A stretch of 64,000 bases of DNA from Hyphomicrobium nitrativorans NL23 (GTDB lineage Bacteria; Pseudomonadota; Alphaproteobacteria; Rhizobiales; Hyphomicrobiaceae). Below are positions 1 to 64,000 of this stretch, piece after piece. Positions within the stretch are counted from its first letter, which is position 1; each line of letters begins with the position of its first letter. Made by a program: the position numbers and the translations under genes. The notes below the pieces were generated by a model, which saw only the letters and a program-made list of their open reading frames with translations, was not told the DNA's origin and made no database searches. The DNA is taken from assembly GCF_000503895.1 (NCBI RefSeq), contig NC_022997.1, forward strand, positions 2,917,821 to 2,981,820, given 5' to 3'.

Positions 1-660
1 GCCGCGCAGCAGCTCGCGGGCCTCGTCATCGGTCTTGGCAGAGGTCACGACGATCACGTCGAGGCCCCACACCTGATCGACCTTGTCGTAATCGATCTCG
101 GGAAACACGATGTGCTCCTTGAGACCGCAGGCAAAGTTGCCACGGCCGTCGAAGCTCTTCGTGTTCAGGCCGCGGAAGTCCTTCACGCGCGGAAGCGCGA
201 TCGTGACGAAGCGGTCCAGGAACTCGTACATCCGGTCGCCGCGCAGCGTGACCTTCGCGCCGAGCGTCATGCCTTCGCGGACCTTGAAGGTCGCGATGGA
301 CTTGGTCGACTTGGTGAGCAGCGGCTTCTGACCGGCAATGAGCGCGAGATCGCCGGCGGCGTTGTCGACCTTCTTGCGGTCGGCCGTCGCCTCGCCCACG
401 CCCATGTTGAGCACGACCTTCTCGATCTTCGGAACCTGCATCGGGTTCGCGTAGCCGAATTTTTCCTTCAGCGCGTCGCGAACGACCTGCTCATAATGCG
501 ATTTCAGGCGCGGACGATAGCCCTCGGGCCGCGGCTTCCACTCGCGCAGCTCGACCTCGCCCTTGGCGCGCTTTTCGGCCTTGGGCTCCTTGCCGGGCTT
601 GCCCTGCGGGGCGCCGCCGGCCGGCTTGCCCGCCTTTGCGGATTTCTTGTTGTCGGCCAT
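1..660 (-). CDS. rplE: 50S ribosomal protein L5 (C-terminus outside window)
   Basis: Large-subunit protein that binds 5S rRNA in the central protuberance. The gene reads leftward off the window edge, so 220 codons are visible. The conserved L5 body begins near residue 48 ([10 protein letters not shown]) and includes [13 protein letters not shown] and [14 protein letters not shown]. Before it is a Lys/Gly/Pro/Ala-rich tail of about 45 residues that ordinary bacterial L5 lacks. The long start is kept because GGAGAAG lies upstream, the ATG is 3 bases past the rplX stop, and no internal ATG fits the usual start. Identity is certain; the role of the tail is unknown. Confidence 0.96.
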
Positions 661-663
661 GGC

Positions 664-990
664 TTAGTTCTTCTCCGGAATAAGCTCGCCCGAGCGCTTG
701 GCGACGCGGGCTTTGGTGCCATCTTCCAGGATGCGGAAACCGACGCGGGTCGGCTTGCCGTCCACGGGATCCTCGATGGCGAGGTTCGAAATCTGGATCG
801 GCGCTTCCTTGGAGACGATGCCGCCTTCCTGGGATGCCGTCTGGCGCTGATGGCGGCGCACGATGTTGACACCGCGAACCAGCGCGCGATTCTCCTTCGG
901 GCGGACCTGGATCACTTCACCGCGCTTGCCTTTGTCGCGGCCCGTGAGGACGATCACCTTGTCGCCCTTTTTAATCTTGAGCGAGGCCAT
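664..990 (-). CDS. rplX: 50S ribosomal protein L24
   Basis: Assembly-initiator protein of the large subunit, 108 residues, a normal length. The N-terminal KOW motif is clear ([20 protein letters not shown], residues 7-26), followed by the typical NIVRRHQ segment and an EAPI.ISN core. Its ATG overlaps the rplN stop by one base (TAATG), which suggests translational coupling in the spc operon. rplE follows 3 bases downstream. Nothing is unusual in the protein. Confidence 0.98.
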
Positions 991-1358
991 TACAGCACCT
1001 CCGGAGCGAGCGAGACGATCTTCATGTGGTTCTTGCCGCGCAGCTCGCGCGTCACCGGCCCGAAGATACGCGTGCCGACGGGCTCACCGTTGGCGTTGAT
1101 GAGGACGGCCGCGTTACGGTCGAAGCGGATCAGCGAGCCGTCGGGACGGCGCACGCCCTTGGCGACGCGCACGATGACGGCCTTCATCACCTGGCCCTTC
1201 TTGACGCGGCCCTTCGGAATAGCCTCCTTCACCGACACGACGATGGTGTCGCCGATGGTGGCGTACTTGCGCTTCGAACCGCCCAGCACCTTGATGCACT
1301 GAACGCGACGCGCGCCCGAATTGTCAGCGACGTCGAGATTCGTCTCCATCTGGATCAT
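990..1358 (-). CDS. rplN: 50S ribosomal protein L14
   Basis: Large-subunit protein at the intersubunit interface near the factor-binding site, 122 residues as expected. It starts [19 protein letters not shown], the family signature, and continues with [13 protein letters not shown]. The ATG at 1358 is the canonical start. The 95-base gap before it (1359-1453) is the S10/spc junction; I saw no convincing promoter or terminator there. The stop overlaps the rplX start by one base. Confidence 0.98.
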
Positions 1359-1453
1359 CGCACTTGCTCTCTTCCTGCCGCGTCGATCGCGGCGTCAAAC
1401 CTTGAATTCCCGATCCGGATCCCGCTGCGTTTTGCGCGCGGAACCCGAATTCC

Positions 1454-1687
1454 TCAAACCTTTTCCAGTGCAACCCACCGCTTCAACTTGGAAAACGGCG
1501 CCGATTCCTGGATCTCGACGCGATCGCCTTCCTTGAAGACGTTGTTCTCGTCGTGAGCGTGATACTTCTTCGTGCGGCGCACCGTCTTCTTGAAGAGCGG
1601 ATGGGTATAGCGGCGCTCGACTTCAACGACGATGGTTTTCTCGTTCTTGTTCGAGACGACCACACCCTGCAGGACGCGCTTCGGCAT
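1454..1687 (-). CDS. rpsQ: 30S ribosomal protein S17
   Basis: Primary 16S rRNA-binding protein, 77 residues, an OB-fold. Visible signatures are the N-terminal [20 protein letters not shown] and the [21 protein letters not shown] core, with a GDRV.I.E.APFSK.K end. It lies 12 bases after rpmC and is the last gene of the S10-type block before the gap preceding rplN. It is a standard family member. Confidence 0.98.
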
Positions 1688-1699
1688 CTCTCTATCTCC

Positions 1700-1930
1700 T
1701 TACGCGTCGGTCTTCGACTGGGTTTTCGACTGGGGGGCAGAGCCCGCCCGCTTCTGGCCAGCCACGGTCAGGACGCGCGCGATGTCACGGCGAACTTGGC
1801 GCACGCGCGACGTGTTCTCAAGCTGACCCGAAGCCTTCTGAAAGCGCAGGTTGAACTGCTCCTTCTTAAGCTTCACGAGCTCTCCATCGAGCTGGTCGAG
1901 CGTCAGGAATTTCAACTCTTCGGTCTTCAT
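1700..1930 (-). CDS. rpmC: 50S ribosomal protein L29
   Basis: Small two-helix protein near the exit tunnel that contributes to the trigger-factor/SRP docking area. It has 76 residues; the conserved [22 protein letters not shown] and [14 protein letters not shown] segments fill residues 17-57. The last 17 residues are a Ser/Gln/Lys-rich tail absent from short L29 proteins. It sits 11 bases after rplP and 12 before rpsQ in one leftward transcript. Confidence 0.97.
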
Positions 1931-1941
1931 TCTCTCACTCC

Positions 1942-2352
1942 TCAGCCGATGCGCGTCACGATGCGCGTCTTGATCGGGAGCTTGGCGGCGCCGAGCTTCA
2001 GCGCTTCACGAGCGATCTGATCCGGCACGCCGTCCAGCTCGAACATGATGCGGCCAGGCTTCACACGCGACACCCAGAGCTCAATACCGCCCTTACCCGA
2101 GCCCATGCGGACTTCGGCCGGCTTCTTGGTCACGGGCACGTCCGGGAAGATGCGGATCCAGACGCGGCCGGCGCGCTTCATGTGGCGCGTGATGGCGCGG
2201 CGAGCCGCTTCGATCTGACGTGCCGTGACACGCTCCGGCTCCACGGCCTTGAGGCCATGAGAGCCAAAGTTCAGTTCCGTGCCGCCCTTCGCAGCGCCGT
2301 GGATACGGCCCTTGAACTGCTTGCGGAACTTGGTTTTCTTCGGTTGCAACAT
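1942..2352 (-). CDS. rplP: 50S ribosomal protein L16
   Basis: Large-subunit protein contacting the A-site tRNA elbow and needed for late assembly, 136 residues. The start [16 protein letters not shown] and the motifs [19 protein letters not shown] and [23 protein letters not shown] match the family throughout. It follows rpsC by 28 bases and precedes rpmC. No oddities. Confidence 0.98.
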
Positions 2353-2380
2353 CGGTTCAATCCCTCAGGGAGCGGCCTTT

Positions 2381-3157
2381 TCAGGCCTGCGCCTCGCCCT
2401 CCTTAGCGGCCTCGGCCCGTCCGCCACGGCGGGGACCACGGTCACGGCGCTCACCATCCTCACGGCGCGGACGGCCGGTACCGTCACCGGCGCCCTCGGT
2501 CGCACGGCGCTCGGAGGCCATCGGGTCGTGCTCCATGAGCTCGCCCTTGAAGATCCACACCTTGATGCCGATCACGCCATAAGCCGTCTGGGCGAGACCG
2601 TAGCCAAAGTCGATGTCGGCGCGCAGCGTGTGCAGCGGCACGCGGCCCTCGCGATACCACTCCGTGCGGGCGATCTCCGCGCCGCCGAGACGGCCGGCGA
2701 CGTTGATGCGGATGCCGACGGCACCGGCGCGGATCGCCGTCTGCACGGCGCGCTTCATGGCCCGGCGGAACGCAACGCGGCGCTCAAGCTGCTGGGCGAT
2801 GTTCTCGGCGACGAGCGTCGCGTCGGTGTCGGGCTTTCTGACCTCAAGCAAGTTGAGGTGGACTTCCGACGACGTGAAGCGCGCGAGCTCGCTCCTGAGC
2901 TTCTCGATGTCGGCGCCCTTCTTACCGATGAGCACGCCCGGGCGAGCCGTGTGAACGGTCACGCGGCACTTCTTGTGCGGACGCTCGATCACGACCTTCG
3001 AGATGCCAGCCGTACGCTGCTGCTTCATGATGTGCGCGCGGATGGCGCGGTCCTCATGGAGAAGCTTGCCGTATTCGCCGCGATGGGCGAACCAGCGGCT
3101 ATCCCAGGTGCGGTTGATACCGACGCGCAGCCCGATGGGATTGACTTTATGACCCAT
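2381..3157 (-). CDS. rpsC: 30S ribosomal protein S3
   Basis: Small-subunit head protein at the mRNA entry tunnel, 258 residues. The start [14 protein letters not shown] at 3157 is the family start; the open frame upstream belongs to rplV read out of frame. The KH domain is visible ([17 protein letters not shown]), followed by the C-terminal domain ([31 protein letters not shown]) and a charged Arg/Glu-rich tail of about 45 residues. The ATG overlaps the rplV stop by one base (TAATG). Confidence 0.98.
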
Positions 3158-3633
3158 TACTCGGCCTCCTTCTCGGCTGCTGTGGCCTCGGCGGCCTTCT
3201 TGGCGCCAGCCTTCGGCTTCGCGGCCTTGCCCTTGGCCTTCTTCGCCTTGGGAGCCTCTTCCTCTTCCGTCTCGCGAACCACGACCGTGATCTGCGAGAA
3301 CGGCTTCAGGATCTGGAAGCCACGACCGCGGCCGCGGGCCGCGAAGCGCTTCAGGACCATGTTCTTGCCGACATAAGCCTCGGCCACGACGAGCGCATTC
3401 ACGTCGAGATCGTGATTGTTCTCGGCGTTGGCGACCGCGCTCATGACGCACTTGCGCACGTCTTGGGCGATCCGCTTCCTCGAAAATTCGAGATCAGCGA
3501 GCGCTTTGTCGACCTTCTTGCCGCGGATCAGACCCGCGACGAGGTTCAGCTTCTGCGGCGAGACGCGAAGGTTCTTCGCAATCGCGCGTGCCTCCTTGTC
3601 CGAGAGGCTTCTTTCCCGGCTCGGCTTGCCCAT
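3157..3633 (-). CDS. rplV: 50S ribosomal protein L22 with K/A-rich tail
   Basis: L22 lines the nascent-peptide exit tunnel. The family core is residues 1-122 ([24 protein letters not shown], then [24 protein letters not shown]). The beta-hairpin that reaches into the tunnel is the ARGRGRG region. The protein has 158 residues because of a tail of about 36 Lys/Ala/Glu residues after VRETEEEE. Similar tails occur in some Hyphomicrobiales. It overlaps both neighbours by one base. Confidence 0.97.
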
Positions 3634-3911
3634 TACTTCCTCACCGCTTTCTTGTCGCCGCTATGACCATGGAACGTGCGCGTCGGCGAGAATTCGCCGA
3701 ACTTGTGCCCGATCATGTCTTCGGTGACGTTCACCGGAACGTGCTTCTGCCCGTTGTAGACGCCAAACGTCAGGCCAACGAACTGGGGCAGGATCGTCGA
3801 GCGACGGCTCCAGGTCTTGATGACCTCGTTGCGGCCAGACGACCGCACCTTCTCAGCCTTCTTGAGAATGTAGCCGTCGACGAATGGGCCTTTCCAAACT
3901 GCGCGTGTCAC
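3633..3911 (-). CDS. rpsS: 30S ribosomal protein S19 (GTG start)
   Basis: Small-subunit head protein that forms a bridge with L5 and contacts the A-site tRNA, 92 residues. The start codon is GTG ([20 protein letters not shown]), preceded by GAGGAGACACGAGA, a good ribosome binding site. The motifs [32 protein letters not shown]-type text and [11 protein letters not shown] are present. The stop overlaps the rplV ATG by one base. Confidence 0.98.
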
Positions 3912-3945
3912 TCTCGTGTCTCCTCGGTCTCAGCCGCTCAGGCTC

Positions 3946-4773
3946 TTACTTGCCCTTGGCCTTGGCGCGGCTTCTGACGATGAACTTGTCGGTCTGCTTG
4001 TTCTTACGGGTCTTGAAGCCCTTGGTCGGCTTGCCCCACGGCGTCGCCCAATGCTTACCGCCCTTCGTGCGGCCGCCGTTGGGATGGTCGATCGGGTTCA
4101 TGGCGATCGAACGGACGGTCGGGCGCGTGCCCTTCCAGCGCGTGCGGCCAGCCTTGCCGGTCACTTCGTTGGTGTGGTCGGGGTTCGACACGGCTCCGAC
4201 GGAGGCCATGCAGTCCGAACGCACCTTGCGGGTTTCGCCCGAGTTCAGCTTCAGCACCGCCCAGCCGGCGTCACGGCCGACGAGCTGCACGAAGGCACCG
4301 GCGGAACGTGCGATCTGACCGCCGGCACCCGGCTTCAGCTCGACGTTGTGGACAATGGTGCCGATCGGCATACCCGACAGCGGCATGGCATTGCCCGGCT
4401 TTACGTCGACCTTGGCGCCCGAGACGACCTGGTCGCCCACGGCGAGCCGCTGCGGCGCAAGAATGTAGGACAGGTGGCCGTCCGCGTACTTGATGAGCGC
4501 GATGAACGCCGTCCGGTTAGGGTCGTACTCCAGCCGCTCGACCGTCGCGACGACGTCGTGCTTACGACGACGGAAGTCGATCAGCCGGTAGGACTGCTTA
4601 TGCCCGCCGCCGATGTGGCGCGTGGTGATACGGCCGTCGCTGTTGCGTCCGCCGGACTTCTGCTTGCCCTCGGTCAGCATCTTGACCGGGCCACCCTTCC
4701 AGAGGTGACCGCGGTCGACCTGAACCAGGTGGCGAAGACCCGGAGACGTCGGACGAAAAGTCTTCAATGCCAT
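3946..4773 (-). CDS. rplB: 50S ribosomal protein L2
   Basis: Primary 23S rRNA-binding protein required for subunit association and peptidyl-transferase activity; 275 residues, normal length. It starts [20 protein letters not shown], has the RNA-binding SH3-like core ([10 protein letters not shown]-type text, [19 protein letters not shown]) and the C-terminal GVAMNP-region equivalent [25 protein letters not shown]. It lies between rplW (13 bases) and rpsS (34 bases). Confidence 0.98.
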
Positions 4774-4786
4774 CGGTATGGCTCCT

Positions 4787-5080
4787 CTACAGGCCCGTCG
4801 TAACGTCGATCGAGTGGCCTTCCTCGAGCGTCACGATGGCCCTCTTAAAATCGCTCTGCTGGCCGCGAATGCCGCGGAACACTTTCCGCTTGCCCTTGCG
4901 CACCAGGGTATTCACAGCCTTGACCTTCACATCGAAGAGGATTTCGACAGCGCTCTTGATGTCGGTCTTGTTGGCGGTGCCGGCGACCTTGAAGATCACC
5001 TGGTTCGCCTCGGAAACAGCCGTCGCCTTCTCCGTGATGACCGGAGAGAGGATGACGTCGTAGGCCTTGAGCTTGTTCAT
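4787..5080 (-). CDS. rplW: 50S ribosomal protein L23
   Basis: Protein at the polypeptide exit that docks trigger factor and SRP, 97 residues from the ATG at 5080. A GTG one codon upstream is in frame, but the ATG has GGAGG 7 bases ahead and overlaps the rplD stop by one base (TGATG). The motifs are [35 protein letters not shown] and [24 protein letters not shown]. It is a standard family member. Confidence 0.97.
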
Positions 5081-5730
5081 CACTTCGCCTCCGCGGCTTT
5101 GGCCGTCACGTCGGCGAAGCGCACGTCGAGCGCTTCAACAGCGGCCTTCGTGAGCACGAGCTTCTCGCGGCGGAGAATGTCGTAGACGTTGATGCCGGCG
5201 ATCGGCAGCACGTCGATGTGCGGGATGTTGCGAGCCGCGCGCGCGAAGCCGTCGTCGAGGGCCGCGCCATCGATGATGAGCGCGCTCTTCCAGCCAAGCG
5301 TTGCGAACTGCTTCTTCAGTGCACCCGTCTTGCCTTCCGCCGAAGCCGTCGCGTCGAGCACGACGATGTCGCCGGCCTTGGCCTTAGCCGAGAGAGCGTG
5401 ACGCAGCGCGAGCGCGCGGAACTTCTTCGTCAGGTCGATCGCGTGGCTGCGCGGCTTCGGGCCGAACGCCTTGCCGCCGCCCCGAAACTGCGGTGCCGAC
5501 TTATCGCCGTGGCGTGCGTTGCCGCTGCCCTTCTGCTTCTGGAACTTCTTGCCCGTGACGGACACTTCCGAGCGATCCTGCGCGTGATGCGTGCCGGCCA
5601 TGCGCTTGAGCTGCTGCCAGCGCACCATGCGGTGCAGGATGTCCGAGCGCGGATCGAGGCCGTAAATGGCGTCGGCGAGCTCGATTTCGCCAGCCGCCTT
5701 CGCTTCCAGCGTGGTGACGTTGGTTTTCAT
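5080..5730 (-). CDS. rplD: 50S ribosomal protein L4
   Basis: Exit-tunnel protein, 216 residues from the ATG at 5730; a GTG one codon upstream is in frame but the ATG overlaps the rplC stop (TGATG) with GGAGAAGG ahead. The long loop that reaches the tunnel is visible ([19 protein letters not shown]-like, then [26 protein letters not shown]). In some bacteria L4 also autoregulates its operon; whether it does here cannot be read from the sequence. Confidence 0.97.
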
Positions 5731-6422
5731 CACGCCTTCTCCTTCTCCGTCGTCCGAATGGCGCCGGGAAGCGGCGCATCGGCATGGGGCTTCTTCTTCA
5801 CGGCGTCGCGGACGATCACCCAGCCACCCTTCGAACCGGGCACAGCGCCACGGATCATCAGAAGGCCGCGCTCCACGTCGATCTTTGCGACGACGAGGTT
5901 CTGCGTGGTGATGCGCTCGTCACCCATGTGACCGGCCATCTTCTTGCCCTTGAACACCTTGCCGGGGTCCTGGCGCTGACCGGTCGAGCCGTGCGAACGG
6001 TGCACGGCGGACACGCCGTGGCTCGCGCGCAGACCGCCGAAGTTCCAACGCTTCATGGCGCCGGCGAAGCCCTTGCCCTGGCTGGTCCCGGTGACGTCCA
6101 CGAACTGGCCCGCAACGAAATGGTCGGCCGTGATCTCGGCGCCAACGTCGATCAAGTTCTCAGGACTGACACGAAACTCTGCCAGTTTGCGCTTGGGCTC
6201 GACGTTCGCGACCGCAAAGGTGCCGCGCTCGGACTTGATAAGCCGCGAGGGCTTACGTGTGCCGGCGCCTACCTGAATGGCCGTGTAGCCGTGCTTGTCG
6301 GCGGTGCGCTGCGAGAGGACCTGAAGATTTTCGAGCTTCAAGACCGTCACAGGCACGTGCTCGCCAGCATCCGTAAAGATGCGGGTCATGCCGACCTTCT
6401 GTGCAATCACTCCGGAACGCAT
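5730..6422 (-). CDS. rplC: 50S ribosomal protein L3
   Basis: Early assembly protein whose loop approaches the peptidyl-transferase centre; 230 residues from 6422. The start [16 protein letters not shown] is the usual alphaproteobacterial one. An ATG 9 bases upstream (6431) abuts the GGGAAGGA ribosome binding site with no spacer, so the downstream ATG is better. The core has [22 protein letters not shown] and the loop [28 protein letters not shown], including the glutamine that is methylated in other bacteria. Confidence 0.96.
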
Positions 6423-6485
6423 TCTTCGCATTCCTTCCCTTATTCTCGCGGCCGTCCGGGCGAAACCCGAAGGCTGCGACATCCT

Positions 6486-6794
6486 CTAGAGCTTGATTTC
6501 CACGTCCACGCCAGCGGCGAGGTCGAGCTTCATGAGCGCGTCGACCGTCTGCGGCGTGGGGTCCACGATGTCGAGCATCCGCTTATGGGTGCGCATCTCG
6601 AACTGCTCGCGGCTCTTCTTATCGACGTGCGGCGAGCGGTTGACCGTGAAACGCTCGATGCGGGTCGGCAACGGGATCGGCCCCCGCACCTCTGCGCCGG
6701 TGCGCTTCGCCGTGTTCACGATCTCCCGCGTCGACGCATCGAGAATTCGATGATCGAACGCTTTCAACCGGATTCGGATATTCTGGCCGTTCAT
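6486..6794 (-). CDS. rpsJ: 30S ribosomal protein S10
   Basis: Small-subunit head protein that also acts as NusE in transcription antitermination; 102 residues. It starts [19 protein letters not shown], with [29 protein letters not shown] and the ending [14 protein letters not shown], all typical. It follows tuf by 78 bases and leads into rplC, so here the S10 genes continue the str transcript, a common alphaproteobacterial layout. Confidence 0.98.
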
Positions 6795-6872
6795 TTTCTT
6801 GAACCCGCTAAATGAGGAGAAGCGCTCGGACCCAGCGTTGCCGCCGCCCTCACGAGCGCCTCTCTTCGTCTG

Positions 6873-8081
<1,209 letters not shown>

Positions 8082-8171
8082 AGTTGGCTCTCCTTAAGCT
8101 CGTTCTTTCAGTTCTTGCCCGGCATGACCGGATCTCTGCTACCTGCCGCTGGGCCCTTCAGGGCCACCGCA

Positions 8172-10262
<2,091 letters not shown>

Positions 10263-10335
10263 CAGTCTCTTCCTTCGCGCGTCAGCTGCCCATTACCAGT
10301 TGGGCGCAGCAGCGCTCTGTTCCCTTGTTGTCCGT

Positions 10336-10806
10336 CTACCAGCGGTAGTGCGAGAACGCCCGGTTGGCGTCCGCCATCTTGTGTGTGTCTTCGCGCTTCT
10401 TCACGGCCGTGCCGCGATTGGACGATGCGTCGAGGAGCTCACCCGACAGGCGTTCCACCATGGTGTTCTCGTTGCGCGCACGGGCAGCAGCGATAATCCA
10501 GCGGATGGCGAGAGCCTGGCGGCGCTCGGTACGAACTTCGACGGGGACCTGATAGGTCGCACCGCCAACGCGACGCGAGCGAACCTCGACCGACGGCATG
10601 ACGTTGTCGAGCGCCTGGTGGAACATCGCCACCGGGTCCGACTTCGCCTTGCTCTCCATGCGCTCAAGGGCGCCATAGACGATGCGCTCGGCGACGGACT
10701 TCTTGCCGTCTTCCATCACCGCATTCATGAACTTGGTGAGAACCAAGTCAGAATACTTGGGATCCGGATTGACCTCACGCTTCTCTGCACTGTGACGACG
10801 GGACAT
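10336..10806 (-). CDS. rpsG: 30S ribosomal protein S7
   Basis: 16S rRNA 3-prime domain organiser at the E site, 156 residues. It starts [20 protein letters not shown] and has [42 protein letters not shown] and [15 protein letters not shown], all diagnostic. In E. coli S7 represses the str operon by binding the rpsL-rpsG spacer; here that spacer is 126 bases (10807-10932), but I could not identify the binding structure. Confidence 0.98.
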
Positions 10807-10932
10807 GGGTCCTAGTCCTTCGCTTAATTCGATCGGCTCACTCCCGGGCGAGCCACCTGAAACATTTCAAGAGATCTCCCAGACCTCACCGCGTCTCAGG
10901 CGGCTCGTCCGGGATACCTCCGCGAGAACGGC

Positions 10933-11304
10933 CTACTTCGGCCGCTTCGCTCCGTACTTCGAACGACGCTGCTTGCGGTTGGCGACACCCTGGGTGTCGA
11001 GCACGCCGCGCAGGATATGGTAGCGGACACCGGGAAGGTCCTTCACGCGGCCGCCACGGATGAGCACGACAGAGTGCTCCTGAAGGTTGTGGCCTTCGCC
11101 GGGGATGTAGCCAATGACCTCATGCCCGTTGGTGAGCCGGATCTTCGCGACCTTACGCAGAGCCGAGTTCGGCTTCTTCGGCGTCGTCGTATAGACGCGC
11201 GTGCAGACGCCGCGCTTCTGAGGGCACGCCTCCATGTGGCGCGACTTCTCGCGGTAGACCTTCGGGCTCCGGGGTTTCCGGATCAGCTGTTGTATCGTCG
11301 GCAT
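10933..11304 (-). CDS. rpsL: 30S ribosomal protein S12
   Basis: Decoding-centre protein, 123 residues from ATG 11304 ([32 protein letters not shown]). The streptomycin-relevant segments are wild type: [15 protein letters not shown] and [13 protein letters not shown]. The ending [18 protein letters not shown] is normal. It is the first gene of the str operon, with a leader of about 270 bases from the proposed promoter. A longer reading upstream would add non-conserved residues and is rejected. Confidence 0.98.
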
Positions 11305-11584
11305 TCGACGTTCCGCCTTCTCGACCGGCTCCACGCCGGTTGGTTGCCGTTTCGGTTTGTCCGCGCACCGCTGTTCGATAAGAATGCGTGCACCAAACAA
11401 AACCCGCCGAGCCCCGGATCCCCCGGAGCCTGGCACGGAAAAAACCAGAGGATCATCCGGCTTGCCTTATCGGCTTGCCAGCGATCTTGGTCCGAAAATG
11501 TCCTCTGCTTTTGGACGGCAGCGTCTAGGCCAAAGCGCGAAAACGCGCGGAGATTGCCTACCACCTACCGTGAGAGTGGGCGCA

Positions 11585-11613
11585 GCTATATACACTTGTG
11601 GATTCCCGGTCAA
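11585..11613 (-). promoter_or_regulatory. Putative sigma-70 promoter of the str operon
   Basis: On the minus strand a TTGACC box (11608-11613) is followed by a 17-base spacer and TATAGC (11585-11590), close to the housekeeping consensus. It points into rpsL with a leader of roughly 270 bases. It is the best promoter match in this gap. The 11305-11816 interval otherwise holds the rpsL leader and the short upstream region of the rightward protease gene. Confidence 0.65.
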
Positions 11614-11816
11614 CACCTTGCGGGCATCGAAAAGCAAGAAGTCGCGAGAGATTGCGATCTGACCGCAAAAAGTTCGCGCAATGCCATCGCCGCCCCGTGC
11701 CGGGTCCCCTCATTAAACACACGAATGACGCTTTTCGGGGGCATTTTTCGGTCGTCCTAGCCAGTTATCCCGCCTTTCCCCGTACCGCCGACCCCCGAAC
11801 GCTGCGGAGGGTGAAA

Positions 11817-12803
11817 ATGCCACCGTTCCTGGACACGAGCGCATACGCCGACGCAATGCAGGGGCCGAATCTGCGCGACGCGGCGATGCTGCTGCTCGGA
11901 TTCGCCGGGCTTGTCGCCGCTCCGGCCATGCTGGCCTGGGGCATTGCCGGCCTGCTCGCGGTGCCGGTCCTGCTGGCGACCGTCTGCGCGCTGGTCGTGC
12001 GGATGCCGCCGGATGCGATGATGCGCCTCTACCGGGCGACCCCCGTGCCGCAGGACGACAGTCAGCTTTCAAGCCTCGTGGACGTCCTCGCCTACCGGGC
12101 GGCCCTCCCCCGGCGGCCCGATCTCTACGTGGTCCCGAGCCTGACGTTGAATGCGTTCGCGGCCGGCTCACGCGATCATTCCGCCATTGCGGTTACGGAA
12201 GGGTTGCTGAGGCGCCTTTCGCTTGCCGAGACGGCGGGCGTGCTGGCCCACGAAGTGGCCCATATCCGCAACAACGATCTCCTGGTGATGGGGCTCGCGG
12301 ACGTCATCACCCGCGTTCTCCAGCTCATGAGCTACGCCGCTCTCGGGATCGCGCTTTATAACGGCCTCGCGTTTTTGACCGGCGAGGACCCCATATCCTG
12401 GTGGGTGGTCCTCACCCTTTATCTTGCCCCCGCGCTTTTCAGCCTGCTCCAGCTCGGCCTTTCGCGCACTCGGGAATTCCAGGCCGACGCGGACGCTGCG
12501 GCCCTCACGGGGGACGCGCCTGCGCTTGCGTCCGCGCTGCGCCGGCTCGAAACGACCACCGGCCATTTCTGGGAGGATCTGATGTTCCCGGTGCCCGGCC
12601 GGCGGGTGCCGCAGCCCTCGCTCATTCGATCGCACCCCGAGACGGAGGATCGCATCGCGCGCCTGGCCGCCCTCAAAGCGGCCTCCGGCGGCCAAGACCG
12701 GCACGCCCCCCTCGTCATCGTGGAGCAGCCGATGGTGAGCCTCGTCGGCTATGGGCCGGGCGACATGCGGCCCCGCTACCGCTGGCCGGGCCTGTGGTTC
12801 TAA
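11817..12803 (+). CDS. Membrane M48-family zinc metalloprotease (HtpX-like)
   Basis: Integral membrane protease of 328 residues. The zinc motif HEVAH is at residues 145-149 and the third ligand is probably E220 in RTREFQADADAAAL. Hydrophobic helices lie near 22-62, 155-185 and 194-213, giving the HtpX-like layout of helices around the catalytic domain. HtpX-type enzymes degrade misfolded inner-membrane proteins. The ATG at 11817 follows GGAGG with a 6-base spacer. The tail beyond residue 285 (ending RPRYRWPGLWF) is not part of the core family. It is transcribed away from rpsL. I use no gene symbol because it is shorter and more divergent than true HtpX in its first 100 residues. Confidence 0.85.
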   Translation: MPPFLDTSAYADAMQGPNLRDAAMLLLGFAGLVAAPAMLAWGIAGLLAVPVLLATVCALVVRMPPDAMMRLYRATPVPQDDSQLSSLVDVLAYRAALPRRPDLYVVPSLTLNAFAAGSRDHSAIAVTEGLLRRLSLAETAGVLAHEVAHIRNNDLLVMGLADVITRVLQLMSYAALGIALYNGLAFLTGEDPISWWVVLTLYLAPALFSLLQLGLSRTREFQADADAAALTGDAPALASALRRLETTTGHFWEDLMFPVPGRRVPQPSLIRSHPETEDRIARLAALKAASGGQDRHAPLVIVEQPMVSLVGYGPGDMRPRYRWPGLWF

Positions 12804-12811
12804 ACTCTTTT

Positions 12812-12847
12812 CGCTCACGCGCCGTCATGGCGAAGCCATGCTCCGCA
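12812..12847. repeat. 36-bp hairpin repeat, copy 1
   Basis: This 36-base unit contains the perfect inverted repeat CATGGC-GAA-GCCATG. A second copy lies at 12929-12964 with two differences, one in the loop (GAC), so the stem is preserved. Both lie between the protease and the MeaB-like gene. Confidence 0.75.
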
Positions 12848-12928
12848 TGGACGGCGCTCCGCGGGGGCGGCACTCGTGCCGGGTCGCCTTGCTCCCGAGC
12901 CCTTGCGGGCTGGGTTGAGAGAGCGAAC

Positions 12929-12964
12929 CGCTCACGCGCCATCATGGCGACGCCATGCTCCGCA
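12929..12964. repeat. 36-bp hairpin repeat, copy 2
   Basis: Second copy of the unit at 12812-12847, in the same orientation, 34 of 36 bases identical, with hairpin CATGGC-GAC-GCCATG. It lies about 70 bases upstream of the GTPase start. Confidence 0.75.
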
Positions 12965-13033
12965 GAGGCGAAAGCGGGGGATGTGACGGCCCGGCCATTG
13001 CAGCCCGACATATTTGTGCGTATCAGCGCGGAC

Positions 13034-14017
13034 ATGGACAGCATGACCCAGACCGCCCCGCCGATGCCGCGCTCGACGCTCAAGCTCGAAGCGATTCCCG
13101 ACCTCGTCGCGCGCCTGCGCGCAGGCGAACGTCGTGCGATTGCCGCCGCGGTGACGGAACTCGAAAAACTCTCGACGAGCGCGCCTCCGCTGCTCGAAGC
13201 GTTGCAGCCTCATCTGGGGAACGCGCTTGTCGTCGGATTCACGGGACCTCCGGGCGCGGGCAAATCGACGCTCGTCAACGCCGTCATCGCGCATGTGCGC
13301 TCTCAAGGCGGCACGGTTGGCGTCATCGCGGTCGATCCGTCGAGCCCCGTGTCGGGCGGTGCGATCCTCGGAGACCGCATCCGCATGACGGCAGCCCTCG
13401 ACGACGACGGCGTGTTCGTGCGTTCGCTTGCGAGCCGCGGCTATCTCGGCGGCCTTTCGCCGGCGGCTGTGCGCGTGATCGACGCGCTCGACGCCGCAGG
13501 CTTCGATCTCGTCCTGCTCGAAACCGTCGGCACGGGTCAGAACGAGATGGACGTTGCGGAAGTGGCGGACGTGCGCGTCGTCATCTCCGCGCCGGGCCTC
13601 GGCGACGACATTCAGGCCATGAAATCGGGCCTGCTCGAAATCGCGGACATCATGGTCGTCAACAAGGGCGACCGGGAAGGCGCGGAGCTGACGCTGCAGC
13701 AGCTTCTCGGCGCGCTGTCGATCCGTTCGCTCCGCTCGGCCGTGCCGGTGCTCAAGACCACCGCGACGACGGGCGACGGCGTGCCGGCGCTGGTGGAGAA
13801 GGTTCGCGAAGTCGGCCTGCAGGGCGCGGACGCCGGCCCTATGGCGCGACGTCGCCGCAGGGCGCGCTATCTCATCGCGCGGGCGGCCGCCGACGTCGTC
13901 GCGCGGCGCGTCAAGGAAGACAGCGGGCGCGAGATGGACGGGCTTGCGGACGAAGTTCTGTCCGGCCGCACGAGCCCGGACGCCGCGGCGCGGAAACTGC
14001 TCGCGCGCTCCGGCTGA
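13034..14017 (+). CDS. meaB: MeaB/ArgK-type P-loop GTPase
   Basis: G3E-family GTPase of 327 residues; relatives chaperone methylmalonyl-CoA mutase by gating adenosylcobalamin transfer. Walker A is GPPGAGKST (71-79), followed by DPSSPVSGGAILGDRIRM, the G3 motif ETVGTGQNE and the G4 motif NKGD. The C-terminal helices are arginine-rich (ARRRRRARYLIARAAADVVA). The start at 13034 is the first ATG of the conserved N-terminus; a second in-frame ATG lies three codons on. No mutase gene is in the window, so its partner is elsewhere or differs. Family assignment is firm; partner is inferred. Confidence 0.9.
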   Translation: MDSMTQTAPPMPRSTLKLEAIPDLVARLRAGERRAIAAAVTELEKLSTSAPPLLEALQPHLGNALVVGFTGPPGAGKSTLVNAVIAHVRSQGGTVGVIAVDPSSPVSGGAILGDRIRMTAALDDDGVFVRSLASRGYLGGLSPAAVRVIDALDAAGFDLVLLETVGTGQNEMDVAEVADVRVVISAPGLGDDIQAMKSGLLEIADIMVVNKGDREGAELTLQQLLGALSIRSLRSAVPVLKTTATTGDGVPALVEKVREVGLQGADAGPMARRRRRARYLIARAAADVVARRVKEDSGREMDGLADEVLSGRTSPDAAARKLLARSG

Positions 14018-14056
14018 AGCGCGGCATGGCCCCCTGCCGTTGCCAACAGCAGGCAA

Positions 14057-15655
14057 TCAGGATTGGACGTCCGGTTCGGCGCGAAAGCGGAGGCGGACTT
14101 CGCCCAGCTCTACCGTATCGCCGTCATTCAACTCGCGCGATTTGCACCGCGTCTTGTTGACGATCACGCCGTTCCCCGCGCCGAGATCGGTGATCGTGAA
14201 GCGCCGCGTTTTCGCGTCGTACCGCACGGCTGCATGCCGCCGAGAGATCGAATCGTTCGACAGGCAGATGTCGTTGTCCCGGTGCCGTCCGACGCGCACA
14301 TCGACCGAGCGTAGAGGATGGCGCGCAGCGTCGCCGTCGAGCGCTTCAAGCCAGCCATAGACAACGGGCCGCCGGTCCCCGTCGCGCTGGCGCGACGGTG
14401 CATTCGCGCGTGCCGGACGCGGCGCAGGCGTGGGAGGAGCCAGCGCAGGCGTTTGCCGTGTCGGGACACTCGCCGCCGCATCGTCTCCGACGTTGGCTGC
14501 AGCGCGCGGCTCAGCCTCGATCCACCAGCGCACGAACTGGAACACGTCTTTTCCAAAGAATACGCAGCCTGCGATGCCGAGGCCCGCGAACGCGCCCAAC
14601 GCAAGAAGAACAAGCCAGCTCCGGCCTTCGCTTTCGACGATCTCGGAATCGGGCGTGGGAGCGGGGACGACAACCGGCTCGGCGGTCTCGACGCGCGGCG
14701 AAGGGGCGTGTGCAGCGGCCGGCGGGATCGTCACCTGAGTTTCGGCGGACAAAGTCTTTTCGTCCGCAAGGATCGCGGTGAAGGCGATTTTGCGCGTGCC
14801 CGCCGGACCGTCGAGAGCAGCCGTCACCATGCCGCCGTTCTCGACGATGTCCGTGAGAAAGCGGCTGGTGACGATCTCTCTGGTGAAATCGTTCTTTGCG
14901 CCCGCGCCGCGTTTCACTTCCGCGGCGTAGCCGCCGGTGTCCTCGGCCAAACGTGCGAGCGCTTCGAACTTCGAGCGCTGGCGCGCGTCGTCGTAATATC
15001 CGAGCACATGGATGGTCACGCCCGCATCGCGCGCGGCCTCCACGACGCGGTCGTGGGTCGCCTCCGTATCGTCCGACGTGCCGTCGGCCAGGATCACCAG
15101 CGATTTGCGCGCGCCGGTTTCTTTGGCCAGGGCGGCCACCGCCTCGCGCACCGCCGCGTAGAGATGGGTGGGACCCGTAGCCGCACCGATCGCGATGAGC
15201 TGGCGCACGAACGCATCGCGCGAGACGCCCGAATCGGCAACTGCCGTCAGACCATCGGCGAACGTGTATGCGGTAAAGCGGCGCTGGCCGTCACGCCGGT
15301 CCGCGATATTCACGACCGCATCCGCCATCTGGCCGAGCGTGGCGCGCCGCGCCGACGGCAACGTCTGGATGAGATAGGCCGTGGTGGAGCCCTCGCGCTC
15401 CGCATCGAACGGCTCGAAACGCGCATCGAGATCGGCGCTCTCGCCCTCGATCCGTGCCGTTACGGCCTGGAATTCGGCAGGGCCGGTTGCGCGCAACTCG
15501 CACACAAGCGTGCGCGTTGCGTTGGCTTGCGTGGGGGGCCCGCATTCGGAAAGAAGCCGAACCTCGGACGCTTGCGCGCCAGCCGCACCAAAGAAGGCCA
15601 CGATTGCGAGGCCGACCGCTACAACAGCTTTGCGCTGCCTCGCCGGGCGCCACAT
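14057..15655 (-). CDS. Membrane vWA-FHA domain protein
   Basis: Protein of 532 residues with an N-terminal signal peptide (VVAVGLAIVAFFGAAGAQA), an extracytoplasmic vWA-like domain (roughly 100-280), one transmembrane helix (about 350-372, WLVLLALGAFAGLGIAGC) and a cytoplasmic FHA domain at the end (about 450-530, VGRHRDNDICLSNDSISRRHA). FHA domains bind phosphothreonine. The vWA metal site looks degenerate: the usual DxSxS is replaced by LIQTLPS, although LADGTSDD is present. The start at 15655 has GGAG 8 bases upstream; the longer start at 15679 has no binding site. It is divergent from a Ser/Thr kinase gene, which suggests a kinase-reader pair. Confidence 0.85.
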   Translation of the reverse strand: MWRPARQRKAVVAVGLAIVAFFGAAGAQASEVRLLSECGPPTQANATRTLVCELRATGPAEFQAVTARIEGESADLDARFEPFDAEREGSTTAYLIQTLPSARRATLGQMADAVVNIADRRDGQRRFTAYTFADGLTAVADSGVSRDAFVRQLIAIGAATGPTHLYAAVREAVAALAKETGARKSLVILADGTSDDTEATHDRVVEAARDAGVTIHVLGYYDDARQRSKFEALARLAEDTGGYAAEVKRGAGAKNDFTREIVTSRFLTDIVENGGMVTAALDGPAGTRKIAFTAILADEKTLSAETQVTIPPAAAHAPSPRVETAEPVVVPAPTPDSEIVESEGRSWLVLLALGAFAGLGIAGCVFFGKDVFQFVRWWIEAEPRAAANVGDDAAASVPTRQTPALAPPTPAPRPARANAPSRQRDGDRRPVVYGWLEALDGDAARHPLRSVDVRVGRHRDNDICLSNDSISRRHAAVRYDAKTRRFTITDLGAGNGVIVNKTRCKSRELNDGDTVELGEVRLRFRAEPDVQS

Positions 15656-15884
15656 GCTCGCGTCTCCAGGTATCGTCATAGGGATTGGATCGCCATCTTA
15701 CGCCGCCGGTCCGGTGCGTTCAACATCAGCCCCCGCCCGCTCGTGGCCGACATGCGATCTCCTCATCAGAGCCACCTTCATGTGCCGGATGCATGGGGCC
15801 AGGGCAACCCTTTCCGACATCATTGGAATGGGGCATTGTGACGGCGCGACAGCCAGGACGTCGCGCGAGGGGAGACGCCAATCC

Positions 15885-17450
15885 ATGGAGGGCGAAAACG
15901 ACGCGGTGCTGAAAGCCGGCACCCGCATCGACCAATACGTGATCAGGGGCGTTCTCGGCCGCGGCGGATTCGGCATCACCTATCGCATCGACGACGAGAT
16001 GCTCCACAAGGAATTCGCTCTCAAGGAGTTCTTCCCCGAGGATCTCGTGCGGCGCGAGAACGGCGGGCTCAAGTTCACCAGCCGCGCCAACGCCGAGGAA
16101 GACTACCGCTGGGCGCTCAAGAAATTCTTCGACGAAGCGCGCCTGCTGGCGCAGTTCAATCACCCGAACATCATCGGCGTACGGCGCGTGTTTCAGCAGA
16201 ACGACACCGCCTACATGGTGCTCGACCTGATCCAGGGGCGCACGCTGGAGACCTGGCTGCGGGGGCTCGACAGCCCGCCGACGCAAGACGAACTCGACCT
16301 CGTGGCCGCGCCGCTTCTCTCCGCTCTCGAACTCGTGCACCAGAACCGCACCTGGCATCTCGACATCTCGCCCGAAAACATCATGGTGCGCGGCGCCGAC
16401 GGTATGCCGATCCTTCTCGACTTCGGGGCGTCACGCTTCGAGATCAAGCAGCACTCTCAGCTCGTCTCCGCGCTGGTGTTCAAGAGCGGCTACTCGGCGC
16501 CCGAGCAATACGTCTCCACCGCTGACCGTTACGGGCCTTGGACCGACATCTACGCGTTCGGCGCGACGCTCTACCGCGCGGTTGCGGGCACGAGACCGTC
16601 GGAAGCGACAGCGCGCCAACTCGCGGACGATCTTGTTCCCGCAATCGACGCCGGCGCGGGGCGCTATCGCGCGCGTTTCCTCGAAGCCATCGACGACGCG
16701 CTGCGCCTGTCTCCCGGCGACCGGCCGCAGTCGGTTGCCGAATGGCGATCCAAGCTGCTCGCGGGGAGCGCCCTGGCGGACGATGGCGAGATCGAGGATG
16801 CGGCGGAGACGACCGTGAGGGTCCATGCCGCCGAGAATGCCGAGGCACAGCCCTCCGGCGCGGAAGCGCGACTCGCTCTTTACGCGCGCCTCGTGCGCAC
16901 GCGTCTTGCCGAGCTTCCACAGCATCCCTGGGTCGCCAAAGTCAGAAGCCTACCGTGGTCTGACTGGGTGTCGCGCATTCCGCATATCGAGAAAGTGCGC
17001 GCCTTGCCCCCCCGCATCCTGGCAGCGTCCGCCGCGGGTGTCGCCGCGCTGCTGCTGGCGCTCGGCGTGTTGGTCTTCAGCGGCCAGTCGGGCCCGTTCG
17101 CGCGGTGCGGCGGGCTCTTCTCGGGCGCGGATTGCTGGGGCGCCGTCGTCGACAGCGGCGGCAACATCTTCGCGCGCGTGCAGGAGCGCAGCCGGGAAAC
17201 GGCGGAAGCGGCCGCGCTCAAATCCTGCAACGAAAAACTCGGGCGCGCGGAATGCCACGTCATCGCGCGGATCACGAAAGACCAGTGCTGGTCGCTCGCG
17301 GAAGTCTCCACCGATCCGGCGCGCTGGAAGGCGGCGACGGGGCCCTCCATCGAGCGAGCGGAAACGGATGCCCGCTGGGCCTGCGAGCGGGCGTTCGGTG
17401 TGTGCCACGTTGCGCTCACCTTCTGCGCCGACGGAACGCGCGGGCATTGA
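15885..17450 (+). CDS. Membrane Ser/Thr protein kinase with DUF4189-like C-terminus
   Basis: 521 residues. The kinase domain spans about 12-295: Gly loop LGRGGFGITY (24-33), lysine in FALKEFF (K47), helix-C glutamate (E84), catalytic loop HLDISPEN (158-165), DFG (179-181) and APE (205-207). The catalytic aspartate is kept but the usual HRD arginine is leucine, so it is a non-RD kinase. A transmembrane helix lies at about 377-399. Outside it is a Cys-containing domain starting WGAVVDSGGNIFA that resembles DUF4189. AGGGGAG-like sequence precedes the ATG. The divergent FHA protein 229 bases away is a plausible substrate. Confidence 0.87.
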   Translation: MEGENDAVLKAGTRIDQYVIRGVLGRGGFGITYRIDDEMLHKEFALKEFFPEDLVRRENGGLKFTSRANAEEDYRWALKKFFDEARLLAQFNHPNIIGVRRVFQQNDTAYMVLDLIQGRTLETWLRGLDSPPTQDELDLVAAPLLSALELVHQNRTWHLDISPENIMVRGADGMPILLDFGASRFEIKQHSQLVSALVFKSGYSAPEQYVSTADRYGPWTDIYAFGATLYRAVAGTRPSEATARQLADDLVPAIDAGAGRYRARFLEAIDDALRLSPGDRPQSVAEWRSKLLAGSALADDGEIEDAAETTVRVHAAENAEAQPSGAEARLALYARLVRTRLAELPQHPWVAKVRSLPWSDWVSRIPHIEKVRALPPRILAASAAGVAALLLALGVLVFSGQSGPFARCGGLFSGADCWGAVVDSGGNIFARVQERSRETAEAAALKSCNEKLGRAECHVIARITKDQCWSLAEVSTDPARWKAATGPSIERAETDARWACERAFGVCHVALTFCADGTRGH

Positions 17451-17474
17451 CGGCGCGGCCAGCTTGGTCTTTCG

Positions 17475-19163
17475 CTACCGCTCTTCTCGAAAGCGGTTGG
17501 TGATCGGATACCGCCGGTCGCGGCCGAAATTGCGCGACGAGATCTTCACGCCGGGCGCGGCCTGGCGGCGCTTGTACTCCGCGAGATAGAGCAGACGCTC
17601 CACCTTGCGCACGACATCCGGATCGTGGCCGCGCGCGATGACGCCGGCAACCGGCAGCTCGTGCTCGACCAACGACACGAGAATGTCGTCCAGCACGTCA
17701 TACGGCGGCAGGCTGTCCTGGTCGGTCTGGTTCTCGCGCAGCTCGGCCGTCGGCACGCGCGTGATGATGCTTTCGGGGATCGCCTCGCCCGCCGGGCCGA
17801 AGCCGCCCTTCGGAACATGCGCGTTGCGCCAGCGCGACAACCGATAAACCTCCAGCTTGTAGAGATCCTTTACGGGATTGAACCCGCCATTCATGTCGCC
17901 ATAGAGCGTGGCGTAGCCGACGCTCATTTCGCTCTTGTTACCCGTCGTCACCACCATGGCGCCGAACTTGTTGGAGATCGCCATCACGATGACCCCGCGT
18001 GCGCGGCTCTGGATGTTCTCTTCCGTCAAGTCGGCCGCATGGTTCCTGAACATGCCTTCGAGGGCGGCCGTGAAGCCGTCCACGGCGGGCGCGATCGGCA
18101 CCGTGTCGAGACGGATGCCCAGCGCCTCCGCGCAGGCTTTTGCATCGGCGATGCTCTGATCCGACGTGTAGCGATAGGGCATCATGATCGCGTGGACACG
18201 ATCGGCTCCCAGCGCATCGACGGACATGGCGGCCACGAGCGCGCTGTCGATGCCGCCGGAGAGGCCCAGCACGACACCCGGGAAGCCATTCTTGTTGACG
18301 TAATCGCGCAGGCCCAGCACGCAGGCCTGATAAGCGGCGCCATCGCCTTCGGACTCCGTATGGACGGGGGCCTGCGCGCACGTCCAGCCATCGGGGCCGC
18401 GTGTCCACTCCGTGATGGCGACGTGCTCCTCCCAGGCGGGCAGCTGGCAGGCAAGGCTGCGGTCGCTGTTCAGGACGAACGAGGCCCCATCGAACACCAA
18501 CTCGTCCTGTCCGCCGATCTGATTGACGTACGCGAGCGGCAACCCGCTTTCGGTCACGCGCGCAACCGCGATGTTCATACGCACATCCGGCTTCTTCCAA
18601 TCGAAGGGCGAGCCGTTGGGCACGAGCAGGATTTCGGCGCCGCATTCGGTGAGGCACTCCGTGACCTCGTCGTTCCAGATATCCTCGCAGATCGGCACGC
18701 CGAGGCGCACGCCTCGGAAGCCGATGGGGCTCGGCAGGCTGCCGGGGCGAAACACCCGCTTCTCGTCGAACACGCCGTAGTTCGGCAGATCGACCTTATG
18801 GCGCACGGCAGCGACGGTACCGCCATCGAGCAGCAGCACCGCGTTGTAGATGGCGTCACCCTCGGGCCAGACCGTGCCGACCAGCACGGCGGGGCCAGGC
18901 CCGAGACGGGCCGCCAGCGCCTCGGCACGCGCACGCGCGGCGGCATGGAACGCGGGCTTCAGCACCAGGTCTTCCGGCGGATAGCCGGTCAGAAACAACT
19001 CCGGAAAGACGACGAGATCCACGCCCTCGGCGGCGGCGATGGCCCGCGCATCGAGAAGCTTCTTTTCGTTGCCGTCCAGGTCGCCCACGGTGGGGTTCAA
19101 CTGGGCCAGCGCGATTTTCAGTGAGGTCGGCTCGGCTTGAGCCTCGGATGCGGTGCTGCTCAT
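17475..19163 (-). CDS. nadE: Glutamine-dependent NAD+ synthetase
   Basis: Final step of NAD biosynthesis: amidation of deamido-NAD+ using ATP and glutamine. 562 residues in two domains. The N-terminal nitrilase-type glutaminase has the triad E55 (FPELFLTGYP), K123 (RHKVDLPNYGVFDEKR) and C159 (GVPICEDIW). The C-terminal synthetase has the ATP-binding SGGIDSA (302-308) and GNKSEMSVGYATLYGDMNGG. The length and order match the two-domain enzymes. It converges with the kinase gene, 24 bases apart. Confidence 0.96.
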   Translation of the reverse strand: MSSTASEAQAEPTSLKIALAQLNPTVGDLDGNEKKLLDARAIAAAEGVDLVVFPELFLTGYPPEDLVLKPAFHAAARARAEALAARLGPGPAVLVGTVWPEGDAIYNAVLLLDGGTVAAVRHKVDLPNYGVFDEKRVFRPGSLPSPIGFRGVRLGVPICEDIWNDEVTECLTECGAEILLVPNGSPFDWKKPDVRMNIAVARVTESGLPLAYVNQIGGQDELVFDGASFVLNSDRSLACQLPAWEEHVAITEWTRGPDGWTCAQAPVHTESEGDGAAYQACVLGLRDYVNKNGFPGVVLGLSGGIDSALVAAMSVDALGADRVHAIMMPYRYTSDQSIADAKACAEALGIRLDTVPIAPAVDGFTAALEGMFRNHAADLTEENIQSRARGVIVMAISNKFGAMVVTTGNKSEMSVGYATLYGDMNGGFNPVKDLYKLEVYRLSRWRNAHVPKGGFGPAGEAIPESIITRVPTAELRENQTDQDSLPPYDVLDDILVSLVEHELPVAGVIARGHDPDVVRKVERLLYLAEYKRRQAAPGVKISSRNFGRDRRYPITNRFREER

Positions 19164-19327
19164 GCAGGAGATTTAGGGCGCGGACGGGCGGCGGTCCAGC
19201 GACAACGGCGGCGCAGGACGCGCGGCCCGTCTGCATGGCCGTCATCCGCTAGCGGCGTATCGGCCCGCGCGCGAACGCGCTAGGGTCTCTCGCGCCGTCT
19301 TTTTCCCCCTTTTGAATCCAGCCCCTC

Positions 19328-20275
19328 ATGATCGCGATCCTCTCCCTCGTGCTCCCCGTATTCGCGCTGATCGCGAGCGGCTACCTCGTCCGGCGCATCG
19401 GCGTCATCGGGCGCCCCGCCGTGTCGGAACTCAACCGCGTCGTGGTTTACCTCGCGCTGCCCGCGCTTCTGTTCGACGTGATGGCGCACGCTGAACCTGG
19501 GGAACTCGCGCAGCCGGGGTTCATCGCGGCATTCGGACTTGCCTGCGGCATCGTCTTTTACGGCACGCTCGGGCTCAGTCTCCTCGCCGGGCGGCCGCTC
19601 GCCGAAGCCAGCCTGGACGGGCTCAACGGTTCGTACGCCAATACGGCCTACATGGGCTTTCCCGTGTTGCTGATGCTGTTCGGATCCGACAGTCTCGTGC
19701 CGGTGACGATCGCGTCCATCCTCACGGTGTGCGTGCTGTTCGCGTCGGCCATCGTGCTGATCGAGATCGGGATCAACAGCGAGCGCCATCCGTTGAGGCT
19801 CGCGGGGAAAGTCACGCGCTCGCTGATCCGCAATCCGCTGTTGATCGCACCCGTTGCCGGGTTGCTCTACGGACAAACGGGGCTGGGGCTTCCTGTCGCC
19901 GCCGAAAGCTTCCTCAAGCTCCTGGGTGGCGCTGCCAGCCCGCTGGCGCTCGTGGTGATCGGCCTCTTTCTCGCGGAGCCGCGTCCGGTCGGCGCTCGCG
20001 AGGTCCGCGCCTCCGCCGGGCTCGCGCTCACGAAACTTGCGGTGCAGCCGGTGCTGACGTGGGGGCTCGCGATCCTGATGGGCGTTCCGCCGCAGCTTGC
20101 CGCAATGGCTGTGCTTCTCGCGGCCATGCCGACGGGGACGGGGCCCTTCATGCTGGCCGAGTTCTACAAGCTTCCCGCCGTCGTCACGTCGGCGGTGATC
20201 CTTGTCTCCACGCTCGCCGCGCTCGTCACGCTGCCGCTGCTCATGCTTGCGCTCGGTGCCGGGCCGCAACCTTAA
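19328..20275 (+). CDS. AEC-family (auxin efflux carrier-like) membrane transporter
   Basis: 315-residue inner-membrane protein with about ten hydrophobic segments in two halves. Diagnostic text includes ELNRVVVYLALPALLF near residue 40, GSYANTAYMGFPVLLMLFG (about 99-117) and the second-half LVVIGLFLA and AAMPTGTGPFMLAEFY. Bacterial members export small organic acids such as malate or malonate, but the substrate cannot be read here. It starts at an ATG 54 bases after the end of the nadE upstream region and is transcribed toward the pyrophosphatase gene. Confidence 0.88.
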   Translation: MIAILSLVLPVFALIASGYLVRRIGVIGRPAVSELNRVVVYLALPALLFDVMAHAEPGELAQPGFIAAFGLACGIVFYGTLGLSLLAGRPLAEASLDGLNGSYANTAYMGFPVLLMLFGSDSLVPVTIASILTVCVLFASAIVLIEIGINSERHPLRLAGKVTRSLIRNPLLIAPVAGLLYGQTGLGLPVAAESFLKLLGGAASPLALVVIGLFLAEPRPVGAREVRASAGLALTKLAVQPVLTWGLAILMGVPPQLAAMAVLLAAMPTGTGPFMLAEFYKLPAVVTSAVILVSTLAALVTLPLLMLALGAGPQP

Positions 20276-20385
20276 CGGCCGAGACCCATACATTCCGCGC
20301 ATTCGGGATTATTCTAAAGAACACACCTGCGCGGCACCGCGGCCCCTTGTGCCATCCGGCGCCATGGGGCACTGGTGAGCCAAAC

Positions 20386-20430
20386 CTAGAGCGTTTCCGA
20401 TCCGATGAAATCGGATCGGAAACGCTCTAG
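20386..20430. repeat. 45-bp perfect palindromic element
   Basis: Two 21-base arms are exact reverse complements around a GAA loop. The outer ends are CTAGAGCG and CGCTCTAG and the inner stem has the GATCCGAT/ATCGGATC type core. It is the form of small intergenic palindrome repeated in many Hyphomicrobiales genomes. There is no T-run on either side, so it is not a standard terminator. Confidence 0.85.
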
Positions 20431-20440
20431 AACTTTGATG

Positions 20441-20545
20441 AGACCGATAATTCACGCTTCGGACTTTCTCTGCGCTGCCGATTCACGCCGCGCCGGGTAG
20501 GCGGCGCGGCGATCGGAGCGACTAGGTCCGAAGCGATCATGGTCT
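20441..20545. repeat. Dispersed hairpin element, copy A (long form)
   Basis: Arms AGACCGATAATTCACGCTTC (from 20441) and GTCCGAAGCGATCATGGTCT (20526-20545) pair imperfectly. A nested GC hairpin (CGCCGCGCC/GGCGCGGCG) fills the loop. The outer arms are shared with the shorter element at 21590-21642, so this is a repeat family. It lies directly upstream of ppa. Confidence 0.7.
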
Positions 20546-20563
20546 AGACTGGAAAGCACCCTC

Positions 20564-21091
20564 ATGCGCCTCGATGCCATTGCAATCGGAGACAATCCGC
20601 CTCACGACGTCAACGTCGTCGTCGAGGTGCCCGTGGGCGGCGAGCCCATCAAATACGAGATGGACAAAGCGTCCGGCACGCTGTTCGTCGACCGCTTCCT
20701 CTATACGCCGATGCGCTATCCAGGGAATTACGGGTTCGTGCCGCACACGCTGTCCGAGGACGGCGACCCGATCGACGTGCTCGTGTGCAATACGCGTGCA
20801 ATCGTGCCGGGTGCCGTGCTCAATTGCCGCCCCGTCGGCGTGCTCGTCATGGAGGACGAGGGGGGCGGAGACGAGAAGATCATCGCGGTCCCTTCCGCAC
20901 GCCTGACGAAGCGCTACGAAAAGGTCCGGAACTATTCGGACCTCCCCGAGATCACAATCCAGCAGGTCGACCACTTCTTCTCGCACTACAAGGATCTCGA
21001 ACCCGGAAAGTGGGCGAAGATCCACCATTGGGGCGACGCCGCGGAGGCCCAGCGCCTCATCACGGAAGCCATCGCACGCGCTAAAGGCTGA
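20564..21091 (+). CDS. ppa: Inorganic pyrophosphatase (family I)
   Basis: Cytosolic enzyme hydrolysing pyrophosphate to phosphate, 175 residues, the usual prokaryotic family I length. The active site is visible: [34 protein letters not shown], then the metal-binding signature DGDPIDVLV and [15 protein letters not shown]. The C-terminal [13 protein letters not shown] is also typical. A bidirectional terminator follows. Confidence 0.97.
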
Positions 21092-21125
21092 ACGTCGCAA
21101 CGCGCATTTCCGGGCGACGAAAGCA

Positions 21126-21164
21126 AAAAAGGGGCTGGGAGACACCGTCTCCCGCCCCTTTTTC
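21126..21164. terminator. Bidirectional rho-independent terminator
   Basis: A long stem (GGGGC, one bulged T, GGGAGAC / GTCTCCC, GCCCC) with an ACC loop is flanked by A-run and T-run on both strands. It separates the convergent ppa and small hypothetical gene. Confidence 0.85.
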
Positions 21165-21201
21165 GCGTCCCGCGTTGGTGAACTTGTTGCGCCGTACGAC
21201 G

Positions 21202-21552
21202 TCAGTCGATCTTCTCAGCGACAGACGTGCTTGTCGGCGTGGTCGCCGTCTCGTCGTAGGCCGTTTTGACGTAGGCGTCGCCGGTCCGCGTGATTTTGGT
21301 TGTCCACCCGGTGTCCCAAGTGATGACGGCGGAGTGATCTTCCTCGGCCCACGTCCCGCTCATACCCTCGCCACCGAGTGTCGCCTCGGCCGTGCCTGAC
21401 GGCAAAAGCGCGATGTTGAAGGGCTTCCCGTGCGAATCCGTGACCTCCCAAGTTCCGGTGAATTCGCTCTCGGCAGGGTTGTCTCCCGCGGGCACGACCA
21501 TTGCGAGAAAATTGGAGAGCATGGTGCTCCCCTGTCTGCTCAGGTTTCCCAT
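21202..21552 (-). CDS. Small hypothetical protein
   Basis: 116 residues; I do not recognise the family. The start at 21552 (MGNLSRQGSTMLSNFL) has AGGAGG 6 bases upstream; an upstream extension would only translate the hairpin repeat at 21590-21642. A second in-frame ATG exists at MLSNFLAMVV. The body is beta-rich with a repeated Trp/Thr pattern: GTWEVTDSHGKPFNIALLPSG, SGTWAEEDHSAVITWDTGW and TRTGDAYVKTAY. This resembles small lipocalin-like or plastid-type beta-barrel folds, but that is a guess. It faces ppa across a shared terminator. Confidence 0.7.
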   Translation of the reverse strand: MGNLSRQGSTMLSNFLAMVVPAGDNPAESEFTGTWEVTDSHGKPFNIALLPSGTAEATLGGEGMSGTWAEEDHSAVITWDTGWTTKITRTGDAYVKTAYDETATTPTSTSVAEKID

Positions 21553-21589
21553 TGGGTCCTCCTCTCGTCGGAGGCCGCCGGCGAATAGT

Positions 21590-21642
21590 GAGACCGATGA
21601 TCCGCGCATCAGGCCGATAAGGCCTGAAGCGATCATGGTCTC
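21590..21642. repeat. Dispersed hairpin element, copy B (short form)
   Basis: Arms 21590-21615 and 21621-21642 pair with loop GATAA. The outer sequence (GAGACCGATGATC ... GCGATCATGGTCTC) matches copy A at 20441-20545. It lies between the small hypothetical gene and the DAHP synthase gene. Confidence 0.75.
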
Positions 21643-21709
21643 GGGCGCACGGCCGCTCACTCAGAGGAGAAACGCCTCAGGCATAGCCCGGTTCCCGCAT
21701 GCTTGTCGG

Positions 21710-23098
21710 TTAGGCAAACGCGGCGAGCGGCGCTGGCGGCGCACCGCGCGTTTCGCGTTCGAGCTTCATCCGCTCGGCCACGAGGAACGCGAGTTCCAGC
21801 GCTTGATCGGCGTTGAGCCGCGGGTCGCAGTGCGTGTGGTAGCGATCCGAAAGATCCGTCTCGGAGATCGCCGCTGCGCCGCCCGTGCATTCCGTCACGT
21901 TCTGGCCCGTCATCTCGACATGGATGCCGCCCGCGTGCGTACCCTCGGCGCGATGCACGTCGAAGAACGCTTCGACCTCCTTCAGGATGCGATCGAAGGG
22001 GCGCGTCTTGTAGCCGCCCGCCGCACTGATCGTGTTGCCGTGCATCGGATCGCACGACCACACGACGCGGCGCCCCGCCTTCTCCACGGCGCGGATGAGC
22101 TTCGGCAGGTGCTGGCCCACCTTCTCGTGGCCGAAACGGCAGATGAGCGTGAGGCGGCCGGGATCCTCCTTCGGATTGAGGATGTCGATGAGGCGCAGGA
22201 GATCGTCCGGCTCCAGCGAGGGGCCGCACTTGATGCCAATCGGATTCCTGACGCCGCGGCAGAACTCGACATGCGCATGATCGAGCTGACGCGTGCGGTC
22301 GCCGATCCAGAGCATATGGCCGCTCGTGGCGTACCAGTCGCCGCTGGTGGAATCGAGACGCGTCAACGCCTGCTCGAAGCCGAGCAGCAGCGCTTCGTGG
22401 CTCGTGTAGAAGCGCGTGGCGCGAAGCTGCGGCGTATTCTCGCTCGTGATGCCGCACGCACGCATGAAGCCCAGCGTCTCGGCGATGCGATCGGCAAGGA
22501 CCTGATAGCGGTGACCCTGGGGGCTATCCTTTACGAAGCCCATGTTCCACTGGTGCACGCGTTCGAGATCGGCATAGCCGCCGCTCGCGAAGGCGCGGAT
22601 CAGGTTCAAGGTCGCGGCCGACTGGCGGTACGCCTCGATCTGGCGCTGCGGATCGGGGATGCGCGCCTCGGGGGTGAACTCCGGCCCGTTGATGATGTCG
22701 CCGCGGTAGGAGGGCAGCTCCATGCCGTCCTTCTTCTCCATCGGAGACGAACGCGGCTTCGCGAACTGACCGGCGATGCGGCCCACCTTCACAACGGGGC
22801 TGCCGCCTGCGTACGTCAGAACCACAGCCATCTGCAGGAAGACACGGAAGAAGTCGCGGATGTTGTCCGCGCCGTGCTCAAGGAAGCTCTCGGCGCAGTC
22901 GCCCCCTTGCAGGAGGAAGCCCTCGCCGTTCGCAACATCGCCCAGCGTCTTCTTCAGTTCGCGCGCTTCGCCCGCGAATACGAGCGGCGGGAACGTCGCA
23001 AGACGGCCCTCGACATCCTTGAGCACCGAAGCGTCAGGGTAATCGGGGACCTGGACGATCGGGAACGAACGCCAGCTCTCTGTGGACCAGTTGGGCAT
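21710..23098 (-). CDS. aroG: Class II 3-deoxy-7-phosphoheptulonate (DAHP) synthase
   Basis: First step of the shikimate pathway: condensation of phosphoenolpyruvate with erythrose 4-phosphate. 462 residues, type II (plant/Mycobacterium-like). Signatures are [61 protein letters not shown]-type text, [23 protein letters not shown] and CDPMHGNT. The ATG at 23098 has upstream AGGAG; an in-frame TTG two codons earlier is a less likely start. The gene is alone, downstream of rpoC on the same strand. Confidence 0.94.
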
Positions 23099-23442
23099 GA
23101 TCAACCTTCTCCTCCCCCGCGGACACGGCCGCGAGGGTCACAACAATCGGATTTCCCGTGTTCGCGATTGCGGCACCGGATAACCGGCACCTCTCGACCC
23201 CAAGCGGTATGACTTCAGCGGCTTATAGGGCAAGAGCCAAACGAGTGCCAGTGCGAGAGCCCAAAGCGCCTCGATTGGAACTTCCGCCCTATCTGTCCCT
23301 CGGAAACTGGCTCTCCCCCGGAAACTGGCCGCCCGTTGGAATCTGGGTTCTCGCAACCGTCCGCTCAAGGGGGCCGTGAACGAAAGAAGGCGGCCGAACC
23401 GGCCGCCTTCTCCGAGTTTCACCGTTTGACCAGCGCGGGGCG
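23099..23442. other. Intergenic region between the DAHP synthase gene and rpoC
   Basis: 344 bases. It holds the rpoC terminator near its right end and presumably the DAHP synthase promoter. I found no clear -35/-10 pair, leader peptide or attenuator. A short GGAAACTGG motif repeats twice near 23300-23325; I see no meaning in it. Confidence 0.5.
23386..23410 (-). terminator. Terminator hairpin after rpoC
   Basis: A perfect 10-bp stem (GAAGGCGGCC / GGCCGCCTTC) with a 5-base loop lies 33 bases past the rpoC stop on the minus strand, followed by a short TTTC. The U-tract is weak. Confidence 0.7.
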
Positions 23443-27666
<4,224 letters not shown>

Positions 27667-27758
27667 CGGCTCTCTCCAGGGGACGCTCAGGGGGCGTCCG
27701 GAAAACAATCGCGTGATCCCTCCCCCCGCTAACGGGAGGAGGGGAAGAGCGTCGTCTG

Positions 27759-31922
<4,164 letters not shown>

Positions 31923-32107
31923 GTCCGCTCCTCATCTCGATCAGGCCAGCGTCTCAGGGTACGACGCTGCCCGCCTTTTGCCCGACGCCGGGTCGCCGCC
32001 CCGGCAATGCGTCTCAGAACCTTCTTAAACGGCTCGCCGGAAGGCCTCTTTGCAGGTCAAAGACCCACTAAAGACCCTCCGGAGAACCGTTCGCACGACA
32101 ACGCCCC

Positions 32108-32136
32108 CTCCCCGTGCCGGGCTGCGGCACGGGGAG
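32108..32136 (-). promoter_or_regulatory. Hairpin between rplL and rpoB (possible attenuator)
   Basis: A perfect 11-bp GC stem (CTCCCCGTGCC / GGCACGGGGAG) with a 7-base loop lies 12 bases past the rplL stop on the minus strand. No U-tract follows. In other bacteria a partial terminator at this position sets the rplL to rpoB ratio; I infer the same here. Confidence 0.6.
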
Positions 32137-32147
32137 ACGGCAATGCC

Positions 32148-32522
<375 letters not shown>

Positions 32523-32617
32523 CTAAATAATCCTTCCGGTTTAGCCTTGTAGAGAGGCGAGTTGTCCCAGCACATCCGGTGCCGGCCGACCCCTCGGTTG
32601 AGTAGTGCCCACGGGCC

Positions 32618-33136
32618 TTATGCGGCCTCGCCTGCAGACGCCTTGGCGTGAACGACGCGCGCGAGCTGAGCTCCCGGCTCCTTGATCGTGCGGGCGATCT
32701 TCGTCGCCGGCGCGTTCAGGAGACCGATCAGGGTCGCGCGGAGTTCATCCAGAGACGGCAGGTCGGCGAGTGCCTTGACGCCGTTCGCATCGAGGACATT
32801 GGCGCCCATCGCGCCGCCGAGGATCACGAGCTTATCGTTCTCCTTGGCGTACTTGACGGCGATCCTGGCGGCGGCAATCGGATCCTTCGAGTAGGCCAAA
32901 ACGGTCGGCCCCGTGAAAAGATCGGCGATTCCCTCGGCAGGGGTGTCCTTGAGTGCGAGCTTCACCAGCTTGTTCTTCGCAACCTTGACGGAGCCGCCCG
33001 CGTCCTTGACGCGTTTGCGCAGTTCCGCCGATTGGGAAGCCACCAGGCCGGTGTTGTGGGCGACGACGACCACACCCGTGTCCTTCAACACGTCGTGGAG
33101 GCTCGTCACGAGCGCTTCCTTTGCGGCTCTATCCAC
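32618..33136 (-). CDS. rplJ: 50S ribosomal protein L10 (GTG start)
   Basis: Base of the ribosomal stalk, binding L7/L12 dimers; 172 residues. The start codon is GTG at 33136, with AGGAGTGAAGAG just upstream. The N-terminal MDRAAKEALVTSLHDVLKDTGVVVVAHNTGL and the NKLVKLAL and FTGPTVLAYSKDP segments are typical. A 368-base leader precedes it. Confidence 0.97.
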   Translation of the reverse strand: MDRAAKEALVTSLHDVLKDTGVVVVAHNTGLVASQSAELRKRVKDAGGSVKVAKNKLVKLALKDTPAEGIADLFTGPTVLAYSKDPIAAARIAVKYAKENDKLVILGGAMGANVLDANGVKALADLPSLDELRATLIGLLNAPATKIARTIKEPGAQLARVVHAKASAGEAA

Positions 33137-33504
33137 CTCTTCACTCCTGGTTGCGACAGGGCCTCAGACCCGGTCGCGGGTTGCACCTAGCCGCAGCTTT
33201 CGGCCTCTCCCTTACAAAGGGAGTGCCCGACTGCGACGCTCGTCCTGTCCCGACCGTCCGCATATTTCGCGGCCGGTGCTGACCCAGAAGGCTCAAACCG
33301 GAAACTCGCGCCTCTCGACGCTCAAATCCGGGTGGTCTCCCGTCTCATGCGGGCCCTCTTTCGAGGTTTAATCTTCGCCGGCGAACCGGCTCCGTACCCT
33401 TCAATCTCGGACAGGTGCTCCAGTCATCGGGCCTCGAAAGACCTTCGGACCGGAGATCCGCAAGGCGCACGCAAGCGCGCCTTGCGGAATTCTGATAACT
33501 GCGC
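33137..33504 (-). promoter_or_regulatory. rplA-rplJ spacer, probable L10 leader
   Basis: This 368-base gap contains no gene. On the minus strand it starts with an 11-bp hairpin after rplA (33458-33487), then an untranslated leader with a CTCCCTT/AAGGGAG stem-loop (33207-33223) about 70 bases before the rplJ start. Position and structure fit the autoregulatory L10 leader known from many bacteria, but I could not confirm the kink-turn, and no promoter is clear. Confidence 0.5.
33458..33487 (-). terminator. Hairpin after rplA
   Basis: Perfect 11-bp stem (CCGCAAGGCGC / GCGCCTTGCGG) with an 8-base loop, 17 bases past the rplA stop. No U-tract follows, so it may be an RNA-processing site or a weak terminator between rplKA and rplJL. 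Confidence 0.55.
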
Positions 33505-34257
33505 TTACGCCGTCGGCGTGGCCGACACGACCGTGCCGGTGTCGACGCGGACGCCCGGGCCCATCGTGGAGCTCACCGACACCTTCTTGATGTAGGTGCC
33601 CTTGGAGCCCGCGGGCTTCGCCTTGGCGACGGCATCCACGAACGCCTTGATGTTCTCGACGAGGGCATCTTCCGTGAAGCTCGCCTTGCCGATGCCGGCG
33701 TGCACGATGCCCGCCTTCTCGACGCGGAACTCCACCGAGCCGCCCTTCGCGCCCTTGACGGCGCCGGTGACGTCCATCGTCACCGTACCGACGCGCGGGT
33801 TCGGCATCAGGCCGCGGGGACCGAGCACCTTACCGAGGCGGCCCACGAGACCCATCATGTCAGGCGTCGCGATGCAGCGGTCGAAGTTGATCGTGCCCTT
33901 CGAGACGATCTCGACCAGGTCTTCAGCGCCAACGACGTCGGCGCCTGCGGCCTTGGCCTCATCGGCCTTGGGACCACGTGCGAACACGGCCACGCGCGCC
34001 GTACGGCCGGAGCCGTTCGGCAGGTTGCAAACGCCGCGCACCATCTGGTCGGCGTGCTTGGGATCTACGCCGAGGTTCATCGCGACTTCGACCGTTTCGT
34101 CGAACTTCGCCTTCGCGCGCTCCTTCACGAGGCGCACGGCCTCGTCGATCGCGTAGGCCTTGTTGGCATCGATGCCCTTGCGGACTTCGGCGTTGCGCTT
34201 GCCGCCTGCGATGCGGGTGGCGGCGACGGTCTCTGCGCTCACTTCTGCTTTTGCCAT
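33505..34257 (-). CDS. rplA: 50S ribosomal protein L1
   Basis: Mobile L1 stalk protein controlling E-site tRNA release, and an operon repressor in E. coli; 250 residues. The motifs [47 protein letters not shown]-like text, [14 protein letters not shown] and [17 protein letters not shown] are canonical. The first 13 residues are a non-conserved extension. It lies 5 bases after rplK. Confidence 0.97.
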
Positions 34258-34262
34258 GAGTC

Positions 34263-34691
34263 TTACTCCGTCACCGTGATGCCCATCGAACGGGCGGAGC
34301 CGGCAATCGTACGCGCGGCCTGTTCCAGATCGTCCGTGTTCAGGTCCTTCATCTTCGTCTTGGCGATCTCGCGGACCTGGTCCATGGTCACGGAACCCGC
34401 AACATCACGGCCGGTCGCCTTCGAGCCCGACGTGATGCCCGCCGCCTTCTTGAGGAAGAACGACGCCGGCGGCGTCTTCATCTCGAAGGTGAAGGAGCGA
34501 TCCGAAAACACGGTGATCTTCACGGGAATCGGAGTACCCTGCTCCATGTCCTTCGTCTTCGCATTGAAGGACTTGCAGAACTCCATGATGTTCACGCCGC
34601 GCTGGCCAAGCGCCGGGCCGATCGGCGGAGACGGATTGGCCGCTCCCGCCGGAACCTGTAGATTGATGTAGCCGTCGATCTTCTTTGCCAT
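34263..34691 (-). CDS. rplK: 50S ribosomal protein L11
   Basis: Protein of the GTPase-associated centre, 142 residues. The N-terminal thiostrepton-region motif [32 protein letters not shown] and the C-terminal RNA-binding [31 protein letters not shown] are clear. The 159-base spacer between nusG and rplK (34692-34850) holds no gene; I saw no clear promoter in it. Confidence 0.98.
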
Positions 34692-34850
34692 CGTATCCCC
34701 TAAGTTTGCGGAGAAGCTTCAAAGCTCTCCAGGGTTAGCGGTCAACGGGTTCCAAGACTTGCTCGAACCCTCCCGCACGCTCGAACCAGATAGACCTCAA
34801 AAACGTCCATCTCGTCCGCAACCGGCCTTGCGGCCGGCAATCCGTTTTCT

Positions 34851-35387
34851 TTAGGCCGGCACCTTCTCCACCTGCCCGAACTCAAGCTCGACCGGCGTCT
34901 TGCGGCCGAAAATCGACACGCCGACCTTGAGGCGTGCGCGCTCGCCGTCCACTTCCTCGACCTCGCCCTGGAAGGATGCGAACGGTCCGTCCACCACCTT
35001 CACCTGCTCGCCGATCTCGTAGATGATCGAAGGCTTCGGACGCTCCACGCCTTCGCGGACCTGGTTCAGGATACGCGCGGCCTCGTCGTCGGAGATCGGA
35101 ATCGGCTTGTTGTCCGATCCGAGGAAGCCCGTCACCTTCGGCGTGTTCTTGATGAGGACGAACGCGGGGTCCGTCATCTCCATCTTCACCAGCACGTAGC
35201 CGGGAAGGAATTTGCGCTCAGCCTGCACCTTGCGGCCGCGCTTCACCTCCACGACCTCTTCCGTCGGCACCACGACTTCCTCGAACACATCTTCGAGGCC
35301 GGCCGAACGCGCGCGCTCGCGGATGGCATCTGCCACCTTGCGCTCGAAGTTGGTGTAGGCGTGAACGATGTACCAGCGCTTGGCCAT
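34851..35387 (-). CDS. nusG: Transcription termination/antitermination factor NusG
   Basis: Elongation factor linking RNA polymerase to Rho or the ribosome; 178 residues. The NGN domain starts [17 protein letters not shown] and has [15 protein letters not shown] and [11 protein letters not shown]. The KOW domain is at the end ([30 protein letters not shown]). It is 61 bases after secE, the standard order. Confidence 0.98.
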
Positions 35388-35448
35388 TCTTAGATCGTCT
35401 CTTTAATTTTCACCGAGCCCAACGAAGCCCGGGAGTTCCGACACCCGA

Positions 35449-35646
35449 TCAGCCGCGCAGCCCGAGCGCCGTGTTGACCAGCTGTCCGATGACCAAATCC
35501 GTGAGAAGGAAAAAGATCGCAGCCAACGTCACCATGATGAGCACCATGATCGTCGTGATCCACACTTCCTTCCGTGTGGGCCAGGTGACTTTGGAGACCT
35601 CCTGCCGTACCTCTTGGACGAATTGAAATGGATTGAACTTCGACAT
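35449..35646 (-). CDS. secE: Preprotein translocase subunit SecE
   Basis: Essential single-span subunit of SecYEG, 65 residues. Start MSKFNPFQFVQEVRQEVSKVTWPTRKE at 35646, preceded by AGGA. The amphipathic helix with the conserved KVTWPTRKE is followed by one transmembrane helix (about 28-52, VWITTIMVLIMVTLAAIFFLL). The upstream in-frame ATG would add ten unconserved residues. Confidence 0.96.
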   Translation of the reverse strand: MSKFNPFQFVQEVRQEVSKVTWPTRKEVWITTIMVLIMVTLAAIFFLLTDLVIGQLVNTALGLRG

Positions 35647-35757
35647 CAGAACCGCTTCCTGAGCGCCATGCGACAAATCGGCGCACCCCTCTCGTCAAGG
35701 GATCCACCTTTCGAGCCGGACCGGGCGCCCTCGTTCCTGGTCCGCTTCCAGAACTGC

Positions 35758-35833
35758 TGGCAGGGGTGGAGGGTCTCGAACCCCCAGCCTTCGGTTTTGG
35801 AGACCGACGCTCTACCAATTGAGCTACACCCCT
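35758..35833 (-). tRNA. trnW: tRNA-Trp (CCA)
   Basis: Full 76-base cloverleaf including an encoded CCA end. Acceptor AGGGGTG pairs with CACCCCT, the D arm is GCTC..GAGC, the anticodon loop CTCCAAA reads CCA at positions 34-36, and the T loop is TTCGAGA. It precedes secE, its common place in bacteria. Confidence 0.97.
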
Positions 35834-35943
35834 CTACGCATGGCTTGAGCGCGCCTTATCGACGCAAAAAGGCGCGCAATGCCTTATGCGGGGGCGGCAT
35901 CCTTAGCTGAACTTTTTACCTTTGTCACCGCCCCTCAGGCATT

Positions 35944-36279
35944 TTATCGGGCGGGACCGTCGGATTTTTCGACCACGACCGCAGTTCCATAGGCCAAAAC
36001 CTCGGTTACGGCCGACGCCATCTCGTTGGCGTCGTAGCGCATGGCCAGAATCGCGTTGGCGCCCGCCTCTTCGGCGTGCCGGATCAGAAGCTCGTAAGCC
36101 TCGTTGCGCGCATCCTCGGCAAGGCGCGTGTAGATCGCAATATTGCCGCCGAAAAGGATCTGGATCGCCGCCCCGATGTTCCCCACCACGCTGCGGGACC
36201 GGACCGAGAGGCCGCGCACAATGCCGAGGTGGCGCACGACCCGGTAGCCTTCGAGTTCGTTGGTCGTCGTGACGATCAT
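35944..36279 (-). CDS. YbjQ/UPF0145 family protein
   Basis: 111-residue cytosolic protein. It starts MIVTTTNELEGYRVVRHLGIVRGLSVRSRS, the family signature, and contains GNIGAAIQILFGGNI and ARNEAYELLIRHAEEAGANAILAMRYDANEM. The fold is a pentameric dodecin-like barrel in solved relatives; a function in heavy-metal binding has been proposed but is unproven. The ribosome binding site is weak. It is on the same strand as the secE cluster, upstream of tRNA-Trp. Confidence 0.85.
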   Translation of the reverse strand: MIVTTTNELEGYRVVRHLGIVRGLSVRSRSVVGNIGAAIQILFGGNIAIYTRLAEDARNEAYELLIRHAEEAGANAILAMRYDANEMASAVTEVLAYGTAVVVEKSDGPAR

Positions 36280-36411
36280 GGGCAGGTTTCGCGAAAACAG
36301 ACGGGATTGGGGAGCAAAGATCTTCTCTTCATCCACTCCGAACACGGCAGAAACAAGCCCTGCGCGCGGCACGGTCGAGCTGCAGCATCATGCGAACGCT
36401 ATCCGGCGACC

Positions 36412-37314
36412 TCACCTTGCGGCGGCCGCGTACTCGGCGGCCAGAAAGTCGATGAAACTGCGCACGGACGGCAACAAGCCGCGCCGCGAAGGGAAGACGG
36501 CGTGAACGATGCCGCCCTTTGGCGTCCAGCCCGGCATGACGTTCACGAGACGTCCCCGCTCGACATTGTCTCCGACGACCATCGTCGGCAGGCGGACAAC
36601 GCCCACGCCGGCGGTGGCCGCCTGAAGGAGTTGCGCCATGTCGTCGGTTACGAGGCGGGGCCTGTGCGCCACGCGCACGGATGCGCCGCCGGCGCCCTCA
36701 AGCTCCCACACGTGCTTGGAGACAGCGGGGGCGAGATCGAGGCTCGGAAGCGCCCCCAGGTCTGCCGGGACCAACGGCAACGCTCGACTCCGCACGAGAT
36801 CCGGGCTTGCGACCATGATCTGCGCGCTTTGGCCGAGTGTCCGCATGACGAGGTCCGTCTGCTCGATGGGCGGGAAGCGGACGCGTAGCGCGACGTCGAT
36901 GCCCTCGCCGATCACGTCGACCCGGCGCGATGTGGAGTTGAGTTCGATGCTCACGCGCGGGTTGGCCGCCATGTAGCGCGCGATCATCGGACCCACCTCG
37001 AAACAGACCAAAGCAGGCGGCGCGCTCACGCGGATGAGGCCCTGAGGGGCGGAGCGGGAACGCTCGATCAGCTCCTGAGCCGCGCCCGCCTCCACGAGCA
37101 TGGCGACGCAGTGGCGATAGTACTCCTGCCCGATCTCGGTGACGGCGAGCTTGCGCGTCGAGCGCTGGAGCAAACGCACGCCGAGGCGTTCCTCCAACGC
37201 CAGAACCCGGCGGCTCAGCTTCGATTTCGGGATGCCCAGCGCGCGGCCGGCGGCCGCGTAGCCGCCGTGATCGACCACCTGAACGAAGAAATAGAGATCG
37301 TTGAGGTCCTGCAT
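36412..37314 (-). CDS. LysR-family transcriptional regulator
   Basis: 300-residue DNA-binding regulator. The winged helix-turn-helix is residues 1-60 (LNDLYFFVQVVDHGGYAAAGRALGIPKSKLSRRVLALEERLGVRLLQRSTR), and the effector domain follows (about 90-295). The start at 37314 is the family start; a longer frame adds unconserved residues. It is divergent from the pirin gene across a 121-base region, the typical layout in which a LysR protein controls the divergent gene. The inducer is unknown. Close relatives often regulate pirin-type quercetinases. Confidence 0.93.
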   Translation of the reverse strand: MQDLNDLYFFVQVVDHGGYAAAGRALGIPKSKLSRRVLALEERLGVRLLQRSTRKLAVTEIGQEYYRHCVAMLVEAGAAQELIERSRSAPQGLIRVSAPPALVCFEVGPMIARYMAANPRVSIELNSTSRRVDVIGEGIDVALRVRFPPIEQTDLVMRTLGQSAQIMVASPDLVRSRALPLVPADLGALPSLDLAPAVSKHVWELEGAGGASVRVAHRPRLVTDDMAQLLQAATAGVGVVRLPTMVVGDNVERGRLVNVMPGWTPKGGIVHAVFPSRRGLLPSVRSFIDFLAAEYAAAAR

Positions 37315-37435
37315 GGCTTGAATGTCCCATAAATAGGACGGTGCAGTCAATTTTCGGCCTATTTCAGCTTTGTCGTCCTCAATCTATCTCTGTTGCAGAA
37401 CGCCGGCCATGCCGGTTCAGACAGGAGAGACCGCT
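37315..37435. promoter_or_regulatory. Divergent control region of lysR-type gene and pirin gene
   Basis: The 121-base divergent intergenic region is AT-richer than its neighbours and holds T-N11-A-type candidates (for example within TTTTCGGCCTATTTCAGC near 37350). LysR proteins bind such sites. The exact operator is not certain. Confidence 0.45.
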
Positions 37436-38311
37436 ATGAGGCAGATTCTCGGAGTTTACACCGCCCCCCGGCCCCACTGGGTCGGTGACGGCTTCCAGGT
37501 GCGCCCCATGCTTTCGCACCACGATCAGGGCGCGCACGTCAGCCCCTTCATCTTGCTCGACTATGCGGGCCCGACCTCGTTCGAGCCGACCACGGCGCGA
37601 CGCGGTGTCGGCCAGCATCCTCACAAGGGGTTCGAGACCGTCACCATCGTCTACGACGGCGAGGTGGAGCATCGGGACTCGACGGGCGCAGGCGGCGTGA
37701 TCGGACCGGGCGACGTGCAGTGGATGACGGCCGCTCGCGGCATCGTGCACGAGGAGTTTCATTCGGAGGCGTTCGCCAAGACCGGCGGCGCATTCGAGAT
37801 GGCGCAGCTCTGGGTCAACCTGCCGGCCAAGGACAAGTCTGCAGACCCAGGCTACCAGACGCTCCTCAACGCGGACATCCCCGCTGTCGCGCTGCCCGAT
37901 GGCGCCGGCACGCTGCGCGCAATCGCGGGCAGCTACGGCGGCGTCACGGGACCGGCTCGCACCTTCACGCCCATCAACATCTGGGACGTGCGGGTGAAGG
38001 CCGGCAAGTCCGTCACGCTCGACGTGCCGGAGGGGCATACGCTCTCGGTGCTCGTGCTTTCCGGGTCGGTCACGATCAACGGCCAGGAGAGCGCACAGGA
38101 CGCGCAGACCGTGCTTCTCGGCCGGGACGGCGGAGCGTTCAGCGTGGACGCCCAGCGCGACGCCAAGCTGCTCGTGCTTTCCGGCGAGCCGATCGACGAG
38201 CCGGTCGTCGCGCACGGGCCGTTCGTCATGAACACGGTCGGCGAGATCAAGCAGGCGATGCTCGATTTCCAGCACGGCCGGTTCGGCACGATCGGCGAAG
38301 CGACAGCGTGA
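37436..38311 (+). CDS. Pirin family protein
   Basis: Bicupin protein of 291 residues. The first cupin carries the metal site: FILLDYAGPT, GVGQHPHKGFETVTIVYDGEVEHRDSTGAGGVIGPGDVQWMTAARGIVHEE, with the His-His-Glu-type ligands at about H56, H58 and H101. The second cupin is GHTLSVLVLSGSVTINGQ. Pirins include quercetin 2,3-dioxygenases and redox regulators; which applies is unknown. Start at 37436 with AGGAGAG upstream. A terminator follows. Confidence 0.92.
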   Translation: MRQILGVYTAPRPHWVGDGFQVRPMLSHHDQGAHVSPFILLDYAGPTSFEPTTARRGVGQHPHKGFETVTIVYDGEVEHRDSTGAGGVIGPGDVQWMTAARGIVHEEFHSEAFAKTGGAFEMAQLWVNLPAKDKSADPGYQTLLNADIPAVALPDGAGTLRAIAGSYGGVTGPARTFTPINIWDVRVKAGKSVTLDVPEGHTLSVLVLSGSVTINGQESAQDAQTVLLGRDGGAFSVDAQRDAKLLVLSGEPIDEPVVAHGPFVMNTVGEIKQAMLDFQHGRFGTIGEATA

Positions 38312-38318
38312 CGAAAGC

Positions 38319-38355
38319 AAAGGCGGCTCCGGTCGAAAGGCCGGGGCCGCTTTTT
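38319..38355 (+). terminator. Rho-independent terminator after pirin gene
   Basis: GC stem with GAAA loop (AAAGGCGGCTCCGGTC / GGCCGGGGCCGC, with small mismatches) followed by TTTTT, 8 bases past the stop. Confidence 0.85.
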
Positions 38356-38414
38356 CATGGGCGAGCCGTCCACGCCCATCAAGAAATCCACCACCAACCC
38401 TGAGGACTTCGACC

Positions 38415-39041
38415 ATGACGAAACCCTACATCCGCCTCGACAAGGACAACGCCGCCGTGCTCCTCGTCGATCATCAAACGGGCCTGCTCTCGCTGGTTCG
38501 CGACATCGACCCCGACAAGTTCAAGAACAACGTGCTCGCGCTGGCCGACATCGCTGCCTACTTCAAGCTGCCCACCATTCTCACGACGAGCTTCGAAGAA
38601 GGCCCCAATGGCCCGCTCGTGCCGGAACTCAAAGAGCAGTTCCCCAACGCGCCCTATATCGCGCGCCCCGGCCAGATCAACGCGTGGGACAACGAGGACT
38701 TCGTCCGCGCCATCAAAGCAACGGGCAAAAAGCAGCTCATCATCGCAGGGGTGGTGACGGAAGTATGCGTTGCGTTCCCGACGCTATCGGCCATCGAAGA
38801 AGGCTACGACGTGTTCGTCGTCACGGACGCTTCGGGGACGTTCAACGAGATCACGCGCCATTCGGCCTGGGACCGCATGTCTGCAGCCGGCGCGCAGCTC
38901 ATCACGTGGTTCGGCGTAGCCGCGGAACTCCATCGCGACTGGCGCAACGACGTCGCAGGGCTCGGCGCGCTGTTCTCGAACCACATCCCGGATTATCGCA
39001 ACCTCATCACGTCGCACACGAAGCTGACTGCCGGGCAGTAG
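38415..39041 (+). CDS. Isochorismatase-family cysteine hydrolase (YcaC-like)
   Basis: 208-residue hydrolase of the isochorismatase superfamily. Catalytic candidates are D19 (LLVDHQTGLL), a lysine in AIKATGKKQLIIAG (about K112) and the nucleophile in VVTEVCVAFPTLSA (about C118), with the cis-peptide VVTE. It most resembles YcaC, of unknown substrate. It follows the pirin gene after a terminator, so it is probably a separate unit. Confidence 0.88.
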   Translation: MTKPYIRLDKDNAAVLLVDHQTGLLSLVRDIDPDKFKNNVLALADIAAYFKLPTILTTSFEEGPNGPLVPELKEQFPNAPYIARPGQINAWDNEDFVRAIKATGKKQLIIAGVVTEVCVAFPTLSAIEEGYDVFVVTDASGTFNEITRHSAWDRMSAAGAQLITWFGVAAELHRDWRNDVAGLGALFSNHIPDYRNLITSHTKLTAGQ

Positions 39042-39080
39042 CTCGGGCGAACGGGCGCGAGACACGAGTACAAACAAAAA

Positions 39081-39113
39081 GCGGGCGACGGCTTGATACC
39101 GTCGCCCGCATTG
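39081..39113 (+). terminator. Terminator hairpin after the isochorismatase-like gene
   Basis: Perfect 11-bp stem (GCGGGCGACGG / CCGTCGCCCGC) with a 7-base loop, preceded by AAAAA on the plus strand and followed by ATTGTATT. The A-run makes it usable also for the leftward gene at 39162-39407. Confidence 0.75.
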
Positions 39114-39161
39114 TATTCCGTATTGCGTATTGCGCATTCGCGCGATGGCGCGCTTCCCGCG

Positions 39162-39407
39162 CTACTGCGATACCTTGCGGAGCGCGTCCGCGATGCTGTC
39201 CTTTAACTGAAGGCGCACCTTCCGCAGATTCTCTTCCGCGACCTCGTCCATCGGCGTCACTCTGGTTTCGGCCAGATGGATCTGGTCGTTCACCTCGTCA
39301 TACTTTTCGAGCAGGCGCGCGAAGTCCGGGTCCGACACCTTGAGGTCGTGGATCCTGTCCATCTGTCCCGGAAATTCTTCGGCCAAGGTGTGCGGTGTAT
39401 TCGACAT
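39162..39407 (-). CDS. YdcH/DUF465 family small protein
   Basis: 81 residues, mostly helical. It starts MSNTPHTLAEEFPGQMDRIHDLKVSDPDFARLLEKYDEVNDQIHLAE, the DUF465 pattern, and ends LRKVRLQLKDSIADALRKV. GGAGGA lies 6 bases before the ATG. The function of the family is not established. It lies just downstream of tRNA-Gly on the same strand. Confidence 0.88.
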   Translation of the reverse strand: MSNTPHTLAEEFPGQMDRIHDLKVSDPDFARLLEKYDEVNDQIHLAETRVTPMDEVAEENLRKVRLQLKDSIADALRKVSQ

Positions 39408-39553
39408 CAACTGTCCTCCGTAACGTTCGTCGCCCAACGCGTAGCATCGAGATTGGATGAAACTTTTGCGCGCAATCAAGCGCCCGCGAGAGAACGCGTG
39501 CGGGAGGGCGGAGGTTGCACCTCGGTACGCTGCGACGGATTCGGAGGAGGGAT

Positions 39554-39627
39554 TGGAGCGGGTGATGGGAATCGAACCCACGTATTCAGCTTGGAAGGCT
39601 GCTGCTCTACCATTGAGCTACACCCGC
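39554..39627 (-). tRNA. trnG: tRNA-Gly (TCC)
   Basis: 74-base cloverleaf with encoded CCA. Acceptor GCGGGTG pairs with CACCCGC, the D arm is GCTC..GAGC, the anticodon loop CTTCCAA reads TCC, and the T loop is TTCGATT. Its 5-prime end faces the prophage remnant, so it is a candidate former attachment gene, though no duplicated tRNA piece was found at the other end. Confidence 0.96.
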
Positions 39628-39744
39628 ATCCCTAGAAAGATTGGGCTTTTTAGCCTATTTCGCCCCTCCGTCAAACGGACAAATTGGGAACAACAGTCAA
39701 AACGGACAAGGCTGTCCCGAACATGTCCCGAAGCGATCCGAGGG

Positions 39745-39966
39745 GTGTTCGGCCCTCGTTCCCTCTCGCCATCTACGAGTCTCTACAACTCTCCCCCTAC
39801 AGAGAAGAAAGAGGCCTTCCGCAAGACGCTGCGCGCTCTGCCGGGCTACCCCTGGCTGCCGTGCCCGATCTGCAAGGGCACGGAGAGTTGCGATCACATC
39901 GGCGCCGAGCGGGCGCGAGCAGCAATTCCGGGGCTGGTGTTCCCGGATGAACCCACCGTCAATTAA
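39745..39966 (+). CDS. Small zinc-motif protein, start uncertain
   Basis: The coding part is the last 55 residues, which contain KKEAFRKTLRALPGYPWLPCPICKGTESCDHIGAERARAAIP. The CPIC...CDH arrangement suggests a small zinc site. No ATG precedes it in frame; GTG at 39745 is one possible start, so the gene may be a 5-prime-truncated phage gene. Its stop lies 12 bases before the next start. I do not recognise the family. Confidence 0.4.
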   Translation: MFGPRSLSPSTSLYNSPPTEKKEAFRKTLRALPGYPWLPCPICKGTESCDHIGAERARAAIPGLVFPDEPTVN

Positions 39967-40065
39967 GGAGACTTCGCCGTGGGCGATTGGAATTGCAAGT
40001 GCGACGACTGCGGGCGCTTCATGACGTGCACGCCAGAGGCGTCGTGGGCGATCCGGTACGACTTT

Positions 40066-40073
40066 GTCGCGAT
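40066..40073 (+). repeat. Target-site duplication, left copy
   Basis: GTCGCGAT, repeated in direct orientation at 41933-41940 on the other side of the IS. The 8-base length is what IS1595-family elements make. Confidence 0.88.
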
Positions 40074-40088
40074 CGCATTTGACCAGTT
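40074..40088 (+). repeat. IS left terminal inverted repeat
   Basis: CGCATTTGACCAGTT, the inverse of the right end with one mismatch (T for A at position 5). Confidence 0.87.
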
Positions 40089-40151
40089 TAGATATGTAGC
40101 GTATTCCTCCCTCCGACGGCAGAATGGCCGAGTCGGAAGAGGGGCGGGCGC

Positions 40152-40873
40152 ATGCTCAAGGTCGCGGTTGATTACGTCCTCAAGCCTATTATTGGCGTTA
40201 TCGTGGGCCAGATCTTCCTTGCGCTCTGCCGATGGAAGGGGTGGCAGCCAGAGCAGGTCTTGGGGGAGCTACTCATGACCTCCCCAAGCCCGGAAGCTGT
40301 ACAGGTAATCTATTGGGCTCTTTCTCTGCTCATGGCTATCGGCGTGTGGGCGTTTTTGTCTCGGTGGCCGAAGATCCGGTTGTGGCTCTTTGGAACGAAG
40401 AAGCCCACTTCGGGACCAGCGCAAAATCAACATGCTGACGGTCCGGACATGACCATTAGAGACCTATTTTTTATCTTGATACCGATGTCATGGACGAGCC
40501 GCGATGGCTTGCTGTTGGCCAAGTCGTGCGGGATCATATGGCCCTTGGGCGACTGCGTTGTTGGGGGCGCCCCGTCAGAGACGACGAGTGGGTCGAGGAT
40601 CTTGTGGGAAACCCGGTGCGACCGGCCCCAGACAAGATCTCCAAGACCTATTGGCAGCGGGCACAATTCACCTATCTGTTTCTCAGTGATGACCCGATTG
40701 CGGGCGCCGCGCCTCATACATCACCGGACTTGAATTCCGGGCTCCCGGTCTACCGAGACCTTAAGGTCAGCAAGGCGCAAGCAATGTCCTTGGATTGGTC
40801 AGATATTCCAAAGTTCAGAGCCAAGAATGAAGTCTACTTCGCGGATCGCCGAGATCGAGAAGGTGAGGAATAG
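40152..40873 (+). pseudogene. IS passenger gene: membrane protein with cytosolic domain, frameshifted
   Basis: Residues 1-84 read MLKVAVDYVLKPIIGVIVG with two hydrophobic segments (about 8-27 and 50-72). The frame then reaches MTIRDLFF at 40449. After a run of six T (40467-40472) the frame breaks: only a -1 shift continues into YLDTDVMDEPRWLAVGQVV and a 130-residue cytosolic segment ending at 40873. One missing T would explain it. I believe it is one gene, but two genes are possible. The sequence resembles proteins found beside similar transposases in Hyphomicrobiales; no function is known. Confidence 0.65.
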
Positions 40874-40875
40874 AG

Positions 40876-41085
40876 ATGTCACGCGGCAAATACCTCAGCC
40901 TTGAAGAGGCCCGCGAGAGCGGAGACTTCCAACGCTTCTGCGAGGAACACCCCGCAGAAGCCGACCGCGAACGCTTCCTGAAGATCCTTCAGCTTATGAG
41001 CCAAGGCGCTTTAGAAGGAGAGGAAACATCACCTCGGGATGGTGCCGCAGGTTCCACCGGAACTCGAACTCGCCGAGGTACTTAG
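40876..41085 (+). CDS. Small passenger protein of the IS
   Basis: 69 residues starting MSRGKYLSLEEARESGDFQRFCEEHPAEADRERFLKIL, a charged helical segment, with an AGAG-type binding site and only 2 bases after the preceding gene. The last 18 residues overlap the transposase 3-prime end on the opposite strand and are low-complexity Gly/Thr/Arg. The function is unknown; the pairing with the frameshifted membrane gene suggests one transcript. Confidence 0.65.
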   Translation: MSRGKYLSLEEARESGDFQRFCEEHPAEADRERFLKILQLMSQGALEGEETSPRDGAAGSTGTRTRRGT

Positions 41086-41865
41086 GCAGGTGGTCTTTCG
41101 AGACGTGGATGTGCGTGCCACGGATCGAGCGCTTAATCATCGCCCAGAAACCCTCAATCGTGTTCGTATGCACGTCGCCGCGCACGTATTCCTTGCTCTT
41201 GTGGTGGACCGTCTCGTGCTGGAAACCGCACTTGTTGAGGTCAGAATAGCCTTTGTGCTCGTCGGTCGAAATCCGTGACCCTGGCAAGACGTTCTCCGTT
41301 ACCGTGACCTCAAGGGAATTGCGAGACGTGTCCGGGACGACGCGGGTAATGACGTCGCCATTGCGTTCTACCATTCCAACCACAATGGCCTTGTTGGTGA
41401 GGCGGCTTTGGCCCTTGCGCGCTTTCTCCCGGCCGCCAAGGTACGTCTCGTCAGCTTCGACATGGCCGGACAGCGGCGTGTCGCCATCGACGGCGGCGAG
41501 ATACTTCCGGATTTCGTGCCCCATGCGCCACGCGGTCTTGTAGTTCACGGAAAGCTGGCGCTGGAGTTCCTTGGCGGGAACGCCGTGGCGTCGTCGTCGT
41601 GAACAGGTTACATCGCATAGAACCACTTCTGGAGTGGCGTATGGCGACTTGTGGAACGGGGTCCCGACCATGGGGTGGACGTGGTTGCCACACTGGCAGG
41701 TCGTAAGCAGGCTGCTTTGAGAGCTTCTTCCACTTTCCAGTCTCGCCGCAAGCGTGAGCATTGGTGGTCCATGCCGAACCGCGCGTGGAACAGGTGCTCC
41801 TAAGGCCAAGCGTCGTCGTCCGGAAACATCTTCATGAACTCAATGATCGTGATCGGCTTTGCCAT
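40994..41865 (-). pseudogene. IS1595-family transposase (multiple frameshifts)
   Basis: DDE-type transposase in pieces. The start MAKPITIIEFMKMFPDDDA (41865) hits a stop at 41800. A middle stretch (CQCGNHVHPMVGTPFHKS) is in another frame, and the segment before HGVPAKELQRQL is again shifted. The C-terminal 200 residues are open: catalytic region HVEADETYLGGRE, STDEHKGYSDL and NTIEGFWAMIKRSIRGTHIHVS. The N-terminal zinc ribbon is destroyed by the indels. At least three frame changes are needed to restore the protein. Confidence 0.88.
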
Positions 41866-41917
41866 GTCGGCTCCCTCCATCTGAGAACCAACATACCGTA
41901 AAGGGCCACAGTACGTC

Positions 41918-41932
41918 AACTGGTCAATTGCG
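41918..41932 (-). repeat. IS right terminal inverted repeat
   Basis: Read inward it is CGCAATTGACCAGTT, pairing with the left end at 40074-40088 with one mismatch. Confidence 0.87.
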
Positions 41933-41940
41933 GTCGCGAT
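41933..41940 (+). repeat. Target-site duplication, right copy
   Basis: GTCGCGAT, the direct repeat of 40066-40073; the host reading frame resumes here. Confidence 0.88.
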
Positions 41941-42085
41941 GGAGCCGATTTGCGAACGCTGGCGGTGCAAGCGCTGCACGGCTGAGCTAGGCGAGGTCAC
42001 GTCGAATGCTCGCCCTCACAACGGCGACATGCGCGGGCATCAGGGCCGATTTGCAGAATTAGAAACCGTATAGGCAGGAGCCGAA

Positions 42086-42271
42086 ATGCCGAAAAATATA
42101 GCCGTTGGAGATGTCGTCCAACTGAAGTCGGGCGGGCCACCTATGACGGTCGGCAAGATCGAATGCCCAACCACGAGCCACAACGAGGACACTGCGCTCT
42201 GCGCGTGGATTGGTGAGAATGGGCAGGGCGAGACCTACACGTTCCCCGTCGTATGTTTGCGGAAATATTGA
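42086..42271 (+). CDS. DUF2158/YodC-like small protein
   Basis: 61 residues: MPKNIAVGDVVQLKSGGPPMTVGKIECPTT, then ALCAWIGENGQGETYTFPVVCLRKY. The GDVVQLKSGGPPMTV opening and CAWI...F....L pattern are those of the small DUF2158 proteins common in prophages. AGGAG precedes the ATG. The biochemical role is not established. It is 12 bases after the split zinc-ribbon gene, probably in the same transcript. Confidence 0.82.
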   Translation: MPKNIAVGDVVQLKSGGPPMTVGKIECPTTSHNEDTALCAWIGENGQGETYTFPVVCLRKY

Positions 42272-42289
42272 TCAGCGAGGGAGGCCGAA

Positions 42290-42481
42290 GTGAAGAAGCA
42301 GGTTCGCGTCTACACTTGCAAAAAGCACCCGAACTGGTCGCTTGAGACGGCGGCCCCGCTTATCGCAGGCGGTCTCAAGACGATCTGTCCGTTGTGCCGC
42401 GAGGAGTTCATCATCGCCAACATTGGCGAGGCCGACTGCCGCATCGAGGTGCGCGAAGTCGAAATGGCAAATAGTAAATAA
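42290..42481 (+). CDS. Small Cys-containing phage protein (GTG start)
   Basis: 63 residues from GTG at 42290, with GAGGGAGG upstream. It reads MKKQVRVYTCKKHPNWSLETAAPLIAGGLKTICPLCREEFIIAN. The C..H and CPLC pairs could hold zinc. I do not recognise the family. It is the last gene of the left rightward group and is followed by a GC hairpin. Confidence 0.65.
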   Translation: MKKQVRVYTCKKHPNWSLETAAPLIAGGLKTICPLCREEFIIANIGEADCRIEVREVEMANSK

Positions 42482-42499
42482 AGGAGCGCTAACATAATA

Positions 42500-42540
42500 G
42501 CCCCGCCGCCATCCGGGGAGCTATCGGACGACGGCGGGGC
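42500..42540 (+). terminator. GC hairpin after the left gene group
   Basis: GCCCCGCCG (42500-42508) pairs with CGGCGGGGC (42532-42540) around a partly structured loop. There is no T-run, so termination is uncertain. It lies between convergent transcripts. Confidence 0.5.
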
Positions 42541-42610
42541 CGGGCGCGCGCTCAAGCCACGGGGAAGAAGCCGAGCGCGATCTGGATATGTGTAAATTTC
42601 GTGGTTTTAT

Positions 42611-42653
42611 GGACATATCGGGTGCGATGTGTCCGTTACGTGGACATATCGGG
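42611..42653. repeat. Pair of 12-bp direct repeats
   Basis: GGACATATCGGG occurs at 42611-42622 and 42642-42653, about three helical turns apart. Between them lies ATGTGTCC, partly complementary to the repeats. They sit in the convergent gap 42482-42725, where no gene is supported. Confidence 0.6.
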
Positions 42654-42725
42654 AAGGCGCCCGCTACCGCGCAATGTGCAGCAGAAGTCCCGTTACGAAC
42701 GCGCCTAAAGCCAGCCCCCACATCG

Positions 42726-43091
42726 CTAGTCGGATGACCGTACGGCGTTCAGCGCACTCGTCACCTCCGTCAGAGGAGGAGCCCCCGCCAGGCCGAACCC
42801 CGCTGCTAACAGCAGGATAGCCAAGATGATCTCGCGGATAGGGGGCAGCACCTCCGCCAAATATTTCAGGCGCGAAGCCGGTGGCTCCGTGGGCTCGCGG
42901 CCAAAGGCTTCCAGCCGGCTCACTCTGTCCTGCAAATCCGCGATCCGGTCGAACGCTTTCTCGACCGCTTGGAGCGTCACGCGCTGTCCGTATTGGACCC
43001 CACCAATCTGACCCTTGATCTCGTAGAGGATGTCGTACACCGACGGGGGCTTGAGGCTGTGGTGGCCATTTATGCCGGGTGGCTCGTGCAT
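42726..43091 (-). CDS. Phage membrane protein with coiled coil (possible inner spanin)
   Basis: 121 residues: a polar N-terminus (SVYDILYEIKGQIGGVQYGQRV), a coiled-coil stretch (AVEKAFDRIADLQDRVSRLEAF, about 42-64) and one hydrophobic helix (IILAILLLAAGFGLA, about 87-102). The C-terminal topology differs from classic Rz proteins, whose membrane helix is N-terminal, so the spanin idea is weak. It ends the lysis cassette. Confidence 0.6.
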   Translation of the reverse strand: MHEPPGINGHHSLKPPSVYDILYEIKGQIGGVQYGQRVTLQAVEKAFDRIADLQDRVSRLEAFGREPTEPPASRLKYLAEVLPPIREIILAILLLAAGFGLAGAPPLTEVTSALNAVRSSD

Positions 43092-43129
43092 CGGCGCGAC
43101 GCTCCATTAGTGGGGTCTCCTTGATGTCC

Positions 43130-43528
43130 TCAGAGCCCGAACAGAGGGCAGATCTTCTTAGGCTTGCGCTGCGTCCGGCGCTTGATGGGTGCGTTTCGGA
43201 CAGTGATCGTCTGGAGCGTGACGTCAGCCGGTGCGATTTGGATGGCAGGGACGCACTTGGGCGTGTCGCTGGCGTCCTCGCAGATGAGATCGGGGTTGAG
43301 CGACTTGTGAACCTGTAAGTCTTCCTTACCTGTTGCAGATGCGCTGATCTCGTCGATGTCCATTTCCACGAGCGCCAGCCGGTCCTCAATATCGTAAAGG
43401 CGCGGCTCTGTTGGAGCAGACCGCATCGTCGCGAGACAGCTCGTGGATACCGCGAGAAGTCCGAGGCCGAGCGTGAGCGTGGCGACCTTCCCGAAGGCGC
43501 GCCATGCGGGAGACATCATGTTTTTCAT
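43130..43528 (-). CDS. Putative phage lipoprotein in the lysis cassette
   Basis: 132 residues. The N-terminus is a lipoprotein-like signal: positive MMSPAWRAFGK, hydrophobic LTLGLGLLAVSTSC, with Cys31 as the likely lipidated residue, though the -1 Ser and -2 Thr are only a fair lipobox. The middle is acidic (DIEDRLALVEMDIDEISA) and the end is Lys/Arg-rich. Its place next to the holin and endolysin genes suggests an outer-membrane spanin role, inferred from context only. Confidence 0.6.
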   Translation of the reverse strand: MKNMMSPAWRAFGKVATLTLGLGLLAVSTSCLATMRSAPTEPRLYDIEDRLALVEMDIDEISASATGKEDLQVHKSLNPDLICEDASDTPKCVPAIQIAPADVTLQTITVRNAPIKRRTQRKPKKICPLFGL

Positions 43529-43531
43529 GGG

Positions 43532-43981
43532 CTAACGGAAATGCTTCGCGATCCAATCGAACGGATCGGTCGAGGATTGGGGAGCGCTGGTCTTTGGAGC
43601 GGGTGTTGCCGGGGCAGAGCGAGTCACTGGCGGCGAAACGTGTGCGGCCTGGGGTGAGGGCCTGCCCCAGCCTCCAACCTCGTAGGCGAGGATGATGGAA
43701 GCGAGGAAAAACACGCCGGCAAAGCCGTTCGAGAAGATGTGATCGAGGGCAGATGCGATCCGGGTGCCTAGATAAGTGAGCGTCGCCTTGATCGCCCAAA
43801 CGACGAGATCGACGAAGCCTTCCGCGATCTTTCCAGCCGCAGCCGTGATCGGGTTGCTGAGGATCGTCGACGCGGCACCTGGCGCGAACTTGCCCAAGAC
43901 CTTGAGCGCGACACCTGCGAGGCCGAGCAGGCCGCCGCCCCAGCTCGCAAGGCCAAAGAGGCTGGTGAGGATGGTGATCAT
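43532..43981 (-). CDS. Putative holin-like membrane protein
   Basis: 149 residues with hydrophobic segments near 5-32 and 82-103 and an amphipathic stretch between; the tail is Pro/Ser/Ala-rich (VSPPVTRSAPATPAPKTSAP) and ends FDWIAKHFR. Its ATG overlaps the endolysin stop (ATGA), the usual coupling in lysis cassettes. Holins share little sequence, so the call rests on topology and position. Confidence 0.55.
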   Translation of the reverse strand: MITILTSLFGLASWGGGLLGLAGVALKVLGKFAPGAASTILSNPITAAAGKIAEGFVDLVVWAIKATLTYLGTRIASALDHIFSNGFAGVFFLASIILAYEVGGWGRPSPQAAHVSPPVTRSAPATPAPKTSAPQSSTDPFDWIAKHFR

Positions 43982-45357
43982 GCGGCCTTCCTCCGGGTGC
44001 TGGATTTGCGTGCCGGTTTTTTGTCGCGATCCGTCTTACGTGACACTTTCCGCCTGGGCCGCTTTTCGGGCAGCGGCGCATCGAACATATCCACAGCATC
44101 AGCTTCCGGTTCGATGTCCGTCTCGTAGGGAGGCTTGGTCAATGCGCCGCTGTTCGGGCGGAGCCGCTTCACGGAACGATAGAGGCCAATCCCGAGGGTG
44201 ATCAGAACTATGAACGACAAGATCGGGACAATGGCCGGAACGGTGTCGCCAAGCTCCCGCACCGGTGCCGTTGCACGCGAGGCTTCCGACGCCGCTTCCG
44301 GGAGGAACCCGACCACGGCCGCGATGGAGTCAACGGCGTACAACACCCACCCCTTGCAGGTGTAGTAGATGGTGCCGAGTAGGCCGAGAATGCCGACCGT
44401 TTTCTGTCCGACCGACTCCTCCTTAACAACCTCCGAGACCGGACGGACGTTCGGGACCGGACGCCGGTAGCCGAGGACCTGGCTGCGAGAACCAGTGCGG
44501 GGAACTGTCATCCGCGTGACCGCGCCCGACTGATTGAAACCGACGATGGTGAGCGTCGTGGCGGTCCACGATTCAACGAACGCGACGTGTCCCTGCCAGC
44601 TATTCGGCTTCACTCGCCAGAAGATGACGAGGCAGCCTTCCTCAGGCTCATCGAGCGCGTGACCATATTTCAGATAGTTCCGAGCGAGCTGGCCCGCCTC
44701 GCCTTCGATGTAGGCGAAGCCGGTGCGCTTGAGCATCGCTCCGGCGCCGACTGCACAATACGAATGGTCGTCGCCGCGGAGCGGGCTGCCGACCTCGATG
44801 AACAGCTTCTCGATGAAAGGATTCGTGTCGGGGCCGGGGATGCGCCGCTCGCCAAGATGCGTCTTGGCCATTTCCAGGGGAGCCGTCTGTGGAACCGGCG
44901 CCACCCGATCAATCGGAACCGACCCACCCCCGATCACCGTCACGAACTGCTCGTGGGCCTCAACCCACTGAGCGTCCGTCATCGGGTATTCGCGGCCGGC
45001 CTCGTGCCAAGCCATCGCCTTGCAAAGCTCAATCGCCATGTCCGGCGTTTCGATGAGCTGCTTCGTCACGTAGTCGTGACGGGTCCACCGGGTGCGGGAC
45101 TCGATTACACGGAGATACGAATTGATGTTGTTCCCGCCGCTCCACTTCGCGATGGCAGCTGAGAATGTCAGTCCAGCATAGACGCGGTGCAAAAGGTGCA
45201 TGTGAGCGGACGCGCCGTCCACCATCGTTGGGAACGTCGCGATCCGGTGCCCGCCTCCGATGATGGCGTGAGACGAGCCGCCAAACAGCCGCGAGCTTGG
45301 GCCTGGATACTGCGCTCCGCTATTGCGGTGCCGAACACTCGCCGGAATGGACATCAT
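43978..45357 (-). CDS. Endolysin with two putative lytic domains and C-terminal membrane helices
   Basis: 459 residues. The N-terminal part (7-138; RHRNSGAQYPGPSSRLFGG, WSGGNNINSYL, AMAWHEAGREYPMTDAQW) matches a lysozyme-like domain common in rhizobial phage lysins. The middle (about 160-300) resembles TIGR02594 cysteine peptidases/amidases, with C201 (SYCAVGAGAML) and H257 (WQGHVAFVESW) as candidate catalytic residues. Two hydrophobic segments (320-350 and 372-395) and a Lys/Arg-rich tail follow, which is unusual for an endolysin. GGGAGA lies 5 bases before the start. Confidence 0.82.
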   Translation of the reverse strand: MMSIPASVRHRNSGAQYPGPSSRLFGGSSHAIIGGGHRIATFPTMVDGASAHMHLLHRVYAGLTFSAAIAKWSGGNNINSYLRVIESRTRWTRHDYVTKQLIETPDMAIELCKAMAWHEAGREYPMTDAQWVEAHEQFVTVIGGGSVPIDRVAPVPQTAPLEMAKTHLGERRIPGPDTNPFIEKLFIEVGSPLRGDDHSYCAVGAGAMLKRTGFAYIEGEAGQLARNYLKYGHALDEPEEGCLVIFWRVKPNSWQGHVAFVESWTATTLTIVGFNQSGAVTRMTVPRTGSRSQVLGYRRPVPNVRPVSEVVKEESVGQKTVGILGLLGTIYYTCKGWVLYAVDSIAAVVGFLPEAASEASRATAPVRELGDTVPAIVPILSFIVLITLGIGLYRSVKRLRPNSGALTKPPYETDIEPEADAVDMFDAPLPEKRPRRKVSRKTDRDKKPARKSSTRRKAA

Positions 45358-45438
45358 CTCATTCTCCCATAGAAAAAGGGCCGGCGAATGCCAGCCCTGA
45401 TCGCAGTTTTGTTGTGTGGCGCCGCCTAACCGAGAGTT

Positions 45439-45467
45439 TTGACATCATTGAATAATGCGCTTATCCA
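45439..45467 (+). promoter_or_regulatory. Putative sigma-70 promoter of the beta-helix gene
   Basis: TTGACA (45439-45444), 17-base spacer, TATCCA (45462-45467). It points rightward, against the surrounding phage late genes. The -35 is a perfect consensus. Confidence 0.65.
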
Positions 45468-45505
45468 ATGATGGCACATCGGATCAACCATATACGGATC
45501 ATTCA

Positions 45506-46480
45506 ATGCGCTGGACGAACCACAACGGCATTCTCACCCCGAACAGACGCCACATACTAGGCGGCCTCGCAGCCTTGGGAATGACACCATCCGCAGTCGT
45601 CGCAGCCCAATCGCCAAGCATTGTGGACGACTACGGCGCGGTAGGTGATGGCGTAACAGATGATCGCGTCGCGTTCACGGATGCGTTCAACGATATAAAC
45701 GCCGGCGTCATCAATCGCCTACGCATCCCAACACTGCCGGGAGCCAGCCCCACAGCGCCCACGAAATACCGCATCTCCGGCCCGTTGCCGATCATCGAAG
45801 CTCAGGGGTTCCGCATCGACGGTGACAGCATGTGGGAAACACAGCTGATCAGGGATTACAACGCCACCGCAGGCGAGGGATTCATCGATATTCGCGGCCC
45901 CTCGATTGGCTGGACCTTGAGCAATCTGACGATCGCTTCCGCTACAGGTCGAACGGGAGGCTCGGCGGTGCAAGTCATGGCCGGGGCTACGACTGGTTAC
46001 ACCGGCGGCAAATCCCTGCTCGAAAACCTCAACCTTACGGCCTACGGCACGAACTGTTGGGATTACACTCTGTGGCTCAATGGTAGTCTGAAAACAGACG
46101 CCCCAACTGGTTTGCGCACCATGACGCTGAGGAATGTCGAAGTGTTTGGAGCGGTGGGCTACAGCGCTATCATTTCCGCGATTGTTGGCCTTTCCTGGCA
46201 CGGAGGTGGGTGCTGGCCCGCGTCCGGCACAGGTGCTCAGTCTGGCGCCATTCTCCTAACGGGATCGACCGCCGTTCCGTCTAGCTCGGTGATGGTGAGT
46301 ATCCTCGGGTGTAACGGGCTTGTGCTGAGTAATTGCCACCATGGCGTGATCGACTGTTCAAACATCGGCGCAATCGGTGGCGTGTCCGTGAGCGCGGCGA
46401 ACACGTGCAGCAATTTCTACGTCCGCGGGCCGCGATCTGGCACCACCTCTCTAAATTGGGTTGCAAGCTCGATTATGTAA
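45506..46480 (+). CDS. Pectate-lyase-type beta-helix protein with Tat-like signal
   Basis: 324 residues from the ATG at 45506; an in-frame ATG at 45455 lies inside the proposed promoter. The N-terminus carries a twin-arginine signal (NRRHILGGLAALGM, Arg14-Arg15) with an Ala-rich end. The mature part opens DDYGAVGDGVTDDRVAF, the hallmark of the pectate lyase 3/tailspike beta-helix superfamily, then Ser/Gly/Asn-rich repeats. It is transcribed opposite to its neighbours and overlaps the tail-fibre-associated gene by 8 bases. It could be a secreted polysaccharide depolymerase or a tailspike-like enzyme; the substrate is unknown. Confidence 0.72.
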   Translation: MRWTNHNGILTPNRRHILGGLAALGMTPSAVVAAQSPSIVDDYGAVGDGVTDDRVAFTDAFNDINAGVINRLRIPTLPGASPTAPTKYRISGPLPIIEAQGFRIDGDSMWETQLIRDYNATAGEGFIDIRGPSIGWTLSNLTIASATGRTGGSAVQVMAGATTGYTGGKSLLENLNLTAYGTNCWDYTLWLNGSLKTDAPTGLRTMTLRNVEVFGAVGYSAIISAIVGLSWHGGGCWPASGTGAQSGAILLTGSTAVPSSSVMVSILGCNGLVLSNCHHGVIDCSNIGAIGGVSVSAANTCSNFYVRGPRSGTTSLNWVASSIM

Positions 46481-46907
46481 GCGAGCCCGCCACGATGAAA
46501 AGATCGTCCACCTGCTGCTCCGTCAGTCCCAGCCCCGGCGCGAGCGCCGCGATGAACGGACTGTGGCGCTCGAACACGGTCGCGTACTCCCACGCGATCC
46601 GCGCGGCCGCGTCAGTCTCCGGGTTGGACACGAGCGCCTCAACGGCGGGCAAATGCCCTGCATAGTGCAGCGCCATGCGCGCCTGATACGGCGTCACCGA
46701 TTGCGGAACAATCGGCGCGTTCGCGTCGATGGCGGAGATTGCGGCTTCGGCTGCTGCGATCTGCTCTGGTGTCGCCGTGTCTGCATAGTCCACGCGCCAC
46801 GTTTGTTTGTCGCTCCGAGCGCCCACCGATACCCCATGGATGGGGCAAACCTCACCGACGGTGCGCATCAGCGCCTGCATGAAACCGTGTAGCTCATCTA
46901 ATGTCAT
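46473..46907 (-). CDS. Phage tail-fibre-associated protein (putative)
   Basis: 144 residues from ATG 46907 (MTLDELHGFMQALMRTVGE), overlapping the upstream tail-protein stop by ATGA. The C-terminal half YQARMALHYAGHLPAVEALVSNPETDAAARIAWEYATVFERHSPFIAALAPGLGLTEQQ is typical of small proteins found just downstream of tail fibres in phages of this order. A chaperone or fibre-tip role is inferred from position only. Confidence 0.65.
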   Translation of the reverse strand: MTLDELHGFMQALMRTVGEVCPIHGVSVGARSDKQTWRVDYADTATPEQIAAAEAAISAIDANAPIVPQSVTPYQARMALHYAGHLPAVEALVSNPETDAAARIAWEYATVFERHSPFIAALAPGLGLTEQQVDDLFIVAGSLT

Positions 46908-48487
46908 GCCATCACGCTCCCAAACATGCCGCAATTCCAGTTCCCGGCGCTCGTACCGTAGAACGTGGCGCCTGTGTTACCTTTTTCGAGGGCATGCACT
47001 TGATGGAAACCGATGCCTGCCATGCGCTTCAAAACAGCCGTTGCCGAACCAAATGCTCCACCGGAAGCACCGAACGACCATCCTCCAATGGCGTCCGGGT
47101 TCCCGGACACCCAGTCGAACCCAATTCCCGTAACGGGCGTCGCGGACGACGTCATGGCTTGGTGGGCGAACACTTCGATAGGGTCCTCATCCAGGCCGAC
47201 GACGAACTGAAACCTGTTGTTGCTGTTCGCGTTCATGACCCGGAAGGTCGCGGTGGTATAGGCCCACGACGTGGCGGGCTCGATGGCGCGCATGGGGCGA
47301 GAGACGCGATTGTACGCATTCCATACGAAACGCTGCGCCACGGTGTTCACGCCGCCGCTGCGGTCATCCGTCGTCCCGTTGCCCAGCATAAACACAGTGC
47401 CGAGATAGGTGGCCTGCGCCGCTGGCACCTCGATCGTATCCCCTGCCCCGTCACCGTAGCGCAGCAGCATCGCGGAATCGTTGACAGGGAGCCACGTGCG
47501 AGAGAGCGCAGCGGATCGCGCAGTGGTCGAGGCCCATGCAGGTCCCGTACCGAAATAAAACTCACCGTCTACGGTCGCGTAGAACAAGTCGAATAGACCA
47601 TTGGCAGCATGGTATCCGGTGTGTCCGGAATCGCCGTCAAACGACAGCGACAGCTCACCCCCCACATCGACGACGTGCCATTCCGCTCCGTCCCACACGG
47701 GCACAGATCGGCCATTGTAGGCGGCGTAGTAGATGCTCGTTGCATTCGTGACGTCGCCCGTCGACACGGGCGCGCCGCTTTGCAGCGTCAACCTGCCGCC
47801 CGGCATAAGCAGGCCGCCCCCGAGCCCGCCGCCACCTCGAAACTCTTCAATCTCGACCGGATCGGCTCCGAGCGTTCCGCCGCGATCAGAGGTACACCGC
47901 CAGAGCGTGTCGGCGTTCTCGTCGCCCTCCATCACGGAGAAGTAGACGCCGGGCAGGCTGTCGAAGGTGTCGAAGGAAGGATGGCGTGATGCCGCGCCAG
48001 AGGCGGGGACGATGTAGGGACCGTTTTCCTCTTCTTCCGTCTGAAACGCCAGCAATACGACGTCGCCCTCGGCAACCATAACGCCATCGACGGTCTTGCC
48101 GTCCTCAAGATCCTCGGAAATGTCGACGTTTCCGGTTGCAGCCAAACGCACGACTTGGAATGATTGCGGGTCCGCTCCGAATTCCTCTCGACCTGCCGTG
48201 ATGATCACCGTCGGTGCAGTACCGAAGTTTACGGCACTACCGCCGTTCGAGGAATCCTGGATCGTGGTCCGTTCGAGAATCCACCCACCGGACGTATTTA
48301 GAGCTCTGCCGCGGCCGATCTCCCATTGGGTCCCGGTCGCGTTTAGCGCCTTGTACGGATAGGTCTTCCCGTCCTCGGCTCCAGCATCTTCCAGGTTTCG
48401 GAACGTTAGATCTTCTGTTCCGTCGGAAAAGTCAGCCGTTCCCATGCTGCCCGCTGTAAAGCGGCAGTTGTCAAGCAAGTCAGCCAT
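46904..48487 (-). CDS. Phage tail protein, putative receptor-binding
   Basis: 527 residues. The N-terminal 110 residues (DNCRFTAGSMGTADFS, WEIGRGRALNTSGGWILERTTIQDSSNGGSAVNF) match a shared domain at the start of many rhizobial phage tail proteins. The middle has a Gly-rich stretch (FRGGGGLGGGLLMPGG, about 210-230), and the C-terminal part (about 250-527) is beta-rich with many aromatic and Asn residues, suited to receptor binding. It ends GNWNCGMFGSVMA. The specific receptor is unknown. Confidence 0.7.
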   Translation of the reverse strand: MADLLDNCRFTAGSMGTADFSDGTEDLTFRNLEDAGAEDGKTYPYKALNATGTQWEIGRGRALNTSGGWILERTTIQDSSNGGSAVNFGTAPTVIITAGREEFGADPQSFQVVRLAATGNVDISEDLEDGKTVDGVMVAEGDVVLLAFQTEEEENGPYIVPASGAASRHPSFDTFDSLPGVYFSVMEGDENADTLWRCTSDRGGTLGADPVEIEEFRGGGGLGGGLLMPGGRLTLQSGAPVSTGDVTNATSIYYAAYNGRSVPVWDGAEWHVVDVGGELSLSFDGDSGHTGYHAANGLFDLFYATVDGEFYFGTGPAWASTTARSAALSRTWLPVNDSAMLLRYGDGAGDTIEVPAAQATYLGTVFMLGNGTTDDRSGGVNTVAQRFVWNAYNRVSRPMRAIEPATSWAYTTATFRVMNANSNNRFQFVVGLDEDPIEVFAHQAMTSSATPVTGIGFDWVSGNPDAIGGWSFGASGGAFGSATAVLKRMAGIGFHQVHALEKGNTGATFYGTSAGNWNCGMFGSVMA

Positions 48488-48505
48488 GTGTCTATGCGTT
48501 CCCTA

Positions 48506-48811
48506 TCAGCAGCCGCAGCCCATGGCGGCGGGATTGGCGACCAGGCGGAATTGCCCCTGGCCGACTTTGGCTTCCGGAGAGGTGGATTCTATAAACCAGT
48601 AGATATTTCCGGGATCGGCCTCAGAACTGTCCCATGTCGCAGACCATAGGCCGTTGGAACCTATCATTTCGATCTCATCACACGCCTTGCACCCTCGCTT
48701 GAGATAGCTAATGCGCAAAAGCGCAGATTCCGGGACAGTTGGGTTCTTGTCTTTGTCGCGAAACTGGCAGTCGTAGAATTCAACGAGGGCCCCGCGTGTA
48801 ACTTCGATCAT
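48506..48811 (-). CDS. Small phage protein, Cys-rich
   Basis: 101 residues: MIEVTRGALVEFYDCQFRDKDKNP, then YLKRGCKACDEIEMIGSNGLWSATWDSSEADPGNIYWFIESTSP and a C-terminus ending MGCGC. The pattern is a small beta-rich domain. Similar small proteins sit in phage tail clusters, but I do not know their role. The five Cys include two pairs that might bind metal or form disulfides. Confidence 0.6.
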   Translation of the reverse strand: MIEVTRGALVEFYDCQFRDKDKNPTVPESALLRISYLKRGCKACDEIEMIGSNGLWSATWDSSEADPGNIYWFIESTSPEAKVGQGQFRLVANPAAMGCGC

Positions 48812-48813
48812 AG

Positions 48814-49026
48814 CTATGCTTCTCTGATTTTGATGCGGACAGACCCAATTCCGATACGGAGAATGACGCCGTCCGGCGTCTCGCGATTAATTTCTTCGGT
48901 CTTGACCGAGAATGAGTCGTCAATAACGAGCGTGAGCGTGTCGGAGACGAAAATCTGTTCTGCAAATCCATCTGTGCTCGATGGCTCGAACAGAGCCATC
49001 GAATGAAGTGGGCCGTGAAACAGCAT
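48814..49026 (-). CDS. MLFHG-type phage protein, short paralogue
   Basis: 70 residues starting MLFHGPLHSMALFEP, with a repetitive acidic middle (DTLTLVIDDSFSVKTEEINRE) and the end ILRIGIGSVRIKIREA. The start and end match the 195-residue protein at 49034-49621 (MLFHGALFERALFD ... IGVGGASVRIRGR), so the two are paralogues from duplication with loss of the middle. The function is unknown. Confidence 0.62.
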   Translation of the reverse strand: MLFHGPLHSMALFEPSSTDGFAEQIFVSDTLTLVIDDSFSVKTEEINRETPDGVILRIGIGSVRIKIREA

Positions 49027-49033
49027 GGAGGCC

Positions 49034-49621
49034 TCAGTTCAAAAGGACGTTGAGGCGCCTGCCGCGTATGCGGACGGACGCGCCACCAACGCCAATGTTG
49101 TGCAGCACAGAGGCAGGTTTGTTTCGCTCAATACGGTCGAGGTATTCCCGCACCCACAGGCCGATCACGTCATCAACGTCTAGGGTTACGAGAAGGTCGG
49201 AAACGACATCGCCAACCAAAATATCGACGGCATCTGACGCATCAATCACCGTCGTTACCGCTACAAGGTCCAGGATCGGGAGATATACATCGTCAGCTAC
49301 ATCTGCCTGAACGAGAACGTTGAGTGCGTCGACAACGGAGAGCGAGAAGTCGTCGAACACCGACGCAGACCCGGCTATCCCGAGCTGATCGTCTATGGTG
49401 ACAACGATGCTGTCAGACGCCGAAACACTCCCGAAGATCGACGCTATATCGGAGACGTGAAGGGTCACGTCATCCGACACGCCGACGTTGGGGACGATCT
49501 CGCCAAGATGCTCCGTTATGATGATAGAGATCGCGTCCGAGACGTTTTTCTCGACGACTCCATCGCTTACAACGCCCTGGTCGAAAAGGGCGCGTTCAAA
49601 GAGAGCACCGTGAAAGAGCAT
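49034..49621 (-). CDS. MLFHG-type phage protein with acidic Ser/Asp repeats
   Basis: 195 residues. After the start MLFHGALFERALFD it is built of repeated short units of the form VSDxxxxxxxDxxS (for example SVSASDSIVVTIDDQLGI, DASDAVDILVGDVVSDLL, at about 20-residue spacing), rich in Asp, Ser, Val and Ile. This suggests a beta-solenoid or calcium-binding rod. The end VRIRGRRLNVLLN is basic. It is likely structural (tail or collar), inferred from position. Confidence 0.6.
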   Translation of the reverse strand: MLFHGALFERALFDQGVVSDGVVEKNVSDAISIIITEHLGEIVPNVGVSDDVTLHVSDIASIFGSVSASDSIVVTIDDQLGIAGSASVFDDFSLSVVDALNVLVQADVADDVYLPILDLVAVTTVIDASDAVDILVGDVVSDLLVTLDVDDVIGLWVREYLDRIERNKPASVLHNIGVGGASVRIRGRRLNVLLN

Positions 49622-49627
49622 CGTGTG

Positions 49628-50011
49628 TTACGAGCCTATCTCAACAGTGAGGGTCGCGGTTAGCAACCAGGATTGGGCGTTGGTCTTCGTTCCAAGCGCG
49701 TCAACTTTTCGGGTCAGCATCACTCCTGCCGAATCGGCATTGAACAGGCCCCATTCTGTCCATTCCCAATTGGCATCGTCAGTGCCAAACAAAGCCTGAA
49801 ACGAGAGCTCGTTGTTCATTCGCTGGGGGTAGCCCGCCTCCATACCCCTGCGGAGCTTGTTTAACGAAGCTTGCAGATCGGTCTGGCTGGCAGCGAACGC
49901 CGTGTTGCTATCCCCAGCACCAAGATGCGCATTCGCGTTATCGAACGACGTGAAGCTGTCGGCAATGATCGCGGAAGCAATCGCGTTGCGGCCCGATTCA
50001 GTGAGTGGCAT
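49628..50011 (-). CDS. Phage tail structural protein (small)
   Basis: 127 residues from ATG 50011 (MPLTESGRNAIASAI). The body is FTSFDNANAHLGAGDSNTAFAASQTDL, GYPQRMNNELSFQALFGTDDANWEWTEWGLFNADS and MLTRKVDALGTKTNAQSWLLTATLTVEIGS, a recognisable pattern in tail or baseplate-region proteins of rhizobial phages. It precedes the two MLFHG genes and the tail fibre. Confidence 0.7.
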   Translation of the reverse strand: MPLTESGRNAIASAIIADSFTSFDNANAHLGAGDSNTAFAASQTDLQASLNKLRRGMEAGYPQRMNNELSFQALFGTDDANWEWTEWGLFNADSAGVMLTRKVDALGTKTNAQSWLLTATLTVEIGS

Positions 50012-50021
50012 GTGTTCTCTC

Positions 50022-50246
50022 CTATCCTTCGCCTTCGACGGTCTCGACCGGCGTCTTTTCCGGGGAATAGTCCCCTTCGTACTTTTCGATGCGGTATTTG
50101 ACGCCGACGCTGATCTCAACCGTCTCTCGTTTGTTGCCTTGAAGATCGGAAACGAGTTGGTCGATCTCTCTGGCCTTCTCAGGTATGTAGGGGCGGAGCG
50201 CGTTGGCAATCGCCTTTGCGCGCTTGATCTGCTCGTCCCGCGTCAT
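50022..50246 (-). CDS. Small phage protein of unknown function
   Basis: 74 residues from ATG 50246, overlapping the tail-fibre stop by ATGA: MTRDEQIKRAKAIANALRPYIPEKAREIDQLVSDLQGN, mostly helical, then a beta-like VEISVGVKYRIEKYEG and an acidic end. A longer frame upstream is not conserved in character. Its size and place between tail fibre and tail protein suggest a fibre accessory, but this is only positional. Confidence 0.62.
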   Translation of the reverse strand: MTRDEQIKRAKAIANALRPYIPEKAREIDQLVSDLQGNKRETVEISVGVKYRIEKYEGDYSPEKTPVETVEGEG

Positions 50247-51196
50247 AGCTTGATAAACCACGTCCCGAGCCGATACGGGCTCATTGTGTTGACACTGATC
50301 GCCTGGCCGCCGCCGTCGAGCCTGATAGAGCCCCCCAGCGATAAGGTGTCCTGGGTAAGATTGAACTGGCGAGGGGTATCGACGCCACCCGCCGCGAGGT
50401 TGAAGATGGTCCAAGAAAAATTTCGGACGACGCCGGTGTTGTTTGTGATCGTAAGGGTGTGTGGAAGGGCGTAATCTGGAAGGTTGGCTTTCGTGACGTT
50501 AAACGAACGAGATTCCGCGCCCCCACCTGAACCAGGGACAGTTGGCGAGCCTCCCGAGATAGTTCCCGCTGCGATGTTCCCCATGTCGTCAAGCCCTAAC
50601 GGTCCGCGGCCGCGCATATCGAGTGTAGCGATCTGCTTATTGGCGAGAAAGTCAGAAGCGGCATTCGATCCGCGCCCTCCCGTGACCGGACAAAGGGAAT
50701 TTGGGAACGTGTTCCAAATGAACTCGAACAACGGTTGGGTGTCTGCGTTGGCGCGTTCCGTAGCCCCTGATGTTGCGGACCCGATTGTTCTGCCGTTTGC
50801 GCGAACAGCGCCTGTCCGCGTGGCGCTGACTGGCTGCCAGAAAAAATCCCCGGTCTTGAGGATGGCGGTCTGATCGACGCTGCCTCCTCCGCCACCACCT
50901 CCACCTTCTGATGGCCCCAGCGCCATCACATTCAGGAGGTCGAAAAGGACGGTTGATCCTCTGGCATCCGTGAGGCGCGCGCGATACGACCCGTCCGGGA
51001 GCCAGAACTCCGGAATCATCCCCGCGCTATCTGTCCTCAGCGGCCAAGGGTTCAGGACGCTGAGCCCGGAATCCGCATAGCTATCTACTGGGATAAGTGT
51101 GTTCGCTTGGTAGAGGTACAACGGGGCGTTGACCAACAGTCGGCCCTGGGTGTCGAACCTCTGGGAGAGTGCGAGAGAAAAGATTGTGCCTGCCAC
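50243..51196 (-). CDS. Phage tail fibre with collar-like C-terminus (GTG start)
   Basis: 317 residues from GTG at 51196 (MAGTIFSLALSQRFDTQGRLLVNAPLYLY). The first 95 residues (DGSYRARLTDARGSTVLFDLLNVMALG) are an attachment-type domain, followed by a glycine hinge (EGGGGGGGG). The C-terminal part has the tail-collar pattern: GDFFWQPVSATRTGAVRANGRTIGS, DMRGRGPLGLDDMG, then MSPYRLGTWFIKL. Such fibres contact the host surface. It is flanked upstream by the two oppositely oriented moron genes. Confidence 0.75.
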   Translation of the reverse strand: MAGTIFSLALSQRFDTQGRLLVNAPLYLYQANTLIPVDSYADSGLSVLNPWPLRTDSAGMIPEFWLPDGSYRARLTDARGSTVLFDLLNVMALGPSEGGGGGGGGSVDQTAILKTGDFFWQPVSATRTGAVRANGRTIGSATSGATERANADTQPLFEFIWNTFPNSLCPVTGGRGSNAASDFLANKQIATLDMRGRGPLGLDDMGNIAAGTISGGSPTVPGSGGGAESRSFNVTKANLPDYALPHTLTITNNTGVVRNFSWTIFNLAAGGVDTPRQFNLTQDTLSLGGSIRLDGGGQAISVNTMSPYRLGTWFIKL

Positions 51197-51226
51197 GGAA
51201 GGATGTTCCCTGGTTGAAGAAGGACG

Positions 51227-51255
51227 TTGATGTGTGGGCGGAGGGGCGGTAGGAT
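51227..51255 (+). promoter_or_regulatory. Putative promoter of the moron gene pair
   Basis: TTGATG (51227-51232), 17-base spacer, TAGGAT (51250-51255), followed by a GAGGGG binding site before the ATG at 51282. It points against the late genes. Confidence 0.5.
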
Positions 51256-51281
51256 TCGCCGCTTACTGAACGAGGGGCGAT

Positions 51282-51548
51282 ATGGACACCTGGACCATCC
51301 TTATCGGCGTGGCCGTTCTGGTGCTGCTAACTCAGTCGTGGTTCTGGCTGCTCGCGTTCTTTTTCGGCGGGTTGGCAGCTTTGTTCGCGATGCTTGCCAG
51401 CATCATTCACTTTCAGATCTTAGGCGCACTCGTGTTCTTCGTGCTTATGGCCATCAGTTTTGCCTGCATGGTCGGCGTAGCCAATTTTCGCCGTGACCAA
51501 GTCCCAAGATCGAACCTTACAACTGCGTTCAGGGACATAGACCGATGA
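51282..51548 (+). CDS. Small membrane protein (moron gene 1)
   Basis: 88 residues with three hydrophobic segments: residues 5-25 (ILIGVAVLVLLTQSWFWLLAF), 27-48 and 50-68. The tail is polar (RRDQVPRSNLTTAFRDIDR). It is rightward while the phage late genes run leftward. It overlaps the next gene by ATGA. Small membrane proteins in this setting can act in superinfection exclusion, but no sequence evidence supports a specific role. Confidence 0.68.
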   Translation: MDTWTILIGVAVLVLLTQSWFWLLAFFFGGLAALFAMLASIIHFQILGALVFFVLMAISFACMVGVANFRRDQVPRSNLTTAFRDIDR

Positions 51549-51772
51549 CACGCGAAGACCGCATCAAGGAAGAATTGCATGCAGCCCTGCTTACGGAGGC
51601 GGAGAAACTATCCGAGCTTCCTCCTGAACAAGAAAAAGCTGGGCTAATTCTGCTTTTCGCTGGTGCTGAAATTCGGATGGGTGAACGCATTCACGGTATC
51701 GACAGCGAGCTGACGCACTCAAGCGAGCACTACATGCGCGGTAGGGAGATCGCGAACCGGATTAAGATTTAG
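51545..51772 (+). CDS. Small helical protein (moron gene 2)
   Basis: 75 residues: MTREDRIKEELHAALLTEAEKLSELPPEQEKAGLILLFAGAEIRMGERIHGIDSELTHSSEHYMRGREIANRIKI. It is charged and helical, likely cytosolic. It is coupled to the membrane protein before it by ATGA. It overlaps the 3-prime end of the 1116-residue ejection protein by 11 bases on the opposite strand. The function is unknown. Confidence 0.65.
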   Translation: MTREDRIKEELHAALLTEAEKLSELPPEQEKAGLILLFAGAEIRMGERIHGIDSELTHSSEHYMRGREIANRIKI

Positions 51773-54700
51773 TGCCCATCGTCTTTTCGAGACGATCCAA
51801 CACATTCCTATATTCTCCCTCGTAGAACTTGGCTTTCTTCTCAGCAGCCTGAAGCTGTCGACGCAATGAGTCCAGAGATCCACCTCGCGCATCCGCGAGT
51901 TCTGCCTTCTGGCGAAGCGTGGCAAGCTCCTTTGCAGCAGCATCAGCCTTCTTCGCCGCGTTGCCTGCAGCTTCCTGTGCCTGCTTCGAGACCTTCTTGC
52001 CAGCGGCATGCGCCTCACCGAGAATCCGCCGCACGTCCTCCGTCGCCGAGTGCAGCGTATGTCCCCACGGCGCGGCCGGCATCTCGCCGCCAGCCCTGAA
52101 GAACTCGCGCGCCAACTGCTCCTGCTCACTCTTTGAAGGAAAACCCTGCCGGCCCGGAATGGACTGAGTGTAAGGGTTGTTCTGGATGAAGCGCAGAACC
52201 TCTTCCTGTTGCGCGGAAGAGGTTACGGGAACACTCGTTGCGGGAGACTTCGGACGCGACGCTCCGGCCTGCTCCAATTCTCGGGTGAGCCACGTTTTCA
52301 GATCGTTGAGTCCACTCAACTGTTCCTCGACGGGCTCCACGCTACGAGGCAAAGGACGCGCTTCTCCGGTGAGGCGGCGATACTGGGACATCAGCCCTTC
52401 CACCTCGGACCTCAAGGCCGGCAGGGCTGCTTCAGCGGCTTTCTTGCCGCCCCGGAAGCCAGGGATGAGGCTGAAGCCCGCCATGGCAGCATCTGCTGCT
52501 GTACCGCTCTCTACGGCGCTGGAGACGTCATCGAGTGGCGTAAGCAGATTTACCGCGCCACCCGCAGCCGAGCCGATGCGCTCCGCGGTCGTGGATGGAA
52601 GTCCAATCGCCTCCGCACCCTGCCTGACGTTGAACGCTGCGCTTTCCGAAGGCGACGGGTTGTAGTTCCTCAATTCTGCTTGTGGCGGCGCATCGCCTGG
52701 CCGTGGCGCGGTCTGTTCGAACGCAGGATTCTCAGGACGTGGACCGCCAAGGCGCATAGGAGGGTCGAATCTGGGGTCACGTGGTGTGGGGGCCTCTGAA
52801 GCGCCCTCAGCATCACCCGCCACGCCAGGGACCACCGGAACCATCTGATCGAGGCTCCGCGTGAACTCGCGGAAACGCTGCGGGCCAAGCTGGCGTTGAA
52901 GGTTCTGCAGAATGCGTGCTTGTGCGGCCGGATCGGCTTCAACCAACCGCCGAGCAAGAGCCTCAGCCACGTCCTGACGATACGCCGTCGCTCTGGTCAG
53001 CGCAGCGCCCACCACTTCAAGGATGGCGTTTGTTCCGCCCCTGAGGCCCATCATCACGCGCGACAAGGCATCCGCGGCAAATTCGGCATCGTCACCCTGA
53101 CGTTGCGCCGTAGCGGAGTTTCCGAGAACGCGGTTTCGGGTCTGCCCCATGCGTTCTTCGCGTGTGAGGTATTCGCCGAAACGACCGGACCGATCACCGA
53201 AGGTCCCTGCGGTTGCTGCTGAACGCGCCCTCGGACCCGAATTTGGAATGATCTCTCTCAAGAGATCCTGCACCCGCGCCGTTTGGAACGGCATCGTTGC
53301 GTCGTTGCCAGAGCGCCTGTTTCCGAGCGCGTTCCGGGCACTCTCAAGAAACCCTTGCCTGAAATAGATCTGCTGACCAGGCGATAGGTTGCGATACTGC
53401 TCGATCGAAACCTCGCTGCCTTCTCTCAGTGCAGCGCGACCAAGCTCAATCGCCTCACGGTTCTCAGCGGCGGAGCCCCAGGCGTTCCGAGCCTGTTGAT
53501 AGAGTGCGTTACGCGTCGGGTCTCCTGCGGCGTTGGGTTGATGCACGGCCGTGAGAAGATCGTTCTTAAATCCCGTCAACAGGCGGGCGAGATTGTTCTC
53601 TCCGCCGCGGCGGGCGGCCTCGATCATGTCGTCGAGTTCCTGCTTCGCAGCATCGAACCGGCCGATGTTGTCGACGGGGCGTCTCTGGGCAGTGAATTGC
53701 GCATTCTGGGAACGAAGGGTCGCAAGATCTTCCTGTCCTCGCCTCATGAGCACGGCAAAGCGCCGCGCGAGGCGTTCGCGGGTCTGATCGTTCTTTGCGA
53801 AAGCGATCTTCTCCTGCATGTCCTCGGAAAGGCGGCGGAGACGGGTCATCAGCGCCATTTCCGCGTCGGCCGCGCCCTTCTTTACGGGCTGCGTAAAGAG
53901 GTCAATGGCTTTCTGAAACTGCCCGGATATGCCAGGCGGATAATCCTGCATCCTCTGGGCTACGCCGTCGATCACGCCTTGAATATCGAACGGCTCTGAG
54001 CCTTCCCTGGCGGCGTCATAGAGGCGCCGCCCTTCTCTCGCCTGATCCGCGGCGATCTGCCGTTCCGTCTGGCGTGCGCTGGCGCTCGTACGAAGCTGGA
54101 GCGCCCGAGAGAGAGCGTCGTCGATCCTGCCCCGCTGTCCTGTGTCACCGCTGGCAAACCGGCTGATCTGGTTCGGGTCGCCGCGCTGACGGGTTTCAAG
54201 CGCATCGCGAACGATCTCTCCTGCTCTGCCACCTTGACGATAGACGCTGCCAGTCAACCGCTGCATGCCATCCGACGTGTCAGCGATCATTTCGGGCAAG
54301 CGGGCTTGGCTGTTCGGACCAAGCCGCGCTGCCTCTTGTCCTGCTTGGAGCTCAGCTTGGACGGTCTGCGGCGTGGCACCGCTGCGCTCAATGCGCGCTG
54401 AAAGCACGCTATCCGCAACATCGTCCGCCGCACGCCCGGGAAGACGCGCTGCGAGCCAGGGAGCTGCTTGGCGACCGGCCCACAAAGCACCTGTCGCCGC
54501 TGCGCCAACTGCTGGCAGACCAGCACCGATAGCCGCGCCCGCCGCACCGTATTCGCCCGCCGTGCCCAGCCTTTCTGAGAAGCCGCCTTCCCCTTCAGCG
54601 AAGCCATGTCCGGCACCGTACGCAGCACCCGTGGCGGCTCCCGCTCCAATTCTCCCCAGCGTCGTTGCCGCTTGAAGAACAGGCGTAACGGGAGCTGTGG

Positions 54701-55112
54701 CAAGACCACCGGCAAGCTTCGTGATCGTGTTCGCAACAGGGCTTTCCGCGTCCGACATTGCGTGACGTGCACGCTCGTAGGCCAAGGCCTCGTCATAAGG
54801 CTGGCCGGCCCAGCCACCCGTGACGGCGTTCACACCAGCAGAAACGCCAGCCTTCGCCTCATCTACGAACCCGCCCAGAACCGGGATGCCGCGAAGAGCC
54901 GTCTCTGCTCCGCCAGGCATGTTGAGGTTGTAGAGAGCAGGGTTTTCCTCGCGAAGCTTTGCAAGGTCTTCCTCTGCGCTCTTGCGAAGCTGCTCGTCGC
55001 GTGTCTGCGGCGTAGGCGGCGGAACGGCCGGATTTTCGGCTCTATACCGTTCCCACGGTCCCGGAGACTGAAGCAAAGCCGGTTGTGCGAACTGTTCCCA
55101 CGGTCCAGCCAT
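51762..55112 (-). CDS. Large phage internal/DNA-ejection protein (putative)
   Basis: 1116 residues, intact. It starts MAGPWEQFAQPALLQSPGPWERY. Residues about 85-215 hold hydrophobic Gly/Ala-rich stretches (AAIGAGLPAVGAAATGALWAG) resembling membrane-inserting regions of podovirus ejection proteins. The middle (about 290-690) is long, helical and Arg/Gln-rich, and the end is coiled-coil-like (QAAEKKAKFYEGEYRNVLDRLEK). Size and position after the other internal proteins suggest the gp16/internal virion protein class. No lytic catalytic motif was recognised. Confidence 0.7.
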   Translation of the reverse strand: MAGPWEQFAQPALLQSPGPWERYRAENPAVPPPTPQTRDEQLRKSAEEDLAKLREENPALYNLNMPGGAETALRGIPVLGGFVDEAKAGVSAGVNAVTGGWAGQPYDEALAYERARHAMSDAESPVANTITKLAGGLATAPVTPVLQAATTLGRIGAGAATGAAYGAGHGFAEGEGGFSERLGTAGEYGAAGAAIGAGLPAVGAAATGALWAGRQAAPWLAARLPGRAADDVADSVLSARIERSGATPQTVQAELQAGQEAARLGPNSQARLPEMIADTSDGMQRLTGSVYRQGGRAGEIVRDALETRQRGDPNQISRFASGDTGQRGRIDDALSRALQLRTSASARQTERQIAADQAREGRRLYDAAREGSEPFDIQGVIDGVAQRMQDYPPGISGQFQKAIDLFTQPVKKGAADAEMALMTRLRRLSEDMQEKIAFAKNDQTRERLARRFAVLMRRGQEDLATLRSQNAQFTAQRRPVDNIGRFDAAKQELDDMIEAARRGGENNLARLLTGFKNDLLTAVHQPNAAGDPTRNALYQQARNAWGSAAENREAIELGRAALREGSEVSIEQYRNLSPGQQIYFRQGFLESARNALGNRRSGNDATMPFQTARVQDLLREIIPNSGPRARSAATAGTFGDRSGRFGEYLTREERMGQTRNRVLGNSATAQRQGDDAEFAADALSRVMMGLRGGTNAILEVVGAALTRATAYRQDVAEALARRLVEADPAAQARILQNLQRQLGPQRFREFTRSLDQMVPVVPGVAGDAEGASEAPTPRDPRFDPPMRLGGPRPENPAFEQTAPRPGDAPPQAELRNYNPSPSESAAFNVRQGAEAIGLPSTTAERIGSAAGGAVNLLTPLDDVSSAVESGTAADAAMAGFSLIPGFRGGKKAAEAALPALRSEVEGLMSQYRRLTGEARPLPRSVEPVEEQLSGLNDLKTWLTRELEQAGASRPKSPATSVPVTSSAQQEEVLRFIQNNPYTQSIPGRQGFPSKSEQEQLAREFFRAGGEMPAAPWGHTLHSATEDVRRILGEAHAAGKKVSKQAQEAAGNAAKKADAAAKELATLRQKAELADARGGSLDSLRRQLQAAEKKAKFYEGEYRNVLDRLEKTMGTKS

Positions 55113-56356
55113 TAAATCGGCTCCCAGTTGCTCTGGTCTGCGGGGTTTCCGCCTTTGAAGCGGTATCCGTCCATCACGGTCCCAACTGAGGGCGCCTGAA
55201 GCTGCGCGTTGTTCGGCGTTCGAACCGTGTCCTCGAAGTTTCGCAGGGTACCGAGGGCCGACTGCGGAAGTTCTCCAGCATCCACACGCGCACGGATCAC
55301 ACCGTTCCGGACCACCTGCTCAAGTTCTTCAATTGCGGCGGCGTATTCCTCGGGCTGCATATTTCGTTCGGTCAAGCGGCTGATGGCCTGCGTGGCCTTG
55401 AGACCTTCGATTTCCGTAATCTGTCCACCGCCCTTCAGCGACTCGAAGGCCGTCAAGAATGCTGCACCGTTGATCTGGTTCATCTTGCTCAGAACGCGAC
55501 CGGCAGCGGACGACATGTCGGGCGTCCTGCTATCAATCGGACCAAGCATCCGCGGCAAATACGGATCGCTCTTGAGCGAGTTCAACATGCCAAGCATTTG
55601 GGTCGCGTTCTGAACAACAGCAGGAAGTTCGGCCTGCGCTTGGCCGCGCACCTTTCCTGTTGCAGCCCCTCTTGCCCGCGCTTCAGCGGTTTCTCCTGGC
55701 CCCAACACCTGGACCCCGCTCGGCGTGTCGGCCTGGCGCAACGTTCCATCACTGCCGAGCTGCATCATGACGGGCTTGCCATCAGCGGCCACACCATAGA
55801 TCGGATTGAGACTATACTTTCCGCCCCCGGACGCCGACTGGCTCCGCCACTCATTGAACGGCATCGGCTCTCGTCCGGCTCCCCGTTCGTTCTGAGCGTA
55901 GAACTGATATTCCCGCACGCTTGAGGGCGTCAGCTGCTCCTGCTGCAATCCATACATACGGTTGCGGTGGGACTGATCCGCTTCAAACGAACGATCCCGA
56001 TGTGCACGGCTATCGGCTCTTTCCCGTTCGGCACTTCCCAACTTCAGGAAGTCCACGCCCTGCGACGGATCTAGTGACATGAGGCGTTCGCTTATCGCGG
56101 TGTAGTCGAGGTTGCCCTGCGCATCTTTCGGAACGCCGCCGGCGAACACCTGCCGCACCTGAGCGTCACGTGCACGAGCGTCTTGCCGTGCGGACTGCTC
56201 GTCGCGGAACGCATCCTGCTTCATGCGGTTGGTCTGCCCGTCGTAGTAGCTGTCCGCGATCTGCGAGATTTTCGAAAAGTCGATCTGCGCCGGCATGAAC
56301 GCGCCGCTCGCCTGCGTCGTCTGGCTCGGGAAGCTAAAGCTCGGAAAGCGTGCCAT
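55112..56356 (-). CDS. Phage internal virion protein (putative)
   Basis: 414 residues from ATG 56356 (MARFPSFSFPSQTTQ). It is helical and Arg/Gln-rich in the first half (RMKQDAFRDEQSARQDARARDAQVRQ; SAERERADSRAHRDRSFEADQSHRNRM), with a middle Gly/Asp-rich stretch and a helical C-terminal third (SLKGGGQITEIEGLKATQAISRLTERNMQPEEYAAAIEELEQV). This layout occurs in ejection-cluster proteins. It shares one base with the next gene. The biochemical role is unproven. Confidence 0.62.
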   Translation of the reverse strand: MARFPSFSFPSQTTQASGAFMPAQIDFSKISQIADSYYDGQTNRMKQDAFRDEQSARQDARARDAQVRQVFAGGVPKDAQGNLDYTAISERLMSLDPSQGVDFLKLGSAERERADSRAHRDRSFEADQSHRNRMYGLQQEQLTPSSVREYQFYAQNERGAGREPMPFNEWRSQSASGGGKYSLNPIYGVAADGKPVMMQLGSDGTLRQADTPSGVQVLGPGETAEARARGAATGKVRGQAQAELPAVVQNATQMLGMLNSLKSDPYLPRMLGPIDSRTPDMSSAAGRVLSKMNQINGAAFLTAFESLKGGGQITEIEGLKATQAISRLTERNMQPEEYAAAIEELEQVVRNGVIRARVDAGELPQSALGTLRNFEDTVRTPNNAQLQAPSVGTVMDGYRFKGGNPADQSNWEPI

Positions 56357-56366
56357 CTTGTCTCTC

Positions 56367-57050
56367 TTACGAGGCGCCGAAGAATTTCGCGGCGAGGTTT
56401 CCAACGCCCATGATGGCGTTCCATGTGTTCGCGCTCGCCGCCTGATTGGCCGCGTTGCGATCCGCAAAGAGCTGCGCGTTTGACTGACCGACCCCGGTTT
56501 CCGTGCCGTGCGCGAGACCGGCCTTCGCGGCGTTGTGGCCGTATTGGAGATCACCGAGGCCGGTCATCAACCCTGCCTGCGTCGTTGCCGCGCTCTGGCC
56601 TTGTCCCGATGCACGGAATAGGTTGTCGAGATACCGCTGATATTCCTGATCAGCGAGGCCCTGGGACCTGTCGGCAATCGCCATCATCGTGTTGCCGGAC
56701 CCAAGCATTCCAAGCGACGAGGCATTGCGTTTTGCCGCTTCCGTGGCTTGGTCAACTGCGAACTGATAGCCAGGCCCCGTGCGGAACGATTCCGTGGCGC
56801 GCTCGTACCCGTCTGCTCCACCAAGGCCGATGGCGTCTCCGTAGGCACCGGTCGCCGCCCCGCCTTGCTGGGTGTACTGGTCGAACAGACCGATGGCCTT
56901 GTCGTACTGTGGACGGGCCGCCGCAAGGCCCTCGTCCATCAGGCCCGTTGCACGCTGCTCACCCGTTCGGAGCCCGGCAATTCGAGCATCGTTTGCCGCG
57001 CCGGCCGCACGCTTTGCGCTGCCGGACGAAAATGCACTGAGCAAGCTCAT
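56367..57050 (-). CDS. Phage DNA-transfer/ejection protein (putative)
   Basis: 227 residues, Ala/Gly/Gln-rich and helical: AAGAANDARIAGLRTGEQRATGLMDEGLAAARPQYDKAIGLFDQYTQQGG, then FAVDQATEAAKRNASSLGMLGSGNTMMAIADRSQGLADQEYQRYLDNLF. This composition and pattern is characteristic of small ejection proteins (gp7-like) in podoviruses. It lies 10 bases before the 414-residue protein. Confidence 0.7.
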   Translation of the reverse strand: MSLLSAFSSGSAKRAAGAANDARIAGLRTGEQRATGLMDEGLAAARPQYDKAIGLFDQYTQQGGAATGAYGDAIGLGGADGYERATESFRTGPGYQFAVDQATEAAKRNASSLGMLGSGNTMMAIADRSQGLADQEYQRYLDNLFRASGQGQSAATTQAGLMTGLGDLQYGHNAAKAGLAHGTETGVGQSNAQLFADRNAANQAASANTWNAIMGVGNLAAKFFGAS

Positions 57051-57062
57051 ACGAGCCTCCTT

Positions 57063-57785
57063 CTATAGAATGAACAGAGCTGAGATGGCCTGATGCGCCA
57101 CGACGTCAGGGAAATTCGAGACAGTGGTCGAAATAATTTTTGGCGATGCCGCAGGGAGGTCCTGCTGGAACGCCGTGCTCAACGTGCACCGCTGCGTGCT
57201 GAAAGGAGAGGGGTATTGCGTTTCAAACGCGTTCCCTAGACCACTCCATGATGACCCAGTGACAGATGCCGAAGTGCTTGTCGTTCCACCGAGCCCAATT
57301 ACTGCACTCCCCGCTGGAACGTTCCGGCTCATCACATGCGTTTGGGAGCGGGTCGGATAGGTCAGAATGGAGGCAACACCAGTTGAACCGCTAACCTCAA
57401 AGGCATGAATGATAACCTGGTTAGCGTATGGGTTGACGACGACCGTAACGTTCCCGCTCGCACCCGCTGAAATGGTCGCATAGGCAAACGCAATGAAGCC
57501 GCTGCGGTTTTGCGAAATGTTGGCCGTCAGTTCGCATTGGCCGCCTATCGTGGCGGACACACCGGCTATCGTACACGACGATAGACCACTAAAAGACGTG
57601 GTGAGGCTTCGCGCGGCCACGATACAAACACAGACAACGCGAGCGTAATCCTTTGCCGCAATCGGAGTACCAGACCAAACATGGACGGGCTCTGCAGGGT
57701 TGATCCCCATCGTCGTGCTGCCGAGCCGCAGGACTTCGATCTTCCTCTGTGAGGGAGATGGAAACCAACCGGGCAAGAAGCTCAC
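57063..57785 (-). CDS. Phage structural protein of unknown function
   Basis: 240 residues, beta-rich with many Ser/Thr/Ala: VRVVCVCIVAARSLTTSFSGLSSCTIAGVSATIGG, then FIAFAYATISAGASGNVTVVVNPYANQVIIHAFEVSGSTG. This resembles an Ig-like or head-fibre fold, a guess. The start MSFLPGWFPSPSQRK lacks a signal peptide. It follows the 178-residue protein by 3 bases. Confidence 0.6.
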   Translation of the reverse strand: MSFLPGWFPSPSQRKIEVLRLGSTTMGINPAEPVHVWSGTPIAAKDYARVVCVCIVAARSLTTSFSGLSSCTIAGVSATIGGQCELTANISQNRSGFIAFAYATISAGASGNVTVVVNPYANQVIIHAFEVSGSTGVASILTYPTRSQTHVMSRNVPAGSAVIGLGGTTSTSASVTGSSWSGLGNAFETQYPSPFSTQRCTLSTAFQQDLPAASPKIISTTVSNFPDVVAHQAISALFIL

Positions 57786-57788
57786 GAC

Positions 57789-58325
57789 CTACGCCTTCAT
57801 CGCAGAGACGAGGATTCTCGTCGCGCTCACCGCGAAGAACGTCAGAAGCATAGGAGCAGAGTTGGTCACGGCCACCGTCGGGATGTCGCCAGCAAAGTTT
57901 GAGCCAAAACCAATTGATCGGCTAGACCCGTCAGCACCAATCGCTCTGATCGTGCGCCACGTCCCGGGCTGCACATTCGTCGGATTCGGAACGGTCCGGT
58001 TTGCCGATAGGACCCACGTTCTGTTGACACCCGCAGCCCAGTCGAAAGTGGGAGACGATCCGTCCGTGATCGCGACCGGAGCCGCAGCCGTTGCCAACCG
58101 CTCTGTCGTCAAAACCTTGTCATTTGCGGCCGCAGCGTACACGTCGCCGTCTGTCGCAAAATCCGGCTGATACGGCTCGTCTTCATTAACGAACTTTGCA
58201 ACAGCCCGGAGGATTCTATCTGCGTCCTTCCAGTATTCGTAGAAGGCTTGTGCCGCCTGTTCGTTGATCGGGCTGACAAGTGGAATATGGGGTTGTGGCA
58301 AAGGACGGAGCTTAAGGTCGGCCAT
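57789..58325 (-). CDS. Phage structural protein of unknown function
   Basis: 178 residues. The N-terminus (LKLRPLPQPHIPLVSPINEQAAQAFYEYWKDADRIL) is helical and the remainder is beta-rich with a Thr/Asn pattern (TWVLSANRTVPNPTNVQPGTWRTIRAIGADGSSRSIGFGSNF) typical of virion decoration or tail-appendage proteins. It overlaps nothing and follows a 111-residue gene by 18 bases. The function is not known. Confidence 0.62.
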   Translation of the reverse strand: MADLKLRPLPQPHIPLVSPINEQAAQAFYEYWKDADRILRAVAKFVNEDEPYQPDFATDGDVYAAAANDKVLTTERLATAAAPVAITDGSSPTFDWAAGVNRTWVLSANRTVPNPTNVQPGTWRTIRAIGADGSSRSIGFGSNFAGDIPTVAVTNSAPMLLTFFAVSATRILVSAMKA

Positions 58326-58343
58326 GAAGGTTGCCTTCGAGCT

Positions 58344-58679
58344 CTATAAGACGCCTGTTGGCCCGTCCGGGCCGGCGCTTACTGTGAAGCGTCCTGCGTC
58401 GCCACCAATCTCTCGGCGCGCAACTGGCGATATCCGCGAGCCAAAGAGTCCCTCTGCGATTGCGTTAATGGCTTCCGGCGTCTGCGGGACGGCTTCATCA
58501 GGTCCGCCCACCATTCTTCGACCGACAACGTAGTCTGCCGTGAGGGGTCTTCCTTCGATGTCGTGTGTGAGTCGTCCTGTTTCATCAGCTCTTGCTCCAC
58601 CCGGATAGTCTGCCTCGAAAGGCCGTTGTGGCCTCTGCGGAGGAGCATACATTTTAGCATTTTTCGACCATGGCGTCAT
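58344..58679 (-). CDS. Small phage protein, perhaps a truncated larger protein
   Basis: 111 residues from ATG 58679. The text FEADYPGGARADETGRLTHDIEGRPLTADYVVGRRMVGGPDEAVP looks like the N-terminus of larger phage proteins I recall from rhizobial phages, with a further domain after GGDAGRF. Here it stops soon after. Whether it is natural or truncated is unclear. It follows the tail-hub gene directly (stop at 58680). Confidence 0.55.
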   Translation of the reverse strand: MTPWSKNAKMYAPPQRPQRPFEADYPGGARADETGRLTHDIEGRPLTADYVVGRRMVGGPDEAVPQTPEAINAIAEGLFGSRISPVARREIGGDAGRFTVSAGPDGPTGVL

Positions 58680-59705
58680 CTACGTCGCCCTCACGTCTGC
58701 TTTTTGGTCCGCGCCGAAAAACATCACGTCGACCGGGTCAGAGATCGTGATCCGCCAGCGCCGGCCCCTAGGGCCAGATAGTCCGGTATTCAAAACATAG
58801 GGCGGATGCTGTGCGATCTGCTGGCGTCCGAGCTTTCGGATCAGGGGGCGCGACCACTTCAACCCGCCATCGTTCGACCACGAGATTTCCACACTCGGAT
58901 CTGTCTGAATCGGGTCGTCGCCTGTTGCGATGCCGACGCCGGGCACAAAGTCGAAATCAGCTCTTGCGACTTGGATACTGTTCGGGAAGTTTTTCACCTC
59001 CCCGCTTTCCATCATCCACACGAGCGGCTGCCCATCTTCTCGGAGAGCATCCGCGGTGATTTCCTGGAGCTTTTCGGACAACATGTCGCCACAGAGCCAT
59101 TTCGTGACGTTCGGAAAAGCGTCGCCAATCGGAAAGGCTTGGGTGATCCGTGAGCGCTTCTGCAAGTAACTGTTGCGCTCAGACCATTTGCCAGTTGTAA
59201 CGTCGAACGCGACACTCCACTCGTCGCACGACAGTTGCCAAAACTTGTGCCCAGCTGACGTGTAAACGCAGGCTTCCAGCGTATGTTGGTTTTGGAGCGC
59301 GCTCAGCCGTCTGTTCAGCCACGACGGGGAGACGACGGTCGGCTCATACCCATCGAGGCGGCGAACGGTCTTGTCGTCAGAAACCCACAATAGGATTTCC
59401 GCAAATTCGTCCGTACCACCAGCAATCGCGTGCTGAGACAGAAGCCCTGACGGTATCGTGTGAGACCAAGAGAAAGGGAAGCCCTCCGGGTTTCCTGAAT
59501 TCGACCAAACCTCGATAGAGCGCGTTCCACAAAGAAGCATGTAGCCGCGAAACGGGACCGGCCTGAGCAAGCCGTCCGGGTGCTGCTCCGCCGTGGCGAT
59601 GTCGAGCGGGTTGATCGTTGTCGCATTGACGCCGGCGCCGCGCTCAGATCGAGGCCACACTCGTTCCGGTTTCAGGCGAGCCAACGGAGAAGGAGGCTCA
59701 GTCAT
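58680..59705 (-). pseudogene. P22 gp10-type tail-hub protein, N-terminally truncated
   Basis: Tail accessory proteins of this class close the P22-type portal and stabilise packaged DNA. The visible similarity starts near 59630 with NATTINPLDIATAEQHPDGLLRPVPFRGYMLLCGTRSIEVW and runs to the end (GNPEGFPFSWSHTIPSGLLSQHAIAGGTDE; WLNRRLSAL). Relatives are about 470 residues, so about 130-150 N-terminal residues are missing. The first 25 residues of the open frame (from 59705) are host flanking sequence. This truncation marks the right edge of the remnant. Confidence 0.72.
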
Positions 59706-60342
59706 GACGGCTCAGACGTTCGACGTCGTGCGCGCGGGTGTGCCGCTTGAGGCGGCCCGCGCGGCGGCGGTTCTGATCCACGGTCGCGGCGCGACCGCCG
59801 AGGGCATGCTCGCCCTCGGCGGAGCGCTCGGCGCGAAGGACGTGGCGCTCATCGCGCCGCAGGCTCCGGCCGGGAGCTGGTATTCGCACTCGTTCCTGGC
59901 CCCCTTGGAGGAGAACGAGCCGCACCTCAGCCAGGCGCTCGGCATCGTCGGTGAAACCGTCGATGCCCTCGCCGGCGAAGGGCTCGGCCCCGAGCGGATC
60001 GTGCTGATCGGCTTCTCGCAGGGGGCCTGTCTCGCGCTCGAATATGCGGCTCGCACGGCGCGCCGCTACGGGGGCGTAGCGGGCCTCAGCGGAGGGTTGA
60101 TCGGACCGCCGGGGACGCCGCGCGACTATGCGGGCTCGCTCGCAGCCACGCCGGTTTTTCTCGGCTGTAGCGATGTCGATGCGCACATTCCGGAGGCGCG
60201 CGTGCACGAATCCGCCGATGTGCTCACCGCACTCGGCGGCAACGTGACGACACGCATCTATCCGGGCATGGCGCATACCATCGTCGACGACGAGATCCGC
60301 CATGTTCAGCGTATCCTGGCGGATATTCCTCCCCGTAGGTAA
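59704..60342 (+). CDS. Phospholipase/carboxylesterase family alpha/beta hydrolase
   Basis: 212 residues. The catalytic triad is visible: nucleophile Ser in GFSQGACLALEYA (about S101), Asp in GCSDVDAHIP (about D158), His in GMAHTIVDDEI (about H191). The N-terminal IHGRGATAEGM supplies the oxyanion hole. Relatives cleave short esters or lysophospholipids; the natural substrate is unknown. The ATG at 59704 has GGAGG 8 bases upstream. It is the first intact host gene to the right of the prophage and lies 26 bases from the flavin-reductase-like gene. Confidence 0.88.
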   Translation: MTAQTFDVVRAGVPLEAARAAAVLIHGRGATAEGMLALGGALGAKDVALIAPQAPAGSWYSHSFLAPLEENEPHLSQALGIVGETVDALAGEGLGPERIVLIGFSQGACLALEYAARTARRYGGVAGLSGGLIGPPGTPRDYAGSLAATPVFLGCSDVDAHIPEARVHESADVLTALGGNVTTRIYPGMAHTIVDDEIRHVQRILADIPPRR

Positions 60343-60368
60343 CGGGCAAACACGATAAGGCTCACGCG

Positions 60369-60974
60369 ATGGACTTCGACTTTCAAACCCTGGCGCCGGA
60401 CGACCGTTACAAGCTTCTCGCTTCGACGGTCGTGCCGCGCCCCATCGCGTGGGTCACGACGCTTTCGCTCGATGGCGTGCGAAACGCCGCGCCATTCAGC
60501 TTTTTCAACGCGCTGAGCAAAGACCCGCCGCTGCTCGCTGTCGGTATCCAGGCCGACAAGGACGGCACGATGAAAGACACGGCGCGCAATATCCTGGACA
60601 CAGGCGAGTTCGTGGTGAACCTCGTTCCGCGCGCGGCGCAGGAGGCCATGAACGCGACGTCGGCGGGCGTGGCTCCCGACGTGGATGAATTGGCCCTGGC
60701 CGGGCTCGATGCGCGGCCATCCGTGAAGATTGCGCCGCCGCGGATCGCCGCAAGTCCCGTCGCGTTCGAGTGCAGGTTGCACACGCCTCTGACGCCGACG
60801 CCGAACCAGCTCATCGCCATCGGGGAGATCGTGCATGCGCATGTGGAAGACGCTTATCTCCTCGACGCGTCCCGTCACTACATCGCGACCGAGAAGCTCG
60901 ACCTGATCGGGCGCATGCACGGGCGCGACTGGTATCTCGACACGCGCGGCGCATTTCAGATCGCTCGGCCGTAG
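60369..60974 (+). CDS. Flavin reductase-like FMN-binding family protein
   Basis: 201 residues of the flavin reductase split-barrel family. Typical motifs are RPIAWVTTLSLDGVRNAAPFSFFNALSKDPPLLAVGI (residues 23-59) and DTARNILDTGEFVVNLV. Such proteins bind FMN and occur as stand-alone reductases or partners of monooxygenases; no partner is present here. It is probably co-transcribed with the hydrolase 26 bases upstream. The 3-prime end lies within a 24-bp tandem duplication. Confidence 0.85.
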   Translation: MDFDFQTLAPDDRYKLLASTVVPRPIAWVTTLSLDGVRNAAPFSFFNALSKDPPLLAVGIQADKDGTMKDTARNILDTGEFVVNLVPRAAQEAMNATSAGVAPDVDELALAGLDARPSVKIAPPRIAASPVAFECRLHTPLTPTPNQLIAIGEIVHAHVEDAYLLDASRHYIATEKLDLIGRMHGRDWYLDTRGAFQIARP

Positions 60975-61003
60975 ACTGCTCAGATCGCTCGGCCGTAGAC
61001 TGC
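60956..61003 (+). repeat. 24-bp tandem duplication spanning a stop codon
   Basis: The unit TCAGATCGCTCGGCCG...TGC occurs at 60956-60979 and again at 60980-61003, identical. The first copy encodes the last codons and stop of the flavin-reductase-like gene, so the second is a recent silent duplication. Confidence 0.9.
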
Positions 61004-61179
61004 GCGCTTCACCCACATCGCCCTGGCCGCCTGGACCGCAACCGGCAGCCCAGGACCCGCGTTCACGCCTCGTGCTCTTTCACACGCGTGTCACAGCTCC
61101 CATGTGGAATCTCGGAGCCATTTCGGCGACGGACATAGTATGCTCTGTCTACGCGCGAATCTGAGACAGCGGAGCCCTC

Positions 61180-63873
<2,694 letters not shown>

Positions 63874-63889
63874 ACATCAGGAACCCAGC

Positions 63890-64000
63890 ATGTCCGCCAT
63901 CGAGGTCAAAGTTCCCGACATCGGCGACTACAAGGACGTGCCGGTCATCGAGGTGCATGTGAAGGCGGGCGATGCCGTGCGCCGTGACGATCCGCTGATC
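63890..64000 (+). CDS. aceF: Pyruvate dehydrogenase E2 component, 5-prime part
   Basis: First 37 codons of the dihydrolipoyl acetyltransferase, cut by the window end. The lipoyl-domain start MSAIEVKVPDIGDYKDVPVIEVHVKAGD is clear; the lipoyl-lysine motif lies beyond the window. It follows aceE in the usual operon order, 16 bases away. Confidence 0.92.
   Translation, partial: MSAIEVKVPDIGDYKDVPVIEVHVKAGDAVRRDDPLI

Follow-up and report, generated by a model that had tools for sequence, protein, structure and literature searches.

The prophage remnant of Hyphomicrobium nitrativorans NL23 is most likely the rear half of an ordinary short-tailed phage genome that a deletion left behind, and thus most likely a decaying piece of prophage rather than a preserved weapon. 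By gene content, positions ~39700-59638 of the window (the whole 64,000-nucleotide stretch that was analysed) hold the distal part of a P22-type podoviral late region (Table 1). PHROG profiles matched a minus-strand late region with head closure, three ejection proteins, tail, fibre and a CHAP lysin, in the P22-type order of Hc3 followed by gp7-, gp20- and gp16-like ejection genes. Directly past the right-hand junction, where terminase, portal and coat genes would be expected upstream on the same strand, host genes begin. A first-pass annotation had proposed a prophage remnant that kept its tail, ejection and lysis functions; the podoviral late region bears this out, but the hub is not intact. 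The supposed tail-hub protein is actually the head-closure protein Hc3 (phrog_578), truncated at the right junction.

Table 1. Features of the remnant and its edges (positions in the window)
Feature	Position	Strand	Evidence or remark
tRNA-Gly (TCC), left edge	39554..39627	-	ARAGORN
Short overlapping ORFs, uncertain origin, probably decayed	39979..42482	.	Reading of ORF layout
271-aa ORF with complete IS1595-family (ISXO2-like) transposase domain	40994..41809	-	PF12762 1.4e-45
Three small proteins, hydrophobic/lipoprotein-like by eye	42726..43981	-	Lysis-associated by position only
459-aa CHAP-domain protein, probable lysin	43978..45357	-	phrog_1259 1.1e-16; PF05257 1.9e-4, below its cut-off
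341-aa pectate-lyase-like protein, Tat-like N-terminus (by eye)	45455..46480	+	PF12708 3.5e-5, below its cut-off
527-aa fibre/decoration protein	46904..48487	-	phrog_2647 2.1e-22
Three small late proteins (101, 195, 193 aa)	48506..50209	-	Syntenic with L020
317-aa tail protein	50243..51196	-	phrog_8763 1.4e-27; 64% identical to L020
1116-aa gp16-like ejection protein	51762..55112	-	phrog_5880, E 1.5e-48
480-aa ORF, gp20-like ejection protein	55112..56554	-	phrog_2534 'released from the phage upon host infection' 5e-9
227-aa gp7-like ejection protein	56367..57050	-	phrog_598 'DNA ejection' 1.1e-8; 74% identical to L022
Three small proteins (240, 178, 111 aa)	57063..58679	-	178-aa: weak L021 match; family prophage L097 32%, 1e-9
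Head-closure Hc3 gene, 5'-truncated	58680..59642	-	phrog_578 1.4e-54; residues 161-479 of 479
Deletion junction (~59636-59642) and last ~23 codons of host ring-cleaving-dioxygenase-like gene	59636..59705	+	
Host carboxylesterase (Abhydrolase_2)	59704..60342	+	Followed by flavin reductase, pyruvate dehydrogenase E1

The edges of the remnant

Residues 22-340 of the Hc3 ORF in the window match residues 161-479 of a 479-aa phage homologue at 69% identity. About 160 codons, including the start, are missing, there is no homology ahead of the junction, and the apparent start codon sits within host-side DNA. On the plus strand, a frame that runs over the junction closes with a tail of 23-24 residues, and its stop overlaps the start of the hydrolase gene. 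Among 19 orthologous hydrolase loci outside the NL23 genome, eight (L060-L062, L067, L071, L074, L077 and L078, the three closest loci among them) carry a complete dioxygenase-like ORF directly upstream of the hydrolase. By sensitive tblastn, the window tail maps to the very end of this ORF in six of the eight (L062, 57%, E 0.005; L067, 0.006; L077, 0.007; L071, 0.035; L078, 0.21; L074, 0.29), and was not found in the two loci whose hydrolases are the closest orthologues, L060 and L061; a first, less sensitive tblastn found it in none of L060-L062. Since three of the 11 loci without the ORF also give weak tail matches (E 1.0-9.9), matches above E 0.1 mean little. The tail is short and 'dioxygenase' is a label read from the sequence, by which reading the host remnant at the junction appears to be the end of a dioxygenase-like gene. 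Together, the loss of ~160 Hc3 codons and the dioxygenase-like tail at the break point to a deletion that took the prophage's head half together with the greater part of the host gene.

The left edge is less sharp. Sequence beside the tRNA-Gly is common to three of the seven other genus species, up to about 39683-39700. The interval first proposed, 39640-59630, thus needs adjusting to this limit on the left and to ~59636-59642, within the dioxygenase remnant, on the right. The left 3 kb are probably decayed, to judge from their ORFs, one of which (42086-42271) matches phrog_3261. No direct repeat of at least 12 bases links 39400-40200 with 58500-64000 that would place the left boundary at an att site. 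The tRNA-Gly was rejected as a proven att site: the right end has no matching repeat and the phage lies on the 5' side of the tRNA. A functional prophage would also call for an integrase, but of the chromosome's 14 integrase matches not one falls inside the window.

Late genes, missing head genes and relatives

As first reported, no integrase, terminase, portal or capsid gene is visible: among the searched ORFs of the interval, small ones covered in part, the terminase, portal and major capsid families gave no match. The 527-aa protein and Hc3 (the 'hub') do have matches annotated as 'head decoration' and 'connector', respectively. The first-pass annotation had also suggested profile searches for head genes elsewhere on the chromosome. 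The portal family phrog_156 gave no match on the closed chromosome, with a positive E. coli control; on this one portal family searched genome-wide rests our rejection of a portal sited elsewhere on the chromosome.

The closest relatives are three IMG/VR phage contigs, G060, G061 and G062 (loci L020, L021 and L022), all of which have the same order from Hc3 to gp7-, gp20- and gp16-like genes as the remnant, continued in G060 into tail and fibre genes. Best-matched proteins are 64-76% identical. Unlike the remnant, the three carry a complete Hc3 of 479 aa; upstream of its Hc3, G061 encodes terS, terL and portal (L034 with L021), G060 has terL and portal at the opposite contig end, and L020 has no match to the lysin region of the window. 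The best phage-collection record for the Hc3 fragment is Pseudanabaena phage Pam5 (ON014757; 36% over 93%), which is distant and, unlike the remnant, a free phage. A portal match upstream of Hc3 was seen in seven of eight prophage regions at the family level. Retrieval of the Hc3 places with wide flanks left out the G329 match and the second G382 match. None of the relatives yielded an identifiable coat gene, their proteins of 343 and 476 aa having no PHROG match. Two pattern scans of genome contigs (318 and 38 pattern stretches) gave no confirmed relatives. The large deletion suggested at first is supported by a visible right breakpoint, which splits a phage and a host gene, and by relatives that carry terminase and/or portal upstream. 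Adjacent head genes in another assembly, which were to have spoken against selective keeping, were found in spirit only: the neighbours belong to related phages and prophages rather than to another assembly of the same strain.

The ejection and fibre proteins, the 1116-residue one among them, were named correctly, each having a profile match, although phrog_5880 is itself annotated as 'unknown function'. In P22-type phages, such ejection proteins are packed within the capsid. The core of the 1116-aa protein is 76% identical to L020, as are the first 107 residues of the 527-aa protein. The true start of the 480-aa ORF may lie ~66 codons further in, beyond its overlap with the 227-aa gene. Only the CHAP protein upholds the proposed lysis cassette; its three small neighbours have no PHROG match at E≤0.05. 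An invertible fibre segment around the plus-strand 341-aa ORF was rejected, as no long, near-perfect inverted repeat flanks it.

Deletion, domestication or arrival as a fragment

We consider it highly probable that an illegitimate deletion through Hc3 and the host dioxygenase-like gene left these distal late genes. A P22-type podovirus prophage would once have lain with the tRNA-Gly on one side and a host group of dioxygenase, hydrolase and flavin reductase genes on the other. The deletion, with breakpoints within Hc3 and the dioxygenase-like gene, would have removed the upstream part of the late operon, with terminase, portal and whatever else made up the head region, and the bulk of the dioxygenase gene; integrase and early genes were probably lost along with the head region. 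The ejection, tail, fibre and lysin genes would then have survived because they lay across the breakpoint, and not because they were selected. A single event was probably the cause, loss in several steps is possible, and the remnant presumably makes no particles. Counting against this account, all retained genes but Hc3 have open frames: either the event was recent or something keeps them.

The latter would hold if the module were domesticated, its ejection and lysis proteins kept for a killing particle or supplied to another element, which we think very improbable. Large frames are still open, and against the phage relatives the remnant genes have dN of 0.19-0.35 with dS of 1.5 or more, or saturated (five genes; the 193-aa gene was misframed and left out). 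With dS this high, however, the dN/dS comparison proposed at the outset is uninformative, and the low dN mostly reflects the history of the free phage. A second ejection-gene locus in the NL23 genome shares a C-terminal module with the remnant (residues 797-1108 of the 1116-aa protein, which match a separate ORF of element 2, below, at 60% identity). Against a particle or killing module, as first imagined, stand the beheaded Hc3, the end in mid-gene and the lack of a phrog_156 portal on the chromosome, and the passage of PMC4992974 on P22-type ejection proteins has them travelling inside the capsid. Nor is vertical conservation seen, with Hc3 homologues in none of seven other genus members and eight of 102 other family members. 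A tailocin would need a complete tail operon conserved in the lineage, in contrast to these podoviral parts and their truncated Hc3. We rate as similarly slight the chance that the module came as a fragment, by illegitimate recombination or within a larger acquired island including the hydrolase gene group: other members of the genus mostly lack the hydrolase (a weak match in one of seven) and the interval from tRNA-Gly to pyruvate dehydrogenase varies among its species, but the dioxygenase-like remnant implies DNA loss at the junction, as in a deletion, and a 20-kb insertion starting mid-gene needs a second rare event.

Deletion thus makes the remnant a case of ordinary prophage decay, and a retained function is not supported. 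Deletion-driven decay is ordinary among P22-type defective prophages, with which, as with P22-type podoviruses, the remnant shares a distal late operon of head closure and three ejection-type proteins; unlike defective prophages generally, its breakpoint is resolved to a junction of phage and host genes. With the breakpoint located, what looked temptingly like a 'selectively kept module' becomes a plain product of deletion, a reminder that open reading frames alone are no proof of retention.

A second element with ejection-type genes

About 57 kb to the right of the remnant lies element 2 (C1:3034189-3048766, 14.6 kb), which is the more interesting lead. It is bounded by perfect 49-bp repeats, one copy in a tRNA-Thr, and encodes a 453-aa integrase, an excisionase-like HTH protein, a replication-type gene and gp20- and gp16-like ejection-type genes; only the integrase and the two ejection-type proteins exceed 400 aa. 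No terminase, portal or capsid match was found in it, a search that a small divergent capsid gene could escape. The 694-aa gp16-like part equals other gp16-like proteins in length (L094, 699 aa), and immediately beyond it a 371-aa ORF restarts, so the region may be two genes; the early idea of a gp16 gene broken by an in-frame stop was dropped.

In its small size, att boundaries, integrase, excisionase-like HTH, replication-type gene and lack of terminase, portal and capsid matches, element 2 resembles phage satellites (PICI, cfPICI, P4-like, PICMI). It differs in its two podoviral ejection-type proteins, which the satellite passages of PMC11773190, PMC11389934 and PMC6893505 do not describe; those passages have satellites redirecting capsids or packaging. 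In PMC6893505, 'ejection protein' is confined to the reference list, and a search for phage satellites with ejection proteins returned PMC13216270 only, where the phrase is confined to a cited title on a phage 80-alpha protein. Among the search results, no paper joined phage satellites with an internal virion protein, or with DNA ejection, integrase and helper phage.

Tentatively, and with some doubt, we suggest that element 2 represents an undescribed class of podovirus satellite, having its own integrase, excisionase and replication gene and only ejection proteins, which would take a helper capsid and fill it with its own ejection machinery. On this view the remnant would be what is left of a possible helper lineage, with which element 2 has its C-terminal ejection module in common. 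Such exchange would adapt delivery to another host envelope or else sabotage the helper's particles. If true, this would be parasitism at the DNA-delivery step, and would matter more than the remnant.

Of 21 places found outside the NL23 genome, all but G057 were retrieved. Viral scans with the gp16-like proteins of element 2 and G190 found no loci, and the G027 protein found seven, of which the Hc3 model matches L173 and L177 and not the other five. By gene list, L171 and L172 look like ordinary podoviruses whose structural genes are more distant. As L171 also carries an integrase match, it would pass as 'integrase without portal' by models alone, so that criterion is unsafe; for element 2 and G190 the case is built instead on complete gene lists and on sizes. 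G190 has a comparable compact arrangement, complete, which occupies no more than about 13.8 kb of the DNA separating its host neighbours. Two others may belong here as well: G027, which a contig end cuts short, and G040, which is partial.

A prophage remnant broken at its head-closure gene

From ~59640 down to ~42700, minus-strand genes matched phage families in a PHROG profile search and lie in P22-type late-operon order. Going by the PHROG labels and the known P22 gene set, we take the head-closure protein Hc3 and the 227-, 480- and 1116-aa proteins to be P22 gp10, gp7, gp20 and gp16, respectively. The GC content of the remnant is 0.597, vs. 0.644 for the first 38 kb of the window, which spans G000:C1:2917821-2981820 in a host genome of one 3.65-Mb contig.

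Features of the remnant (window positions), of element 2 on the host chromosome (G000) and of related loci (L, fetched stretch; G, genome)
Feature	Position	Strand	Match or remark
tRNA-Gly	39554-39627
Shared flank of tRNA-Gly	39628-39700		~60-70 bases shared in part of genus; variable sequence adjoins
Pectate-lyase-like protein	45455-46480	opposite late genes	Tat-like N-terminus
Hc3		minus	phrog_578; first in late order
227-aa DNA-ejection protein		minus	phrog_598
480-aa ORF		minus	phrog_2534
1116-aa protein		minus	phrog_5880
Tail protein		minus	phrog_8763; small proteins next
527-aa fibre/decoration protein		minus	phrog_2647
459-aa CHAP protein		minus	phrog_1259; last in late order
C-terminal dioxygenase-like host-gene remnant	59636-59705		ahead of carboxylesterase and flavin reductase
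Element 2	G000:C1:3034189-3048766 (L023:19190 to L024:13767)		genes below in order from integrase end
Integrase, 453 aa			gene 1
125-aa ORF
84-aa ORF			HTH by eye
229-aa primosomal/DUF1376-like protein			Pfam match below cut-off
475-aa gp20-like protein
694-aa gp16-like protein			phrog_5880, 1.7e-45
371-aa ORF
Excisionase/regulator-like ORF			phrog_66; others beyond
Compact element in G190	L139 (G190:C1:957400-977399), 4119-16348		span at most ~13.8 kb
Gene row in G027	L106 (G027:C1:1007400-1027330), 7192-17164
Podovirus prophages L094, L095	G355:C1:152000, 1601700

The 341-aa Hc3 ORF, called a tail hub in the first-pass annotation, aligns from residue 22 onward to residues 161–479 of a 479-aa protein in a phage contig from IMG/VR (L021; 69% identity, as also to the two other phage contigs), and its residues 1–21 are encoded by DNA beyond the junction. 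On the plus strand, the junction encodes a 23–24-residue tail, with a stop codon that overlaps the start of a carboxylesterase at 59704; from its sequence, the host gene appears to be a ring-cleaving dioxygenase. A dioxygenase-like ORF lies directly upstream in 8 of 19 carboxylesterase loci outside the host genome, including the three closest, and sensitive tblastn placed the window tail at the extreme end of this ORF in six of the eight (E = 0.005 in L062, 0.006 in L067, 0.007 in L077, 0.035 in L071, 0.21 in L078 and 0.29 in L074). The tail matched neither of the other two, L060 and L061, in this search, nor any of L060–L062 in an earlier, less sensitive one; weak matches (E = 1.0–9.9) occurred in 3 of 11 carboxylesterase loci without the ORF. 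We conclude that at ~59636–59642 a phage gene meets the remaining tail of a host gene, both genes having lost their 5′ parts. That the remnant instead came as part of an acquired island is very improbable, and slightly more so since the dioxygenase tail match became firmer with sensitive tblastn.

At the left edge, sequence beside tRNA-Gly is common to three of the seven other species of the genus (G006, G001 and G002) up to ~39683–39700, so foreign DNA begins past this point, its first 3 kb holding short overlapping ORFs and an IS1595 transposase domain. We do not claim an att site at tRNA-Gly, because no direct repeat of at least 12 bases links the two edges and the phage DNA lies on the 5′ side of the tRNA.

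The missing head half

Upstream of Hc3, phage contig G061 encodes small (phrog_606) and large (phrog_979) terminase subunits and a portal (phrog_156), the last followed by 343- and 476-aa proteins with no PHROG match. In phage contig G060, terL (phrog_38) and the portal lie at the opposite contig end (L033), consistent with a permuted genome. Seven of eight family-level regions (L094–L100) match the portal model on the upstream side of Hc3, and none was found within the stretch of the eighth (L101). Together with a junction that splits both Hc3 and the host gene, this supports the large deletion suggested in the first-pass annotation, as does the search it proposed for head genes elsewhere on the chromosome, which gave no match to phrog_156, a portal family that in a control search matched E. 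coli alone among 14 genomes. None of the chromosome's 14 integrase matches lies inside the window; the match at C1:3047443 belongs to element 2.

The retained phage frames are open, as would be expected after a fairly recent deletion. The other explanation first offered, a retained function, is disfavoured by the beheaded Hc3, the lack of a phrog_156 portal and the distribution of Hc3 homologues, which are absent from all 7 other members of the genus and present in 8 of 102 others in the family; because of the first two, particles from the remnant locus alone are not expected. The 1116-aa protein has matches in 3 of 59 other relatives (G027, G011 and G008), each of another genus, and nothing suggests vertical retention of remnant genes. 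The dN/dS comparison also proposed there was usable for four of five genes (dN 0.19–0.35, dS 1.5–1.9 or saturated), and against the phage contigs L020–L022 it measures phage history. The remnant is a defective podovirus prophage, a known kind, with an unusually clear breakpoint.

A second ejection locus

The host chromosome carries a second ejection locus, element 2 (14.6 kb), ~57 kb from the right edge of the remnant, with the gp16-like genes ~69 kb apart. Its ends are a perfect 49-bp repeat, one copy of which is the 3′ part of tRNA-Thr. No head genes were found in element 2, and only its integrase, gp20-like and gp16-like proteins exceed 400 aa, so that a terminase or portal of normal size would not fit. 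We label the 475-aa protein gp20-like on the basis of 57.5% identity over 160 residues to a G008 protein encoded directly upstream of a gp16-like gene in a portal-bearing region; it has no BLAST match to the window 480-aa ORF. The 371-aa ORF is 60% identical to residues 797–1108 of the window 1116-aa protein, against 31% between the gp16-like cores; its counterpart is absent from L020, it has no match in the phage collection, and distant relatives occur in G011 and G008.

Element 2 is a possible podovirus satellite. It also has a 73-aa ORF that seems to resemble the end of an S74 domain from a tail fibre, which would be consistent with decay from a prophage. In the accessible parts of the literature searched, ejection proteins were not reported for any satellite. 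One paper names P4-like, PICI, cfPICI, PLE, PICMI, VEIME and tycheposon types, and its main text does not use the word 'ejection' (PMC11389934); another reports a PICI mobilised by vB_EcoP_Kapi1, by its name a podovirus (PMC11773190).

Comparable gp16-like loci

The neighbourhoods of 31 gp16-like loci outside the host genome were scanned with portal, Hc3 and integrase models. Portal and/or Hc3 matches were present in 10, an integrase without either in three (L106 in G027, L139 in G190 and L148 in G040), and no marker was recognised in 18, where some stretches end at contig ends. These models miss divergent podoviruses: L171, an IMG/VR contig outside the 31, has an integrase match and no portal match, although its gene list resembles that of an ordinary phage. 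The counts of 18 and three are therefore both unreliable on models alone.

The cleanest case, G190, encodes an integrase, HTH_17, helicase/primase-like, RuvC-like resolvase, DUF5681, transglycosylase-type and gp16-like proteins between host genes for a histidine kinase and a GGDEF protein; no portal or terminase was found in the element, and the 15 kb and 12.4 kb flanking it gave no portal match either. We counted this element as carrying two ejection-type proteins. In G027, integrase, DUF1376, DnaB, gp20-like and gp16-like genes run in a row to the contig end, the last product being 62% identical to that of L171, and in G040 the gp16-like protein encoded near an integrase is represented by its C-terminal part alone. 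All three may be satellites or convergent deletions. Elsewhere, L094 and L095, two podovirus prophages at separate sites on one chromosome, are almost identical in sequence (99.9% over 14.6 kb, 98.7% over 5 kb), and the portal match of L095 is split between two frames.
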